A stretch of 64,000 nt of DNA from Aureococcus anophagefferens. Lineage: Eukaryota > Sar > Pelagophyceae > Pelagomonadales > Pelagomonadaceae. A program made the position numbers and the translations under genes. The notes beneath the pieces are model-generated. The model worked only from the letters and a program-made list of their open reading frames with translations. It had not been told where the DNA came from and did not search any database. Location: NCBI RefSeq assembly GCF_000186865.1, contig NW_008705564.1:1841494-1905493 (forward strand), written 5' to 3'. Every line of letters starts with the position of its first letter. The first letter of the stretch is position 1. Positions 1 to 64,000 of the stretch are shown here, in pieces.

Positions 1-519
1 GGCGGCGGCGCTCGGGCGCCCCCGGCCGCCCCGCGCGCGCCCCTGGCGGCCGCCGCGCCGCCCCTCGCGGCCGCCGCGCCGCCGCTCGCGGCCGCCGCGC
101 CGCCTCTGGCCTCCGCGCCGCTCGCGGCCGCCGCGCCGCCGCCCGCCGTGGCCGCCGCCGCGCCGCCGCCCGCCGACCTCGTGGCGCGCCTCGCGGACGC
201 CGAGGCGCGCGCGGACCGCTGGCAGACCATGGCCCGCGACGCCAAGGAGACCGCGGACGCGCTCGCGGCGGCCTGCCGCGCGTGCGCGCGCGGGAGCGAC
301 GACGTCGGCGCGCTCCGGAACCGCTGGGAGCTCGGCGGCCTCAAGTCCGACGTCGACGCGTTCCACGAGCGCTGGGAGACCTGCATCATCGACGCCCAGT
401 CGCCGCGCCGCGCGGCCTTCGCGGAGCGCGACGCGAACAAGCGCCCCGCGCCGCAGCTCCGCGAGCCCTCCAAGCGGGTCCGCGCCAAGAAGGACAAGGC
501 CGCCGCGGGCCTCGCCTGA
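1..519 (+). CDS. C-terminal part of an Ala/Pro-rich protein (5' end outside the window)
   Basis: The frame is open from base 1 to the TGA at 517-519, so only the last 172 residues are present. The first GTG in frame (148) is unlikely to be a nuclear start, and no in-frame ATG gives a convincing one. The first ~55 residues are low-complexity Ala/Pro built from repeats of the form PLAAAAP. The rest is charged and helix-prone (for example RWELGGLKSDVDAFHERWE) and ends in a basic tail (KRVRAKKDK) that could act as a nuclear localisation signal. I do not recognise the family. The coding call rests on the uninterrupted frame and the helical, charged composition after the repeat. Confidence 0.6.
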   Translation, partial: GGGARAPPAAPRAPLAAAAPPLAAAAPPLAAAAPPLASAPLAAAAPPPAVAAAAPPPADLVARLADAEARADRWQTMARDAKETADALAAACRACARGSDDVGALRNRWELGGLKSDVDAFHERWETCIIDAQSPRRAAFAERDANKRPAPQLREPSKRVRAKKDKAAAGLA

Positions 520-557
520 ATCCCTCCCCGAACCCTGGCGTAACGTATGCCCTGCGA

Positions 558-1352
558 TTAGAAGCCGCCCGGCGGCGTCCAGAAGGTCACGACGTGCGCG
601 CAGACCTCCCGCGGCGCGCGGCGGCCGAACTTGGCCTCGACGACCTTGTCGACGACGGACGAGAGGAGGATGCGGTGCTTCTTCACGTAGGGCTCGTAGC
701 CGCCGGCGGCGACGACGGCGTCGTGGTAGCTCCAGGCAGACGCGTAGCGTTCGCGTAGGATATTGATGTCCAATCCAGTCACTGTGACCAAAGGCGCGCC
801 GTGTTGGAGCAGCAGACGGAGAACGGGGCGAAACCCATTCGCAAGGGCCGCACCATAAATGGATCGCCCCACATCTAGTCGGGCTCCCGCGGCGATGAAC
901 ATCTTGACTAACGCCACTTTCAGAGTCACAGAACGCGCGTACACAACCGCATGCAAAAGAGCCGTGCGTTGGTTACGGTCCAGATTGTTTACGTCCGCCC
1001 CGGCGTCGATTAGAGCTTCGACGACTCTGAAGTGGCCACGAACGACAGCGTAATCGAGCGCTGCATGTCCAACACAGTCTTGCCGGTCGTAGCCCGCGCC
1101 GGGACCTCCTGCACTGTCTCGCTTGTCTACGTCCGCGCCAGCGTCGAGTAGAGCCTTGACGATGCGTAGATGGCCACCACACGCAGCGTAAATCAGCGCT
1201 GTACATCTACCGCTATCAGTATCTGGCAAGTCGACGTCCGCTCCGGCAGCGAGGAGCGAAATAACCTCGCGTAAGTTCCCATGTGCAGCGGCATCATGGA
1301 GTGCAAACGTGCCGCTCGGCCATCTAATTGCGTTCACGTCCTCGACGGCCAT
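558..1352 (-). CDS. Ankyrin-repeat protein
   Basis: About five ankyrin units are visible. They begin with ALHDAAAHGNLREVISLLAAGADVD, written here in parts: ALHDAAAHGNL, then VISLLAAGADVD. Later units contain TALIYAACGGHLRIVKALLDA, TALLHAVV and VVEALIDAGADVN. Ankyrin arrays bind other proteins, so no catalytic role is implied. After the repeats comes a 40-residue tail ending in VVTFWTPPGGF. The start is set at the first ATG (1352, reads MAVEDVNAIRW). The frame stays open upstream to 1433 (RCLEMAVEDV), but only a GTG is available there, so an upstream exon is possible. The gene diverges from the methyltransferase-like gene at 1503. Codon use is less G/C-biased than in the neighbours, especially at 780-1330, which suggests a younger or recently expanded ankyrin family member. 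Confidence 0.8.
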   Translation of the reverse strand: MAVEDVNAIRWPSGTFALHDAAAHGNLREVISLLAAGADVDLPDTDSGRCTALIYAACGGHLRIVKALLDAGADVDKRDSAGGPGAGYDRQDCVGHAALDYAVVRGHFRVVEALIDAGADVNNLDRNQRTALLHAVVYARSVTLKVALVKMFIAAGARLDVGRSIYGAALANGFRPVLRLLLQHGAPLVTVTGLDINILRERYASAWSYHDAVVAAGGYEPYVKKHRILLSSVVDKVVEAKFGRRAPREVCAHVVTFWTPPGGF

Positions 1353-1502
1353 CTCGAGGCAGCGGCGGACGACGAGGAGCGCGGCTGCAGTCGCGGCTGC
1401 GGAGGTCGTCGAGTCTCGGAGTAAGCGCGCCACAAGCTGACCGTCTCCTTCAAGTGCAGCTCAAGTCCAGCCTCCGAGAGCATGGCCGCCTGAAACCCAC
1501 CG

Positions 1503-2927
1503 ATGGGCAGCTTCGCAGACTTCCTCGCAGCGCGCGATGCAGGCGCTTTGCAGAGCAGAGGCGGCGCGAACGTGGCCGTGGAGCCGTTCCACAAGCCGAA
1601 GGCGGCGAAGCAGCGGACGGCGCCGCGCAAGCCCAAGAAAGCAGCCGCGGAGGCAGCTCCACCGCAGGCCTCCCATCCTCCACCACCACCACCACCACCG
1701 CCGCCGCCGCCCCGCGCCGCGCCACCAAAGCCGAGGCGGCCGCGGCGCCCCATCGCCGTGCGCCTCGCGATGCGGGACGACGGCACCATCGCGCGGCTCG
1801 ACGGCGGCGGCGACTGCGCCATCGTCGCGACAAAGGGCCTCGGCGTCCGCGCGACCGCGGACCCGGCGTCGCCCGTCGTCGGCACGCTCGCGGGCCGGGC
1901 GCGCGTCGTCGCCTACGCCAACGACGCCAAGGCGACGGCGCGCGCGAAGCTCGCGGGCGTCGACGACACGGGCCGCGCCGTCGAGGGCTGGGCGTCGCCG
2001 TTCCTGCTGCGCGCGGGCCGGCGCGCGGACGCCTGCAAGATGCTGGGCGGTGTGGAGATCGTGTTCTCCGGCGACCTCGGCGAGTCGTGCTCGCGCAGGG
2101 GCGCCGTCGAGCAGCTGCGGGTCCGGGACGCGCCGATCGACGCCGCGGCGGTCGTCGGCTCCTTCGCGCCGGGCGAGGCCCTGCGGCTCTGGGCCCAGGC
2201 CTCCCCGGGCCGCGGCGGCGCCGACGACGAGTCGTCCGACTCCGACTCCGGGTCGTCGGACGACGGCGCGGCCCCGGCGCGGCACTGGTACTACGTGAGC
2301 GGGACGTCCGGCGACGGCCCCGCGGCGTCGCCGCCGCCGGGCCCCGTGGGCTGGGTCGAGGACACGAAGCACGGCCTCTACGCCGCGCTGAAGGGCGCGC
2401 CGCGCTGGGCGCGGGACGCGAGCCAGCAGGCCCAGTTCGTCATCCACGCGCGCGACGTTCTGGGAGCGGCGACGCTCCGGTCCGGCAAGGTCCTCGACGT
2501 CGCCGGCGGCACCGGCGTCGTCGCGTGCCTCGCGTCGACGTTGGCGGGCGCCGACGCGGACCTCATCGATCCGCAAGCGGAGCCGACGGAGGCCGCGCGC
2601 TACGCGGAGCGGCGCCTGGGTCGATCGTTCCGCACGCGCCGCGAGAAGTTCGTCTTCGACGACGACGCCAACGACGGCTGCGCGTGCGTGCTGGGGTATC
2701 GCCCCTGCGAGGCGACGGAGCCCATCGTCGCGTTCGCGCTGCGCACGCGGACGCCCTTCATGCTGCTGCCCTGCTGCGCGCACCGCGTCGGCGACGAGCA
2801 GCCCGACTCGTGCGGCCGCATGCTCGACCTCCTCCGCGACCGCGACCCGGCGACGATCAAGAAGGGCAAGCTCCCGGGCTCGGACACCGACGTGCTCTAC
2901 GCGACGTTCCGGGACGACGCCGAGTAA
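1503..2927 (+). CDS. SH3-like and methyltransferase-like protein with polyproline linker
   Basis: 474 residues from the ATG at 1503. Residues 1-58 are basic, 59-70 are an unbroken polyproline run, and ~105-290 hold two SH3-like stretches, each ending in a GW motif (EGWASPFLL and VGWVEDT), separated by an acidic Ser/Asp patch near 240-255. The C-terminal third (~305-474) resembles a class I SAM-dependent methyltransferase. It has a motif I-like glycine loop, VLDVAGGTGVV (330-340), and a later MLLPCCAHRVGD motif typical of small-molecule or RNA methyltransferase relatives. No substrate can be assigned. The acidic residue expected after motif I is not obvious (SADADLIDP follows), so the enzyme could be divergent or inactive. 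This is a single-exon gene followed ~200 bp downstream by another plus-strand gene. Confidence 0.75.
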   Translation: MGSFADFLAARDAGALQSRGGANVAVEPFHKPKAAKQRTAPRKPKKAAAEAAPPQASHPPPPPPPPPPPPRAAPPKPRRPRRPIAVRLAMRDDGTIARLDGGGDCAIVATKGLGVRATADPASPVVGTLAGRARVVAYANDAKATARAKLAGVDDTGRAVEGWASPFLLRAGRRADACKMLGGVEIVFSGDLGESCSRRGAVEQLRVRDAPIDAAAVVGSFAPGEALRLWAQASPGRGGADDESSDSDSGSSDDGAAPARHWYYVSGTSGDGPAASPPPGPVGWVEDTKHGLYAALKGAPRWARDASQQAQFVIHARDVLGAATLRSGKVLDVAGGTGVVACLASTLAGADADLIDPQAEPTEAARYAERRLGRSFRTRREKFVFDDDANDGCACVLGYRPCEATEPIVAFALRTRTPFMLLPCCAHRVGDEQPDSCGRMLDLLRDRDPATIKKGKLPGSDTDVLYATFRDDAE

Positions 2928-3131
2928 AGGCCTCGGGTTAATGCACTGCGACATGCCCTTTTTCGAGCCCGCGGCGAATTCACTTGTGTGCGTCGTTGCC
3001 GTTCAATTGCTGTTTTCAAGCTGGATTTCGGAGCGATGTGCCCTGGACTCGCGGGTCGTACCTGAGCCCTCGACGCCCGCACCGGCCGCCGTCGGCAACG
3101 CAGCGCGCACATCAAAGCGCACACAGCGCTG

Positions 3132-4973
3132 ATGGCGTCGCTCACGTCCATGCTCGACAATCTGTCGACGGCGGAGCCACCGGCGACGTGCGGCATCACG
3201 CGCGAGGTGCCGTCGAAGCCCGTCTTGGGTCCTTGTGGCCAGGTCTTCGACCAGGACGCGCTTGCGCGCTGGCGGCGGACGCGGGACGACTGCCCGGCCT
3301 GCGGCGCGGCGCTCGGGCCGCCCGCCGGCGTCGACCGCGGCATCGCCGCGGAGCTGCGCCGCTGGCGCGCGTCCGTGAAGGCGCCGCCGGCCGTCGTCCG
3401 CGAGGACGTCGTCGTCGCCAAGGGACGGCCGCTGGGCCGCGGCGCGCACGGCGTCGTCAAGCGCGCCGCCTGGCGCGGGCGGACCGTCGCCGTGAAGATG
3501 GTCTCCGTCGACGACGACGACGCCGCCGTCGCCATGCGGCGCGAGCTCAAGGCGCTCCGGGCGCTGCGCCACCCGAACGTCGTCGCGCTGCTCGGCGCCG
3601 TCGCCGACGACGACGAGGGCCTGCTCTGGGCCGTGCTCGAGTTCGCGCCCCACGGGTCGCTGCACCGCCTGCTCCACAAGGGCACGCCCGACGAGCTCCT
3701 CGCGTGCTTCGGGGCGCGGGACGCGCTCCCGGGCCTCGGCGTCGCGTTCTGGTCCGTCTCCACGGACGTCGCCGCGGCCGTCGCGTTCCTGCACCGGCGC
3801 AAGGTCGTCCACGGCGACATCAAGTCCGCGAACGTGCTTTTGGGAAGCTACGGCGTCGCGAAGATCTCCGACTTCGGCCTCGCGCGCGTCGTCGGCACGC
3901 GGGGGTTCACGCGCGCGTCGGCGGCGCACGGCGGCACGGCGGGCTACATGGCGCCGGAGCTCGGGGATGCCGGCGCGCTGGATCGAGGCGGCGAATCCGC
4001 GGACGTCTTCGCCTACGCGGTGCTGGTGGCGGAGCTGCTCTCCGGGCGCGAGCCCTTCGACGACGCGCGCAACGAGGTCGCGGTCGCGCTGCGCGTGCGG
4101 TCCGGCGAGCGGCCGCGGTTGCCCCTGGCGACGCCGCCGGCGCTGCGGGACGCGTTGGTGCGCTGCTGGGACGCGGAGGCGGCGGCGCGGCCGGACATGG
4201 AGGACCTGCTGCTGGACGTCGTGGCTATGAGCCAGGCGCCGGACGGCGCGCGCGTTTGTGGGGCCGGCGACGAGGTCGTGACCGTCGGCACGGACGTCGG
4301 CTGCCGCGAGCTCTCGAGCGTCCTCGCGGAGGTCGGGTTGCGCGACTCCATCCCGGCGATCCGCGAGCAGGAGATCGACATCGGCGCCGCGCGCCTGATG
4401 GAGCCCGCGGACTGGACCGACTGCGGCATGCAGCCCGAGGACGCGCGGAAGGTCGTTTCTTTGCTGGGCTCGGACACGATCGTCGTGCGATATCGACACG
4501 ACGGCGACGTCGTCGAGGTCACCGCGAGCCCGGCGGAGCTCGTCCGCGACGTGAAAGAGCGCCTCGGGCGGTCGCTGCGCGAGGACGTGTCGGACCGGCG
4601 CCTGCGCGACGTCGACCGCCGGGACCGAACGCTGCTCCGCGACGACGCGACGCTCTACGAGCTCGGCATCCGGAGGGACGCGAACGTGTCGTTCGCGCAC
4701 CGGCGGTCGCCGGCGCAGGGCGTGCCCTTCAAGCTCTTCGTGCGCGACCTCGTCTGCTCGTCGCGGATCCTCGAGCTCACGGTGGAGTCGCGCTACACGC
4801 TCAAGGCGCTCATCCACCTCGCGCTCGAGATGCTCGACCGGAGCGTCGAGGAGGACTGGCTCTACCGGCTCAAGGTTTTCGGCGCGTCGTTCTACGCGAC
4901 GGAGATGCTCATCGAGGAGCTCAACCTCGCGAAGGAGGACACGATCATGCTCGAGCCCCGGATGGTCCTCTAG
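3132..4973 (+). CDS. U-box-like / TKL protein kinase / SAM / ubiquitin-like fusion protein
   Basis: 613 residues from the ATG at 3132. In order: a U-box-like segment (residues ~18-65, reading CGITREVPSKPV then DDCPACGAALGPP); a complete protein kinase (~95-370) with the glycine loop LGRGAHGVV, VAVK lysine K122, catalytic HGDIKSANVL (D229), DFG at 247-249 and GYMAPE; a SAM-like helical segment (~395-445); a ubiquitin-like stretch (~455-525); and a second, more divergent beta-rich C-terminal domain. The kinase falls in the TKL type by its HxDIKSxNVLL loop. The HRD arginine is glycine (H227-G228-D229), so it is a non-RD kinase. U-box plus kinase suggests a link between ubiquitin transfer and phosphorylation. 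That role, and the U-box call itself, are inferred. Confidence 0.85.
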   Translation: MASLTSMLDNLSTAEPPATCGITREVPSKPVLGPCGQVFDQDALARWRRTRDDCPACGAALGPPAGVDRGIAAELRRWRASVKAPPAVVREDVVVAKGRPLGRGAHGVVKRAAWRGRTVAVKMVSVDDDDAAVAMRRELKALRALRHPNVVALLGAVADDDEGLLWAVLEFAPHGSLHRLLHKGTPDELLACFGARDALPGLGVAFWSVSTDVAAAVAFLHRRKVVHGDIKSANVLLGSYGVAKISDFGLARVVGTRGFTRASAAHGGTAGYMAPELGDAGALDRGGESADVFAYAVLVAELLSGREPFDDARNEVAVALRVRSGERPRLPLATPPALRDALVRCWDAEAAARPDMEDLLLDVVAMSQAPDGARVCGAGDEVVTVGTDVGCRELSSVLAEVGLRDSIPAIREQEIDIGAARLMEPADWTDCGMQPEDARKVVSLLGSDTIVVRYRHDGDVVEVTASPAELVRDVKERLGRSLREDVSDRRLRDVDRRDRTLLRDDATLYELGIRRDANVSFAHRRSPAQGVPFKLFVRDLVCSSRILELTVESRYTLKALIHLALEMLDRSVEEDWLYRLKVFGASFYATEMLIEELNLAKEDTIMLEPRMVL

Positions 4974-5031
4974 GCCCCGGGGTGTGTGTTGTTGTTAATC
5001 TGTGGTGTGAATTGAGTTCGTCCGAGCCTCT

Positions 5032-5982
5032 TCAGACGACCTTGGTGCCGCGGGCCATGGCCTCGGCGGACGGCGCGGCGATCTTCGCGAAGGTGAAGGG
5101 CACGTCGTCCTTGATCTTCTCCGGGCCCGCGAGCTTCTTTCCGCATACGACGCACGCGCAGGGCACCTCGTCGCTCGGCGGGAGCGCGTATTTGTAGAAA
5201 ACGAAGCAGGTCCGCGTGTTGCCCTTGCAGGCGAACCGGGGCTGCACGCAGCGGCACTGGCCCGCGTTGAACAGGAACAGCTTGTAGTCGCCCGCGGTCC
5301 GCGGGAGCTGGCAGCCCCGCACGTCCGACGTGAGGCAGCAGCACATCGATTTGTCCTCGACGCCGAAGGCGTCCTGGATCGTCGCCGGCACGTAGGCGGC
5401 CTGCTGGCAGCAGCACACGTGGCAGATGAGGTGCAGGTCCGACACGGCCGCGGGCAGCGGGTCGAAGGCGGCGTCCTCCTTGAGGGGCGCGAGCGGCACG
5501 ACGCGCTCGCAGCACGCGGGCGCGAAGGTGAACGGGAAGCAGAGGCAGCACTTGGCGCCGTAGCAGCCGAAGCTCGAGGGCACGTCGGGGTCCGCGTTGT
5601 CGCCGCAGCAGGGAACCGCGCAGCGCCGCGCGCAGCAGCAGCCGCTCGCCGACTCCTTCGCGATGGGCTTCTGCCCCAGCAAGAAGAGCGGCTTCACGAG
5701 CGCGTACTCGCCGGCGGCGGCGACGCAGCAGACGTCGTCCTTGTCCTCGCCGGTGATGAACAACTCGTCGTACTTGGGGTGGTCCCGGAGCACGCAGCAC
5801 GCGCTGCGGTGCGCGACGCAGAGCGACAGGCCCTGGGCCAGCTGCCCGAGGCAGAGCGCCAGCGACGTCGGCGCGTAGAGCGTCGTGATGCTGCAGCAGC
5901 AGGACGCACAATAATGCTCCTGGGTGGCGCCGGATTCGACGATTTTGGCCGTCAGCGGCGTCGGCGAGTTGGGCTCCATCAT
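5032..5982 (-). CDS. Cysteine-rich CCC-motif protein, copy 1
   Basis: 316 residues starting MMEPNSPTP. About 37 residues (some 12%) are cysteine, many in doublets and triplets (CASCCCS, GCCCARRCAVPCC, CHVCCCQQ, SMCCCL). The spacing is irregular, so this is not a classical zinc finger or metallothionein. Near the C-terminus CxCVVCGKKL resembles a zinc-ribbon half. No signal peptide or clear membrane span is seen, although FPFTFAP and LFLLGQ stretches are hydrophobic. A related protein lies at 41970-42518. Metal binding or S-acylation of the Cys clusters is plausible but not shown. It diverges from the sterol methyltransferase gene across a 320-bp promoter containing repeated motifs. Confidence 0.8.
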   Translation of the reverse strand: MMEPNSPTPLTAKIVESGATQEHYCASCCCSITTLYAPTSLALCLGQLAQGLSLCVAHRSACCVLRDHPKYDELFITGEDKDDVCCVAAAGEYALVKPLFLLGQKPIAKESASGCCCARRCAVPCCGDNADPDVPSSFGCYGAKCCLCFPFTFAPACCERVVPLAPLKEDAAFDPLPAAVSDLHLICHVCCCQQAAYVPATIQDAFGVEDKSMCCCLTSDVRGCQLPRTAGDYKLFLFNAGQCRCVQPRFACKGNTRTCFVFYKYALPPSDEVPCACVVCGKKLAGPEKIKDDVPFTFAKIAAPSAEAMARGTKVV

Positions 5983-6045
5983 GGTCGTGCTTTGCTAGAT
6001 GAGCGAGCTGGTATTTTCGGGTGTCGAGTGCTGGAGACTGCGGTC

Positions 6046-6157
6046 GTGGTTGTTTCGGATCTCGCTCGCTGGCTGGGCTGCCCGGCGCGTGGTTGTTTCG
6101 GATCTCGCCACTCGCTGCAACAATTGGTTGCCGCTCGCTGGCTGGGCTGCCCGGCGC
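6046..6157. repeat. Duplicated motifs in the divergent promoter between the Cys-rich gene and SMT
   Basis: Two sequences each occur twice: GTGGTTGTTTCGGAT at 6046-6060 and again inside 6089-6108, and GCTCGCTGGCTGGGCTGCCC (plus GGCGC) at ~6064-6088 and 6133-6157. The arrangement is A-B-A-B' with a unit near 45-70 bp. The repeats lie wholly between two divergent starts (5982 minus, 6302 plus), so they may be promoter elements or simply a local duplication. Confidence 0.7.
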
Positions 6158-6301
6158 CTCAGGAAATCGGGCCGCTCGAAGTTTGCAAGACGGCAACAAC
6201 TCGTGCAGTGGAAAACATCAGCATTCCGTGGCGTCCACTGAAAAAACGCGTGTTTTGGCGCGTCGCTGTCGTCTCTTGGCATCCCACAGACGCGAGCCAA
6301 C

Positions 6302-7573
6302 ATGTTCGGAAAAGTCTTCGGATTGGGCACGGCCATCGCTGCCGGCTACTACTTGCAGAATGTCGCCTTCCCTGGTGCGTCGCCCGACCGCCGCATCGCC
6401 GCGGCGATTCCCCGTCGAATTTCGTTTCCGCTGCCGCGCGCGCGCGATCACAACACCCACGTCGCAGGCAAGGAGGCCAAGGACATGTCGAGCGAGGACA
6501 TCCTGGCCCGCTACGACCGCTACTACGCCGGCGCCACGGACTGGGGCGGCGCGCAGCCGGCGCACGACGACAACAACAACGCGGCGGCGACGGAGCGCTA
6601 CTTCACGCTCATCACGGACTTCTTCGAGTACGGCTGGGGCGACGCCTTCCACATGGCGCCCCTGCGGCCGGACTGGTCCTTCAAGCGGTCCATGGCCTAC
6701 TGGGAGCAGAACTTCGTGCTCACGATGGGCCTGAAGCGCGACATGCGCGTCGCGGACCTGGGCATGGGCATCGGCGGCCCCATGCGCCGCGTCGTCGAGT
6801 TCACGGGCGCGAACATGACGGGCGTGACCATCTGCGAGCACCAGATCAAGCGCGCGCACGCGATCACGGCGAAGCTGCCGCAGTACATCCAGGACCGCAC
6901 GGAATACCTCCGCGGCGACTACAACGACCTGCCGGCGCAGATGCTGCCGTCGACCTACGACGCGGCCTACTTCATGGAGTCCCTGAGCCACTCCGAGGAC
7001 CGCGCGTCGCCGCTCGCGCAGGCCGCGAAGATCGTCAAGCCCGGCGGCATCGTCGCCGGCTGGCAGTGGATGCTCCGGCCCGAGTTCGACTACGACAACG
7101 AGCGCCACATGGACCTGAAGCGCGGCATGGAGTACGGCGGCGGGCTGCGCAACCTCAACAAGCCCGACGCGCGCATCAAGGAGTACGAGCGCGCGGGCCT
7201 CGAGGTCCTCGATTCCTACGACATGGGCACGGACGCGATCGAGCGGGGCCACCTCGGCTGGTGGGTGGCGCTCACGACGGGCATCGACCTCCCGAGCCGC
7301 CTCACGTCGAGCCACTGGGGCCGCAAGCTCACGATGGCCACCACCAAACTCCTCGAGATCATCGGCGTCGCGGAGCCGGGCACGCTCCGCACGGCGCTCA
7401 TGCTCGAGCACTGCGGCTTCTCCGCGGCGACGGCCGGCGAGCTCGGCATCTTCACGCCGGCCTGGGTCACCATCTCGCGCGTGCCCCTCGACAAGAACGA
7501 CAAGGCCCACGCGAAGCGCATCGCCGACCTCCAGTCGAACATCGCGCTCACGCTCAAGGAGGGCTCCAAGTAG
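6302..7573 (+). CDS. SMT1: Sterol 24-C-methyltransferase
   Basis: 423 residues from the ATG at 6302. This SAM-dependent enzyme alkylates the sterol side chain at C-24, on membranes. Visible signatures are the SMT sterol-binding motif TDFFEYGWGDAFHMAP, SAM motif I VADLGMGIGGPMR (commonly DVGCGVGGPMR, so C-V is M-I here), the YFMESLSHSED motif, VKPGGIVAGWQWM, and a C-terminal block ending IFTPAWVTISR typical of plant and algal SMTs. A hydrophobic N-terminus (GTAIAAGYYLQ) could anchor it. Residues ~26-55 (SPDRRIAAAIPRRIS and onward) interrupt the family pattern and coincide with a 93-nt stretch that has intron-like ends. Pelagophytes are known for C24-alkylated sterols, including 24-propylidenecholesterol, which need repeated methylation, so the gene fits the host. 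Confidence 0.93.
   Translation: MFGKVFGLGTAIAAGYYLQNVAFPGASPDRRIAAAIPRRISFPLPRARDHNTHVAGKEAKDMSSEDILARYDRYYAGATDWGGAQPAHDDNNNAAATERYFTLITDFFEYGWGDAFHMAPLRPDWSFKRSMAYWEQNFVLTMGLKRDMRVADLGMGIGGPMRRVVEFTGANMTGVTICEHQIKRAHAITAKLPQYIQDRTEYLRGDYNDLPAQMLPSTYDAAYFMESLSHSEDRASPLAQAAKIVKPGGIVAGWQWMLRPEFDYDNERHMDLKRGMEYGGGLRNLNKPDARIKEYERAGLEVLDSYDMGTDAIERGHLGWWVALTTGIDLPSRLTSSHWGRKLTMATTKLLEIIGVAEPGTLRTALMLEHCGFSAATAGELGIFTPAWVTISRVPLDKNDKAHAKRIADLQSNIALTLKEGSK
6375..6467 (+). other. Possible 93-nt in-frame intron in the sterol methyltransferase gene
   Basis: The stretch begins GTGCGT after a G and ends CACGTCGCAG before GCAAGGAGG. It has a pyrimidine-rich run (TTTCGTTTCCGCTGCC) and a possible branch region (GATCACAACACC) before the AG. 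It is 31 codons long, has no stop, and encodes Arg/Pro-rich sequence foreign to SMTs. Removing it joins FPG to KEAKDMSSED without changing frame. It lacks an 8-bp flanking duplication, so it is not an introner like the others here. Confidence 0.5.
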
Positions 7574-7872
7574 ACCGGGCGCCCCCCCCCGGCGGCGCGG
7601 CCCGCCACCCCACCCCCGCCCCATCCCCGCTCAGTCCCCCCTTCGCCGCCCGGCCCGCGGCGCGGCCACCCGCCGCGCGCCGCGCGACGCGGACGAACCC
7701 CGCGTCACTCGCCACTCCGCACGCTGGTCTTCCTCGTCGTTCTGGGGGGGCTGGGTGTCGCGCCGGGCGCGTTGTCGAGAGTCGTTCTCGTGGCCGTGCG
7801 GCCGCGCGGGGCCGCGCCGCCGGCCGCCGCGCGCGCCGCCGGCCGTCGGACCCCGAGGGGGTTGACCGCCGG

Positions 7873-8334
7873 TATGCCTGGTAGTATGCGCCCGCTATGC
7901 GGGCTTTATGCGGGCTTTATGCGGGTGTTATGCGGGTGGTATGCGGGTGGTATGCGGGTGGTATGCGGGTGGTATGCTGGTGGTATGCGGGTGGTATGCG
8001 GGTGGTATGCGTCTGCTATGCCGGTGGTATGCGTCTGCTATGCCGGTGGTATGCGGCTGCTATGCTGGTGGTATGCGCCTGCTATGCTGGTGGTATGCTG
8101 GTGGGCTGCTATGCTGGTCTTATGCGCCTGCTATGCTGGTGGTATGCGGCTGCTATGCTGGTCTTATGCGCCTGCTATGCTGGTGGTATGCGCCTGCTAT
8201 GCGCCTGCTATGCGCCTGCTATGCGCCTGCTATGCGCCCGCTATGCGCCCGCTATGCGCCCGCTATGCGTCTGCTATGCGGCTGCTATGCGGCTGCTATG
8301 CTGGTGTATGCCGTGGCTGGTGTATGCCTGGTGG
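7873..8334 (+). repeat. 11-bp minisatellite (TATGCGGGTGG family, ~40 units)
   Basis: About 40 near-perfect tandem 11-bp units run from 7873 to 8334. Unit variants include TATGCGGGTGG, TATGCTGGTGG, TATGCGTCTGC, TATGCGCCTGC and TATGCGCCCGC, clustered in blocks, as expected from unequal exchange or slippage. Because 11 is not a multiple of 3 and no unit supplies a stop, all three forward frames stay open and each reads an 11-residue Met/Cys/Trp/Tyr period. These frames are almost certainly not protein. The array sits between the end of the SMT gene and the start of the export-adaptor-like gene. Confidence 0.95.
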
Positions 8335-8495
8335 TCGGCCCCCTCTGGTCGGACCCCTGGTCGGACCCCCCGCGCGCTCAAAAATCCTCCGCTCGAGCAT
8401 CGGAGAGCCCGCAACAGCCTCTCAGCCGCGCGTCGCTGTGGCAGCCCGCGCAACCGTCGCAGCCGCTCGACGCTACGCCCGCACGCGCCGAAACG

Positions 8496-9206
8496 ATGAC
8501 GAACATCGAGGAGAAGGTCGACATGTCGCTCGACGAGCTCGTGAGCATGCGCCAGGCCGAGGCGAAAAAGAACGCGAAGAAGCCCGCCGCCGGGGGGAAG
8601 AAGAACGCCAAGGGCGGCGCGAAGGCGGCGGGGGGCGCGAAGAAGAAGACGGCGAAGCCCACGAAGGCCGCGGTCAACCAGCAGGCGAACAAGTCGAAGC
8701 GGCAGCAGCAGATGGACAGCCGCCGCGGCCTCGGCGGCCCGAAGCCGTCGAACGCGCAGGTGCAGAAGCAGGCCCAGAAGAAGGTGGCGGCGAAGCAGAA
8801 GAAGATGGCCGTCACGCTCAAGGGCCGCGGCGCGAAGACGGGCAAGGCGCCGGCCCGCGGCGCGGCCGCGTCCAAGGGCGGCCCGCAGATCCCGAAGTCG
8901 TTCTCCATCGAGCCCACGAAGACGTCGCGGCCCGTGTCCATCAAGGACTTCGTGCTGCCCAAGGACACGAAGATGACCATCTCCTTCGCGCCGAAGAAGA
9001 CCGGCGCGGCCAACAAGGCGCCCGCGAAGAAGGCGACGGCGACGAAGCGGCAGAAGCCGAAGACGATGACCGTCGTCAAGAAGAAGGGCGGCAAGGCGCA
9101 GCCGGCCAAGAAGTCGCCGGGCAAGGGCAAGGGCGGGCCCAAGGTCCAGATCGGCGGCAAGAAGAAGAAGCCCCAGGCGAAGAAGTCGCCGGGCAAGAAG
9201 AAGTAG
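8496..9206 (+). CDS. Lys-rich protein with N-terminal UAP56-binding-like motif (mRNA export adaptor type)
   Basis: 236 residues if translation starts at the ATG at 8496 (MTNIEEKVDMSLDELVSM). The frame is also open upstream, but only through the minisatellite. Residues 7-17, KVDMSLDELVS, match the short UAP56/Sub2-binding motif (consensus like KxDMSLDDII) that begins ALY/REF, UIF and related mRNA export adaptors. The rest is highly basic and disordered: runs of Lys, Ala and Gly, an RQQQMDSRRGLGG segment, and a conserved-looking island near 125-160 (IPKSFSIEPTKTS, VSIKDFVLP, MTISFAPKK). There is no RRM domain, so UIF-type adaptors are the nearest comparison. The role, coupling mRNPs to the export helicase in the nucleus, is inferred from the motif and the basic composition. 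Confidence 0.75.
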   Translation: MTNIEEKVDMSLDELVSMRQAEAKKNAKKPAAGGKKNAKGGAKAAGGAKKKTAKPTKAAVNQQANKSKRQQQMDSRRGLGGPKPSNAQVQKQAQKKVAAKQKKMAVTLKGRGAKTGKAPARGAAASKGGPQIPKSFSIEPTKTSRPVSIKDFVLPKDTKMTISFAPKKTGAANKAPAKKATATKRQKPKTMTVVKKKGGKAQPAKKSPGKGKGGPKVQIGGKKKKPQAKKSPGKKK

Positions 9207-9598
9207 GCGCGCGGCGAGCTTCGCGCCCCCGACGTAACATTCGAGGTTAGAATTCGAGGTCTACGCCACGCGTCTGCAGCGCGCGCGGCGGCGCCCCCGA
9301 CCTACGTCGCGGCCGTCGCGGAACTCCTGGAAGCACGTGAGATAGAGGCCTAGGGGCCATCCCTTGTCTGCAACGCCGACCTGTATATCATTGAGGCTTG
9401 GCCGGTACCTAGCTCGGTAGCGCGACTACAGGCGTTGGTTGGCGCCGTCGGTGTGTCGCGCGCGGTGCTCGCTCGGCGGTCGGCGGCGCGGGTCTCCGCG
9501 GCGGCGGCGCACGCTATTGCGGTGCGACCCACGCGCCAAAGGCGCACGCTGCCTCGAGGCCTCGAGACGACGCGGCGCGCGGGCAGCCTCGCGCCGTC
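9207..9598. other. 392-bp intergenic region
   Basis: No supported gene. It contains an AATTCGAGG-type motif repeated near 9239 and 9250 and then the presumed promoter and leader of the coiled-coil gene. A stretch at 9398-9440 looks slightly tRNA-like but lacks a T-arm. Confidence 0.6.
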
Positions 9599-11356
9599 AT
9601 GTCGGGCAAGGACAGCAAGAAGCGGGCGAAGCTTGCGGCGAAGGCCCAGACCATCGAGGAGATCTGGGAGAGCGTGAGCTCGACGAAGAACGGGGACCTG
9701 AACCCCGCGCCGAGCCGCATCGTGCTCACGCCGCGGAGCGCCGAGGCGTGCCTCCGGCACGGCCTCAACCCCGAGGTGCTCCGCATCCGGCCCCTCGACT
9801 CCTTCTCCGTGGCGGGCATCGACCCCACGGTGCAGCGATTGCGCCACGAGACCTACACGCAGCGGCGCTTCGAGATGATGCGCCTCGTGCGCGCGGAGCG
9901 GAAGCGCCTCGTGAACCAGGAGGAGCGCGAGGCCGAGCTCGCGGCGGGCGGCGGCGGCGGGTCGGCCAAAATCACGCCCCAGCAGATCATCGCCGCCCAG
10001 GCGAAGCAGAACGCGACCTTTTTGGACGAGGAGGAGAAGCGCATGCAGAAGATGCGGAAGCGCCAGGACAAGGAGCTCGAGCAGATGATGCAGTTCGAGA
10101 TGAAGATGCAGGAGATCCAAGCCGAGCGCGACCGGCGCATGGCCTTGGACAAGCGCAAGGAGGAGGCCGTGAAGCGCACGAAGGAGAAGCGCGCGCGCCA
10201 GGTCGCGGAGGAGCAGCGGCTCCGCGAGGCCAAAAAACAGGCCGCCGAGGAGAACGAGGAGGCGCGGCGCCTCGCGGCGTCGCGGTCCATGTTCGAGCGC
10301 GAGCGCGCCCTGCGCGCCGAGCGCGAGCTCAAGGAGAAGAAGGCGAAGCAGGACGCGCGCGCGCGCGAGGAGGAGCGGCTCCGGAAGCACGAGGAGCACC
10401 GGCTCCAGACGCAGCGCATCCTCGCGGAGCAGCAGGCGGCCATCAAGCGGCGCATGGACGACATGGAGCTCGCGGAACGGGAGCGCCAGGCGTTGGTGGC
10501 GCGGAAGCGCGAGGAGGAGCGCGAGCGGCTGTCGCTGCGCCGCGCGCAGATGGAGGCGCGCATCGAGCGCAACATGCAGCAGGCGGCCAAGGTCGAGGAG
10601 CAGCGCAAAGAGCACTTCTTCTCCAAGCAGGCCCACCACGAGCAGTTACGGCAGCAGCACCTGGAGATGCAGGCGCGCGAGCGCACGCTCCAGCAGCACC
10701 AGGGCGAGCTCCAGGAGCAGCGGCGTTTGATGGTGCTGAACCAGGCGAGGCGCGACGAGGAGCAGCGCAAGGAGGACCTGCTGGGCCGCTTCGAGCTCGA
10801 GGAGGAGAACGTGCGCCGCGTGCGCGAGGCGCGCGGCCGCGAGCACGGCATCGTCCGGGAAAAGAAGATCCTGCGGAACCAGATGAAGCTCGAGAACGTG
10901 GAGCGCATCCGCCGCATCGCCGAGTACCGCCGCCTCGAGTACCTGCGCAAGATCCACGAGGCGGACCGCCGCACGACGGAGATGATGGAGCGCAAGGAGA
11001 AGCTGGTCGCGACGCGGAAGCAGAACGCGCTAGCCATCAAGGTCCAGAAGGACCGCCTGATGGCCGTCATGGAGGCCGCGCGGTCCAACGGCGCGCGCGC
11101 CTCCAAGCTGCTGCGCGAGAACGTCAAGCAGCTCAACGCGCCCGCGTCCGCGTCCGCGCCGGGCAAGAAGAAGCGCGCGCTCGGCAACGGCGACCGCAGC
11201 CAGTCGGCGAAGCTCCTCTCGGACACGTCCCAGTCGCTCGGCCCGCCGCCGGAGGGCGAGATGCGACACGTCCAGCAGCACGCGCAGTCCCAGCCCCAGC
11301 TCCCCTACGTCTCCCCCTACGAGGGCAACGAGAACGCCCAGACCGTCACCTTCTAG
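9599..11356 (+). CDS. Long coiled-coil protein (Glu/Arg/Lys-rich)
   Basis: 585 residues from the ATG at 9599. Residues ~20-75 form a short ordered start (TIEEIWESVSS, then IVLTPRSAEACLRHGLNPEVL). The LTPRSxEAC-xxGxxPxxL pattern recalls the N-terminus of some metazoan coiled-coil proteins such as CCDC177, a weak similarity. Residues ~85-490 are almost continuous coiled coil, with heptad-like Glu/Arg/Lys/Gln sequence (REAKKQAAEENEEARRLAA and similar), as in trichohyalin-like or axonemal proteins. The last 95 residues are Ser/Pro/Gln-rich and unstructured. A structural or cytoskeletal role is likely but cannot be specified. Single exon. Confidence 0.82.
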   Translation: MSGKDSKKRAKLAAKAQTIEEIWESVSSTKNGDLNPAPSRIVLTPRSAEACLRHGLNPEVLRIRPLDSFSVAGIDPTVQRLRHETYTQRRFEMMRLVRAERKRLVNQEEREAELAAGGGGGSAKITPQQIIAAQAKQNATFLDEEEKRMQKMRKRQDKELEQMMQFEMKMQEIQAERDRRMALDKRKEEAVKRTKEKRARQVAEEQRLREAKKQAAEENEEARRLAASRSMFERERALRAERELKEKKAKQDARAREEERLRKHEEHRLQTQRILAEQQAAIKRRMDDMELAERERQALVARKREEERERLSLRRAQMEARIERNMQQAAKVEEQRKEHFFSKQAHHEQLRQQHLEMQARERTLQQHQGELQEQRRLMVLNQARRDEEQRKEDLLGRFELEEENVRRVREARGREHGIVREKKILRNQMKLENVERIRRIAEYRRLEYLRKIHEADRRTTEMMERKEKLVATRKQNALAIKVQKDRLMAVMEAARSNGARASKLLRENVKQLNAPASASAPGKKKRALGNGDRSQSAKLLSDTSQSLGPPPEGEMRHVQQHAQSQPQLPYVSPYEGNENAQTVTF

Positions 11357-11617
11357 GCCGCGGCCCGGCGGGCCGCGGCGCGCGCGGGTCCTCCGGTAAG
11401 CGCGGGCCCCGGCCCGTTTTCAAGAAAACCACGGGGTTCGTGGAAGCCGGCGACCTCCGCGCGGCCCGACGCGTCGGTGCGTCCTCCGAGGCGTCCGGAC
11501 GGCGCGCTCGCCGCTCGAGCGGCGCCACGGCACAGCGGATCAGCCACTCGACGCTTCGCGCGCCTTTCGACTCGACGCGAGTCAGTGGCCCTCGCGCAGC
11601 GCGCACCGAGCCAAAAC

Positions 11618-14600
11618 ATGTCGAAAAACGTGGAGGACCCCGAGGAGGTGCGGCGCCGGCGCCTCGCGCGCCTCGCGGCGACCCCGCCGAGCGCCGACCC
11701 GGCGCCGCCGCCGGTGTCGTCGCCGCGGCCGCCGCCGTCGCCGGGGCTCGGGAAGGAGGCCGTCGCCGCCGGCGGTGCGGCGTCGTCGTCGCCGCGCCCG
11801 CCGTCGGCGAGTAAGGCCCCGGCCGGAGCGTCGCCGCGGGCCGGCGCGCCCGCGGAGTCGCCGGGAAAGCGGCTCGGGTCCGTCGACAAGCTGCTGCGCC
11901 GCTGCCTCAAGATGGCCGTGACCGACGCCCCCAAGGGCGGCGGGTCCATCTTCGAGGCGCGGCCCGCGGACCTCGGCGGCGCGACCGAGCTGAGCGCGGC
12001 GAACTGCGAGCGCGCGCTCGCGCTCCGCGTCGAGCGCGCGACGGCGTCCGAGGACGCGCTCGGCGTCCTGTCCGACTGCTTCATGCGGCTCCGCGACGAG
12101 GGCCGCAACGCGCGGTCGCGGGGCGACGCCGAGGGCGCCGACGCCGCGGCGAAGGCCGGCGAGGCCTGCGCGTCCCTCGCGGCGCGGTGCCTCGCGGAGC
12201 CCGGGAGCCTCGGCCCCCGGAGCGCGGAGTCGCGCGGCGCGCTCGCGGCGAGCCTCTGCGGCACCAAGGGCGTACCGCTGCGGCCCGAGTTCCTCGCCGT
12301 CGCGTTGCGGGGCGTGGCGCCGGCGAAGCTCGCGGCCGTCGCCGCGCCCGTCGTCGACGGCGCGGTAGCGCTCCTCCGCGCCCAGGGCGCGACGGAGGGC
12401 GAGTCCGCGCGGGCCTGCGGCGCGCTGGCGGCCTTCCTCCAGTCCGGGGGCAAGAAGGTCGCCGGCGACGCCGTGGCCCAGCACTCCATGTTCGCGTCGC
12501 CGCCCCTGGAGGCGCCGGGCGCCATCGACGCGGCGTCGAACCCCTTCGGGGGCCTCGGCGGCGGCGGCGGCGCGCTCGGCGGTCTGCTCCAGGCCATGGC
12601 CGCGGCGGCGGCGGCGAACGGCGGCGCGGCCTTCGAGCAGGGCACGGCGCTGGGCATGGTCATGCGCCTCGGCGGCGCGGACCCGGCGGACGCGACCGCG
12701 CGGTCGGAGCTCGCGGGCTTATTACGGAACCGGCGCGGCGGCGCCGTCGAGGGCTCGCTCGCCCAGCTCGGCGGCCGGGCGCGCGTCGCCCGCGACGCCG
12801 CGGGCAACTTGGTGGACGCGCTCGTCAAGAACGGGCCCACGTCCCGCGACGCGTGCACGTCGTGGTTCGCGGCGCTGCTGAGCCGCTCGAAGGACGCGAA
12901 CGCGATGCAACTCGACCCGCGGAAGGTGCCGTCGGCGGCGACGCGGCTCAACGCCTGCGGGTGCCTGCTGCGCCTCTGCCGCCCGGTCATCGGCAAGGCG
13001 GACCGCGAGGCGAACGTGGCGCGGAACCTGGACTTCCTCGGCCGGAGCGCGCTGGGCCGCGCGGCGTATCCCGACGACCTCACGCGCGTCTACGCGTCCG
13101 GCGAGCAGCCGAGCGCCGACGCCATGGACACGACGGCCGAGTCCGACGACGACATGTACGACGACGACGACGACGACGACGCGGCGTTGAAGGCGGCGCT
13201 GGCGATGTCCAAGGAGCCCGCGGCGGACGCGGACTTCCACTTCGTGACCGTCGTCTTCTTCCTCGCGTTCCGAGCCGTGTGGAAATCAAATCTTCAATCC
13301 GACTTCAATGCGCGCGTATTCGAATGTTTTGACACAAGCTCTTCGGCTGTGCTTCGAGAACTCGACAAGAGCAATCGACTCGTCCAAAAATCAGCCGAAT
13401 CGACTTCGATTTGATCGAGATAGCGAGGTTTGAAGTTTTTGTTGGACAGGGCATTCCACTGGTTGATTTCCACACAGGTTCCGCGCGATGCACCTCGGGC
13501 TCTGCGCGGAGCTGCGGCGCCACGAGGACATGGCGGACCGCCTGGGCCACATGGCGCACCGCCACGGCCACGACCACCCGCAGATCCTCGAGCAGCAGGC
13601 GGCGCACGTCATCGCGGAGGCGTCCTTGCTGGAGGAGACGACGGTCGACGACGCGCTGAGCTTCTGCGGCCTCGCGTGCCGCTGGCTGTTGTCGTTGAGC
13701 GACGACGACCTGCGCAAGTGCCCCGAGTTCTTCCTCGAGGACGTCGCGGACCTGCCGTCGACGCTCGCCAAGTTCCGGCCCCTGGCCGTGAAGCGGTCGC
13801 CGCCGCTCGACGACCTGCTCAAGCTCGTCGCGCGGTGTTTGGGCGCGCGCGAGCGCGTCGTCCGGTCGCCGCACTGCCGCGACAAGCTCGCCCAGGCCCT
13901 CTACGAGTGCTACCTGCCCCGCGACGCGCAGCACGACGGCCGCCACCGCGGCGCGTCGGCGGCGTCGGACGCGAACGTCGGTTTGCTGCTCGCGCCGCCG
14001 ACGGGCGATTTGGCGGACCTGGCGCCCGCGCTGCTCTGGCTCTTCGGCGACGCGGAGCACCTCGGCTTCTACGACGTCACGGCGGCGCGGCTCCGCGTCG
14101 CGGCGCTCGTGAAGCATCTGTGGGCGTCGCCGGCGCACCGCGGCTCGTTCCACGCTTTAACGCGCGACGAGCGCGCGTTCGTGACCTTCGCCAACGGCCT
14201 GCTCAACGAGACGAACCGCCTCGTCGCGGCGACGATGGAGAAGCTGCCGGCGATCCGCGACCACCAGGTGCGCACGGGCGTGCTCAACCCGGGCAACGAC
14301 CCGCAGCTGCTGGAGCTGCGCCGCGACTACGAGAACGCGGGCGAGCAGCGGCGGCAGGAGCTCGACGAGCGGCACCAGGAGGCGGAGCGCTACCTGACTT
14401 CCGATCTACGCTTGTGCACGGAGACGCTGGGCCTCGTGGAGCTGCTCACGGGCGACTCCGTCGTCAGCGACGCGTTCGCGCTCGACTCGCTCCGGCCGCG
14501 GCTCGCGGGCATGCTGCTCTCCGTGATGCGCGCGTTCACGGGCCGCCGGTCCATGGACATCAAGATCGAGCACCCGGAGAAGTACGGCTTCGACCCCAAG

Positions 14601-15080
14601 GACATCCTCTCGCGCGTGGGCCGCATCGCGACGCATTTCGCACAAACGCCCAACTTCGCGGCCGCGCTCGCCGAGAGCGGCTACTACCAGCCGGACCTGC
14701 TTCCGAAGACGGAGGCGACGCTCCGCCGCATCCGCGGCCTCGACGACGCGTCGCTGGCGAACCTGGACGCCTTGGCCGTCGCCGCGGCGTCGGCGAAGGA
14801 CGCGGCGGCGCTCGACGACGGCATCGAGGAGGACGCGCCCGACGAGTTCGTCGACCCGCTGACGTGCGCGATGATGACGGACCCCGTGGCGCTGCCGTCG
14901 GGCCAGGTCGTCGACAACTCGACGATCCAGCAGCACCTCCTCAACGAGCTCACGGACCCCTTCTCGCGCACGCCCATGGAGCCCAAGGACGTCACGCCCC
15001 TCCCGGACCTCAAGGCCAAGATCGAGGCCTGGCTCGCGGACGCGCGCGCGAAGCGCAAGCGAAGCGCCATGGCCACCTAG
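11618..15080 (+). CDS. UBE4: Ubiquitin conjugation factor E4 (UFD2/UBE4), two exons around an introner
   Basis: Exon 1 is 11618-13266 and exon 2 is 13478-15080, giving 1083 residues. E4/UFD2 is a U-box E3/E4 that extends ubiquitin chains on substrates of the Cdc48 pathway. The N-terminal ~200 residues are disordered (MSKNVEDPEEVRRRRLARL, Pro/Ala-rich). The UFD2 core follows, with DFHFVTVVFFLAFRA joining MHLGLCAEL at the splice, then FFLEDVADLPS, RYLTSDLRL, and MDIKIEHPEKYGFDPK. The C-terminal U-box runs from DEFVDPLTCAMMTDPV to LKAKIEAWL. The splice boundaries come from an 8-bp target duplication. Joining GC (13265-13266) to G (13478) gives Ala and an unbroken FFLAFRAMHLGL, the family's conserved motif. 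A low-complexity acidic run (DDDDDDD) lies near residue 510. Both exons keep the same strong codon bias. Confidence 0.93.
13275..13477 (+). mobile_element. Introner element 1 (203 bp) forming the UBE4 intron
   Basis: Terminal inverted repeats are CCGTGTGGAAATCAA at the left and TTGATTTCCACACAG at the right (15 bp, one mismatch). Flanking 8-bp duplications are GTTCCGAG (13267-13274) and GTTCCGCG (13478-13485), 7/8 identical. The intron removed is 13267-13477. Its GT donor comes from the left duplicate and its CAG acceptor is the element's own right end. The core contains CGTCCAAAAATCAGCCGA at 13381, shared by all four introners here. The element is much less G+C-rich than the flanking exons and encodes no protein. 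Confidence 0.93.
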
Positions 15081-15212
15081 GAGGGGCCACCCGAGGCGCG
15101 CCGCGCCCCGCCCTTACCATGCCACCACGCGCGCGGGGTCGCGGGAGGCGCGGGGATTGCCGATCGATGCTCCGTCTCTAGGGCCGCCGCGCGTGCCGCG
15201 GGCGGCGGCCCC

Positions 15213-16124
15213 CTAGACGTCCTTGAGGATCGCGTCGCGCTTCGCCTGCATCTCGGCGTCGCTGATGAGCCCGAGCGCGTGGATCTGCTTCAGTTCGAGG
15301 AGGCGGTCCGTCGGCGTCTTCGCCGCGTCGGACGCGAGGGGGTTCGGGGGCGCCTCGACGTCGCGCGGCGCGGGCGGCGCGGACGCGGAGAAGGGCGACA
15401 GATTCGAGAGGAACGACCGCCGCGGCGGCGTCGGCGGCGGCTGCGCGAGGGGCATCGCGGGCTGGACGATGCCCATGGGCTGGACTCCCAGGACGGGAGC
15501 GACCACCGGCGGCGGCGCGGCGGCCGTGTCCGTCACGACGATGCAGTGGTCCATGATGACGACGCGTGGGTTGGGGCGCTGAAGCGCGCGTACTTGGATG
15601 TGCGCGCCGAAGCGGGCGTACTTGGGCGCGAGCTGCGCCTCGACGTAGTCGGGCACGTTCGTGATCTCGTCGCCTCGAGCCGCGGACTGGGGCTGCGCCC
15701 CTTGCAGGACCTTCTCGCCCTTCTGGTTGAGGTACTGACCGAGACCAAGTTGAATCAAGTTGTGGAGCATAATCATGGCGAATCCCACCTGAGTTTGCAG
15801 ACTTATACCGATTTCGTCGTCATGGATAGTAGTTCCTTTTAAGGCAAGGACCAAGCCGACCGGAAAGAGCAGCCCAAGGACCATATGCGCCGAAAGCCTG
15901 GACATCCTGGACACCCTGCCGGGCAGGGCGATGAACATCGCCGAGCGTATGATGTCGTTGATCGAGTCGATGTCGGCCTTGAACTCCTCGCGCGAGTAGC
16001 GTCCCTCGAGGAACGGAGGAAACGACGACGCGGAGAACCCAAGGGAAAACATCATTTTTATTTGCCGGAGCACGTGCTGGTTTGCTTGCACACCCACCAT
16101 CATCCCCGGTTGCATCGGCTGCAT
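15213..16124 (-). CDS. Membrane-associated protein with C-terminal SHOCT-like motif
   Basis: About 303 residues starting from the ATG at 16124 (MQPMQPGMMVG). The frame is open further upstream, so the start is not certain. An N-terminal QPM repeat leads into FSLGFSASSFPPFLEG and then a likely membrane hairpin (MVLGLLFPVGLVLALKG, residues ~82-98, and GFAMIMLHNLIQLGLGQYL, ~115-133). A cytosolic segment (VPDYVEAQLAPKYARFG, VVIMDHCIVV) and a Pro-rich linker follow. The last 30 residues, DRLLELKQIHALGLISDAE then FxxKRDAIL-type sequence, fit the SHOCT short C-terminal domain, usually an oligomerisation or membrane-proximal motif. Function unknown. It converges with UBE4. Confidence 0.78.
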   Translation of the reverse strand: MQPMQPGMMVGVQANQHVLRQIKMMFSLGFSASSFPPFLEGRYSREEFKADIDSINDIIRSAMFIALPGRVSRMSRLSAHMVLGLLFPVGLVLALKGTTIHDDEIGISLQTQVGFAMIMLHNLIQLGLGQYLNQKGEKVLQGAQPQSAARGDEITNVPDYVEAQLAPKYARFGAHIQVRALQRPNPRVVIMDHCIVVTDTAAAPPPVVAPVLGVQPMGIVQPAMPLAQPPPTPPRRSFLSNLSPFSASAPPAPRDVEAPPNPLASDAAKTPTDRLLELKQIHALGLISDAEMQAKRDAILKDV

Positions 16125-16373
16125 CGGCTGCACGCTTTGGAGCAGGGAGCTAAAAGAGCGGGCCGCGAAGGACTTCGACGCGGGCGTGGTCGTTATCTCG
16201 TCGGGCTAGCGGGCGGTACTGGAGCAGCAGACGACGCCCAGGTGTGGTCCACAGGCGCTGGCACGGAGAGCGGCGCCGGAAACCGTCGTAGGTGCCGTCA
16301 ATGATGATGTCAACATCGTTTGGTTCAAAACCATGATGGCCGCCTAATTTACGCCTAATCTGCTTGACAAAAC

Positions 16374-19300
16374 ATGGACAAGCCGCAGTGGCCGAGCATG
16401 CGCGGCAACGGCGCAGCGAAGCCGGCCGCGCGCGCGCCGAAGAAGGCCGCCGCGCCGAAGCCCGTGCTGCGGTTCACGAACATCTCGGCGGCGTCGACGG
16501 AGGCCAAGCCGCTGGCGCCGCGCGGCGCCGCACCGATGCCGCGCGGCGCCGCACCGATGCCGAGCAATGCCGCCAAACCGCCGCCGTGGCAGGCGCCGCG
16601 CGGCCAGCCGGCGACGCTCAAGCCGCACAACGCGCCGCGCGCCGATCGCAAGCCGCCCGGCGGCTGGACCGCGTCCGCGCCGGTCTCGGCGGCCCGCGCG
16701 CCGGCCAAGTGGCGCGGCGTCGTGCGGGACACGCCCGTCGAGTTCCCCTTCGACCCCTACGCCTGCCAGCTCGACTTCATGGACAAGGCCCTGGGCGCCG
16801 TCGACGCCGGCACGTCCGCGATCCTCGAGAGCCCGACGGGCACCGGCAAGACGCTCTGCCTCCTCGTGTCCACGCTCGCCTGGGCGAAGCGCCACGCGCC
16901 GGCGCAGACCGCCAAGGCCGACCACGGCGGCCCGCCGCCCGAGCGGCGCGCGGTCGTCTACGCGTCGCGGACGCACGCGCAGCTGTCGCAGGCGGTCAAG
17001 GCGCTGCGGGCGTCGTCCTACGCGCCGCGCGTCGCCGTCATCGGCAGCCGCGAGCATCTCTGCGGCCACAGCGTCGTCAAGCGCCTGCGCGGCACGGCGC
17101 AGAACAAGGCCTGCCGCGCGCTCTGCGCCGCGCGGGGCTGCTCGCTGCGGAACGAGCTCGACAAGCAATTGAAGGCGCGCAAGGGCGAGGACTTTGGCGA
17201 CGTGGCCCTGGACATCGAGGAGCTCGTCGACGACGGCAAGCGGCGGGGCACCTGCGCCTACTTTGGCGCGCGCGCGAACCTGAAGGACGCGGACCTCGTC
17301 TTCGCGCCCTACAACTACGTGCTCGACGAGCGGCACCGCGCGACGTCCGGCATCGACTGGCGGGGCACGATCGTCGTCCTGGACGAGGCGCACAACGTCG
17401 CGTCCGTCGCCGAGGACGCCGCGTCCTTCGAGCTGACGGCCGCGGACGTCGGCGGCGCCGCGCGCGAGCTGGATCATTGCGTCGACGCGCTCGGCCGGAT
17501 GCAGCTGAAGGCGAGCTTGGATGCGAAGGACGGCGGCCTGGACGCGGAGCTGCCGAGCGAGGAGGGCCTGCTGCAGCTGAAGCGCGTCGTCCTGGGGCTC
17601 GAGGACGCGCTCGGGCGGGTCGCGTGTCCTACGAAGGACCCCGAGGGCGGCGCGGCCTATCTGGAGGACCGGGGCGGCAGGCTCCACGAATTGGTCTTGC
17701 ACCCGGCGGGCCTGACCTGCGCGGCGGCCGCCGAGTGGTTCGCGAGCGGCCTGCGGGGCGCCGCGGACGTTTTGGCGGGCGACGGCGACGAGGCGTCGAA
17801 AAACGCGTCCGCGAAGCTCGAGCTGCTCGAGCGCGCGACGCGCCTGGCCTTCCGCGGCCAGCTCAGCGTGCCCGGCGCCGACGCGCCGCCGGCGGGCGGC
17901 GATGATGCGAAAGAGCTGGGCGACGCGTACTACCGCGTCCACGTGTCCGAGGGCGGCGGCGACGCGCCCGCGGCGCTGTGCTACTGGTGCTTCTCGCCGG
18001 GGCTCGCCGTGAGCGAGCTCCTGGCCCTGGGCGCGCGGAGCCTCTTGTTCGCGTCGGGCACGCTGAGCCCGCTGCCGTCCTTCGCCGCGGAGCTCGGGCT
18101 CCGGAAGCCCTCCGTGCTGGAGAACCCGCACGTCATCGACGCGGCGACGCAGCTCTACGCCGCCGTCGTCGGCGTCGCGCCGTCGGCGCGGCCGCTCAAG
18201 TCCACCTGGGCCGTGCGGTCCAGGCCCGAGTACAAGGCCGACCTCGGCGCCGTCGTCGCGCGCGTCGCGGCGGCGGTGCCGCGCGGCGGCGTGCTCGTCT
18301 TCTTCCCGTCCTACGGCGCCATGGACGACGCGCTGAGCGCCTGGAAGCGCACGGGCGTCCTCGACGACATCGAGCGGCGGTCGGGGAAGGTCGTCCTGTC
18401 GGAGCCGCGCAAGGCCGCGGACATGAAGGCCGTGATCCGTTCGTTCGACGCGGCCGCCGCGCCCGGCGCGCCCGGCGCGCTGCTCCTCGCCGTCTGCCGG
18501 GGCAAGGTCTCCGAGGGCATGGACTTCGCCGACGACAGGTGCCGCTGCGTCGTCGTCACGGGGCTGCCCTACGCGCCCGCGAGGGACCGCAAGGTCCGGG
18601 GCAAGCGGTCGTTCCTCGACGACAAGAAGCGCCAAAACCGGGACGGGCTCTCCGGCGGCGCCTGGTACGACCAGCAGGCCGCGCGGGCCGTGAACCAGGC
18701 GCTCGGCCGGGCCATCCGCCACAAGGGCGACTTCGGCGCCGTGCTCCTCTGCGACGAGCGCTTCGCGAGCCGTGGCAAGCGCGCGATGCTCTCCAAGTGG
18801 ATCGACGACTCGTTGAAGACGCCCGCGACCTTCCAGGAGGCCGAGGACGGGCTGCGCGCGTTTTTCCGCGGCAACGGGCTCGGCGGCGGCGCCGCCGTCG
18901 CGGAGGCGAAGCGGGAGGCCAAGTCGGCGTTCGTGTGCTCGTCGCGCCGGGGCCCGGACGCGCCGGACCCGGGCAAGCGCGACTCCGGCGACGCCTTCGA
19001 CGACATCCACCAGTTCATGTCGCGGACGCGCGACGACGCGAAGCGCGGCCGCTCGCCGCCCGCGCCGCGCGCCGACGACGCGAACGCGGAGCGACGAAAG
19101 GCGCTCTTCGCGAAGCGCGGCGCGGCGGCGCCGGCGCCGGCGCCGGCGCCGCCGACGGTGCCCGCGGCGCGGCCCCGCGCGCCGGCGCCGCCGCCCAGGG
19201 TCGCGGCGCCCAAGCTCTTCAACTCGGGCCAGGGGCTGCGGGTCGCGTCGTCGTCGGGCGCCGCGTTCCCGGGCGCGCGCGACGGCGCCGCCGGCGTCGC

Positions 19301-19736
19301 CTTCCCGACGGCGCGCGCGCCGGGCGCCGCGGCGCCCCCGCGGCCGCCGCCGCCGTCCCTCGACGCGCGCGCGACGGCCGCCGCGGCGCCGTTCTTGGCC
19401 GCCGTCCGCGCGGGCTCCGTGGGCTGCGCGCGCCAGCACGGCCGCCTCGACGACGCGCTCGCCGCGCTCCGCCGCCTGCCCGTCGACGCGGGCGTGCTCC
19501 AGCGGAGCAAGGCCGGCGCCGTCCTCGCGCGGTTCCTCAAGCTCGGCGACGTCGGCGACTACGGCCGCCGCGCCGCCGCCGCGGAGCTCCTCGCGACCTG
19601 GAAGGAGAAGGTGCGCGAGGAGCGGGCGCCGCCGCCGCCGGCGGCGGCGGCGAAGCCCGAGCGCGCCAAGCCCGAGGACATCCAGAAGGTCGGCGGCAGC
19701 AAGCGCGCGCGCGTGCTGCTCGGGTACACGAAGTAG
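16374..19736 (+). CDS. RTEL1: RTEL1-type Fe-S DNA helicase
   Basis: 1120 residues from the ATG at 16374. This XPD/FANCJ-family 5'-3' helicase dismantles D-loops, T-loops and G-quadruplexes to protect telomeres and replication. Seen directly: an N-terminal Ala/Pro leader, VEFPFDPYACQLDFM, Walker A SPTGTGKT (153-160) in the RTEL-type context ILESPTGTGKTLCLL, four Fe-S cysteines C230, C247, C251 and C256, motif II DEAH (337-340), and C-terminal helicase motifs including SEGMDFADDRCR, VTGLPYAP and QALGRAIRHKGDFGAVLL. After ~880 the tail is disordered and Ala/Pro-rich. A final helical segment (~985-1085, AAELLATWKEKVREE) resembles a TFIIS-N-like helical bundle rather than the harmonin-like domains of animal RTEL1. 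Nuclear. Single exon. Confidence 0.93.
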   Translation: MDKPQWPSMRGNGAAKPAARAPKKAAAPKPVLRFTNISAASTEAKPLAPRGAAPMPRGAAPMPSNAAKPPPWQAPRGQPATLKPHNAPRADRKPPGGWTASAPVSAARAPAKWRGVVRDTPVEFPFDPYACQLDFMDKALGAVDAGTSAILESPTGTGKTLCLLVSTLAWAKRHAPAQTAKADHGGPPPERRAVVYASRTHAQLSQAVKALRASSYAPRVAVIGSREHLCGHSVVKRLRGTAQNKACRALCAARGCSLRNELDKQLKARKGEDFGDVALDIEELVDDGKRRGTCAYFGARANLKDADLVFAPYNYVLDERHRATSGIDWRGTIVVLDEAHNVASVAEDAASFELTAADVGGAARELDHCVDALGRMQLKASLDAKDGGLDAELPSEEGLLQLKRVVLGLEDALGRVACPTKDPEGGAAYLEDRGGRLHELVLHPAGLTCAAAAEWFASGLRGAADVLAGDGDEASKNASAKLELLERATRLAFRGQLSVPGADAPPAGGDDAKELGDAYYRVHVSEGGGDAPAALCYWCFSPGLAVSELLALGARSLLFASGTLSPLPSFAAELGLRKPSVLENPHVIDAATQLYAAVVGVAPSARPLKSTWAVRSRPEYKADLGAVVARVAAAVPRGGVLVFFPSYGAMDDALSAWKRTGVLDDIERRSGKVVLSEPRKAADMKAVIRSFDAAAAPGAPGALLLAVCRGKVSEGMDFADDRCRCVVVTGLPYAPARDRKVRGKRSFLDDKKRQNRDGLSGGAWYDQQAARAVNQALGRAIRHKGDFGAVLLCDERFASRGKRAMLSKWIDDSLKTPATFQEAEDGLRAFFRGNGLGGGAAVAEAKREAKSAFVCSSRRGPDAPDPGKRDSGDAFDDIHQFMSRTRDDAKRGRSPPAPRADDANAERRKALFAKRGAAAPAPAPAPPTVPAARPRAPAPPPRVAAPKLFNSGQGLRVASSSGAAFPGARDGAAGVAFPTARAPGAAAPPRPPPPSLDARATAAAAPFLAAVRAGSVGCARQHGRLDDALAALRRLPVDAGVLQRSKAGAVLARFLKLGDVGDYGRRAAAAELLATWKEKVREERAPPPPAAAAKPERAKPEDIQKVGGSKRARVLLGYTK

Positions 19737-20299
19737 GCTGTTTTTTTCTGCTACTCGTCCTGTCTCGTGTTCTCTGCCCCCTGCGCGCCGCCGCTCCCCT
19801 GCGAGAGGCACACGAGCTAGTGCGGATGGCGGGCCATCCTTCTTGTTAGTAGAGATCGAGCTCCCAAGGTCACTTTTGGACGGCTCAGCAGCCCCGAAAA
19901 GAATCTCCTAGGAGGTAACTTACCGTAAAGTTGAAGTGAAGTTGAAGCGCGGAAAAAACGAAATCAGCGAGCGCTGGCGTGCGCGAGGCAGGCGCGCTGC
20001 ACGGCGCCAGTCACGGTGCCCCCCGCATCCGCCGCAGCGAATACTCTAGTGACTATGGCTAACGTTGCGTGCCAACGTACGCGCCGCGGCCACGGCGCCC
20101 GGCGCGCCCGCGTGATAGTACAACGCGCGCATCGAAAAGAATCTCCTAGCCCTTGCCGGGCCGGAAAAAAAAGAATCTCCTAGGCCTTGTTAGTTCACTT
20201 TTGGTCTACTTCGTAAAAGTGAAATCAGCCTCGATCTCTACTCTGCTTGTTACGACGCGAGCGGACGGGGCGGACGCGGCGCGGGTCGCGGCGGCGCGC
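19737..20299. other. 563-bp intergenic region with three AAAAGAATCTCCTAG copies
   Basis: No gene is supported between RTEL1 and RPL12. The region is poorer in G+C than its surroundings. AAAAGAATCTCCTAG occurs at 19897, 20135 and 20169. TCACTTTTGG occurs near 19870 and 20195, and GAAGTGAAGTTGAAGCG near 19932. The repeats bracket ~270 bp and may be remnants of a mobile sequence or regulatory sites at the 3' ends of two convergent genes. Confidence 0.65.
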
Positions 20300-20797
20300 C
20301 TACTCGAGGGGGCACTCGAGCTCGCCGTCCTTGATCTGCTGCATGATGTCCATCGGGGCCTCGCCGTTGACCGTGCAGCCGACGGAGAAGGCCGTGCCGA
20401 GCATCTCGAAGACGGTGCCGTGGAGCGTCTTCGCCATCGACCGGGGCCGCATGGTCCGCGCGATCTCGATGACCTGGTCGAGGGTGATGTTGCCGTCGTG
20501 CTTGATGTTCTTCTCCTTCTTGCGGTCGCGCACGGGCTCGTTGAGCGCCTTGATGATCAGAGCGCTCGCGGAGGGCACCATCTCGACGGTCGCCTGGCGG
20601 TTGATGATCGTGAGCTTGACGGTCACGTTCATGCCCTTCCAGTCCATGGTCGCCTTCTGGATGTCCTCGCCGACCTTCTTGGGCGAGAGGCCCAGGGGGC
20701 CGATCTTGGGCGCGAGCGACGACGCCGAGCCGACCTCTCCGCCGACGGCGCGCATGATGACGTACTTCGGCGGCTCGTTGGACGGAGGGGGACCCAT
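20300..20797 (-). CDS. RPL12: Large-subunit ribosomal protein uL11 (eukaryotic L12)
   Basis: 165 residues from the ATG at 20797, the normal length for eukaryotic L12. It binds the GTPase-associated centre of 28S rRNA and the P-stalk base. Features include the N-terminal [29 protein letters not shown], the Pro-rich [28 protein letters not shown], and the C-terminal rRNA-binding helices [18 protein letters not shown] and [15 protein letters not shown]. The next in-frame upstream start (20830) would add 11 residues foreign to the family. Single exon. Cytosolic, not plastid: the eukaryotic-type ends are present and no transit peptide is seen. Confidence 0.96.
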
Positions 20798-21520
20798 GGT
20801 GTAGAGAGGCGGGAGGACGGTGGTACACACGAAGCTGCGGAGGGGGCGACGGGGTCAAGGGCGTTTTGGGGGAGCGAGTTAGCTGGTGTCGCCCTGCTTC
20901 GGCGGGCGAGCGAGCCAGCGGGTGCCCGCAGCGGCGCGTCTCGTCTCGCCGCGCGCGCCGAGCAGTCTTCCGGTCATCACGAGCATCTCTCAGCGGCCCA
21001 CCCACGCGTGTCGGACGCCGCCGCGCGACCTTAGCCTGTCCGAGATGAGCGACACTGATCGTCGCCGACTTTAGTCGATGAAGCAGTAGAGGGCTGGCCG
21101 GGGACAAATCTGTCAATTAGGCGCTTATAGGCGCGATGCGCTCCGCTGGACGAGGCTTCCGCGTGCGGCTCGCGCGCAGCCGGTCTTCGCGCCCGCATCG
21201 GCGGCGACCCGTCCGGCTGCCAGCGCCGTGGCGCGCCCGCCGGGGCAGTCACCCGATTTCATGAGGTGACGACGTCTGCTGCGACACGAAGCGCGTCGAT
21301 TCACCGCGCCCCCGGACGAGTGGGCCGCGCGAGGCACCAAACAAAAGGCTGGGTAGATCGCCAGCGCGTGGCGACCGTCACGCGGCCATGCCCCGGGCAA
21401 AAGCGAAGGCAACGTCGCTTCAGCTTGCCCGTCCTCTCCCAGGTCTTCTCACGAGCGGCTCTCCGCGCCCCGATGCGTGCTCCTAGTGCTGCGTCGACAT
21501 GCAGCATTGAATCGTTAGAT
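20798..21520. other. ~720-bp region upstream of RPL12 without a supported gene
   Basis: This is the RPL12 promoter side. Several short open frames cross it, but none shows a consistent protein signal and composition drifts. I see no RNA gene or clear repeat. Confidence 0.5.
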
Positions 21521-21529
21521 ATGCTGCGA

Positions 21530-22446
21530 GAGTATTCGCATCTGCTGCGCGACGAGGTGCCGCGAGCACTTCGCGGTCGCTGCCGCGGGCGCCGTGCTCT
21601 GCTTCGGCCTCTGCTAGGCCGGCGGCGGCAGATTCGGCGGCCACCTCGCGCCGCTCTACACGTGCATGGACGCGTCGTGACGCGCGGCGCGCGACGCGCG
21701 GCGCGCGACGCGCCGACGCGCGAGCAGCGCGACGCTCGGGATGCCAGGCGCGTGCTCGGACAGGCCGGCGCGGCCGCGGCCGACTACGTCGCGTCGGCGC
21801 GCTCGCGGCTCGCGGCGCTGCAGCTGGCGCCGCACCGCGGCGGAGGCAGCAGGCGGTCCGTGACGACCACGCGTGGCAGTGCTGCGAAGACGTCATGCCG
21901 CAGCGGTCGCGCGCGCGGGCGTCCGGCTACCTGGGCTGCGCGACGCAGTCTTTGACGGCGTCGAGGAAGGCGGCGTCCTGTCCGTGCGCCTCGGGACGAC
22001 GTGCTCGTTGCCGCCCCGGCCGTGGTCGCGCGCCGCCGCCACATCGAGGACTCACGTCGGCTCGCCCGTCGCCGACGTCGCCGTCGGGTACCGGCCGGCG
22101 GACGCGCTCTCGCGGAGGCGCGGCGGTCGCGAGGAAGCCGTGGGGCTTCGTGGCCGCGGAGGTCAAGGTCGACGGCGCCGCGCTGCTGCTGCCCCTCGTG
22201 GGCCGCGTTGGCGCCCGCGACGTCGACCTGGGGGCCGACGCGCGCGTCGGGGAGCGCGTCGACCCCTTCGCGGGACTCGTCCGCGTGGACGAGGTCGACG
22301 ACGGCTTCGCCTGCGGCGGCTTCGCCCGCGACGTGGAGCTTCGCGCCGAGCGGCGCCTGACGGCCCACGCCTCGCACTCGGCGATGTTCGCCGCCTACGT
22401 CGTCGGCGCGGGCTTCGGGCGGCCTTTAGCACGCGCGTGCGACTAG
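21530..22446 (+). pseudogene. Decayed plus-strand coding region, multiple frame breaks
   Basis: Protein-like sequence can be followed on the plus strand only by changing frame. First comes a hydrophobic FAVAAAGAVLCFGLC followed by stops (~21560-21680), then AAADYVASARSRLAALQLAP (~21775-21835), HAWQCCEDVMPQRS (~21870-21905), VFDGVEEGGVLSVRLGTTC (~21950-22010), and finally a longer stretch in the frame ending at 22446 (FVAAEVKVDGAALLLPLVG, GFACGGFARDVELRAERR, SAMFAAYVVGAGFG). The pattern suggests a former secreted or membrane protein gene, or one with several undetected short introns or sequence errors. No family is recognised. It converges with the AP2/PHD gene, whose stop is 5 bp away. Confidence 0.4.
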
Positions 22447-22450
22447 ATGC

Positions 22451-24556
22451 CTAGGCGGGGACGCTCTCCTTCTTGAGCTTGTTGGCCGCGGCCTTGACGC
22501 GCGTCGACGCCGCTTTGCGGAGGGCGGCGAGGGACACGCGGGCGCGCGAGTGGGCGGCGTTCGCCTCGTCGAGCGCCGCCTGGAGCTTCGTCTTGCCGAC
22601 GACCTCGGCGAGGACCGCCTTGACCACCTTCCACGCGTCTTCCTCCGCGTTCCACGCCGCGACGAGCGCCTTCGCCGCCGCGAGATCGGCGTCGGTCAGG
22701 GCGGCCTTGGGCTTCTTCGGCGCGGGCGCGGCGGCCTCGGCCTGGCGCTTCTTCGCGTCGCGCTCGGCGGCGGCGGCGAGCGCGGCGGCGGCGGCCGCGG
22801 CGGACGGCGCGGGCGCGGGCGCGGCGGCGACCGGCGCGGCGGCCACGGCGGGCGTCGGCGGCGCGGCCGTGAGCGCGGGCGCGGCGGGCGGCGCGGGCGC
22901 GGGCGCGGCGGCGGCCGGCTCCGCGCGGAGCGCGAGGACGGCCGCGCGGGCGTCGTCGTCCTGGGGCGGGGCGACGCCGTCGATGGGGGCCCACTCGCGC
23001 TGCGCGTCGGGGACGAGGTAGACCTTGCGGAGCGTGGGCGGGCCGTGCGGGTGGACGACGGGCGGCGGCGGCGCGGCGGCCGCGTCGCGCTCGGCGTCGT
23101 CATCGTCGTCGTCGATCGTGTCCGGGCCGGCGGCCGACGCGAGCAGGTAGCGCTCGAAGGTCGCGACGTAGCGCACGAGCGGCCCCTGGAGGATGCGCTG
23201 CTTGCGCGCGGCGCGCGCCTCCGCGGCGGCGGCCTGGGCCTCGGCGACGGCGTCGCGCCGCCGCTCTGCCTCCTCCGCCAGCCGCGAGCTCTTCCGCGCG
23301 GGCTCCTGCGACTCGGCCTTGCGCTTCTTCACGGTCTTCTTCTTCTTCTCCTCCGTGGGCGCGAGGCCGCCGCCGAGGCCGAGGCTCGCGAGGAAGTCCG
23401 CGTTCCGCGCGATGCGCGCGTCGCGCTCCTTCTCGTACGGCGACTTCTCGGGCTCGGGCGGCGGCCCCGCCGGCGGGGCCGGCCGCTTCTGCGCGACGAT
23501 GGGCGCGCACTCGCGGCAGAAGTATGGATCGGGACAGATGCGGTGCATACAACTTGGCATAGCGCACCGCGCGTGCTGCCACGATTCGCACTGCTCGCAC
23601 TGCCACATCGCCTCGCCGTCGTCGAAGTCCTGGCAGTCCACGCCGCAGTGGCACTTGAAGCGCCAGGTCTCGCCCGCCCGCGGGTCCGCGTCGGCCGCGC
23701 GCGCGCCCACGGCGTCGGGCGCGTCGTCGCCGCCGTCGGGGCCCGCGGCGTCCTCGGAGCGGTCCGCGTCGGCCGCGCGCGCGAGCTCGCCGGCGGGCTC
23801 GGCGCTCTTGGGGAGCGGCTCGGCCACGAGGTTGTCGAAGAGTTCCGCGCGAAGCCCTGGCGCGGGCGCGACATAGTCGAAATTGTATGGCCCGGGCTTG
23901 CCGAGCGCGCGCGCGCGTCTGTCCCAGGCTTTCGCCGCGTCGATCTCGCGGCGGCCGCTGTAGACGTGCTCCACCCGGCCCTTAAAAGCCACCGTCGCAT
24001 AATACCACCTGTCCTGAGCCCGGTGAACCCCGCGGTACTTGCTGCTCTGCTCGCTCTCCGGCATCGCCCCCAGCTTCTCCGCGAGGTCGCGGACATCGGC
24101 CGGCAAGAAAGTCAAAACGTCACGGCTTCCCCTCGGAGGATCCGGCTTGCGCACTGTGAGTCCTCGGAGCCGGCGATGCACGTGGACGGGGTACGGAAAC
24201 ACCGCCGGGAACTCCTCGACGACCTTGTTCGCCGTCCAGCGCACGCCGTTCTCGACGTCGCGCCAGCCCTCCGCGTAGACGCGGTTGGTCTCGCGCCTCG
24301 TCGTCTGCATCTTGACGAGGCTATCGAACGACCCGTGCAACGCTGGGTCGTCGAGGACCTCGCGAATGGCGGCCGTGCCGGACGCCTCCTCGAAGAACGA
24401 CAGGTGCGTCGAAAGCACGCCGACGCCGCGGTCGTCGAGGACGCAGCGCACCGCGCGCGTCCCGGGCAGCTGCTCTTCGACCACGGGTTGCCCGAAGCGT
24501 CGTAGTAAAGCGAGCTCGCGCTCCGCGGCGAGGGCGCTCACGTCCACGTCGCCCAT
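22451..24556 (-). CDS. AP2-like DNA-binding domain plus PHD finger regulator
   Basis: 701 residues from the ATG at 24556 (MGDVDVSALAAEREL). Residues ~172-228 match an AP2/ERF-type fold: YRGVHRAQDRWYYATVAF, a G at the turn, then EIDAAKAWDRRARALGK and YNFDY. Residues ~301-351 form a PHD-type zinc finger: CHCGVDC, MWQCEQCESWQHARC, then CMHRIC and YFCREC. The N-terminal ~140 residues (WRDVENGVRWTANKVVEEF) look ordered but unassigned. After 360 the protein is a basic linker (KKKKTVKKRK), an Ala-rich coiled coil and an acidic run, ending with helical KVVKAVLAEVVGKTKLQAAL. Binding DNA while reading histone tails in the nucleus is inferred from the domain pair. Confidence 0.82.
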   Translation of the reverse strand: MGDVDVSALAAERELALLRRFGQPVVEEQLPGTRAVRCVLDDRGVGVLSTHLSFFEEASGTAAIREVLDDPALHGSFDSLVKMQTTRRETNRVYAEGWRDVENGVRWTANKVVEEFPAVFPYPVHVHRRLRGLTVRKPDPPRGSRDVLTFLPADVRDLAEKLGAMPESEQSSKYRGVHRAQDRWYYATVAFKGRVEHVYSGRREIDAAKAWDRRARALGKPGPYNFDYVAPAPGLRAELFDNLVAEPLPKSAEPAGELARAADADRSEDAAGPDGGDDAPDAVGARAADADPRAGETWRFKCHCGVDCQDFDDGEAMWQCEQCESWQHARCAMPSCMHRICPDPYFCRECAPIVAQKRPAPPAGPPPEPEKSPYEKERDARIARNADFLASLGLGGGLAPTEEKKKKTVKKRKAESQEPARKSSRLAEEAERRRDAVAEAQAAAAEARAARKQRILQGPLVRYVATFERYLLASAAGPDTIDDDDDDAERDAAAAPPPPVVHPHGPPTLRKVYLVPDAQREWAPIDGVAPPQDDDARAAVLALRAEPAAAAPAPAPPAAPALTAAPPTPAVAAAPVAAAPAPAPSAAAAAAALAAAAERDAKKRQAEAAAPAPKKPKAALTDADLAAAKALVAAWNAEEDAWKVVKAVLAEVVGKTKLQAALDEANAAHSRARVSLAALRKAASTRVKAAANKLKKESVPA

Positions 24557-24829
24557 CGTGGAGCTCGCCGTGGAGTCGTCGTGAGCTCCCTGGGCCGTCG
24601 GCCCGTCTCCGAGGCGTGTTCCCGGGCTCGCCGGACGCGAGCGGGCGTGCGAGCGTGCGTCTCCGGGGCCCGGGGCCACCGGGCGCGCGCGTGCGGCGGG
24701 CGCCACGCGGCGAGGAGCTCGTCGATATCGCCAATGCGGCGCGTTTCACCACAAAATTGCACAAAACGTGAAAAACTGTGAGAGCATGCAATTGGAGCAT
24801 GCCGACGTCACCTCGCAGCGCCGAGGACA

Positions 24830-25560
24830 TGGCCCGCGTCGTCAGCGCGTGCGCACAGATGCAGTGCTGGGCCTCGCCTCTGCTGCGCTGCGCGCCGCTC
24901 GAGGTCAAGGTCGGCAACGACGTGCTCGGCGCGACGCGCAGCGACGAGGTGCGCCGCCGCAGCGCCTCGCCTCTGCTGCTGCGCGCCGCTCGAGGCGGAG
25001 CGCCATCGCTTCGACGACGCGCTCCTCGATGTACTCGCGAGCATCGGTGCAACGCGCACGCGTCGGCGGCGGAGCTCGCGACGACGCAGAGGATGCAGCA
25101 GCGCGTCGCCGACGAGCTCGCGGCGCCTGAGCGCTGCGCGGCGGTCGCCGGACGCGCGGGTGCTCGACGCGATCCGCGGGATCCCGCGCGAGGACGGCGC
25201 CTATGCCTTGGCGCCGTCGGTGACCTGCGAGACGACGGACCTCGCCGTCGCCGGCCGCGCGCGACCCCGCGTCGACGGGCACGCGGCCGCTCGACCCCTC
25301 GCCGGACGTCTGGCCGCTCGGGCAGAGGCCGCAGTACGTCGCGCCAGCGCCGCTGAAGCGGCCCGCGGCGCAGGCCGGCGCGTCCTTCATCGGCGACGAG
25401 TACCACAGCAAGCGACGAGTTCTGCACCGCGTACGACGGCGGCCGGAGCGCGCCGCGGTCCAGTCTCCGCGACGACTGGGACGACGACCGCGACGACGCC
25501 TGCTACTACTAGACGGCCATGGGCTTGCTCTACATCGCCTAGCTCGGGGGCGCCGACGAC
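24830..25560 (+). pseudogene. Decayed plus-strand coding region with frame breaks and internal duplication
   Basis: Coherent protein pieces follow one another in different plus frames: MARVVSACAQMQCWASPLLR with LEVKVGNDVLGAT, RHRFDDALLDVLASIG, SAAELATTQRMQQRVADELA, ARVLDAIRGIPREDGAYALA with SVTCETTDLAV, RPLDPSPDVWPLGQRPQYVA with GASFIGDEYHSK, and DEFCTAYDGGRSAPR with DDWDDDRDDACYY before stops. At least four frame changes are needed. A ~95-bp internal duplication repeats CCTCGCCTCTGCTGC near 24872 and 24965. I read this as a gene remnant, with sequence error as the alternative. Family unknown. Confidence 0.4.
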
Positions 25561-26159
25561 TCGACGCCGCGGACGACGACCGCGCGGCGTCCGCGGCCGC
25601 GAAGCGGGCGCTCGTCCGGACGGAGTCGCGCGCGCGCGGCTGCGATGCGCCGAGGCGAGATCTCGACAGGTGCCTCGGCCGGTACGACTCCCGGCGTCGC
25701 CCGGGGGCTCGGGGGCACTAATCGTCGCGGCGCCACGGCGTGCCGCTCCCGGTCCGATCGGCCACCGACGACGTGTCCCGTGGCGCCAGGGGAGGCGTCG
25801 CCAGGCCTGGAACAGCCGCTTTTCGCGGATGGCGATCGAGGACGCCGTCGGCTGGACCGCTCGGGCTCCGGCGGGGTCGATTCGCGTCCGTGGGCCGTCA
25901 ACTTGCGCGAAAATCAACCCCGCCCACGCGGCCGCGACCCGCGCCGTTTATGTGCGCGCATGCGACGTCATGTGACGGCTCCAGGGGCGATTACGAACCC
26001 CTTTGTGCCACGGTGGACTGGTGCATGCCCGGTGCCCCAAGCCTGGACCCGCAGCCCGAGCTCCAGCCCGGGGCTTTGTGGTGGGTGCTTCGTCGAGCCC
26101 ACTGGCAGGCTCAGCCCAGGTCAGCCTGAGATCCGGGTGGCAAAAAATCGTGTGTGGCG
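25561..26159. other. ~600-bp region without a supported gene
   Basis: Several overlapping short frames occur on both strands, none convincing. G+C falls towards 26000 (GGGGCGATTACGAACCCC is a small palindrome-like stretch at ~25983), where the promoter or 5' exon of the next gene may lie. Confidence 0.4.
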
Positions 26160-27988
26160 ATGCTTCGTGCTTGCGGCGAGCATCGGGGCCCGCTCGCGGA
26201 GCCTTGGCGGATAAAATTGGGAAGTCGCACCTATCAGCTGCGCTACCCCTTAAGCCTGATGGTGGCGGTGGCCTTCACGCACACTCTCGGCTCAGTGCCA
26301 TGCAGGGAGCTGATTACACTAAAGGCCACCGCCCTCCTTTCGCTCTCCGAGGAAGGCTGGGCGGAAATAGCGCGCAAGCGCATGTCACTGGCCGTGTTGG
26401 GCCGTAGATGGATTGGCTGGCACGGCTTCGGCCGTTGTGACTTTCATCGCTACTTGCTCGCGCGCGCGAAGGCCGCGCGGGACGGCGTCGCGGGCCTGCG
26501 GGTGATGGACGAATTTGTCCCTACGCTTCTCACCCACTTCCAAACGACGGTCGGTTATCACCTCTGCCTTTCGATCCTCCCAACTATCACGAAGATTTTT
26601 AACTGCAAAAATCGGGTAAAAAGCTCCACTTTCGTCGAAACAGGGGACCGCGTCCTCGCGAGCCTCGCGGGCCGCGTTGCGCTGCTCTGCTCGCGCGCGT
26701 TCCTCCTCCACTGCCTTCGCCTCTACATCCTCGAGCCCGAGGTGACGACGGCGACGGACCTCGACCACAAGTACCTGGTGCTCTTCCCGTTGGGCCAGGA
26801 CGCGCTCGGCGGCCGGCAGATGATAGCAGTGATCATGTTCTTGCCGTGCGACGTCGAGGACCTCGACATGGAGACGCCGCGCGGCATCAGCATCCTCGGC
26901 CTCGTCGCCGCGGGGCTCAAGAGCATGGGCCTGCCCTTCGAGGGCGTGAACGTGCACGACCTGATGCCCGTGCTCTACGCCGTCCTCACGGCGCCCGCGT
27001 TCTCCATGGTCAACTGCGAGGCCGCGGGCGTCCTGTCCGGCGTCGCGGACATCACCTCCTGCCTCCACCGCTACGCGACGGCCGACTTCGACGTCGTGCG
27101 CCTCGACGAGGGCAAGTGGCGCGTGACGATCTGCGGCGTCGACGTCGGCGACGACACGCTCTACCGCGAGGACTACCCCTCGGACCTCGCCGTCGACGCG
27201 GCCCGCGCCGGCGACCTGGTCAAGTCGTTCCTCATCTTCGGCCACGCGGGCGGCGCGAGCCCCGAGGCCCGCGAGGCCTTCCAGACCGCGGCCCTCGTTG
27301 CCTGCGTCGACTCTCTCCGCCCCGACAAGCGCCAGGAGCTCTTCTACGTACTGGAGACCGAACGCGTCCGCGCCAGGGCAGCAAAAGGGTGATTCAACGT
27401 CGCTTCAACGTGAGTGTTCCGCGCGCGCGCGTTTCGGAAACAGCACCCGCGCTTCGAGAGCGCTCCGAGAGATGATCGCTCGTCCAAAAATCAGCCGAAA
27501 CGAGCGGAAAACGACCGAGATAGGAGCCTTTGAAGTTGGGAATTTCGCACCCTTTTCCTGCCCAGGTCCGCGCTTGTCCGGAGGCGCCGGAGGTGCGCGT
27601 GGCGCCGACCTTCGACGAGACCATGGAGGGCTTCTTCAACATCTTGCCGCCATGGCACCCGAAGCACCCGGACTTCGCGCGCCAGGGCGACTTCCTCATG
27701 AGCCAAACCAAGTCCGAAATCAAAGGCGTCTCGACGATCTCCCTCGCCGCGTGCGCGCGGCTCTGGCGCGAGACGGTCGAGGCCGACACGCGCGCCGGGC
27801 GGACCTGGCTGTGGCAGCGGGGCATGGAGCTGTCGGAGATCAAGACGCTGCTGCGCCCGATCTGGGACCACGGCGCGCCGGAGCCCGTCGCCGCGGCGGT
27901 CGAGGACACGACGCAGCCCTACGAGTCGGAGGACTCCGACATCGAGCTGGACGACCTCGACGACGAGGCCATCGTCGCGTCCAACTAG
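26160..27988 (+). CDS. Unrecognised protein, two exons around introner 2
   Basis: Exon 1 is 26160-27365 and exon 2 is 27566-27988, giving ~542 residues if the ATG at 26160 is used. The 5' end is uncertain because 26160-26640 is less G+C-biased and less protein-like, and the true start or a missed 5' exon could lie within it. From ~26640 the sequence is clearly coding: RVALLCSRAFLLHCLRLYIL, LDHKYLVLFPLGQDALGG, MIAVIMFLPCDVEDLDME, VRLDEGKWRVTICGVDVGDD, DSLRPDKRQELFYVLETER. Across the splice it continues VRACPEAPEVRVAPTFDET, MEGFFNILPPWHPKHPDFA, and an acidic C-terminus (SDIELDDLDDEA). I recognise no domain. The splice is phase 0 and is fixed by the perfect 8-bp duplication GTCCGCGC. Confidence 0.75.
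27374..27565 (+). mobile_element. Introner element 2 (192 bp), variant terminal repeats
   Basis: The ends are CAGGGCAGCAAAAGGGTG at the left and its near inverted copy CACCCTTTTCCTGCCCAG at the right (two mismatches). A perfect 8-bp duplication GTCCGCGC lies at 27366-27373 and 27566-27573. The intron is 27366-27565 (200 nt), with the GT donor from the duplicate and the CAG acceptor from the element. The terminal repeats differ from the other three introners, but the interior keeps CGTCCAAAAATCAGCCGA at 27481 plus CTTCGAGAGC, so it is a subfamily of the same group. Confidence 0.92.
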
Positions 27989-27989
27989 A

Positions 27990-29035
27990 AACGCGCGGTT
28001 TCGAGTTAAGTCCGCGCGGCCCCCATCGGCGGTGCCGAGCACTGGCGTGCGCGCCGGCGCCGCGCCGTGCAGGGCTGGCGCCGGGCCGGGCCGGGCCCAT
28101 TCCGCGGCGCGCGGGCGCCCGCCGCGGGCGCCGGGTATCGCGCTTCGCGAAGCGCGCACGGATCGCCAGGGCGACGGCCCGCGACGCTAGGGCTGCCGCG
28201 CGCCGCATCGACGACGTGAACTCGTGCCCGTGGGCCACGGCGACGACGTCCTGGACGACGACGACCCGCTCGGAACCGGCGGTCGCGCGTCCCGTCCAAC
28301 GGGACCGCGGGGCGCGGGGGAACTCGCTGTCGTCCGCGAGGCGAAGCCCGTCGGACGCGCCGCCGCTGTCCGAGTCGTCGTCGTCGCGCGGCTCGGGCTC
28401 GAGGCACTCCTCGCCGCTGCCGTAAAGCGCCGCGGGCGCGGAGACCTCGGCCCCGCGGTCTTCGGCCGGGGCCGGCGGCGCGACGCGGCGCGCAGCCGCG
28501 TCGAGCGCAGTCTGATCCAACGCCGCAGCCGCGGCGGCGGGCTCGCGGTGCCGCGGCGGGCTCGAAGCGCTGGGGCCGCGGCTCGACGTACGGCCGCGCG
28601 TCGGGCGCCGACGGGATCGTCGGCGGGCTCGGGCTGGAGCGCCGCGAAGACGAGGTCGAGCAGGTCGCGCGACATCGTCAGCGGCTTCTGGAGCATCTTC
28701 TCCACGGGGTTCTCCGGGAGCTCCTTCGTGTCGCCCACGGGGTCGAAGCCCTTCTCCGGCTCCGGCTCCGGTTCGTCGGCGCGCGCGCCGGCGTCGTCGG
28801 CGTCCGCCATCTCGTCGCTGCCGCTCGTGACGCCCTGGATGACGTCGCGCGCGCCGGACCCGTCATCCTGGAAGTCGTCCAGGGCCTGCGAGTCGCAGCT
28901 CAGCCTGGACACGATGGACGACGAGCGCGCATCGCACCCCAAGTCGCGGGAGGTGCTGCTGCAGGCGTCCAGCAGCGGCGCAGGAGCCAGCGAAGCGGCG
29001 CATGCGTGCGGCGACCTCCGACCCGCGGAGCTGCG
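27990..29035 (-). pseudogene. Frame-broken minus-strand coding region, acidic protein
   Basis: Reading right to left, protein-like sequence runs in one frame from ~29030 to ~28620 (RLSCDSQALDDFQDDGSGAR, DEMADADDAGARADEPEPEP, MLQKPLTMSRDLLDLVFAAL). It then moves to a second frame (PDARPYVEPRPQRFEPAAA) and a third (ALDQTALDAAARRVAPPAPA, GSGEECLEPEPRDDDDSDSG, SERVVVVQDVVAVAHGHEF) down to ~28150. Two frame changes with no obvious introns suggest decay, and uncorrected indels are the alternative. The composition is acidic and mostly disordered. No family recognised. Confidence 0.45.
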
Positions 29036-29149
29036 CGCGCGCTGACGAGCGCAAGGCGTTGCTGGAGCTCTCACAAAGCCATCCTCGAGATGTGCTCCAG
29101 AATGGCTTATCTCAGTTGGTTTCCGGCATGGTGAAGTTCAGTGTTGTAT

Positions 29150-29850
29150 TGTCTCCGCATGGCTGAGCGCTGCCCCGACCCGCCAGGAGCGCCCGTCCGT
29201 CTCCCAGACGCTCCGTTGGACCTCGTGCGGCTCCTGCGACAGCGGCTGCCGCAGCGGCTGCTACCGCGCGTCGTGGTGGACCCACCGTTTCGTCCCAGCC
29301 ACCTGGTGCTGCCCGAAGCGCTCGCACGGCTCGTCCTGCGAAGCGCGCCGCGTCCGCCAAACGCAGTTTCGGGATTGCGGAGTCTGAAGGGCGGGACGAC
29401 CATCGCGCGAAGTCGCACCGAAGTCGCCGAAGCAGTGCTCGCCGCGGTGCCCGGCGCCGGGTGCATGCCGACCGTGACCTTCCGCGGCTACGCGGAGATC
29501 ATGCCATGCACGTGGGAGGCGTCCAAGTGCATGACGGCGTTCGACGACGGGCCGCCGAAGCCGTCCGAACACGCGGTCTACCACGACCTGCGCGACGGAC
29601 TTCGACGACGACGAGGACCTCGACGTCATCGGCGGCCTTCTCACACGCGACGCAGCGCCCACGAGCTGCGCGACGACGAGCCGCTGGCTCTGCCGGTACC
29701 ACGTCGTCTCGAGCCCGGCGACCCGCAGCCGCGCGGCCATCGCGACGGAGCAAATGCACTCCAGTGCTCTCGCCGCGGAGGGCTCACCGGACGGCCTCGG
29801 CGCGTCGCGCGGCTCGAGCGGCCGCCGCCGCGGCGAGACGCGCCATCGCC
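29150..29850 (+). pseudogene. Short frame-broken plus-strand coding region
   Basis: Frame one carries LPEALARLVLRSAPRPPNAV, ARSRTEVAEAVLAAVPGAGC and, from the ATG at 29465, MPTVTFRGYAEIMPC and AFDDGPPKPSEHAVYHDL. At ~29600 the sense shifts to a second frame: TDFDDDEDLDVIGGLLTRD then TEQMHSSALAAEGSPDGLG. The local sequence is protein-like on this strand but needs one frame change, so it is either a remnant or a gene with a missed small intron. Unknown family. Confidence 0.35.
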
Positions 29851-30109
29851 GACGCTCCGAGCCGCCCTGCGCGGAGGCCGGTTCGCATGGTCGTGCGCGC
29901 GCGGCCGGCTCACGCATCTCCGCGAGGCTCGCGCACGCGCGTGCGCCGTGCGACGGACGACATTGTAAAGAGGGCCCCTGCGAAAGCGCGGAGGTGATGA
30001 GGGAGGGCTTTGGGGCGCGGTCGATGCGTCCTCGGACGCCTCCTCGGAGTCCTGTTGGCGACAATCGAGCGAGGCGGCGCACAGTGCACCGATCAAAACT
30101 CAGATTCTG

Positions 30110-30420
30110 ATAGCCTGGATTTAAAAGTCAACATTTTTGTTGAACTTCAGCACTTTTGTTGAAGTTAAATCTTGCGATTTCGCGACCCGAACCAGCGACC
30201 GCGCGCAAAAAGCCATCGCAAACGTGCAATTAACGCGCGAATATCATCAAACTTGCTTTGATACGACCATAACCCAATTTTGGCCGTGATTTCAGCCCGC
30301 GGACCGCCGCGACACCGCGCCCGCGCGCGCGGTCGACGTACAGCCTCTATGGACGACTAATGACTCTGGCTCCGCCGGCCGGAATTCGATGATTGATCTT
30401 TATTAATTAATTTCCTATGG
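30110..30420. other. Low-G+C intergenic region with two adjacent hairpins
   Basis: This ~300-bp stretch is far poorer in G+C than the rest. CAACATTTTTGTTG (30129-30142) is immediately followed by AACTTCA...TGAAGTT (30143-30149 paired with 30160-30166), giving two abutting perfect stem sequences. No coding signal is seen. It lies ~200 bp upstream of the TIM23 start. Confidence 0.65.
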
Positions 30421-30607
30421 GTGCACCTAGATGTACGTTGATCGGGGCACTGGCGGCGCAGCAGCGACGCTGGCGAGCCGCAGTGGTCCACCGCCTCGCA
30501 AGGTGGGGCATCGCTGTGCCACCTGGGGGTTATCGACGAACTGTGGCCGCCGCAGCGCGTCCAAGAGCCCCCGCAGCGAGTCCAGACCCCGTACGGACGC
30601 TACAACC

Positions 30608-31316
30608 ATGGCCACCGCCCGGCCGGAGGACATCGATGTGAGCCAACTCGGTTCGATGTTCGGCGTCCGGACATCGGCGGAACCGGATTATTTGGAATAT
30701 GACATCCGGGGGCGAGGCTACCTCGAGCGGTGCTTCTTCAACTGCGGGATCTCCTACCTCGGCGGCATGATCGGCGGCGGCCTCTACGGCACGGTCCAGG
30801 GCTTCTCGGCCGCGCCGCGCGGCGCGAACCTGCGCGTCCGGAGCAACGCGCTGATGAACGGCTTCGGCAAGCACGGCTCCAACCTCGGCAACAGCGCGGG
30901 CGTCGTCGCGCTCATGTTCACGTCCTTCGAGTCCGCCTGCGAGACCGTCGAGCTCGACAAGCTCTGCGGCGACAACGACTTCGTGGCGAGGCCGCGTCCG
31001 GCGAACGTGTCCCCGGAGAGAGGAGGCCTGCGGCTGATGAGAAAATCGGCGAATCCAACTCGGAGCTTCGGCTCTGACGAGAGAACACCAAATCGAGCTT
31101 TTTAAATCTGACGCGCCCCGCGCGCGGCCGCCGCGGACCGAGCGCCTCGGGGCGGTTTCGCGAGCCCCCGTTTTTTCGCAGGTCAACCCCGTCGCCGCGG
31201 GCGTCATGACCGGAGGCCTCTTCAAATCCGGCGCCGGACCACGAGGCGCGGCGCTGGCCGCCGTCATCGGCGGCGCGCTCGCCGCGGTCAGCCATTTCAC
31301 GCCGGGTCTCAAGTGA
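30608..31316 (+). CDS. TIM23: Mitochondrial import translocase TIM23, two exons
   Basis: Exon 1 is 30608-30982 and exon 2 is 31182-31316, giving 169 residues. TIM23 forms the presequence channel of the inner mitochondrial membrane. Visible features are a hydrophilic N-terminus (DIDVSQLGSMFGVRT), the family pattern YLEYDIRGRGYLERCFFN, glycine-rich membrane segments GISYLGGMIGGGLYGTVQGF and NSAGVVALMFTSFES, and, after the splice, NPVAAGVMTGGLFKSGAGPR and ALAAVIGGALAA. The intron is 199 nt (30983-31181, GTGGCG...TTTTTTCGCAG), phase 0, joining DNDF to VNPVAAG. It has no flanking duplication or inverted ends, so it is an ordinary intron or a very old introner. Without splicing the frame runs into unrelated sequence. 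Confidence 0.92.
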
Positions 31317-31460
31317 GGGCTGGGGCGACGGCGCGCGCTGGTCGTGTAACTTGCGCGCGAGGTAGTCTCCTCTGGCTTGATGGTCTGCGGTGCCGGGGCG
31401 TGGCGAGTAGTGCGGCGTGGCGAGCGCCTACCCGTCCGAGTCGCCTACGGCGAGTGCTGG

Positions 31461-31558
31461 CGCGTCGTCGCTGTGCTCTACCACGCGCCCGGGTTGGTGT
31501 GTGTGTGTGCGCGTCGTCGCTATCTTCGACCACGCGCCCGAGTTGGTATGTGTGTGTG
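31461..31558. repeat. 49-bp tandem duplication with GT tract
   Basis: Two copies (31461-31509 and 31510-31558) of a unit starting CGCGTCGTCGCT, containing CCACGCGCCC and TTGGT and ending in a GTGTGTGTG run, differ by a few substitutions. They lie in the 3' region between the convergent TIM23 and HLIP genes, a 320-bp interval with no other feature. Confidence 0.85.
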
Positions 31559-31638
31559 TTTTTACTCGGAAGAAGTTCGGGCGGGGGGAGCTCCGGGGGA
31601 CTCGCGGAGCGGGGGAGGGGACGGGGCGGACAACGCGA

Positions 31639-32046
31639 TCACAGGCCGATGAAGCCGCCGACGCGGGCCATGGTGACGACCTGCTCCGGGATGGACTGGC
31701 CCGTCCAGAGCTCCGTCAGCAGGCCGACGATGAGGAAGAACATCGCGGTGCGCCCATTGATGATCTCGGCCTGCTCGGACCAGCCCGTGAGTCGGCTCTC
31801 CTCCCACTCGCGGAGGTCCTTCTGGCGCTGCCAGCGCGCGCTCAGGGAGTCGAGGTCCGAAATCTGTTTCGCCGCGGTCATCTCGTCGAGCTCCGACTTG
31901 CCCGGCACGTCGGAGATGACGAGGCGCACGTCCTCGGCGCTCGCCGCGGTCTCGCGCAGCGCGAAGGTCTTCGCCGGCGCGGACCGCGCGGGGGCGAAGG
32001 CGGCAGCACTTCCGGCGACGAGAGCGAGGGTAAAGAGGCGGGCCAT
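31639..32046 (-). CDS. One-helix light-harvesting-like (HLIP/OHP-type) plastid protein
   Basis: 135 residues from the ATG at 32046. It starts with a signal peptide (MARLFTLALVAGSAAAFAPA) whose AFAP motif is the typical cleavage and plastid-targeting signal of secondary red plastids. After a linker and a helical region (ISDLDSLSARWQRQKDLREW) comes a single chlorophyll-binding-type helix: EIINGRTAMFFLIVGLLTEL, with the ExxNGRxAM motif, followed by WTGQSIPEQV. One-helix LHC-like proteins bind chlorophyll or carotenoid in photoprotection and photosystem assembly on thylakoids. A subunit-like FCP-associated protein is the alternative. It diverges from the cyclase-like gene with 167 bp between starts. 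Confidence 0.88.
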   Translation of the reverse strand: MARLFTLALVAGSAAAFAPARSAPAKTFALRETAASAEDVRLVISDVPGKSELDEMTAAKQISDLDSLSARWQRQKDLREWEESRLTGWSEQAEIINGRTAMFFLIVGLLTELWTGQSIPEQVVTMARVGGFIGL

Positions 32047-32213
32047 CGTGTTCGCTGCGCGCGGGCGCCGTCGAGGGGCGGCGTCGGCGTCACGAGTCTG
32101 AATCAGTGTTGAGGAGGCGCCGCTCTTTGCCCCGGCCAGATGCTGCCCCGATCTTGCCCCGGCCATCCAGGGTCGTCGCACGCGATGATGAAGCTCTAGC
32201 TGCCCAGAAGACG

Positions 32214-34628
32214 ATGCCGAAGTCGGCGCCCATCGCCAAGGAGTCGTTGCACGACGGCGACGTCGACGCCGAGGACCTGCGGCACGCGGCGTTCGTGGAG
32301 TGCCGCGGCATCCCGCTCGAGGTGGCCCTCGGCGGCGCCATCCGGAGCGGCGCCCTGGACCTGAGCAAGTTCGTCAACTGGGTCGACGCCGTCGGCGCGC
32401 AGCTGGGGCGGCCGCTCACGGGCGAGGACCTGGCGGCGTGCCTCGCCCTGCTGCGGAGCGCGTCCGAGGTCACGCAGCCCGAGGTCGAAACGCGGCTGCG
32501 GACGGTCTTCGACCACTACGCCGTCGACGGCCTCCTCGACGGCCCGCTCCTGGAGCGGCTCCTCGGCGAGGCGAACATCCTGGCGCGCTGCGACGGCCGC
32601 GCGTCCCTGGCCGTCCTCGGCGCCGCCAGGAGCGCCGGCGGCCGCCTCGACGCCGACCGGTTCCTCCGGTTCATCGGCGAACTGAAGCGGGCTATGAGGG
32701 AAGACGAGAAAAACAGGAAGAAGTCGCTGCTGGACTACGTGTCCGATTTCCGCGCGTCCCTCGCGACCGACTCTTGCCTCGGCGGCGGCTGCGTCGCGCC
32801 CGAGGACGGCGACGACGACCCGCCGTCGCCGCCGCGGCGGTCGCTCAAGCGCATGGCGACGGTCAAGGACGTCTCCGACGAGTTCGCGAACATCTTCAAG
32901 GAGAGCCCGGCCCTGCGGCGGCGGCGGTCGTCGAACGTCATCACCCACTTCCAGCGCACCGCGGACGTCCTCGCCGCGCACGACTGCGGCGGCGGCGACG
33001 TGGGCCGGTTCCGGCGGTGGTGCCGGACGTTCGTCCGCTGCGACCCGCGGCGCGCGGTCGCCGACTTCTTCCGGCTCGGCGACGACCGGGGCCCGCTGGG
33101 CTTCCTGAGCCGCGTCGGCGAGCTGCCGCGGGACCCGCCGGCGGCCTTCTTCTCCGTCTGGCGGCCGACGAGCCGGGAGGCGCTCCGCCTCATGCTCCGG
33201 GGCGAGGCGACGGGCAAGAGCCTCAACGTCAAGGGCAAGTCGGCCAAGGTGGGCCGCCTGAGCGGCTTCGTGCCCTTCGTGCAGATCCACGCCGAGGAGC
33301 ACAAGGCGCGCGTGGGCACGCGGCCGCGGAGCGCGCGGATCACCGTCTACTTCCGGAGCGCGGCCGCGCGCGAGCGGGCCGTCGCGGCCGTCGAGGACGT
33401 GCTCGCGGAGACCCAGGCGACGTCGAAGAAGGCGGAGCTCATGCTCCAGGCCCACGCCCTCGACGACCTCGCGCCGGACGTCGTCGAGCGCGTTTTGAAG
33501 GAGAAGATGCTCTCCGTCGCGGACCCGCGGCTCGTGCTCCACGACGACTACGCGCCCGGGGCCTTCGGCGTCGACATGCCCGAGCGCGTCTTCTGGGAGA
33601 CCTTCGTCGAGCGGCGCGACATTTCGCGGAATGGCGACTGGGCCACGGGGCGGCCGTCCGTGCCGGCGTTCATGGACGCGAATTTGGCGAGCACGCGCGG
33701 CGGCGGCGTGCCCAAGACCGTCGTCGTCCAGACCGACGACGACGATCCGCTCAACCCCGTGTCGCTGCTCGTGGCCTACGCCGAGGCGCGCGTGCTGCCC
33801 GTGGCGTCGGACATGGACGCGTTCCTCTTCGGGAGCCGCGGCGTCGTCCCCGAGCAGCTCCCGCGCGACCAGGTGCCCCTCGTGACCTGGCTCCTCGACA
33901 CGCTCGAGGGCGCGCTCTCGGAGGAGCGGGGCGTCGACACGGACTGCTGGACGACGAACTGGCTCGCGATCCTCAAGGAGGAGGGGCGCAAGGGCTTCCC
34001 CCCGACGCCGCCGCCGTACGGCTGGGGCGACGCGCGGACGTCCGCCTGGGTCGAGAAGGCCGTCGAGGCGACGGCGGCCTGCGGCGCCGTGCGCCACGGC
34101 GCCGAGTGCTACAACCTCTACTTCCCCCAGGAGCTCGACGACGAGTACCTCGTGGTCTGGGACGGCTTCCCGGGCGGCTTCTCCTACGTCGACGAGCCGG
34201 GGCTCCGGCGGTTTCTCCTGGACCGCGTCGCCGGCGGCTACGCCTTCCCGCTGAACCCCAAGTGGGTCCTCGCCGACGAGGGCTGGGGCGACGTCCACGA
34301 GGCGCTGCAGCGGAGCGGGGCGCCGGCCTTCTTCCCCGCGGACGTGCTCGCGCGGCTCGACGCGATCCGCGGCCGCCTCGCGGCGCGGAAACAAAACCCG
34401 CACGCGCGGCGCCGCGCGGGGCTCCTCTGCCGCGCCAACTCGGCGACGTCCCTGGACCCGGACCTGGCGCTCATCGCGCTGCACCGCTTCATCACGCTGC
34501 ACCGCGCGAAGACGAAGCTCCACGCGTGCTTCTCGCTCTGCCACATCCGCGGCAAGCTCCACGCGGCCATCCAAAATCAGCTCAGCCAGGGCCCTCCCCG
34601 CCGCTTAGACCTTAAGGCACGTCGCTGA
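32214..34628 (+). CDS. Protein with class II adenylyl-cyclase-like catalytic domain
   Basis: 804 residues from the first ATG in frame (32214). The N-terminal ~200 residues look like a degenerate EF-hand or helical array (VFDHYAVDGLLDG, DADRFLRFIGELKRAM). A Ser/Arg-rich linker and a helical region precede the domain of interest, ~325-690. It contains SLNVKGKSAKVGRLSGFVPF (basic loop, K340), LPVASDMDAFLFG with a D533-x-D535 pair, and RHGAEC (H628) followed within ten residues by YFPQELDDEYLVVWDG. These three blocks, in this order and spacing, match the class II adenylyl cyclase fold best known from secreted bacterial cyclases, whose metal ligands are the two Asp and whose catalytic His lies in the basic loop region. 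No signal peptide is seen. cAMP production is inferred, not shown. Confidence 0.6.
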   Translation: MPKSAPIAKESLHDGDVDAEDLRHAAFVECRGIPLEVALGGAIRSGALDLSKFVNWVDAVGAQLGRPLTGEDLAACLALLRSASEVTQPEVETRLRTVFDHYAVDGLLDGPLLERLLGEANILARCDGRASLAVLGAARSAGGRLDADRFLRFIGELKRAMREDEKNRKKSLLDYVSDFRASLATDSCLGGGCVAPEDGDDDPPSPPRRSLKRMATVKDVSDEFANIFKESPALRRRRSSNVITHFQRTADVLAAHDCGGGDVGRFRRWCRTFVRCDPRRAVADFFRLGDDRGPLGFLSRVGELPRDPPAAFFSVWRPTSREALRLMLRGEATGKSLNVKGKSAKVGRLSGFVPFVQIHAEEHKARVGTRPRSARITVYFRSAAARERAVAAVEDVLAETQATSKKAELMLQAHALDDLAPDVVERVLKEKMLSVADPRLVLHDDYAPGAFGVDMPERVFWETFVERRDISRNGDWATGRPSVPAFMDANLASTRGGGVPKTVVVQTDDDDPLNPVSLLVAYAEARVLPVASDMDAFLFGSRGVVPEQLPRDQVPLVTWLLDTLEGALSEERGVDTDCWTTNWLAILKEEGRKGFPPTPPPYGWGDARTSAWVEKAVEATAACGAVRHGAECYNLYFPQELDDEYLVVWDGFPGGFSYVDEPGLRRFLLDRVAGGYAFPLNPKWVLADEGWGDVHEALQRSGAPAFFPADVLARLDAIRGRLAARKQNPHARRRAGLLCRANSATSLDPDLALIALHRFITLHRAKTKLHACFSLCHIRGKLHAAIQNQLSQGPPRRLDLKARR

Positions 34629-34924
34629 CGCCGCCCGTCGCGCGGTTGGTACGCGGGGGTCCCCCGGTGAGTATAAGAACGCGGCCGGCGCCTTAAAGTA
34701 CCGCCGAACTCGCACGTCGCGCCGCGGTCGCGCGGCCCGTCGGGCGCGTTTCGCGCGCGCGTGTCGGATATCTTGGAGGTTCGCACGAATCACCACCGGC
34801 CCTTCGCCGACTGCTTTCCTGCCGCGAGCTCTCCGGGTTTCGGGTACTGCCTGCGCTGAGCCCTCGTGAACCAAGGAGAACCAAGGGCTCGAAGTTTCGT
34901 TGATAACTGCACAAAGCAGCCACG

Positions 34925-37900
34925 ATGCACTCGGCGGAGAGCATCTCTGGAGGTCCTTCTGGGCTGCTGGGGCGGCGCGCGCAGCGCATGCACAAAGGGC
35001 GCCACATCTTCTGTCGCGCGGCCTCCATGGCGCGCATCAGCGGCCGCGAGCGCGCATCATTGGTGCGGCGGGTCGGCGCGGCGGTGGAGCGCCACGCCCC
35101 GAAGATCATGAAAATGTCGATGCTCGTCGGCGCGATGGCCTGCCTCGCGGGGACGCGCTCGTCGTCGTGCATGCCGCGGCCCGTGGACCTCGACGAGACG
35201 CTGGAGCCGACCTTCACGGACGGCGCGCGCAAGTACTGGCACCTGCGGTTCACATGTCCGTGCAGCGAGAAGACGGTGACCGTCCGGAAATACCTCCGGA
35301 AGCTGTCCGACGGCGACGACGTGGAGAAGGAGAAGGAGGCGGCGCTGGAGCGGCTCTGGGCGGGGCTCATCGATGAGCACGGAGAACACCTGGGCCTCGG
35401 GGTCGTCGGCGGCGACGGCGCGATGGACGAGGACGCGGCGCCCGAGGAGGCGGGGGTCGTCTGCCAGCCGTGCTCCCCGCCGAGCTCACCCGGGGCGAAG
35501 CGAGGGCGTGTTGCAGCGCAGCACCCGACGCCACAGTCGATGCGAGACGCACGAGAAGCCCCTGCGGCGGAGCCCGAACCGGCGCCGGAGCCCGAGCCGG
35601 CGCCGGAGCCCGACGACGGACCCGAGCCGCCTCTGCCGCCGGCGCCCCCGGCCCCACGGCGCTCGACACGCCCGCATCATGCTCCTGTCGACACCTACCA
35701 ACCCCCTGTTCCCCGTGACCGGACGGCGTTCGCTGCCGCTCTACGTCGCCAGTACGACTCGACGCCGCGGCAGCCAGCAGCAGCCCGCGGGCCCGTCGTT
35801 TCGAGCGACCGCATCGACGAGGGCGTCGGCTCCAGCGACTCCAGCGACGAGGGCTGCGCGGGCTGCGCCAAGTGCGTGACGAAGGACGCGCTGCTCCGCG
35901 AGGCCGACATGGAGATTCAGAGCCTCCGCGCGAAGTTGTCGACGCCTGGGGCCGCGTGGGCCAAGACCGTCGAGGCGCTCCCGAACCGCACGCAGGGCAT
36001 GGCGAAGAAGGGTTTGGCGCTCATGGCGCGCCTCGAGCCGACGAGCACGCCGCGCGCGAACGGCGGACCCGACGGTAGCGGATCCGACGACGACTCCAGC
36101 GACGATCCGGAGCCCCCCCGGCCGCGGCGCCGGGTCACAGCCGCTCGTGTCGACGAGCCATCGGCGGGGCCGGCGACAGAGGCGAAGGCCCGTGACGTGA
36201 ATCCTGTGCTCGCGGCCCTCTTCGTGCACGGCGGAGGCGACCAGAGCCGGACCGCGGCGATCCTCCAGGCCGTCGTCGCGCGAGCAGGGAAGCTGCTGCG
36301 ACTGGACTTGAAGGAGATCAAGGCCCTACGCGCCATGGGCCGGGCGATCAAGGGCTACTTCTCGCTCGCGGCCCTTCCGAACGGCGGGACGCGTCGGAAG
36401 TATGCCCAGCAGAAGGTGGACGCGGTGATGGAGGCTGTAACGCCGGCGGATGGCGCTGCCAAGAACTTGCTCCGGGGCATCTCGCGGGTCTGCTGCGGCG
36501 ACAACGTGAGCCACAGCGTCATCGGTCGCTTCTCGAACGCGGCGGATCGACGGAAGCTACAAGACGACGCGGGCAAGCTCGCACGCCACCGCATGCGGGC
36601 TCTGCGCTCTGATCTCGTCGACCTCGCCTGTGCTCGTGAGTATTGGCACCAGAACGACGACGTGCGACTCGACACTTTCGCGGGGAGGTGCACCAAGAAG
36701 GTGAAGATCGTCACGGTCCAGGTCGACTCCGACGGGCGGAGGACGCTCGTCGTGAAGGAGGAGCACCACCAGCGCCACACGAAGCACGCGGGCGATTTGG
36801 AGATCTACCAGGCCTTCCTGAAGTCGGCGGGCTACGCCTCTCACCTCGCCGCCCATCCCAGCCACAAGATCTCCTTCACGCTCTTCAAGCGGGCCAAGTG
36901 CCCGTGCATCGCTGTGTGAAATCAAATCTTCAACCCGACTTCAGCACCTCCGCTGCGCTTCGAGAACTCGATGAGAGCAATCGATCCGTCCAAAAATCAG
37001 CCGAATCGACTTCGATTTGACCGAGCTAGAGAATTTCAAAGTTTGGTCGGGACGTCCCAAACCAGTCGTTGATTTGCACGTGTACAGGTGCATCGGCGAG
37101 CCGCACCAGCGCGAGTGCGCCGACGAGATCAAGACCAGCATGAGGGAACGACTGCTCGCTCTGAACCGCCTGCGCCTCTCGGTCAAAGAACGGCAAGCGA
37201 CGTGCCAGGGCCCAGTCTGCCGCGCACGGCGTGCAGCCGTCGACGCACGTTCTGCGGCGCCCGAGGCCTCGTACCTCCAGGCAGAGCAGACCGCCGCCTA
37301 CAAATTCAGCAAGATCCACGAACGATCGAATCTGTCCGCGGGCATGTTCTCAAGCTGCATGCTCTGCCCGGCAATACGCTGTGAAGATCTCGAGCTGACG
37401 ACCGACGATGACGAGCGTGTGTTGATGCACAGGAAGGAGTGCGCCTACGGTGATTGCGATGAATGTGGCGTCGACCAGCGCTTTTTTCGTTGCCCCTGCG
37501 AGGACACTGACGTCGAGGTGAAGCTCCGCGAGTACCGGCTCCAGCCCCGGACGGTGAAAGGCGAAGACGACGAGGGCAACAGTATCAGCTCCACCATGGC
37601 CGTCAAGGAGCTCACGGAGGTCATGGTCACGGGCAGTGAGCTCCTCACGAAAATTGAAGCCGCGGCAACAGAGTATTTCACGCACTGCTGGAATTGCCGT
37701 TGGCCAACACGGCTCGGCTGAACGACATGCATAAGTTCACCGATACCGAGCTATTCATTCAGACCGATTTCGCTGCGCAGATCTCCAACGCTGCCCAGGA
37801 CAACCTCTGCTGCACACACAGGAACCATACGAATCTCGACGTGTTCGTCGTAGCATCGGATCCACGACTCGTCGACGTGACGGTGAAGCATGCCGACGGG

Positions 37901-39320
37901 TCCTCTTCCTTCGTCAAGAAACGCATCACAGACAACCACGCGTGGAAATTCTACGCCGGTGCCTCGGGCAAGGGCAAAGATAACGACTACTTCTTCCATC
38001 ACGCCGCTCTGACCCATCTGGTGGATTTCTACGTGGCGAAACGAGTCAAAGACAACAAGCCGCCTTTGACCCGGGTCATTCTCTGGACCGACGGATGCCC
38101 CGGCCAATATATGTGCAAAGAGAACTTCGTGAAGGTCGCCGCCTTTTGGTCGAAAAAGGGCATCGAGCTGACGCATCGATTTGCCAGTGCCCGCGTCCCC
38201 CGAAGATGGCCCGAGCCTGCGAGACGATGGCCCCATAGGCGGCTACGAGTGATTTCAAAGGTGTGCATGACACTATAGGCAAGGAGGACCGCCGCTGGAT
38301 CAATGCGAACGCGCGGCGCGACGTCATCAGCGTCCCCCAGCCCTACGACCTCTTCACAGCGGTCCGCGATGGTCGGCCGAAGCCGAGCATGGACTGGAAC
38401 GCCTCACCTACGATTCTGGCGAAGAAGTGCGACAGACGGCGTCCAAATCCGCGCAGATCGACGCGAAGACGTCCAAATCGCGTAGGTCGACGCTCTCCTT
38501 GGACAAGTACTTCTACCGGTTCATCACGTGGACCCAGGACGACCCCATCGGAGTCGACGACGACGACGTGTTCTTCGCGGACAAGTCTGCCAAATGGAGC
38601 GCCTCGCCCGTCGAAGGCTGCAAGTCTGATCGAGAGTACCGGTCTGGTTCGTCTCACGCTGTCGACGACCTGCGGCGCCGCGCCCAGCCCTGCTCGTGCT
38701 CCAAGTGCCGCGTGAAGGACTACGACAACTGCCGCTACAAGGCGTGGACCGCGGCCCCCGAGATGCGCCAGAGCGACGGCTGGACCCGCACGACCATCAT
38801 CCTGAAGCCGCCCTCCGGCGATGACCGCTCGAGCGCGCGCGTCATCGCCCAGGGCCTGGCGGAGAAGGACGCTCGTCTCGCTGCCCTCGCTCCGAAGATC
38901 CGCAAGGGCGATGTGGTCGCCTTGGGCATCTCTCAGAGCGAACGTGACGCCCAGGGCGTCGACTTCTACCTCGCCAAGGTCGTCGTGCCACCGGCGCGCG
39001 CGGACAACCAACGTCGGGTCAACGGCTCGGGGCGCGACGGCTGGAACATCAAGAAGGGCGAGTTCTGCTTGACCGTGCGCTGGTTCGACCTGAAGCCGTG
39101 CGGCTACTACGAGGACTACGGGTCCCAGGACGAGCAGCTCCTCGAGATGGTCATCGCGGTCGGCGACGGCGCCGCGCTCGTGCTCGAGCCCGCCCCTCGG
39201 AAGGGCAGGGCGCGTGGGGCCCCGGCCCAGTTCCAGCTCGCCAAGGCGTCCGAAGCGGCCATCCACAACGAGAACTTGGACAAGTACGTCGACCGGGCCG
39301 CGGCGGGCTCATCTGCCTGA
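34925..39320 (+). pseudogene. Transposase-like gene with introner 3 and frame breaks
   Basis: Exon 1 is 34925-36903 (MHSAESISGGPSGLL; RFTCPCSEKTVTVRKYLRK; a long Pro/Glu linker; LKEIKALRAMGRAIKGYFSL). Exon 2 begins at 37088 (CIGEPHQRECADEIKTSMRE, DECGVDQRFFRCPCEDTDVE, EYFTHCWNCRW). Near 37690-37720 the frame shifts to one reading DMHKFTDTELFIQTDFAAQ, VILWTDGCPGQYMCKENFV and GIELTHRFA (to ~38185). After a 56- to 74-nt intron-like gap it reads FKGVHDTIGKEDRRWINAN. Another shift near 38430 leads to SLDKYFYRFITWTQDDPIG and KIRKGDVVALGISQSERD, ending at 39320. The spaced acids (TDF, WTDG, GVHD) and H-R-F-A...K-G pattern resemble a DDE/DDD-type transposase core with a C-terminal chromatin-like domain. 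I cannot name the superfamily. Frame breaks suggest decay, but unrecognised small introns could rescue it. Confidence 0.55.
36912..37087 (+). mobile_element. Introner element 3 (176 bp) in the transposase-like gene
   Basis: The left end is CTGTGTGAAATCAA and the right end TTGATTTGCACGTGTACAG, a decayed inverted pair. A perfect 8-bp duplication GTGCATCG lies at 36904-36911 and 37088-37095. The intron is 36904-37087 (184 nt), GT donor from the duplicate and CAG from the element. Splicing joins AKCP to CIGEPHQRE in frame. The core CGTCCAAAAATCAGCCGA is at 36987. It is ~27 bp shorter than elements 1 and 4, with the loss lying between CGACTTCA and CTTCGAGAAC. Confidence 0.93.
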
Positions 39321-39629
39321 GAATCGGCGCCGAAACGCGCGCGCCGCGCGACGCCGCGGTCGACGCGCGGACGCCTCGCCGACCGCAGCACGTTCCACGT
39401 GGTTTATCGCACGGACCCGCCTTTGCCCACGCCTTTTATGGTCCTAATGACGCCTCTTTCCCCCGTGGCGCGGGCCGCTACTCGGCGGTCCGTGCGCGCT
39501 GGGGCCTATGTGTCCGGCCGTGTCCCCACTGATCTGATTTTGGATGCGGCGCGGCACTCGCCGCCGCCGCCGCCGCCCAGGGCGACGCGCGCCCCCGGGG
39601 GGACGTAGCGACGGTTTAATGCGGCGGGA
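39321..39629. other. ~310-bp convergent intergenic region
   Basis: It lies between the end of the transposase-like gene and the stop of the MYND gene. A short GCCGCCGCC run sits near 39563. No gene, structured repeat or inverted terminus of a larger element could be identified. Confidence 0.5.
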
Positions 39630-41831
39630 TTAGCCGCGCGCCAGGCGTCGCCAGGAATCGGGGTCGGCGTCGTCCGCGCGGGCGGCCTCGGCGCTGGTCC
39701 CGCTCCTCAGGCGGACCTCGCCGGCTTCGGCGCGGTCCCGCCACTTCTTCTTCTCAGCGTCGTCGAGCACCATCCATTTCCTCAAGAGGTCATTGGTCGG
39801 AAGCGGCATGACGCCGACACTCATAGCGCGGCATAAGGTTGCGCAGTACTTGTCGTGAATGGGCGCGTGCGCTTTGTGGCACGCTTCGCTGCAATACTTG
39901 GTCGTGCGGCAGTCCGGGCACGACCGGAAGTCTATCCCGCGATTCTGGCAGAAGTTTCCGCAACATAGCTCGAATTGATTGCGCATCGGATGCTTGCTTC
40001 GTAGCTCGTCGCGACTCATCTCCATCCGCCCGCCAGTTGCTTTCACATACGCCTGGATGGAATCGATCTCCTGTTCCACGATGGCTTCTTCCGCGGCGCG
40101 CGCGAGCACCGCACGCGAGACCTCTTTACAACGAGGCTGATATGCAGCCGATGAGGAGTCCTCTGAATCAAGTTGATCGACCGCCGTCCGCATATTCCGA
40201 AGCGTGCAGAACAAGTTGCACTCCTCTCGATGCCCGCCCCGCCAGTCCACCTTTTGACACTCTTTGCTGCAGTAGCGCGTCGTCTTACAGCCCTCGCACT
40301 TCAGAGACCCCGCCTTGCCGCAATTCCGACAGTTCGTCGACGCGATCTTGATGGGCACGGATCGCGAGCCACGGATCGGCGCGTCATCCGGGCCGGCGAC
40401 GATGACGAAGCGACGGTTCTCGTGGTGACGGCTCAGGTCATTGATGCGCACTTGTAGCGTCGCCGCGGCGCCCGGGTCCATCTCGAGCATCGGTTTCGAC
40501 TCCTCCGCGAGCTCGAAGAGCGGCACCCGTCGGTTCATGATCTCGCTCTGAAAGAAGCCGACCTGGATCTCGCCGGAGCTGCAGATCGGCTCCGCGAGGG
40601 GCTCGCCCGCGGCCTCGAGGACCAGCCAGAGCGCGAGGCTCACGTGCTTTTTGGTCACATTCGACACGGCGAGGTGCATCCAGTTGCCGTCTTCCAAGTC
40701 CGTAAACCAATCGACGTACCCATGATGCATGTCGCCCTCGGAGCACTTCTTTCCGCGCTTGTTCCGGGCAATGATTGACGCGATGAGAACGGCCGCCGCC
40801 TCGGGCGCCGGGTGCTCGCGGACCTCCGGCGGCCGAAACGAGAGGTTTGCCGCCGACGTGATGTCGATGGGCACGGACCGGCAGCCGTGGATGGGCGCGT
40901 CCACCGGGCCGGCGACGATGATGAAACGCTGGTTCTGGTGGCAGTAGCTGAAGTCGTTGATGCGCACCTTGAGCGTCACCGCGGCGCCCGGGCCCATCTC
41001 GAGCATCGGCTTCGACTCCTCCGCGAGCTCGAAGAGCGGCACCCGGCGGTTCATGATCTCGCTCTGGAAAAAGTGGACCTGGATCTCGCCGGAGCTGCAG
41101 AGCGGGTCCGTGATGGGCATCGTCGCCGCCTCGTAGAGCAGCCAGAGCGCGAGGCTCACGTGCTTTTTGGTCACGTTCGACACGGCGAGGTACATCCAGT
41201 TGCCGTCTTCCATATCCGTGAACCATTCGACGCACCCTTGATTCATGCCGCCCTCGGAACATTTCAGAAATGATTCCTCTCCGCGCTTGTTCCAGGCAGT
41301 GAGAGACGATATTGATACGGCTGTCGACTGGAGCGCCGGGTCGTCGCGAAGCTTCGGCTCCGGCGGCGGCGCCGAGCGGACCGCCTCGCGCGCCGTCGGC
41401 TCCGGAGGCGCGGTGCGGACGGGACCCTCGGAGGCCGGCATCGAGCGCAGGGCCTTTGAGATCACCTCTCGCGTCGCCTCGCAGCTTTCGCACTTCATGC
41501 CGAACGTCCAATGCTCGACCGCCATGGGGTCTTCGGGGCCCGCGGGCGTCATGAGCTCAAAGCCGTGATCCACGCAGAGATGGGCCTTGCATATTGGGCA
41601 GCAGCGAAAGAGTGCGGGCCCGGTCGCGCTTACGCAATCGCCACACCGAGCCCGCGCGCATCCCGGGAACATACAGACCATGGCTGGAGGCGCGAAATAG
41701 TCGCTCTGGCAGTCCTCACATTTCAAATGTGGGCTGACCCACGACGGATCGCGCGCTTCCTCGTCAGTGCCCGGCGCCCGCTTCAGTGCATTGGCGGCCG
41801 CCTTCTTCGGGTTGCGCGACTTCTTGCCCAT
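39630..41831 (-). CDS. Protein with two MYND zinc fingers and a duplicated central domain
   Basis: 733 residues from the ATG at 41831 (MGKKSRNPKKAA). The N-terminus has Cys pairs in B-box/RING-like order (HLKCEDC, CARARCGDC, RCCPICKAHLCVDHG). Two ~150-residue copies of an unnamed beta-rich domain follow at ~190-325 and ~362-497. They share almost identical blocks: WFTDxEDGNWMxLAVSNVTK, KHVSLALWL, CSSGEIQV, FFQSEIMNRRVPLFELAEES, VIVAGPxDAPI. Then come two MYND fingers: CRNCGKAGSLKCEGCKTTRY with CSKECQKVDW (~501-538) and SCPDCRTTKYCSEACHKAH (~645-665). MYND fingers bind proline-rich partners. The tail has a DDAEKKKWRDRA segment. Role unknown. Confidence 0.88.
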   Translation of the reverse strand: MGKKSRNPKKAAANALKRAPGTDEEARDPSWVSPHLKCEDCQSDYFAPPAMVCMFPGCARARCGDCVSATGPALFRCCPICKAHLCVDHGFELMTPAGPEDPMAVEHWTFGMKCESCEATREVISKALRSMPASEGPVRTAPPEPTAREAVRSAPPPEPKLRDDPALQSTAVSISSLTAWNKRGEESFLKCSEGGMNQGCVEWFTDMEDGNWMYLAVSNVTKKHVSLALWLLYEAATMPITDPLCSSGEIQVHFFQSEIMNRRVPLFELAEESKPMLEMGPGAAVTLKVRINDFSYCHQNQRFIIVAGPVDAPIHGCRSVPIDITSAANLSFRPPEVREHPAPEAAAVLIASIIARNKRGKKCSEGDMHHGYVDWFTDLEDGNWMHLAVSNVTKKHVSLALWLVLEAAGEPLAEPICSSGEIQVGFFQSEIMNRRVPLFELAEESKPMLEMDPGAAATLQVRINDLSRHHENRRFVIVAGPDDAPIRGSRSVPIKIASTNCRNCGKAGSLKCEGCKTTRYCSKECQKVDWRGGHREECNLFCTLRNMRTAVDQLDSEDSSSAAYQPRCKEVSRAVLARAAEEAIVEQEIDSIQAYVKATGGRMEMSRDELRSKHPMRNQFELCCGNFCQNRGIDFRSCPDCRTTKYCSEACHKAHAPIHDKYCATLCRAMSVGVMPLPTNDLLRKWMVLDDAEKKKWRDRAEAGEVRLRSGTSAEAARADDADPDSWRRLARG

Positions 41832-41969
41832 CGCTTTCACGGACGCGCAGGCGCCCGGGCACGATGTAGCTCCGCGGGCACTTGGTGGTGACGCGGCTAA
41901 GCTGTCCGGAGCGTCGACGGGGCGGGCGCGTCAGTTAGCTCTCACGAGGGGCCTGTCTCGGGCACGACC

Positions 41970-42518
41970 ATGCCGGCACGGACCGAGGCAAACATCGGCA
42001 TGGTGCCGTGCGCTCAGTTCGAGGATCTCTGTCCAACCATGGGCAAGGGCGCGGCGGCCAACGAGGTGCCAAGCGGCGAGCTGCTGCCCTTCGCCTCGTG
42101 CTGCTGCGCGATCTATTCTTGTTACAACAAGTTCCCCGACTGCTGTGGCATCTATTCGAACACGACGTGCTGCTGCCTCCAGCAGGAGCTCACGTGCTGT
42201 AAGTGCGACAAGGAGCTCATGGACGAGGACGAGTGCTGCACCATGTACCAGGGCAAGATGGCCTGCCTCGAGAAGCCGGGCTGCTGCAAGGGCGTGAGCC
42301 AGGTCTGCTGCATCGACGGCCGCGGCGCGCTCCCCTGCGACAAGGACGTGCCCTGCATGTTCGGGGTGTGCTTCGTCACGTGCTACCCGAAGTGCGCCGT
42401 CTGCAAGAAGGTCAACGAGATCGTCCCGCCCGGCGCCGCGGAGTCGGGCGGCGGCGCGCCGCCCGCGGCCGCCGAGTCGGGCCTCGAGGCGCAGACCATG
42501 GACCACCACCGCGCCTAG
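41970..42518 (+). CDS. Cysteine-rich CCC-motif protein, copy 2
   Basis: 182 residues from the ATG at 41970. About 27 cysteines (~15%) lie in doublets and triplets: ASCCCAIYSCYNKFPDCC, TTCCCLQQELTCCKCDKEL, DECCTM, GCCKGVSQVCC, VCFVTCYPKCAVCKK. The CCCLQ...CxxC-K layout and the closing CxxCKK block recall the Cys-rich protein at 5032-5982 (CCCLTS, CVVCGKK), so the two are probably distant members of one family. No signal peptide is seen. Multiple acylation or metal binding are the obvious possibilities. The gene diverges from the MYND gene, 138 bp between starts. Confidence 0.85.
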   Translation: MPARTEANIGMVPCAQFEDLCPTMGKGAAANEVPSGELLPFASCCCAIYSCYNKFPDCCGIYSNTTCCCLQQELTCCKCDKELMDEDECCTMYQGKMACLEKPGCCKGVSQVCCIDGRGALPCDKDVPCMFGVCFVTCYPKCAVCKKVNEIVPPGAAESGGGAPPAAAESGLEAQTMDHHRA

Positions 42519-42701
42519 GGGGTTGGCGTTGGCGCGGGGGCCCCACCGAAGCTCTTGTGAGGGTCCCGTAATAGCCCGCGAGCCAGCCTTGCTCCACGAG
42601 GCACGCGCCGGAAGAGATGGGCAGCCCGCGAGAGCCACCAGACTGAAATCGGTGGCTTCAATGCGACACCAAGATGAAGTTCAACGAGCTTCGTTTACTC
42701 C

Positions 42702-45700
42702 CTACTTGCGGTCGAGGGCGGCCTTGGACTTGGGCCAGGGCGCGCCGGCGCCCGGCGCCTTGCGCTTCCAGGCCGAGGCGGGCCCCTTGGGCTCCCGGGG
42801 CTGGCCCCAGAGGCCGCGGCGCTTCCGGAGGGACGCGACGTCGCCGCCGACGCCCGCGACGCCCGCGTCGTCGCAGATCTTCTTGAGGGACCGCGCGAGG
42901 CGCACGCGCTCGAGGCGCGTCGCGCACTGGAGCGCGAGGCAGGACGGGACGAGCGCGCCGTCCTTGTCCTTCTTGCCGCTGTCGTAGTCAACGCCGAGCG
43001 TGCAGCCCTCGCGGAACGAGAAGCCGAAGGCGTCGTTCTTGGCCACGGACTTGGGGCTCGACGCGGAAAAGGCGAGCTTCTCCTTGCTCACGAAGGCGCC
43101 GTTGTGGTACGCGAGCTGCTTCGCGTCGTCGAGGAGCGCCGCGCGATCCTGGCCCGTGATGCCGACGACGGCGCCGACCTTGAAGCCCTGCTTGCTGAAG
43201 ACGCCGCCGTCGGTCCAGGAGAGCGCGCCGTCGGCGTAGCGCAGGTGCACGGTCTTGCACTTGATGGCCTCGCCGACGGGGTTCAGGTGGTTGTGGCTGA
43301 ACTTCTCGATCTCGTAATAGGGCGCCGCGCCCAACTTCCCGCACACCTCGGCGAACTCGGCGTCGCTCGTCCTGAGCGCCTTCTGGTAGGCGCCGAACTT
43401 GCGGAAGAGGGGCTGGATCTTCGCGACGAGCGCCGTCCGCTTCTCGACGTAGGCCCGCACCGCGAGGAGCCGCCGGACGTGTTTCTCCAACGCGACGACG
43501 CGCGGCCGCAGGGACGCCGCGTAGGTCGCGCCGCCGCGCGCCCGAAACTCCTTGGCGACGGTCGTCTTCAGTGTCGCGTACCGAAAGAGCCGGGCGACGG
43601 CGAGCGCGCGCCGGACGACCGTCTGCGCGCGGACGCACCAGCGGATCCGCGGCTTCCCGAAGTCGCGGAACGTCTGGTCGAAGTTCTTGCGCGCGATCGC
43701 GCGCCGCGCCGCCGCCGTGGCCAGCACCGCCGCGCGGATCGCCCGGCGGCGCAGGGCGACGGCGTTGTAGGTCCGCGCGCGCGTCTGAAGGGTCGTGACC
43801 TTCGCGACGGTCGCCAAAAAGATCGTCCGCTGGCGCTTGCGGCGCACCTCCTTCTGGACCCAGGCGACGACGGCGGGGAGCGCCTGCGTGCGCGCCGTCT
43901 CCAACGCGAAGAGGCACGTGGGGTCCTTGACGAAGACCTTGGTCGCGCCGACGCGGAAGTCGACGTTTTCTTGGTACGCGAACGCCGGCAGCCCGAGGTC
44001 GAAGTGGGCGATGGTCGCCGGTTTGCCGCCGGCGAGGATCGCCCGGCAGCGGTCCGCGGGGCTCAAATCGACGCCCCGCCGGTTCCACGTCGCCTCGGCC
44101 ACGAGCAGGTAGCGCCGGTGGAAGTTCTCGAACGTGTCTCGAAAGCAGTAGCCCGCGCGGCGCACGCGGACGTTCTCCAGGAGCCCGAGGTACTGGACCT
44201 GGTGCTCGACGCGCGCGTCGTCGACAACCCGCGGCTTCTTGACCTCGTTGGGCTTCACCGCGCGGACGTAGTGCGGCCGGCAGAGTCCCAGCGCGTCGAG
44301 CAACCCGTGGATCTGCGTCTTGTACTGCTTCGAGATCGTCGGCGGCGCGCGCTGGCCCTTGTCGCCGGGCGTCGCCCGGCGGTCCAGGAACAGGGTCTTG
44401 GCGACGCCGTTGCCCGCCTCGAGGACGACGTCGACGAGGTCCTGGTAGAGCGTGTCGCGATTCTTGTCGATGAAGTTCCGGCAGTCGTAGGCGACGTCGC
44501 CCGCGTAGTGCTTCACGCCGAAGACCGTCTTGCCCGCCCGCAGTCGCTCCTTGGGGACGAAGTGGGCGTGGGGGGCGCAGGACCGCTCCAGGTTCGACAC
44601 GAGGCGGTCCGGCGACCCCTCCTTGTAGGCGCACTGCTCGTCGAGGAGCGCGAGCACGGAGCCCTGCTTCGCCTCGACGAGCGCGACGACGGGCGCGTTG
44701 TCGAAGTACTCGATGTGCTCCCAGGGGATGCCCTCCTTGTCGTACTCCGCCTGCTCCTCCTTGATCGTCAATTCGATGAAGAACTGCTGGAGCATCTCGT
44801 TCGTGTAGTTGATGAAGAACTGCTCGAGGTCGTTCGTCGCCAGGATCTCGAAGCCGTAGATGTCCAGGATGCCCAAGGTCTTGTGGTCGCCGACGTAGTT
44901 GATCGTGCCGTTGAGGTGGCGCACGACCCAGTCGAAGAGGCGCCGGTAGAGCTCCTTGGCCAGCGTGTGGCGGTTGTCGGACGCCGCGGCGCCGTCGAGG
45001 GGCACGGCGAAGGTCGACGCCCGCGAGCCCATCTTCGCGAGCTTGTGGGACGTGAGCGCCGTCGCCAGCAGGGCGCCGTCGACGTCGAGGAGCGCGGCCG
45101 CGGCCGCGAGGCCCGCGTCGTCCGCGGCGATGCCCGCGGGCGCGTCCGCGCCGCGGTCCTCGAAGGCGACGTTGCCCAGATTGACGACGGCGCCGAGCAC
45201 CTTGAAGAACTGGGCCGCGTCGTTGAAGGCGACGCCGACGCCGTCGACGGACGTCTTGAGCTCGTCGAAGGCCGCGGCGTCGTCGACGCCCGACGCCGTC
45301 CGCGCCTCGCGCATGACGCACGCGTAGGCCGCCGGCCCGCCCTCGAGGAGCCGGTAGGTGGCGCGCTCGGCCTTGGACGCGCCGGCGAGGAGCTGGTGGA
45401 CGATGTGGAAGTTGCGCTCGCCGTCGGCCTGCGCCGCGACGCGCGACTTCTCGAGCAAATAGTTCGAGATCTTCCCGCCCGCGACGGCGCCCCGGAAGTC
45501 GAACTGGAGCTCCATGTACTTGCCGAAGCGGCTCGAGTTGTCGTTGCGCACGGTCTTCGCGTTGCCCAGGGCCTCGAGGACGGGGTTGCTCATGAGGAGC
45601 TTGTCCTTGACGTCCGCGGCCGAGTGCTTCAGCAGCGGGTTCTCGAAGCCCACGAGCGACGCCGCGCGGGACCCGCGCACCGCCGCCCCGAGCCCGGCGA

Positions 45701-46905
45701 CGACGGACGACCCGCGGCGCCGCGGCGCGCCGTCGCCGTCGTCGCGGTCGCCGTAGACGTCCCACATCGTCGCGTGCTGCTCCGCGAGCGTCGCGACGAA
45801 GCCGGACCGCTTCGTCGCCTCGGCGATCTCGTGCTCGCAGCAGGCGATGTAGGTGCCGAAGGCCGGCGCGTCCAGACCCCGCACGCCCTTCTTCATCACG
45901 GCGACCTTTTCGAAGAGTTTCTCGAGGAACGCGTCGCTCAGCACGCCCTCGTCGACGGCCGTCTCGAGGTCGGGCACCCGCCGGACGGCGTCGAGGCCGA
46001 GCGTCGCCGCGCCGTCGGCCATGTCCGCGAAGGCCTCGGCCATGGCGTCCGCCTCGTCGTCCTTCTTCCTCGCCTTGCCGCCTGTGTGGAAATCAACCAG
46101 TGAGCTGGGACGTCGGGGCCAAACTTCAGAAATCTCTAGCTCGATCAAATCGAAGTCGATTCGGCTGATTTTTGGACGAATCGATTGCTCTCGTCGAGTT
46201 CTCGAAGCACAGCTGAAGAGTCTGGTCCGAACCGTTCGATTACGCGCACATTGAAGTCGGGTTGAAGATTTGATTTCCACACAGCTTGCCGCCGATCTTC
46301 TTCACGCGCTTCTGCCGCTTCTTCGCGTCGACCTTGGCGACGGCCGCGGCGACCTTTTTCGCGACGGACGCGGCGTCCTCGCCGGCGGGCGGCGGCGGCG
46401 GGGCGTCGGCCGCGGGCGCCGCGGCGGCGGGCGGCGGCGGCGGCGCGGCGGCCCGCTTCGCCGCCCTCGCCTCGACCTTTTTGGCCGCTACCGTCACGAA
46501 GTTCATGAGCTGCTTCGCCGCCTCCGTCTTCCCCGCGCCGGACTCGCCCGTCACGAGCACGCACTGGTCCTCGCCGTCCCTGACCAGGGCGTTGTAGGCC
46601 GCGGCGCCGACGCCGAAGATGTGCGGCTTCTGCAGGTGCAGGATGGCCTCCTGGTAGTGCAGGGCCACGTCCTCGCCGTAGATGGACTTGCCGCCCCGCT
46701 CGAGCACGCGGTAGGGGTTCACGGCGATCAGGACCTCGCCGATGGCCGTGTACATCTCGTCCCGCTTGTAGCGCGCCGACAGCTCCTTTGAGAGGCCGCC
46801 GTGCGTGAGCTGGGCCTCCTCCAGGAGGATGAGGTCGTCCTTCATGTCCCGCTCGTAGAGCTCGGCATCCTGCGGGCTTAGCCCGCCGCTCAGGGCCTGC
46901 GCCAT
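42702..46905 (-). CDS. Myosin heavy chain, two exons, introner in loop 1
   Basis: Exon 1 is 46905-46293 and exon 2 is 46081-42702 (minus strand), giving 1330 residues. The motor has P-loop GESGAGKT (120-127), switch I NDNSSRFG (~384-391), switch II LDIYGFE (~610-616), the relay KEEQAEYDKEGIPW, and the actin-interface HYVRAVKPNE. An extra ~210 residues sit in loop 1 between the P-loop helix and the conserved SNPVLEALGNAKT: Ala/Pro/Lys-rich, then helical. Loop 1 tunes ADP release. The neck (QTRARTYNAVALRRRAIRA and similar) holds several poor IQ motifs. The tail (ALSWTDGGVFSKQGFKVGA) resembles a class I TH1 lipid-binding tail. The splice is fixed by the 8-bp duplication and restores KKIGGKARKK. 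It diverges from the esterase gene by 120 bp. Confidence 0.92.
46082..46284 (-). mobile_element. Introner element 4 (203 bp) forming the myosin intron
   Basis: On the minus strand the element begins CTGTGTGGAAATCAA and ends TTGATTTCCACACAG, a perfect 15-bp inverted pair. A perfect 8-bp duplication (CTTGCCGC on the plus strand, GCGGCAAG in the gene's sense) lies at 46074-46081 and 46285-46292. Restoring the frame requires a GC donor at the start of the first duplicate, so this is a 211-nt GC-AG intron. Length and interior match element 1 closely. The core CGTCCAAAAATCAGCCGA lies at 46161-46178, minus sense. Confidence 0.95.
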
Positions 46906-47025
46906 CGTGTGCTGGCGGCGAACAAGTGCGCTCAGACCTGGAGCATTGGTGGCTCCAGTGCTGCCCTGGAGTTTTTTGGATCGGCTGGCTGCTCCGTCGG
47001 CTCGTTGCCCTCGGAGTATTCGAGT

Positions 47026-48405
47026 ATGGACCGACGACGGGCAGCCCCGGCGGCCATCGCGTGCGTCGTCGGCCTCGCCCTGGTCGCGGCGACGCTGCGC
47101 GCCGGGCGGACGCCCCACGACGTCGCGTCCCTCGCCGCCGCCGACGGCGAGCTCGCCGCGCCCCTCGCGGCGGCCGCCGCGCCCGACGGCGAGCTCGCCA
47201 CGTCGAGCTACTCGCGCTTCGACTCGGGCCTCTTCACGTACCGGGGCCGGTTCCGGACGTCGGGCAGCAACGGCACGGACTTCGACGCCGCGGGCGCGGA
47301 GATCTCCTTCAAGCTCTACGGCCCGGCCGCGAAGCGCGTCGTCGTGAACATCACGCAGCCCATCGTCAGCGGCTACTTCGCCGAGAGCAAGTTCGCCGTC
47401 GTCGTCAACGGCGCCAAGCTCAACGAGACCTGGAGCACGCTGGCGTTAAACTTCTCGCGGCCCATGGCTTTCGAGTTCGTCTGCCCGCCCGGCGCGGCGA
47501 ACGTGTCCCTCTTCAAGAACACGGAGGCCGTCTACGGCGCGCTCCCGACGCGGCGCAAGGACATGCGCAACTTCCTGCGCTTCCACGGCGTCGCCGTCCA
47601 CTCCGAGGAGCCCGCGCGGCTCCTGAAGACGACGCGGGGCGACGACGGCGGCCGGAGGAAAAGGATCGCGGTCATCGGCGACTCCATCTCCGCGGGCGAC
47701 TGCGACACGTGCCCCGCGGACGCGAATCCCGTCGTCGCCGCCGAGGAGTTCTACTACGCCTGGCCGCGCCTCGTCTGCGCGGCCTTCGACGCGCACTGCG
47801 AGTACAACGCGTGGACGGCTCTGGGCGTCGCGGACAACTGGGACTCCGTGGGCGACATGCACCAGCTCGACGTCTACAAGCTCCAGCTCGGCAGCGACTG
47901 GGTCTCGAGCGACATCGACGTGTACAACGACTTCGACGCCTTCGCGCCCGACGCGCTCCTCGTGAACGTCGGGACCGACGACGCGTACCGGGGCTACCTC
48001 CGGAACGCGTCGTCGTTCGTCCGCGCGTACTACGAGCTCATCGAGACCGCCGTGACGCGGAGCCCGTCCATCGCCGACGTCTTCGTCATGGCGGGGCCCA
48101 TCTCCGTGTCCTACTACGAGGTCGTCGACGCGGTCATCTTGGCGTTCTCGCACGTCGAGGCCGCGGTCTCGGACACGGTCCGCCGGTTCTCCGAGCGGCT
48201 CGGCGCGGAGCGGCCCGACGTCGCCGTCCACTACCTGGGGCTCCAGCGGTACAACAGCTCCCAGTACGGCCACTTCTGCTGCGGCCACCCGTCCATCGAC
48301 AAGCACAAGTTCATGGCCCAGTCCATCGCCACGAACATCTCCGCCAGCCTCGGCTGGAACCTCGTGACCCAGCCCCTCGACATCGACGTCATAACGACGT
48401 ACTGA
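47026..48405 (+). CDS. Secreted SGNH-hydrolase (CE2-like carbohydrate esterase)
   Basis: 459 residues from the ATG at 47026. An N-terminal hydrophobic segment (AIACVVGLALVAATL, residues ~10-24) is a signal peptide or anchor. A beta-sandwich-like region (SGLFTYRGRFRTSG, AEISFKLYGPAAKRVVV) precedes the SGNH domain, the order seen in CE2 esterases. The catalytic Ser is S220 in IAVIGDSISAGD. The block III position reads VNVGTDDAY (316-319), where GxND is expected, so the Asn is replaced. The Asp/His end is CCGHPSIDKHKF (H421, H427). Several N-x-S/T sequons suggest glycosylation in the secretory route. It probably deacetylates polysaccharide. The substrate is unknown. Confidence 0.82.
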   Translation: MDRRRAAPAAIACVVGLALVAATLRAGRTPHDVASLAAADGELAAPLAAAAAPDGELATSSYSRFDSGLFTYRGRFRTSGSNGTDFDAAGAEISFKLYGPAAKRVVVNITQPIVSGYFAESKFAVVVNGAKLNETWSTLALNFSRPMAFEFVCPPGAANVSLFKNTEAVYGALPTRRKDMRNFLRFHGVAVHSEEPARLLKTTRGDDGGRRKRIAVIGDSISAGDCDTCPADANPVVAAEEFYYAWPRLVCAAFDAHCEYNAWTALGVADNWDSVGDMHQLDVYKLQLGSDWVSSDIDVYNDFDAFAPDALLVNVGTDDAYRGYLRNASSFVRAYYELIETAVTRSPSIADVFVMAGPISVSYYEVVDAVILAFSHVEAAVSDTVRRFSERLGAERPDVAVHYLGLQRYNSSQYGHFCCGHPSIDKHKFMAQSIATNISASLGWNLVTQPLDIDVITTY

Positions 48406-48554
48406 CCTTGTTCTGTTCGCGCGTCGAGCCGGATTCGCGCGTGGGGACACGTCGAGCGAGGCGCCGAGAGGGCATACACGGATCTGCCACAGCGCAGTCA
48501 CAGCCCGTGAGAATCGCTTGCTTCTCTGAGCCGACCCCGACCGACCCGGACACG

Positions 48555-49385
48555 ATGGATGCGCCCGCCCCTACGACCGCGCAACCGCCCGCGACGGACG
48601 CACCCGGGGCCGCCGCGACCGCGCCGGGCGACGCCGCCGCGACCGCGCCGGGGGACGCCCCCGCGCCGGCGCCCCCGACGCCCGACGACGGCGACGACCT
48701 CCTGGCGCCCTGCGCCGACGACTGCGCGTTGCCCGCGCGCCACCCGCGGGCGCCCCCGCGGCCCATGGAGGCCTACGCCATCTTCCTGAAGACGGCCTAC
48801 GCGTGGACGTCCGAGCGCCTCAAGAAGGACGGCAAGGGCGACCTCGACGTCCTCGAGGCCATCGCGGGCGAGTGGGCGTCGCTGCCGCCGTCGGAGCTCG
48901 CGGCGTACCGGCGCATCGCCGCGGGCGAGCGCGAGCGCTACGAGCGCGAGATGGCCCTCTTCGACGGCCCCGCGCTGCTCGCGCCTGCCGCGGCGCCGGG
49001 CCCCGGCTCGCGGAGGCCGCGCGTGAAGCGGCACCGCACGCGGAAGGACCCGAACGCGCCCAAGCGCGGCGCGTCGGCCTTCCTGCTCTTCGCGAACGCG
49101 AACCGGACCGCGCTCCGCGACGCCCACCCGGACAAGCACAACGTCGAGATCTCGAAGATGCTCGGCGCGATCTGGAAGAGCTGCGACGAGTCGACGCGCA
49201 AGCCCTACCTCGACGCCGAGGCCGCGGCCAAGTCCAAGTTCGAGGACGACATGGCGAAGTACCGCGACGCCGTGCGCGACGGCCGAGGAGGCGGCCCCGC
49301 GCCCGTCCCGCCGCCGGACGACGACGACGAGTCCGACGACGACGCGGACTCGCCGCTCGCGCCGCCGGGGGGCGCGGCGCTCTAA
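48555..49385 (+). CDS. HMG-box protein with two HMG domains
   Basis: 276 residues from the ATG at 48555. After an Ala/Pro/Asp-rich start comes a divergent HMG box (~72-135: RPMEAYAIFLKTAYAW ... WASLPPSELAAYRRIA). Then follows a canonical one (~165-235): DPNAPKRGASAFLLFANANR, EISKMLGAIWK, RKPYLDAEAAAKSKFED. The tail is acidic (DDDDESDDDADS), as in HMGB proteins. Such proteins bend DNA non-specifically in chromatin. Single exon, on the same strand as the esterase and convergent with the HPt gene. Confidence 0.9.
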   Translation: MDAPAPTTAQPPATDAPGAAATAPGDAAATAPGDAPAPAPPTPDDGDDLLAPCADDCALPARHPRAPPRPMEAYAIFLKTAYAWTSERLKKDGKGDLDVLEAIAGEWASLPPSELAAYRRIAAGERERYEREMALFDGPALLAPAAAPGPGSRRPRVKRHRTRKDPNAPKRGASAFLLFANANRTALRDAHPDKHNVEISKMLGAIWKSCDESTRKPYLDAEAAAKSKFEDDMAKYRDAVRDGRGGGPAPVPPPDDDDESDDDADSPLAPPGGAAL

Positions 49386-49470
49386 GGCGGCGGTCGAGCT
49401 AGCAGCATTAAGCGAGGGGGCAGGAGACGCGAACGGGGGAGATGTCTTCAAGTTGCGTGGTGGTGGCGGC

Positions 49471-50014
49471 TCAGTTCGCGCCGGCGGCCTCGAGCGTCTC
49501 CCGCGCGGTCTCGGCCCAGGTCCGGATCTGGCCCACGTAGCGGTCGAGCCGGTCGACGGACGCACTCGCCGCGTCGAGGTCGTCGTCGGACGCCTTGCCC
49601 TCGCGCTCGCGGCCCCACGTCTCGAGCGCCGCCGACGATTTGTGCACGCGCTCCATGGACAGGTTGCCCGCGACGCCCTTGATGGAGTGGCTCGCGATGC
49701 GCACCTTCAGCGGCCAGTCGTCCTTCTTCCCGGCGACGGCCTCGCGCATCGTGTCGACGTGGCTCGAGAACTCGCCGAGCGCGTCGTTGAGCAGGTCGAC
49801 GGCGAAGTCGACGTCGTTGTCCACCTGCGGCGGGCGACGGGGTCGGGCGGCGCGCGCGCGGGTCGCGCGCGGCGCGGCGCACCATCTCCAGGAGGCCCTC
49901 GACGTTGACGAGGGCGCCGAGGTCCTCGTCCTCCGGCGCTGGAGCCGCGGGCTCGTCGCTCTTGGCCTTCTTATTGTCCGTGCTCGCGTCGGCATCCTCG
50001 TTTTCGCGCTTCAT
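49471..50014 (-). CDS. Histidine phosphotransfer (HPt) protein, two exons
   Basis: Exon 1 is 50014-49883 and exon 2 is 49824-49471, with a 58-nt intron (GTGCGC...CGCCGCAG, 49825-49882), phase 0. The product is 161 residues. HPt proteins relay phosphate between hybrid histidine kinases and response regulators. Exon 1 gives MKRENEDADASTDNKKAKSD and LVNVEGLLEM. Exon 2 gives VDNDVDFAVDLLNDALGEF, IASHSIKGVAGNLSMERV with the phosphoacceptor H90 in the HxxKG motif, and SSAALETWGREREG. Without splicing, each half is open in a different frame, which supports the intron. Ends in LEAAGAN. It indicates a two-component phosphorelay in this organism. Confidence 0.9.
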
Positions 50015-50265
50015 GGTGCGTGCGCGGTACGGTGGGCGCCGGAGCGGGCGGTCGCGGCCCTACCGCTTGCCCAGGGACCGATCGCCGGAGCAAAACTCAA
50101 CACGAGAGACGCTCGCGCCAGACTGCGCAAGCAATCTTGGGATTTTTCACACTTCACCTCCGACCTGGAACTTCAAGCACCCACATTCAGGCAGCCCACG
50201 ATGGCTACGGCCTCGTCAGCGTCTTCGTGAGCGCGCGGCGCGTCGCTCGTATACCCGGGAAAACC

Positions 50266-51345
50266 ATGCGCTATGACAACCCGGGGCGCCGGAAGACGAT
50301 GCCGTTCCTGCTGTCCGTCTACGCGGTCGCCGTGGGCATCCTCGCCGCCGCGTCCGTGCGCCTCGCCGCCGTCGCCGGCGGCGGCGCCTTCGCCGCGAGC
50401 GCCGTCGTCCACGCGTTTCTCCTCGGCTGGTGCTACGTCGGCTGCGTCTTTCTGGACCCGGGCGTCTTCGCGCGGAGCGGCCGCGGCGACGAGGCGCCCG
50501 CGGACGACGGCGGCCGCTACTGCCGCGAGTGCAGGGTCCACACGCCCTGGGGCGTGACGCACTGCCACGACTGCTGCGTATGCGTCGTCCGCATGGACCA
50601 CCACTGCGCCGTCGTCGGCTGCTGCGTCGGCGACGGCAACCTCGAGCACTTCGAGGGCTGCGTGTACTTCGCGCAGACGCTGTCGTACCACGTCTACCTC
50701 GCCGTCGCCTGCTGGTTCGCGGCGACCTTCGCCGAGGACCCCGAGCCGGCGCTCGGCGTCGTCCTCGCCGTCGGCGCGGCCGCGGGCTTCTGCGCCGTCG
50801 CGTGCGCGGCGCCCCTGCCCCTGCGGCGGCTCGGCCTCGCGCGGGGCAAGCGGCACCGGCTCGACCGGGGCGCGTCGCCGGAGTCGCCGGCGAAGCGCCT
50901 CGTGGCGCTGCCGCGGACGAAGGTCTGCGGGCCCTGCTCCCTGCCGCGGAGCCTCACGGCCGACGACGTCGCGGCCATCCGCGCCGAGTTCCTCGAGGCG
51001 AGGCCGTCGCTCTTCCGCGACGAGCCCGCGCCGCCGCCGCTGGCCGTGCCCATGCCCGCGCCGCCCACGTCGCCGCCGCCGGAGGCGGCGACGCGCCTGC
51101 TCGGGCTGCCCGTCGGCGGCGGCGGCGGCGGCGGCGACTTCTCGGGCCTCCCCGCGGCCGCGCCGGCCGCGCCGGCGCCCGGCGACGCCGCGCCGCCGCG
51201 GACCTACGCGACGCCGGCGTTCACAGGCGGCCTCTTCCGGAGCGACGCCGCGGACGACGACGGCGCGACGGTCGCGTCGCCCGAGTCGCCCCAGTACACC
51301 GTCGTCCGCGACGCGGCGTCGGGGCGCCTGTCGAGCCGGCTCTAA
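50266..51345 (+). CDS. DHHC-type palmitoyltransferase with atypical CRD
   Basis: 359 residues from the ATG at 50266. Two N-terminal membrane segments (PFLLSVYAVAVGILAAASV and AASAVVHAFLLGWCYVGCVF) and two after the catalytic domain (LSYHVYLAVACWFAATF, LGVVLAVGAAAGFCAVACAA) fit the four-span DHHC topology. The Cys-rich domain reads YCRECRVHTPWGVTHCHDCC and RMDHHCAVVGCCVGDGN, with DHHC at 111-114. The usual HCPWxNNCVG is HCAVVGCCVG here, so the Pro-Trp and Asn residues are lost. The C-terminal ~190 residues are Ala/Pro-rich and disordered. The last codons lie in a short tandem duplication (51340-51490), so the true ancestral end may differ. Confidence 0.88.
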   Translation: MRYDNPGRRKTMPFLLSVYAVAVGILAAASVRLAAVAGGGAFAASAVVHAFLLGWCYVGCVFLDPGVFARSGRGDEAPADDGGRYCRECRVHTPWGVTHCHDCCVCVVRMDHHCAVVGCCVGDGNLEHFEGCVYFAQTLSYHVYLAVACWFAATFAEDPEPALGVVLAVGAAAGFCAVACAAPLPLRRLGLARGKRHRLDRGASPESPAKRLVALPRTKVCGPCSLPRSLTADDVAAIRAEFLEARPSLFRDEPAPPPLAVPMPAPPTSPPPEAATRLLGLPVGGGGGGGDFSGLPAAAPAAPAPGDAAPPRTYATPAFTGGLFRSDAADDDGATVASPESPQYTVVRDAASGRLSSRL

Positions 51346-51490
51346 CCCCTAGCGGCCCTAGGCGGCACCACTGGAGCAGCATCGTCGGCTTGAGCATCAT
51401 GTCCCCGTCTCTAACCCTAGGCCTTAGGCGGCACCATGCCCGCGGACTGGAGCAGCGTCGTCAGCTTGAGCATCATGTCCCGGCTCTCCG
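51340..51490. repeat. Degenerate ~70-bp tandem duplication of the end of the Tic40-like gene
   Basis: TCTAACCCCTAG, TAGGCGGCACCA, CTGGAGCAGC and TTGAGCATCATGTCCC at 51342-51404 recur in the same order at 51411-51482, inside the 3' coding end of the minus-strand STI1-like gene. The left copy lies outside that gene and supplies the stop region of the DHHC gene. The left copy lacks a ~14-bp block (TGCCCGCGGA and a few bases). Confidence 0.85.
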
Positions 51491-52094
51491 GGTCGGCCAT
51501 GTGGCGCTGGAGCGCGGCCTGGCCCTCGCCGCCCATGACGTCCTTCATGATCTCCTGGAACTTGGGCTTCTGGAGCATGGTCATGATCTCCGGGTCGTTC
51601 ATGAGCTTGAAGATCTCGTCCGGCGCGAGGCCCCCGGGGATCGACCCGTCGCCGCCCGCGAGCGACTCGAGGTCGTCGAGCGTCGACGGGTCGACGGCCT
51701 TGGTCGGGTCCATCATGGCCTCGGCGCGGCCCCGGTTGAAGCGGTCGAGGACCTCGGGCGCCGCGCGGCCGGCGAGGCGCGCGTCCTTCAGTCGGCGCCG
51801 CAGCTCGTCGGCCTCGACGCAGTCGCTGTAGTCGACGCCGCGCAAATCGAGCTCCGCCGTCAGCTCGCCGACGCGCATGTCCGACGTCTCCTTGCCGTCG
51901 CCGAAGACGTCGGAGGCTGCGGCGTCGGGCGGCGACGCGTCGGACGCGTCCGAAGCGTCGGAAGCGCCGGCGTCGGCGGCGGACGCGCCGTCGCCGCGCG
52001 TTTTGCCGAAGCGCCGCACCAGCGCTGGTCTTTGCGGCGCGGGTGCGAGGAACGCCGCGGCGCACCAGGCGCAGCAGAGCGTGACGCGGAGCAT
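51417..52094 (-). CDS. Plastid-targeted protein with SAP-like and STI1/Tic40-type domains
   Basis: 225 residues from the ATG at 52094. The start MLRVTLCCAWCAAAFLAPAP is a signal peptide with an AF-type plastid motif. A disordered Ala/Ser/Asp stretch follows, then a small helix-extended-helix (MRVGELTAELDLRGVDYSDC, ADELRRRLKDARL) resembling the SAP-like fold. The C-terminus is an STI1-type helical repeat: DEIFKLMNDPEIMTMLQKPK, FQEIMKDVMGGEGQAALQRH, MLKLTTLLQSAGM, as in Hop, Hip and the plastid import co-chaperone Tic40. A co-chaperone role in the plastid stroma or import path is inferred. It converges with the DHHC gene, only 71 bp between stops. Confidence 0.82.
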   Translation of the reverse strand: MLRVTLCCAWCAAAFLAPAPQRPALVRRFGKTRGDGASAADAGASDASDASDASPPDAAASDVFGDGKETSDMRVGELTAELDLRGVDYSDCVEADELRRRLKDARLAGRAAPEVLDRFNRGRAEAMMDPTKAVDPSTLDDLESLAGGDGSIPGGLAPDEIFKLMNDPEIMTMLQKPKFQEIMKDVMGGEGQAALQRHMADPESRDMMLKLTTLLQSAGMVPPKA

Positions 52095-52472
52095 GGCAAC
52101 GCGGCGGACGGCAACCGAGCCGACGCTCTCAAGACGCCGACATCTCTCTCTCTCTCTCCGAGAGCCCGACATTCGCGCGCCAAACCAGGGCCGGGGCATT
52201 TTGAATGTTTTGTCACGCACTTCAACGCGCCTCTGTCATGGCCACAGGCGCGTCAAACCCCGCCCAACCCACCAAAAAAACATCACGCGCAGCCTACTAC
52301 GTCTGGCGCGGCGATGACACGAAAGTTTACACGAAGGCCCCGCCGGCTTGCTTGGCCTGGACGGGGCTGACGGGAGATATGCATGAAGGGGGGTATGTGC
52401 ATGCAGACGATGGCCCGGGGACGGGCGACGGCGCCGCAGTCGCGGCGCGCGTGGGGGGGGGGGGGGGGGGGG
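52095..52472. other. Region between the Tic40-like gene and the assembly gap
   Basis: Contains a (TC)n tract at ~52144-52160 in the presumed promoter of the Tic40-like gene, CCACCAAAAAAACATCACGC near 52268, and a run of 20 G (52453-52472) abutting the gap. The C-terminal part of the gene to the right may continue here on the minus strand, but the poly-G run makes frame assignment unsafe. Confidence 0.5.
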
Positions 52473-52522
52473 NNNNNNNNNNNNNNNNNNNNNNNNNNNN
52501 NNNNNNNNNNNNNNNNNNNNNN
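52473..52522. other. Assembly gap (50 N) next to a poly-G run
   Basis: Exactly 50 N follow 20 consecutive G. The round number suggests a placeholder gap of unknown true size at a hard-to-sequence homopolymer. Confidence 0.98.
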
Positions 52523-53133
52523 CGGACCGTCTCGCGCTCGTGCGGGTCCGACGCGTCGTCGCCGGAGCCGCCGGACGCGGCCTCGACGAGGCGCTCGCGG
52601 AGCTCGTCGAGCTGGACGCGCACGGCGAGCCCGTCGCCCGCGAAGCACTCCAAATTCCGCAACGTCAACCGCTTGAGCTCCTCGAGCCGGCCGGGGCTCA
52701 GCGCCGCGAGCCGGTCCACCTCGGGCGTGTAGGGCGAGTCGCCGGGCCGCGCGAGACACGACTTCCGCCGCACGGTCGGGGGCGCCGGGCGGCGGCGCTT
52801 CGTCGGGGACGGGCTCCGGAAGCCCGCGGAAGCCGCGGAATCGTCGCCGTCCGAGTCCCACGCGTCGAAGTCGAGGCGCAGGGGCGTGCAGGCCTCGGAG
52901 CCGCAGGACGAGGCGCTCCCGGCCGACTCGAAGCCGTCGAGGCCCGCCGCCCCGCGCTTGCGGGACGGGCCGGGGCCGGGGGCGTCAAACGCGGTCTCGT
53001 CGAAGGAGATAAACCGGGGCCGCCGGCACGGCGCCCCTTTCTCGATGGTCACCATGGGCACGGGCACGTTCAGGGGGCCGGCGACGCGCCGGAGCGGCCG
53101 CGTGGGGCTCACGAGCTTCACTCCCGCGTCCAT
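52523..53133 (-). CDS. Unrecognised Pro/Arg-rich protein, 3' end lost in the gap
   Basis: About 203 residues from the ATG at 53133 (MDAGVKLVSPTRPLRRVA) to the gap. The sequence is mostly disordered with short conserved-looking islands: RPRFISFDETAFDAPGPG, CTPLRLDFDAWDSDGDD, FRSPSPTKRRRPAPPTVR, and a helical end (LSPGRLEELKRLTLRNLECF, VRVQLDELRERLVEAAS). SPxK/R motifs suggest proline-directed phosphorylation. No domain recognised. An upstream TTG in frame (53142) is ignored in favour of the ATG. Confidence 0.6.
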
Positions 53134-53420
53134 TGTCGGCAACCAGCTGATGCTCTCGCAGGGCTATTCTCGCTCTCAAAGAATCAGTGCAAGGTGATGC
53201 GCTCAACAAATCGCGCGAATCAACGGATTTGCGCGCGGCGTCGGCAGTGCGGGCGCGCGGATATCTCGCCCACCCGTAGGAAGGCCGCGGCGCATGGCAC
53301 GGGCTCGTCTACACACGTGAGAGGCACCGGCCCTACTCAGCGGCACGAAGAGGCAGCGCGCGCCGACTCCCAACGCCCGCTCCCCTCGATCGAAGCGACC
53401 TTATGTAAAACGCGAATTTC

Positions 53421-56400
53421 CTACGGCGCCGTCGCCGCCACCGCCAGCTCCGGCGCCGCCTCCTCGGCGGCCGGCGCGGCGTCGTCCTCCGCGCCCGAGT
53501 CCTCGCCGTCGTCGTCGACGAGCACGGCCATGTGGTCGACGGGCTGCGCGTCGGCCGAGTCGCCGATGTCGAGGCTGCCGCCCGTCGACTCGATGGGGAA
53601 GCCGCCCGTCGAGTTCGTCGACTCCGTCATCTGGAAGGACTGCGTCGGCGCCGTGGACGCGGGCGTGAGCGGCCGCGCGCCCTTGGACGGGAGCGTCTTC
53701 GCGAGCCACGCGTAGGTGTTGGGCCCGAGGCCCTTGCCGCGCTGGTGGAGCTGGTGCAGCGCCGCCGCGGACACGGGCACGGACACGGAGCTCCGCACGG
53801 GCGACGCCGCGCCCGAGCCCGCCACGTGCGCGCGGAGCAGCGCGTCCGAGAGCACGAAGGCCTTGGCGCCCGGCGACAGGCGCACGGCGCGGCTCTCCTT
53901 GGCCGCGATGCCGACGATGCAGACGGCGTGGACCTCGCGGCGGCCCAACGCCGTCGACGACGACGACGGCGTGTCCTCGACGTCCATGGACAGCGCGTCG
54001 CGCGCGAGGCTCTTCCGCGTGCGCTCCTCGGGCGGCCGCTCCGCGTAGACGACGGCCGTGCCCCGGATGAGCAGCAGGCTGTGCGCCGCGTCGACCGTGA
54101 CCACGGACGACCCCCTCTGGTTGAGCTTCGCCGCGGACTTGAAGCCCTCGGCCGCCTTCATCGCGGTCCGCGCGCGCGCCCAGTAGCCCGTTCCGTGGGG
54201 CGGCTCCGGCTCCGGCGGCGGCGCGCTCTCCGAGCCGCGCTTGCGCAGGCCGACGGCGCCGAGCTTCATGACCTTGGAGACGCTCTTCTTGAAGCGGAGG
54301 TTGCGGCCCGGCGTCGTCGCGGACGTCGGCGACTCGGGCGCCTCGTCGTCGTCCTCGTCCATCGTCGACATCGGCGACGCGGGCGACTGCGAGCCCGAGG
54401 GGCGCCGCTCCGGCGAGCGGAACGTCGACGCGCGCCGCGCGGCCTTGATCTTGTTCCAGCCCGACTGGAAGACGGACTGGCGCGAGTTCGCGCGCCGCGG
54501 CCGGTCCGAGAAGCTCAGCCCCTCGGTCGTCGACGTCCGCCCGCGGAAGCTCGGGTAGCGCGCGGGCTCGCCGTCGAGCTCCGGCACCTCGACGAACGTC
54601 GCGTCCTTCTCGAGCGCCTTCAACGCGGCCTTGGGCAGGTCCTGGAAGTCCGCGTAGTCGTGGAGCGCGGAGAGCACGACCATCCACCACAAGCCCCGGC
54701 GCACGCCGTCGTGGCGCTCCGCGAGCGCGAGCATCTCCTTGCGGTCGAAGAAGACGAGGTGCACCATGGACAGCGTCCGGTACGTCGCCGTGAACGGCAG
54801 CTCGAGGAGCTGCTCCTCGAGGCAGCACACGGCGCCCGCGCTGAGGATGACCTCCTCCGACGTCGCCGTCGACCGCGACGTCTCGTGCTGCTCCCTGTCG
54901 TGGACGAGGCGCACGGAGCCACGCGCGATGACGAACCAGCCGTGGCGGCCGTGGTGCTCGAGGCGCCGCTCCAGGGACCGCTCGCCCTCCAAAGCCAGCG
55001 TCTGGTGCGCCAACAAAATCTCCGAGCGGCACGCGTCGTCGTCGTGGATGAGGTCGTCGAGCTGCGCTTCCGTCAGGGGCCGCAGGAACGGCACGTCCCG
55101 CACGAGCGTCTTGATGGGCGGCATCTGCTCCGTGTAGGGGTGCTGGCTCAGCTTGATGCGCGCGGCGTTGATGTGGCGCTCGCACTCGCCGAGCTCCTTC
55201 GCCGTGATGTGGCCGTGCTCCCGCGACTCCTTCATGAGCTCGTGCTGCCGCACGAGAACGAACGACGCCGCGACCTGGGTCTTGATGGCGTTCGCCGACT
55301 CCGGGAACACGTCGATGTACTCGGCGATGGTCGCCTTGGCCATGGCCTGCATCTTCGCGACCTCCTCGACGAGCGCCTCCTGCACGGGCCCCGCGTCGAC
55401 GATCTCCTCCGCGGCGAGCGCGTGCTCGACGTCCTCGTGCGCGTGGATGAAGTTGTAGGCCACCTCGAACACGAAGGCCATGCGCCGGAAGATGACGCCC
55501 TGGACGGACTCGCGCACGCGCTCCGAGGGGATGTACGTGTTGAGGTACTGGATGCGGCTCAGCCGCGCCTTGGGCCACAAATCGTGCGCCTCGAGCCGCT
55601 CCCACTCGTCCAGCGGCCGCGACTCGTCGTCGGTCTGCATGTCCACGTTCTCCACGAGCACGCGCAACCCGTGGGGCGTGAGGCGGCCGTGCGTGAAGGC
55701 GACGTGGTAGTTGGCCTTGATGGCCCAGAGGCACCGCGCGCGCGACTCCGCGAGCATCTCGCGGCCGCCCTCGACCGTCGACGAGCTCGAACTCCGCGAC
55801 AGGGACGACACGCGGAGGGGCGCGTAGGCCGGGCCCTTGGGGTCGCTGTGGACGAAGGTGCCCGAGTCCGGCGACGTAGACGGCGGGCTCTTCGGCGCCG
55901 ACGCGAAGCGCGCGGCGACGCCGTCGAAGACGCGCCGCGCGAAGCCCGGCGTCGACGACGACGCCTCGGAGCCGCCGCGGCTCGACCGGCCGTCGTCGTC
56001 GCCGAAGCTCGTGGGCGCCCGGGCGGTCATCTCGACGCCGGCCTCCGCGAAGGACACGCGGCGCGCGCTCTGGGTGCGCCCCTCGTCCGACGACGCGGCG
56101 AGCTGCTGGCGCATCTCCTCGGAGAGGCGGTCCCGCGTGCTCGGCCGCTTCTCCTGCTTCGACCGCTCGCCGAAGAAGTCGCCGGAGAGGAGCGGCGCGG
56201 CGAACGCGGACGACGACGTCGAGCTCGTCGGGAGCGGGTTCAGCGGCGACGCGCCGCCCGTGCCGTGGTGCGCGGAGACGGCGTGGTTCTTGAGCACGGC
56301 GGACCCCGTGACCTTCGCCAAAATCTCGTCGTTGCGCATGCTCCGCCGCTCCTTCAGGGGCGCCTTGCCGCCGTCGAGGTTTAAAAAGCGCGGCGCGACG

Positions 56401-58178
56401 CACCCGAATTCGCGGTGGTAGTTGACCCAGCGGCGGTGGAGCAGCGCGGGGATGCGGTAGTCCGCGCGCCGGTCCCGCGGGAACAGGACGCGCAAGAGCC
56501 GCTGGACGACGCCCACGTCCCGGGGCGCCTCGCTCCAGGACGCGAGATCCTCGCGCTCCGCGTCGCTCAGGACGATGTGGCCGTCGCGGAGCCGGAGCCA
56601 GTAGGTCTCCACGCTGAAGACGGGCAGGTAGCGCCAGACCATCTTCCAGTCCGCGTCGCCGAGGTACTGCTCCCGCGTGAGCGACGCGATCTCGTTGGCG
56701 AGCTTCTTGTCGACGTCGACGGTGACGTGCGCGAAGATCTCGTCCTCCGCGTCCGTCTTCTTCGAGAGGCCCGTCCAGTTGAGCACGTGGACCATGGTCG
56801 TGCCGTTGACGCAGAGCGTCAGGATGGCGATGCCCGACACGTGGAAGAGCATGCGCATCTGGAGCTGGTCCGGGAGGCCCTTGGTCTCGTTGACGATCAA
56901 CGCGAGCGCGAGGCCGATGGCGCCCCGCAGCCCGCCGTAGGCGACGACGAGGCCCTGGTTCAGCGACATGCCGTAGATGCCCGACCGGAGCACGGGCGTC
57001 GACAGCACGAGCACGAGGCCCCGGATCGCGTGGAGCGCGACGTAGAGCACCAGGAGGTAGTAGACGTCGCGGTTGCGGAACGTCGTGCAGTCCGTCTCGA
57101 CGTCGGCGCTGTAGCCGCCGCTGAGGGCGCGGCGGGCGTCCGCGCCGTACAGGAAGCGGTGGTGGTCGGCCGCGTGGTCGTCGTCGTCGCCGCACTTGAA
57201 GCACTCGCCGACGACGGAGCCGCTCCGCTTGATGCCGAAGACCTTGACGGACATGATGAGCCCGCTCAAAAAGAAGACGGCCGTGTTCGCCACGTGGGCG
57301 AGCACGCCCCAGAACGAGTGCAGGTTCTCCTCGACGTCCGCGGAGATGCGGCCGCGGCCGTAGCGCGAGAGGTACATGCCCGCGAAGACGACGGAGAGGA
57401 CGCCCGACGTGCCCACGATGCCCTCGGCGACGGCGAAGGCCGCGTAGCACGTGATGAGCGTGATCGTGATCTCGTTGAGCGGGTCGTTGAGCACGTAGCC
57501 CAACAACGTCGCCGCGCACCAGCCGATCGCCGTGCCGACGACGGGCCCGAGCGCGCCGAGGCGGAAGAGCATGCGCAGCACGCTCTGCCACGACGGCATC
57601 TCCGCGTCGCAGGGCTTGTGCTCCAGCGCATGCTTGAAGACGTCGAAGACGACGATGGCCGTGCCGTCGTTGAGCAGGCTCTCGCCCTCGATGAGCGTGC
57701 CCAGGCGCTCGGAGACGCCGAGCTCCTTGAGCAGCGCGACGACGGCGACGGGGTCCGTCGCGCTCATCATGGCGCCGAACATGAGCACCGTGGGCCAGTC
57801 CCAGCCGTAGTCCGTGAAGACGGCCTTGACGAAGCCGCCCGTGAGGATCGACGCGACGAGCACGCCGGGGCCCGCGAGCGTCAGGATCTGCCACTTCTGG
57901 CGGCTGAAGATGTGCGTGTCCGTCATGAAGGCGCTCTCGAAGACGAGGATGGGCACGAAGCAGTACAGGATGACCTGCGGGGTCATGTCGTACCACGACT
58001 TGAGGTTCAGCTCGAAGGCGTTCCGCCGGTTCTCGATGAGCAGCCCCGTCAGCGCGCCGAGGACCATGAGGATCACCGTGTAGGGCAGCCGCAGCGCGCG
58101 CCCCAGGTACTGCCGCGACAGGACGCCCAGGACCAGGATCACCACGAAGGTGAACATGCCGAAGCGCTCCATGGCCAT
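53421..58178 (-). CDS. SOS1-type plasma-membrane Na+/H+ antiporter with cyclic-nucleotide-binding-like domain
   Basis: 1585 residues from the ATG at 58178 (MAMERFGMFTFVVILVL). An upstream ATG at 58238 would add 20 residues. It belongs to the CPA1/NHE family. The membrane half (~1-440) has VPILVFESAFM, LTLAGPGVLVASILTGGFVK, SATDPVAVVALLKELGVSER (TDPVAV 141-146) and EGESLLNDGTAIVV (N170-D171, the ion-binding pair). These closely follow plant SOS1, including WDWPTVLMFGAMMSA. The cytosolic half is long. It includes a Ser-rich linker, helices, and a CNB-like fold at ~1025-1155 (PFLRPLTEAQLDDLIHDDDA ... WFVIARGSVRLVHD), as in SOS1. It exports Na+ in exchange for H+, fitting a marine alga. Disordered Ser-rich segments suggest phospho-control. 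Confidence 0.9.
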   Translation of the reverse strand: MAMERFGMFTFVVILVLGVLSRQYLGRALRLPYTVILMVLGALTGLLIENRRNAFELNLKSWYDMTPQVILYCFVPILVFESAFMTDTHIFSRQKWQILTLAGPGVLVASILTGGFVKAVFTDYGWDWPTVLMFGAMMSATDPVAVVALLKELGVSERLGTLIEGESLLNDGTAIVVFDVFKHALEHKPCDAEMPSWQSVLRMLFRLGALGPVVGTAIGWCAATLLGYVLNDPLNEITITLITCYAAFAVAEGIVGTSGVLSVVFAGMYLSRYGRGRISADVEENLHSFWGVLAHVANTAVFFLSGLIMSVKVFGIKRSGSVVGECFKCGDDDDHAADHHRFLYGADARRALSGGYSADVETDCTTFRNRDVYYLLVLYVALHAIRGLVLVLSTPVLRSGIYGMSLNQGLVVAYGGLRGAIGLALALIVNETKGLPDQLQMRMLFHVSGIAILTLCVNGTTMVHVLNWTGLSKKTDAEDEIFAHVTVDVDKKLANEIASLTREQYLGDADWKMVWRYLPVFSVETYWLRLRDGHIVLSDAEREDLASWSEAPRDVGVVQRLLRVLFPRDRRADYRIPALLHRRWVNYHREFGCVAPRFLNLDGGKAPLKERRSMRNDEILAKVTGSAVLKNHAVSAHHGTGGASPLNPLPTSSTSSSAFAAPLLSGDFFGERSKQEKRPSTRDRLSEEMRQQLAASSDEGRTQSARRVSFAEAGVEMTARAPTSFGDDDGRSSRGGSEASSSTPGFARRVFDGVAARFASAPKSPPSTSPDSGTFVHSDPKGPAYAPLRVSSLSRSSSSSTVEGGREMLAESRARCLWAIKANYHVAFTHGRLTPHGLRVLVENVDMQTDDESRPLDEWERLEAHDLWPKARLSRIQYLNTYIPSERVRESVQGVIFRRMAFVFEVAYNFIHAHEDVEHALAAEEIVDAGPVQEALVEEVAKMQAMAKATIAEYIDVFPESANAIKTQVAASFVLVRQHELMKESREHGHITAKELGECERHINAARIKLSQHPYTEQMPPIKTLVRDVPFLRPLTEAQLDDLIHDDDACRSEILLAHQTLALEGERSLERRLEHHGRHGWFVIARGSVRLVHDREQHETSRSTATSEEVILSAGAVCCLEEQLLELPFTATYRTLSMVHLVFFDRKEMLALAERHDGVRRGLWWMVVLSALHDYADFQDLPKAALKALEKDATFVEVPELDGEPARYPSFRGRTSTTEGLSFSDRPRRANSRQSVFQSGWNKIKAARRASTFRSPERRPSGSQSPASPMSTMDEDDDEAPESPTSATTPGRNLRFKKSVSKVMKLGAVGLRKRGSESAPPPEPEPPHGTGYWARARTAMKAAEGFKSAAKLNQRGSSVVTVDAAHSLLLIRGTAVVYAERPPEERTRKSLARDALSMDVEDTPSSSSTALGRREVHAVCIVGIAAKESRAVRLSPGAKAFVLSDALLRAHVAGSGAASPVRSSVSVPVSAAALHQLHQRGKGLGPNTYAWLAKTLPSKGARPLTPASTAPTQSFQMTESTNSTGGFPIESTGGSLDIGDSADAQPVDHMAVLVDDDGEDSGAEDDAAPAAEEAAPELAVAATAP

Positions 58179-58228
58179 GGTTACTGGGGCAGCCCCTCGC
58201 CTGTTTATTTGGAGCAAGGCTGAATTGG

Positions 58229-58342
58229 TTCCCTTCAATGACGACGCGACGTGCCGTTTTCAAGTTCGGCCGCGCCGCCGCGCACTTCGCCGCGCAGGAT
58301 CCTCGACGAGGCTCCACGTTTCCCTTCAATGACGACGCGACG
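58229..58342 (+). repeat. 23-bp direct repeat, 91-bp spacing, at the 5' end of the antiporter gene
   Basis: TTCCCTTCAATGACGACGCG (plus ACG) occurs at 58229-58251 and 58320-58342. The following bases (TGCCGTTTTC, CGCTGTTCGG) are loosely alignable, so this is a partial tandem duplication of ~91 bp. It lies between the antiporter start and the phosphatase stop, within the probable antiporter promoter. Confidence 0.85.
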
Positions 58343-58424
58343 CGCTGTTCGGCTGCCGCGCGGCGCGGGATAATCCAAGGGACCTGCGTGAGCCGCGCCC
58401 ATACTTGTAGTAAGAAAACCGTGG

Positions 58425-59261
58425 TTAGCCGGCGCGCGACGAGGCGCGCATGAGCCGCCCCCAGAGCGACGTCGACCGGCGGCGCGAGGGCGCCCGCCGG
58501 GGCGGCGGCTCCGCGGCGGGCGCCGCCGGCCGCGGCGGCGCCTCCTGCGCGACGGCGCCGCCCGGCGCGCCCGGCGGCGGCCCGAGCAGGTCCTCGCGCC
58601 GCGCGAGGTCGACGAGGTCCCGCTGGAAGGTCTTGTTCGACACGCACTCGTTGCCGCGGCGCGCGCGGCAGTGCCTGACCGCGTCGAGCACCGAGCGCCG
58701 CTCCTCGAGCATGAGGTCCGCGGCGACGAGGACGCCGGACCGGTTCAGGCCCTGGACGCAGTGCACGAGGACCGCGCCGCCGCCTCGCCTCGCCTTCGCC
58801 AGGAAGGCCCGCGCGGCGTCGAGGTGGTTGGCGAGCATCGGGTACCCGGGCTCGTCGCGCGCCTCGAGCACGAGCGTCTCGATGCCCGCGGCCGCGTAGG
58901 CCGCGGCGGGCGCCGCGGCCGCCGCGCCCGCGGCGTTGAGCACGTGCGTGATATGGAGCGACTGCAGACGCGCGACGTCGCGCGCGCAGACGGCGTCGCC
59001 CAGGTAGACCTCGCCGGGCACGACGTCGACGGGCAGCGCGAACATGCGCTTCACCTCGGCGCGCCGCGCGTCGGCGTCGGGCACGTCCTTCTCCCAGTCG
59101 AGCACCGACGTCTTGCGCAGCGCCCAGACGTAGGGGTAGTCCGCGTCGCTCGGCTCGTCGTCGTCCCCGGCGTTCGCCGACGACGCGCGCTTCGGGCGCG
59201 TGCGAAGCGATCGGAAGGAGAAGCTCCCCTTGGAGGAGCGCTGCGACGCGAAGGAGGTCAT
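58425..59261 (-). CDS. Dual-specificity protein phosphatase
   Basis: 278 residues from the ATG at 59261 (MTSFASQRSSKGSFSFR). The DSP fold is visible from ~80: PGEVYLGDAVCARDVARLQS, HITHVLNAAG, and the active site VLVHCVQGLNRSGV (C168, R174, the HCxxGxxRS signature), preceded by LDAARAFLAKARRGGGA and followed by MLEERRSVLDAVRHCRARRG. An N-terminal ~60-residue Ser/Arg-rich region and a Pro/Arg-rich C-terminal tail are disordered. It removes phosphate from Tyr and Ser/Thr residues of protein substrates, often MAP kinases. The substrate is not indicated. The general-acid Asp (ARDEPGY) is in the expected place. Confidence 0.9.
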   Translation of the reverse strand: MTSFASQRSSKGSFSFRSLRTRPKRASSANAGDDDEPSDADYPYVWALRKTSVLDWEKDVPDADARRAEVKRMFALPVDVVPGEVYLGDAVCARDVARLQSLHITHVLNAAGAAAAAPAAAYAAAGIETLVLEARDEPGYPMLANHLDAARAFLAKARRGGGAVLVHCVQGLNRSGVLVAADLMLEERRSVLDAVRHCRARRGNECVSNKTFQRDLVDLARREDLLGPPPGAPGGAVAQEAPPRPAAPAAEPPPRRAPSRRRSTSLWGRLMRASSRAG

Positions 59262-59749
59262 CGGTGGTGTGGTGCTGCTGCTGGGCCGGCCGCCACGACG
59301 AGCTCGACGCCAAAGCGCCGCTTCGGCCGGTGGCAGCGGCGCTGGCCGGCCGCCGCTGCCCGTGCGACGCGGCAAGCGCCGTCCCGGTGCGAGACACAAG
59401 CGCTCGAGCTCCGCTTGCAAAGGTGAAGCGCATCATCGCTGAGATCCCGAAAATCGCGCCTCCCGCGACGTCTGCAGGACGCCTCGGGACGCTATAACCG
59501 CGCTTTGTGGACGGCGAGGCGAGAGGCGAGGCTTTGGGCCGGCATGGGGGGCGACTCATCGGGAGTAATTTGCCCCCCGACGGCGGCTCCGGCGCAAAAA
59601 TCGATGTTGCAGTTGCGGTGAACGCAGAACCGCGTGGCCGGCTCTCACACGAGCACTGAGAGCATCGCCTCCGGCGCTGCTTCTGGCGTACATTGTTCCG
59701 CCCCGGACGCGATCAGCGCGCCCCCACCCACTCTCGAACCCCTCCCCCG
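59262..59749. other. ~490-bp region between divergent phosphatase and Mpv17-like genes
   Basis: Holds the two promoters. Several open frames cross it, including an antisense extension of the antiporter region, but none has a protein-like sequence. No repeat or RNA gene noticed. Confidence 0.5.
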
Positions 59750-60547
59750 ATGCTCGCGTGCCGCCTGGCAAGCAGATTAGCCGCCAATGCTCCGAGTCGC
59801 TTCGGGGCGCAACGTCAGTCCGTCGTTTCGGCGCAACAGGATACCACCTTGACTCCGACGTCCGCGCTCGTCGCGGCCTTCGCCGAGCCGGCGAACAGCG
59901 TCCTCGCGGCGTGCAAGAAGCACCCCCTGCTGGCGGCGGTCTTCTGCGCGACGCTCAAGGACAGCTCCTGCGACGTCGCGACGCAGCGGACGATGAATCC
60001 CGAAGGCGCGCCCTGGGATTGGCGACGGACCGCGATCTTCGCGACGTTCGGGGCGACCTTCGTCGGCGCGTGGCAGTACTGGCTCTTCTCCGTCGTCGTG
60101 CCGCGGGTCATCCCCATGAGCGCGGGCTTCGCGGCCGCGCCGCTGCGCCAGAAATTGACGGATACCGTCGGCTTGAGGAGCATCGCGCTCTTCGTCGCGG
60201 TCGAGAACCTCTTCAACCAGCCCTTCGGCCACTTCCCGACGCTCTACGCCATCAAGTACCGCCTGACGCACGGCGGCGCGAGCCTCGGCGACTCCGTGGG
60301 CGCGGGCGTCGCGGACGCGCGGAGAAACTTCGTCGAGGACAACATCAACTCGTGCGCCGTCTGGGTCCCCGCGACGATCATCAACGGCCTCTTCGTGCCC
60401 GTCTGGGCGCGCGTGCCCTTCATGAACTTGTGCGGCTGCGGCTGGACGTCCTTCATGTCCTACACGAAGGGCGCGCCCGACGCGGACGCGGACCCCATCG
60501 CCGCGCCGCCTTTGCCCTTCGCGCAAAGACAACCCGCCTTCAGCTGA
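59750..60547 (+). CDS. Mpv17/PMP22-family membrane protein
   Basis: 265 residues from the ATG at 59750 (MLACRLASRLAANAPSRFGA), a basic, hydroxylated N-terminus consistent with a mitochondrial targeting sequence. The family body follows: ACKKHPLLAAVFCATLKDSS CDVATQR in two parts, DWRRTAIFATFGATFVGAWQ, YWLFSVVVPRVIP, then CAVWVPATIINGLFVPVWAR and WTSFMSYTKGA, matching the WxxxxxxNFxxVPxxxR...WxxxLSY ending of Mpv17 proteins with N-F altered. Four membrane segments are expected. The family acts in inner mitochondrial or peroxisomal membranes, possibly as channels. The exact role is unknown. Confidence 0.82.
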   Translation: MLACRLASRLAANAPSRFGAQRQSVVSAQQDTTLTPTSALVAAFAEPANSVLAACKKHPLLAAVFCATLKDSSCDVATQRTMNPEGAPWDWRRTAIFATFGATFVGAWQYWLFSVVVPRVIPMSAGFAAAPLRQKLTDTVGLRSIALFVAVENLFNQPFGHFPTLYAIKYRLTHGGASLGDSVGAGVADARRNFVEDNINSCAVWVPATIINGLFVPVWARVPFMNLCGCGWTSFMSYTKGAPDADADPIAAPPLPFAQRQPAFS

Positions 60548-60848
60548 AGCGCCGGCCTCGCCCGAGGCCCGGACGCTCCGAACGCTCTCGTACTCCCCCG
60601 GCAGCCGCGCGCGAAAGAGATTCGCGCGGCCCCCGGGCAGCAAGTAACTGTGTGTTCGTCGGACCCCATCGTTGTGTATTCTGGGCCTGAAGTTCCAACG
60701 ATCCGCGTCATCGGCTCAACTTGTTTCGGGATCGGAGTCAGGTCGGGGCAGCCCCTGGAAGCGAAGCACCAGGCTGGTCGGTGCGCGCGCAGCGACGCAG
60801 CGGCAGCAGTTGTTCCCAACACCAGCAGCAGCAGCCGTCCCCAACACC
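60548..60848. other. 301-bp intergenic region
   Basis: Promoter and leader of the secreted TPR-like protein. Contains CCCAACACCAGCAGCAGCAG-type short repeats just before the start. No gene seen. Confidence 0.5.
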
Positions 60849-62138
60849 ATGCGCTCCTTGCTCGCCGCCTGCGTCGTGCTGGGCGTCCGCGCCTACGACC
60901 AGCGCCACCTCGCCGGCTCCGGCAGCCGCCCGCGGCCGCGGCCCACGCCGCGGCCGACGCCGCGGCCCGTGCCCAGCCCGACGCCGCGGCCCACCTACGC
61001 CGCGACGCCCGTGCCGAGCGCGCTGCCGTCGCCCGGGCCGACGACGGAGACCGCGGGCCCGACGCCGACGCCGACGCCCGCGCCCGTATCCGCGTGCGAC
61101 GTCGTCGCGAACGCGAACGCCGAGGACCTCTACAAGGACACGTACACGTCCATGGAGGACGCCTACGACTCGGACACCTACGGCCACGCGACCTACGCGT
61201 GCGCGGAGCACCTCGTCGAGGACCTGGCGCAGTACGACAAGGCCGAGCCCTACCTCTGGTGCGTCGTGGGCCACTGCGACGACTGCTCCGGCTCCGGCGA
61301 CGACGGCAGCTGCATGACGAGCTACCTCGGCCTCGACACCGCCGACGAGTGCAAGAGCGCGACGCTCAACTACCTCGGCTTCGTCAACCGGAAGAAGACG
61401 ACGCCCGACTACGGCGAGGCCGAGGCGTACTACACCGAGGCGCTCGACCTCTGGCCCGAGAACTGCGGCGCGCTCAACTACCTAACGGAGCTCTACGTCA
61501 CGACGGGCGACGACGACGCCGCGGCGGAGACCTTCGCCGAGCTCTGCGACACCTGCGGGCCGAACCACGACCACACGCTCGCGCTCGTCGACGACCTCGG
61601 CCCCTGCGTGACGCCCGCGCCGTCCGCGGCGCCGTCGACGTCCGTCGCGCCGACGTCGTCCCCGACCATGACGGCGGCGCCGACCTACGGCGCCGCGACG
61701 GGCGCCGACGACTACGTCGTCTCCGGCGACGTCGTCGTCTCGGGCATCTCGCTCGACGACGCGGTCGTCAACTCCGCGGTCTTCGCGTCGGCCATCGCCG
61801 CGGGGGCCGCCGTGCGCGCGGACTACGTCTCCGTCTTCTTCAGCGAGTCGGCGCGGCGGCGCCTCGCGGCGAGCGTCGTCGTGTCCTACGCCGTCGAACT
61901 CGGCTCCGAGGCCGCGGCCGACGGCGCCGTCGCGGAGCTGTCGTCGCTGTCGACGGCGGACTTCGACGCGCTCCTCGCGGCCGCGGCGTCGGACGCGGGC
62001 GCGCCGTCCATGTTCGCGACGGTGTCGACGACGTCCCTCGCGACGCCCGAGGCGAGCCTCGTCTCCACGAGCGGTGCGGAGGGCGTCGCGGGCGTCGCCG
62101 CGGGCGCGCTCCTCCTCGCCGCGGCCGTCGCGTTGTAA
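60849..62138 (+). CDS. Secreted, probably GPI-anchored Thr/Pro-rich protein with TPR-like segment
   Basis: 429 residues from the ATG at 60849. The signal peptide is MRSLLAACVVLGVRA. A Pro/Thr/Arg repeat (PRPTPRPTPRPVPSPTPRPT) is followed by an ordered Cys-containing region (residues ~85-250): CDVVANANAEDLYKD, YLWCVVGHCDDCSGSGDDGS, and two TPR-like helices DYGEAEAYYTEALDLWPENC and ALNYLTELYVTTGDDDAAAE. A second Ser/Pro/Thr linker leads to a beta-rich region (DYVVSGDVVVSGISLDDAVV ... RRRLAASVVVSYAVEL) and a hydrophobic C-terminus (VAAGALLLAAAVAL) preceded by small residues, as in GPI-anchor signals. Likely a cell-surface glycoprotein. Similar stramenopile secreted proteins carry the RRRLxxxxVVSY type repeat. 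Function unknown. Confidence 0.8.
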   Translation: MRSLLAACVVLGVRAYDQRHLAGSGSRPRPRPTPRPTPRPVPSPTPRPTYAATPVPSALPSPGPTTETAGPTPTPTPAPVSACDVVANANAEDLYKDTYTSMEDAYDSDTYGHATYACAEHLVEDLAQYDKAEPYLWCVVGHCDDCSGSGDDGSCMTSYLGLDTADECKSATLNYLGFVNRKKTTPDYGEAEAYYTEALDLWPENCGALNYLTELYVTTGDDDAAAETFAELCDTCGPNHDHTLALVDDLGPCVTPAPSAAPSTSVAPTSSPTMTAAPTYGAATGADDYVVSGDVVVSGISLDDAVVNSAVFASAIAAGAAVRADYVSVFFSESARRRLAASVVVSYAVELGSEAAADGAVAELSSLSTADFDALLAAAASDAGAPSMFATVSTTSLATPEASLVSTSGAEGVAGVAAGALLLAAAVAL

Positions 62139-62143
62139 CTCTC

Positions 62144-63604
62144 TTACATCGTCGCCCGTCGGATGCGCGCGGGGAGGCGGACCTCGTCGTGCTTCTTGGG
62201 CACGTACTCCTCGCGCTCCGGCTCCGGCTCGGCCTCCGGCTCCGGGTTCTTGTAGGCGTCGACGAGCGCGTAGGCGAAGTCGTCGGGCGCGTCGACGTCG
62301 TCGATGTCCGGCACCCCGAAGATGTTCGCCACGCACTTGGCCAGCGGGCTCGGCTGGCCCCGGAGCGTCGCCAGGTTCTTGGACCGCTCCCGGAGGCCCG
62401 TCAGCGCCGCCTCGATGAGCCGGTTCTCCGCGAGCGCCGCGTTCAGGACCCCCTCGTGCCGCGCGATGTCCTCCTCGAGGTCGTCGTCGTCGTCCTCCTC
62501 GCCCTCCTTGCGCGGCGGCGGCCGCGGCGCGCGGCGCCAGGCGCCGAACTTCTTCGACGCGCGCGCGGCCACGCGCGCGTCGAAGCCCGCCGCCGGGTCC
62601 GGCGGGTCGGCCTCGGCCGCGTCGACCCTCGCGTCGCGCTGGTCCACGGCCGCGGCCTGGCGCGCCAGCACGTCGAGGAGCGCGTCGACGGGCGACCGCG
62701 ACGGGTCGAGCTTCCGGCGGTCCGGGTTGAGGCGTTTGCAGACCGCGAGGACGCGCTCCTCCTTCGTCGTCGCCGGGGGCAGCCGATCCATGTGCGCGAC
62801 GGTCTCCCGCAGCGCCTTCGCCTCGGCCTCGAGGTGTTCGAGCTCGCGCGCGGCGCGGCGCCGCAGGCCCTCGCACTGGGCGTCGACGCGCTGGCAGCCC
62901 ATGGCGAGCCGGAAGAGCGCGCCGGCCGCGGCCGCGCGCGAGTCGTCGAGTCGCTCGTCGATGGCGCGCATCGCGTCGCGCGCGGCGTCGGAGCGCCGCG
63001 TCTTCGCGACGCGGTCCGCCGCCGCGGCGCCCGCGGCGTCGCAGCGCCGCGCGAGGGCCGCCGTCCGCGCGACGTCCGCGTCCGCGGCCGCCGCGTCCTT
63101 CAACGCGCGGTCGACGTCGAGCTTGACGCGCCGGCTCGCGGCGACGCGGCTCGCGTGCTTGAACTCGCGGCTCAGGTCCTTGCGCTTGCAGGTCGCCGCC
63201 CAGGCGCGGCGCCGGTCGCCGGTCTCCGCGGCCTTGTCCGCGGCCGCCGCGAGTAGGCGCGCGCACGCGGCGCGGCCGCTCTCGTCCGCCGGCTTCCGCC
63301 GGCTCGCGCGGTCGACCCCGGCGCCGCCCCGCGCCGGCGGCGGCGCCGCGCGCGGCGTCGACGTCGGCTTCGGCGGCGTACCGTCGCCCTCGCCGGCCTC
63401 GCGGAAGAGCGGCTTCGTGAAGTAGAGCCGCTGGGGCACGGTCTGGAGGGCGGCGTAGTCCTGGCGCTTCGTGAGCGTCACGGGCGTCTGCGTCTCGCTC
63501 TTGATGGCCAGCGGGTCCGTGACGACGAGCACGCGCCGCGTCGGCGTCACGACCGTCCCGCCGCTGCCCAGGGACGACTTGGACGGCGACGCCTTGGCCA
63601 CCAT
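62144..63604 (-). CDS. Ala/Arg-rich coiled-coil protein of unknown function
   Basis: 486 residues from the ATG at 63604 (MVAKASPSKSSLGSGGTVV). A short conserved-looking N-terminus (VLVVTDPLAIKSETQTPVTL, LQTVPQRLYFTKPLFREAGE) is followed by a Pro-rich linker and then long helical, Arg/Ala-rich coiled-coil sequence (~110-300). A mid segment reads ERVLAVCKRLNPDRRKLDPS. An acidic run (EGEEDDDDDLEEDIARHEG) leads to a final ordered segment (AKCVANIFGVPDIDDVDAPD, DFAYALVDAYKNPEPE). No domain recognised. The stop lies 5 bp from the stop of the secreted-protein gene, so the two transcripts must overlap at their 3' ends. Confidence 0.72.
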   Translation of the reverse strand: MVAKASPSKSSLGSGGTVVTPTRRVLVVTDPLAIKSETQTPVTLTKRQDYAALQTVPQRLYFTKPLFREAGEGDGTPPKPTSTPRAAPPPARGGAGVDRASRRKPADESGRAACARLLAAAADKAAETGDRRRAWAATCKRKDLSREFKHASRVAASRRVKLDVDRALKDAAAADADVARTAALARRCDAAGAAAADRVAKTRRSDAARDAMRAIDERLDDSRAAAAGALFRLAMGCQRVDAQCEGLRRRAARELEHLEAEAKALRETVAHMDRLPPATTKEERVLAVCKRLNPDRRKLDPSRSPVDALLDVLARQAAAVDQRDARVDAAEADPPDPAAGFDARVAARASKKFGAWRRAPRPPPRKEGEEDDDDDLEEDIARHEGVLNAALAENRLIEAALTGLRERSKNLATLRGQPSPLAKCVANIFGVPDIDDVDAPDDFAYALVDAYKNPEPEAEPEPEREEYVPKKHDEVRLPARIRRATM

Positions 63605-63744
63605 GCTGCCCCCCGGAGAGCCCGTCGGTTGCGGACGCGCGGCTCGACCGGCTTCAAGAACTTGAGCCCCGCTCGGCGCTCGGCTCGCGCTCGATCTCCG
63701 CGAGCCGCGGCGCGCGCGCAGCGCTCCGCGTGCAAAGCCCCGCC

Positions 63745-64000
63745 ATGGCGCCGAAGCGCAAGGCCTCGGAGGCGAGCGCCGGGGGCCCGCCGGCGAAGCG
63801 GCCGGCCAAGGGCAAGGCGCCGCCCGTCAAGTCCGCCGTGCCGCCCAAGGCGCCGCCCGTCAAGTCCGCCGTGCCGCCCAAGGCGCCGCCCGTCAAGTCC
63901 GCCGTGCCGCCCAAGCCGGCGCCGGCCAAGGGCAAGGGCGGCAAGGAGAAGCGCCGGTTCGACTGCCCGAAGCCCGCGTCGTCGGGCGAGGCGCTCGAGG
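63745..64000 (+). CDS. N-terminus of a Lys/Pro-rich protein with 11-residue repeats (runs off the window)
   Basis: The ATG at 63745 opens MAPKRKASEASAGGPPAKRP. Three identical 33-bp units follow (63817-63915), each encoding APPVKSAVPPK. Then come APAKGKGGKEKRRFDCPKP and ASSGEALE at the window edge. The composition and KRK/KKRR-type clusters suggest a nuclear, chromatin- or RNA-associated tail. The domain that would name the protein lies beyond 64000. It diverges from the coiled-coil gene by 140 bp. Confidence 0.7.
   Translation, partial: MAPKRKASEASAGGPPAKRPAKGKAPPVKSAVPPKAPPVKSAVPPKAPPVKSAVPPKPAPAKGKGGKEKRRFDCPKPASSGEALE

Follow-up and report, generated by a model that had tools for sequence, protein, structure and literature searches.

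Short elements with an acceptor at one end and a donor-like target duplicate at the other are candidate introns in Aureococcus anophagefferens genes

Introduction

The origin of introns is a long-standing question, and in the genome of Aureococcus anophagefferens it can be approached by counting. The introners of this alga are a known kind of intron-making element and have already been described, reportedly by Huff, Zilberman and Roy (Nature, 2016). A 64,000-nt window of the genome, the whole stretch of DNA analysed here, contains four short elements lying within genes between copies of an 8-bp target duplicate, raising the question of which splice site is brought by the element, which is drawn from the target, and whether the orientation of the element matters.

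Results

Four elements in the window and their host genes

The four elements (E1-E4) were all found where the preliminary description had placed them, in gene sense as described (Table 1). They are 203, 192, 176 and 203 bp long, all four end in CAG at the gene-sense 3′ end, and the internal box TCCAAAAATCAGCCGA is present in gene sense in each. The predicted introns are 211, 200, 184 and 211 nt, inserted in phases 2, 0, 2 and 1 as judged from the joined empty sites, and each contains two or three in-frame stops in the phase of its own gene. The earlier account of these elements (176-203 bp, 8-bp duplicates beginning GT or GC, CAG, and the four phases) was correct except for the mismatch in the E1 duplicate. 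It had also likened the intron lengths to nucleosome size; the published nucleosome claim for Aureococcus introners is reportedly about how far apart insertions lie, not about how long the elements are. Another conceivable donor in these insertions would be the GT inside CTGTGTGG.

Table 1 Positions of the four elements, their target duplicates and internal boxes in the window
Feature	Position	Strand	Remark
E1 intron-side target duplicate GTTCCGAG	13267..13274	+	putative co-opted donor GT
E1, 203-bp family, ends CCGTGTGGAAATC...GATTTCCACACAG	13275..13477	+	predicted acceptor CAG 13475-13477
E1 exon-side duplicate GTTCCGCG	13478..13485	+	one mismatch with GTTCCGAG, so not exact
E1 internal box TCCAAAAATCAGCCGA	13383..13398	+	
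E2 intron-side duplicate GTCCGCGC	27366..27373	+	
E2, 192-bp family, ends CAGGGCAG...CTGCCCAG	27374..27565	+	predicted acceptor CAG
E2 exon-side duplicate GTCCGCGC	27566..27573	+	
E2 internal box	27483..27498	+	
E3 intron-side duplicate GTGCATCG	36904..36911	+	
E3, 176-bp diverged relative of 203-bp family	36912..37087	+	predicted acceptor CAG
E3 exon-side duplicate GTGCATCG	37088..37095	+	
E3 internal box	36989..37004	+	
E4 intron-side duplicate GCGGCAAG	46285..46292	-	putative co-opted donor GC
E4, 203-bp family, perfect CTGTGTGGAAATC terminal repeats	46082..46284	-	predicted acceptor CAG 46084-46082, gene sense
E4 exon-side duplicate GCGGCAAG	46074..46081	-	
E4 internal box	46161..46176	-	

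Gene strand was taken from a self-trained coding model, and for two of the four hosts in the window there is support from Pfam. The E1 junction lies inside a single matched stretch of the Ufd2P_core domain (7.9e-48), and the alignments with four out of four relatives of this host cross the junction with no gap there. In two stretches the joined E4 protein resembles Myosin_head (3e-80); the one stretch located in the search output lies downstream of the junction. A Pfam search gave no match for E2 and E3. For one window protein, nine of ten relatives were named A. anophagefferens, with 87-100% identity over 12-58% of the query, which confirms this species as the origin of the window.

The gene that hosts E3 belongs to a transposon-like element of 5 kb present in multiple copies, from which four open frames gave nothing in Pfam at 0.1. 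When the whole window was segmented, the stretch downstream of E3 did not receive a coding call, although the joined E3 site did. A locus on another contig (L068) has the same element and duplicate as E3, with a 1501-bp match at 99.7%; judged by this match, E3 is not an independent insertion, L068 and E3 being one insertion copied, and both are included in the coding copies counted below, where this insertion is counted twice. Among nine Aureococcus-named protein models for the E3 host, compared by the words searched, one agrees with the prediction, six disagree and two contain neither side of the junction. The public gene model P0005 (AURANDRAFT_64401), which represents either the E3 host or a copy nearly identical to it, has the predicted exon junction; P0006, P0010, P0011 and P0013 stop two residues past AKCPCI, where exon 1 ends, as though the reading had run on into the element; and P0008 and P0014 contain the beginning of exon 2 but not the predicted join.

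Copies across the genome

The exact 16-mer internal box occurs 2255 times in the whole genome (1146 + 1109), exceeding chance, and its reversed control does not occur at all. In 114 fetched copies, with two mismatches to the box allowed, ends were found in 105, the nine without clear ends being dropped, and the 8-bp duplicate was exact in 78 of the 105 and within one mismatch in 92, making these short, multicopy elements with terminal inverted repeats and constant-length target duplicates. Removing four copies without a consistent frame, two of them GY-first and two not, left 101 coding copies; one copy in the 105 (L049) has a perfect duplicate starting GG and no consistent frame. None of the 105 was called non-coding, a call made at 29% of random sites in the window and 12% in the fetched loci. 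A single search key, as recommended in the preliminary description, serves only in part: it finds E1 and E4, misses E2, E3 and the 192-bp family, and makes one unrelated two-mismatch match at 2048.

The target duplicate begins with GY on the gene strand

In gene sense, the duplicate begins with GY (GT or GC) in 100 of the 101 coding copies, against a background of 194/1004 random coding sites (19%), and this holds across duplicate quality: 75/75 for exact duplicates, 13/14 with one mismatch and 12/12 with more. The sole non-GY copy (C16:600486, apparently GG) is also the sole one without CAG; by eye, its boundary looks to be off by one base, with a true duplicate probably starting GC, and it was kept as a miss in the counts. 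Without recourse to predicted genes, a genome-wide count gave 902 GY-first copies and 28 others among the 930 strict copies of the 192-bp family, and only 3 of 349 strict 203-bp copies had neither G first nor C last, where about 143 were expected from base frequencies. The GY side tracks the gene strand, with sense copies GY-first in 43/43 and antisense copies RC-last in 57/58. GT and GC occur as putative donors in a ratio of 46:54 against a background of 1800:6459 (p=1.4e-7), a threefold over-representation of GT that would be expected were GT the better donor. Phases 0, 1 and 2 number 45, 25 and 31 over the 101 copies, with no departure from the occurrence of GY in codons (p=0.34). The proposed GY-first rule and the freedom of phase, first noticed on the four window elements, both hold in these larger sets.

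The acceptor lies at the element's end in either orientation

The proposal that the element itself bears CAG likewise stands, the triplet being present in 100/101 coding copies, but its companion claim, that elements always lie in sense, fails: by the internal box, 43 coding copies are sense and 58 antisense, the outcome that the preliminary description had itself named as refuting. Read along the gene, antisense copies too have a GY-first duplicate and a terminal CAG, apart from one apparent exception. The 203-bp family ends CTG...CAG, a potential acceptor at either end, and therefore gives CAG in both orientations. In 61 copies, leaving out one with a misplaced boundary, the gene-5′ end was not CTG in 14 and the gene-3′ end was not CAG in none (p=5e-5), whereas at positions 4-12 both ends vary alike (55 and 68 changes in 62 copies). 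Read in gene sense, members of the 192-bp family run CAG...CAG with the interior in either direction: exactly one acceptor end was found in 930/936 strict copies in which both test positions were A or T, and in 100 listed strict copies examined by eye the interior ran in the box direction in 35 and reversed in 65, three of the 100 being absent from the GY list. As the splice signal is located in their ends, the elements would become introns in either orientation.

Discussion

Taking these observations together, we consider that the elements are very probably introners, namely short non-autonomous DNA transposons whose insertion into an exon creates a removable intron, with the donor co-opted from the duplicate and the acceptor carried. 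Insertion would generate the 8-bp duplicate, which would be co-opted as donor where its first two gene-sense bases are GT or GC, and the gene-3′ end of the element would supply the acceptor CAG. As a matter of sequence arithmetic, removal of the element with one duplicate restores the coding sequence, splicing itself being inferred; frame closure of this sort was discounted as evidence of splicing because every exact duplicate produces it, regardless of splice site. The 203-bp family would offer an acceptor at both ends and the 192-bp family one, and interior orientation would be immaterial because the terminal repeat itself serves as acceptor module. The idea repeated in the preliminary description, of short non-autonomous transposons carrying one splice site and taking the other from the duplicate, is borne out as a sequence constraint by GY and CAG each in 100/101 copies.

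The GY rule might instead reflect the transposase's own target preference, for example for a palindromic GYNNNNRC target, rather than a record of splicing. Copies of the 192-bp family are GY-first at 902/930 regardless of genes, and RC is modestly enriched at the far end of the duplicate (286/930 strict 192-bp copies, 31%, and 32/101 coding copies, against 21% in coding sequence). A symmetric preference, however, predicts RC as often as GY, and the actual 31% versus 97% rules out a purely symmetric form; moreover, the two ends of the 203-bp family are alike, yet the GY side follows the gene strand, which a transposase could not read from the ends. We regard target preference as an unlikely account of the rule. 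With the far-end bias so weak and the GY side following the gene strand, the GY bias seems mainly to reflect the survival of those insertions that can be spliced, superimposed on a slight symmetric target preference. That process by itself leaves the distribution unexplained, since random insertion with purging of bad exonic copies only predicts common non-coding copies and 0/105 were seen.

It is still less probable that the elements hold both splice sites, with a GT inside CTGT/GTGG...CAG and 12 nt added to the mRNA. A GT is indeed present in the 5′ end of the 203-bp family, and the Fig. 2F legend of PMC9860276 gives a precedent in Aureococcus sp. (TARA MAG) introner family 4, which shares the genus and the 8-bp duplicate and differs in carrying both splice sites, lengthening the mRNA by 12 bp, of which 4 bp come from the element and 8 bp from the duplicate. 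Such an arrangement would leave the first two bases of the duplicate free, but they are GY in 100/101 copies, and the 192-bp consensus has no GT within its first 15 bases. That the elements are ordinary genic repeats, unspliced and retained in RNA or in pseudogenes, is hardly credible: four public E3-host models do end just inside the element, but a retained element would interrupt all four window genes with two or three in-frame stops each, the conserved E1 host gene has a domain that runs unbroken across the junction, and the acceptor triplet is kept while the similar opposite end drifts.

The introner reading agrees with known systems. Passages in PMC7789003 and PMC10228655 describe A. anophagefferens introners with terminal inverted repeats, constant-length direct repeats and canonical splice motifs, and with insertion in both orientations and splice-site co-option, respectively, so that the present elements match them in species, terminal repeats, fixed-length duplicates and orientation as far as those passages go. 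The Fig. 2B legend of PMC9860276 assigns Symbiodinium microadriaticum introners the same division, a carried 3′ splice site with the 5′ site from the duplicate, and terminal inverted repeats; the duplicates are 4 bp there and 8 bp here. As for mobility, the 8-bp duplicate and the CAGGG of the 192-bp family, at one end only, recall hAT elements, whereas the CTGTG start of the 203-bp family does not fit a hAT terminus. Miniature elements of the hAT superfamily make 8-bp duplicates and have terminal repeats beginning C/T-A-A/G-N-G. Searches of the genome for the hAT (PF05699) and KDZ (PF18758) transposases gave no match, and control genomes were blank as well, making both results uninformative.

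We tentatively speculate that the splice polarity of the 192-bp family resides only in its outermost bases and that the interior was inverted more than once, perhaps by recombination between inverted repeats, so that one transposon makes introns in both directions; with no non-coding copies seen, this could mean exon-aimed insertion followed by selection keeping GY.

With search keys adjusted to cover the two families in either orientation, over two thousand candidate intron gains come within reach, by the box count. Each duplicate can be read at two ends, the far RC (31%) reflecting the preference of the transposase and the near GY (97%) what splicing would let survive. If the absence of non-coding copies holds genome-wide, it would point to exon-aimed insertion, beyond what selection alone gives.

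Sampling of introner copies

The internal box, a 16-mer common to both element families, has 2255 exact matches in the genome, against none for its reversed control; 100 of these places were listed. We fetched 93 loci: 23 were picked for strict ends or for similarity to the window element E1, and 70 cover the first 76 entries listed along contig C1. Together with the window they gave 114 distinct box copies with up to two mismatches. End sequences defined the element boundaries, which could move slightly if the duplicates then matched better, and the first bases of the duplicate were not used as such; a first boundary pass had used duplicates, and the counts rest on the later end-sequence boundaries. 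A self-trained three-periodic coding model, applied to joined empty sites from which the element and one 8-bp duplicate are removed, supplied gene strand and phase. Clear ends were found in 105 of the 114 copies, and 101 of these, in contrast to the other 4, lie in one continuous coding frame.

The four elements of the window

The window (C4:1841494-1905493; ~70% G+C) comes from an assembly of 49.05 Mb and 86 contigs. The duplicates, lengths, acceptors and phases that the preliminary description gave for E1 to E4 were all recovered, the E1 duplicate with one mismatch. Coding segments in the unjoined window end within ~10 bases of E1 and E4 and within ~20 of E2, although the flanks had been among the model's seeds. 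E1 breaks a Ufd2P_core domain whose match runs through the junction, and all four relatives aligned to its host are gapless there. The protein joined at E4 has two stretches of Myosin_head match; the one with a known position lies downstream of the junction.

E3 is not an independent case, since the same insertion is present at a fetched locus, L068, inside a multicopy transposon-like element of ~5 kb. That this element is multicopy follows from ten relatives of its first open frame, nine of them named Aureococcus anophagefferens (87-100% identity over 12-58% of the query); E3 sits within it and was copied along with it at L068. Among public gene models, P0005 joins the E3 exons at the predicted place; P0006, P0010, P0011 and P0013 stop two residues beyond the exon-1 end AKCPCI, and P0008 and P0014 contain the exon-2 start with the predicted join absent. 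We count these conflicting models against the intron reading. When the whole window was segmented, the sequence downstream of E3 received no coding call.

The 5-kb element has a possible 4-bp duplicate, CGGC, and its four open frames gave no Pfam match. One of its ends (34570-34581, TCCAAAATCAGC) is similar to the internal box of E3 (36989-37004, TCCAAAAATCAGC), a likeness that may be chance.

Positions of the elements and neighbouring features (window coordinates unless a contig is named)
Feature	Position	Strand	Remarks
E1	13275-13477	+	203-bp family
E2	27374-27565	+	192-bp family
E3	36912-37087	+	diverged 176-bp relative of the 203-bp family
E4	46082-46284	-	203-bp family
Transposon-like element, ~5 kb	34568-39546		perfect 13-bp inverted ends CATCCAAAATCAG
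MYND-finger protein gene	39633-41930	-	contains 300-nt direct repeat
Repeat copies in MYND-finger gene	40335-40634, 40851-41150		84% alike
Mixed end/interior 192-bp copies, examples	C1:3092517, C2:736410, C2:123319		by eye, among matches listed

Introners of Aureococcus anophagefferens that have inverted repeats, are flanked by duplicates and co-opt a splice site were reportedly described by Huff et al. in 2016. Between them, three further papers report these features (PMC10228655, PMC7789003, PMC9860276), so the elements here are filed as already known; one states insertion in both orientations (PMC10228655).

GY and CAG hold in both orientations

The proposal that elements always lie in sense orientation fails, as 58 of the 101 coding copies are antisense by the internal box and 43 sense (p=0.16 against equality); the C1 list-order sample alone has 27 sense and 44 antisense (p=0.057), with GY first and CAG last in 71/71. 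The proposed GY start held: read in gene sense, 54 duplicates begin GC, 46 GT and one GG, against a GY background of 19.5% of window coding positions and of 194/1004 random coding sites, and the GT:GC ratio is three times that of coding sequence. The remaining positions broadly match the coding background, deviating most clearly at positions 7-8 and at the base that follows the duplicate. A further copy outside these 101, L049 (C1:859090), is an exception to the rule; 193 bp long, it has a perfect duplicate that begins GG and no consistent coding frame around it, possibly a failed or non-intronic insertion. Phase, as described, is not fixed: phases 0/1/2 number 45/25/31, matching GY supply in codons (p=0.34) and differing a little from an even spread (p=0.04).

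In the 203-bp family, length variants included, the two ends are alike (CTGTGTGG...CCACACAG), and the element thus gives CAG in both orientations (30 sense, 32 antisense coding copies); the gene-5′ end departs from CTG in 14/61 and the gene-3′ end from CAG in 0/61. In the 192-bp family CAG stands at the gene-3′ end in 39/39 and at the gene-5′ end in 35/39, and the interior faces either way (13 sense, 26 antisense), bases 2 and 191 alone fully separating the two directions (12 and 24 exact-length copies compared). The interior tree needs 6 direction changes, at least 2 forced by well supported branches; such support is limited to 3 of its 36 inner branches, and the bootstrap had not settled. 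Recombination between the inverted repeats would produce such switches. Two separate base changes per switch would do so too, though the intermediates expected on that route number at most 6/936: permitting A or T at bases 2 and 191 gave 936 sites (control 2) against 930 strict ones, leaving only 6 with none or two acceptor ends, a count that excludes copies with C or G there (4/39 in the sample, all at the gene-5′ end). Mixed copies, seen by eye among the matches listed, pair an end module from one polarity class with the other's interior, which suggests exchange between copies.

Origin of the GY bias

Genome-wide counts were made without gene calls. Strict 192-bp ends (CAGGGCAG, 176 bases, CTGCCCAG) gave 930 copies (reversed control, 1), of which 902 start with GY and 286 carry RC, the opposite-strand GY, at duplicate positions 7-8; the 28 that do not start with GY tell against the reading. 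Among strict 203-bp copies, 3/349 lack both a leading G and a closing C. Were the transposase itself to pick GY on a symmetric target, far-end RC should be as frequent as GY, but it reaches 31% against 97%. RC nevertheless exceeds its 21% expectation (p=3e-12); this excess would then measure a weak intrinsic target preference, and the remaining GY bias probably reflects survival of spliceable insertions.

If survival were the only cause, many copies should sit in non-coding DNA, since they are not purged there. None of the 105 copies was non-coding by coding-model calls (101 coding, 4 mixed), against 441/1500 random sites in the window (p ~7e-16) and 38/318 in the fetched loci (p ~2e-5), the latter being the closer but weaker control. 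One survey describes introners as gene-enriched in 161/175 genomes and those of Aureococcus as preferring linkers (PMC9860276). Within the reach of the coding model and the sampled regions, the lack of non-coding copies despite the survival-only expectation indicates that insertion is probably aimed at genes in addition to survival.
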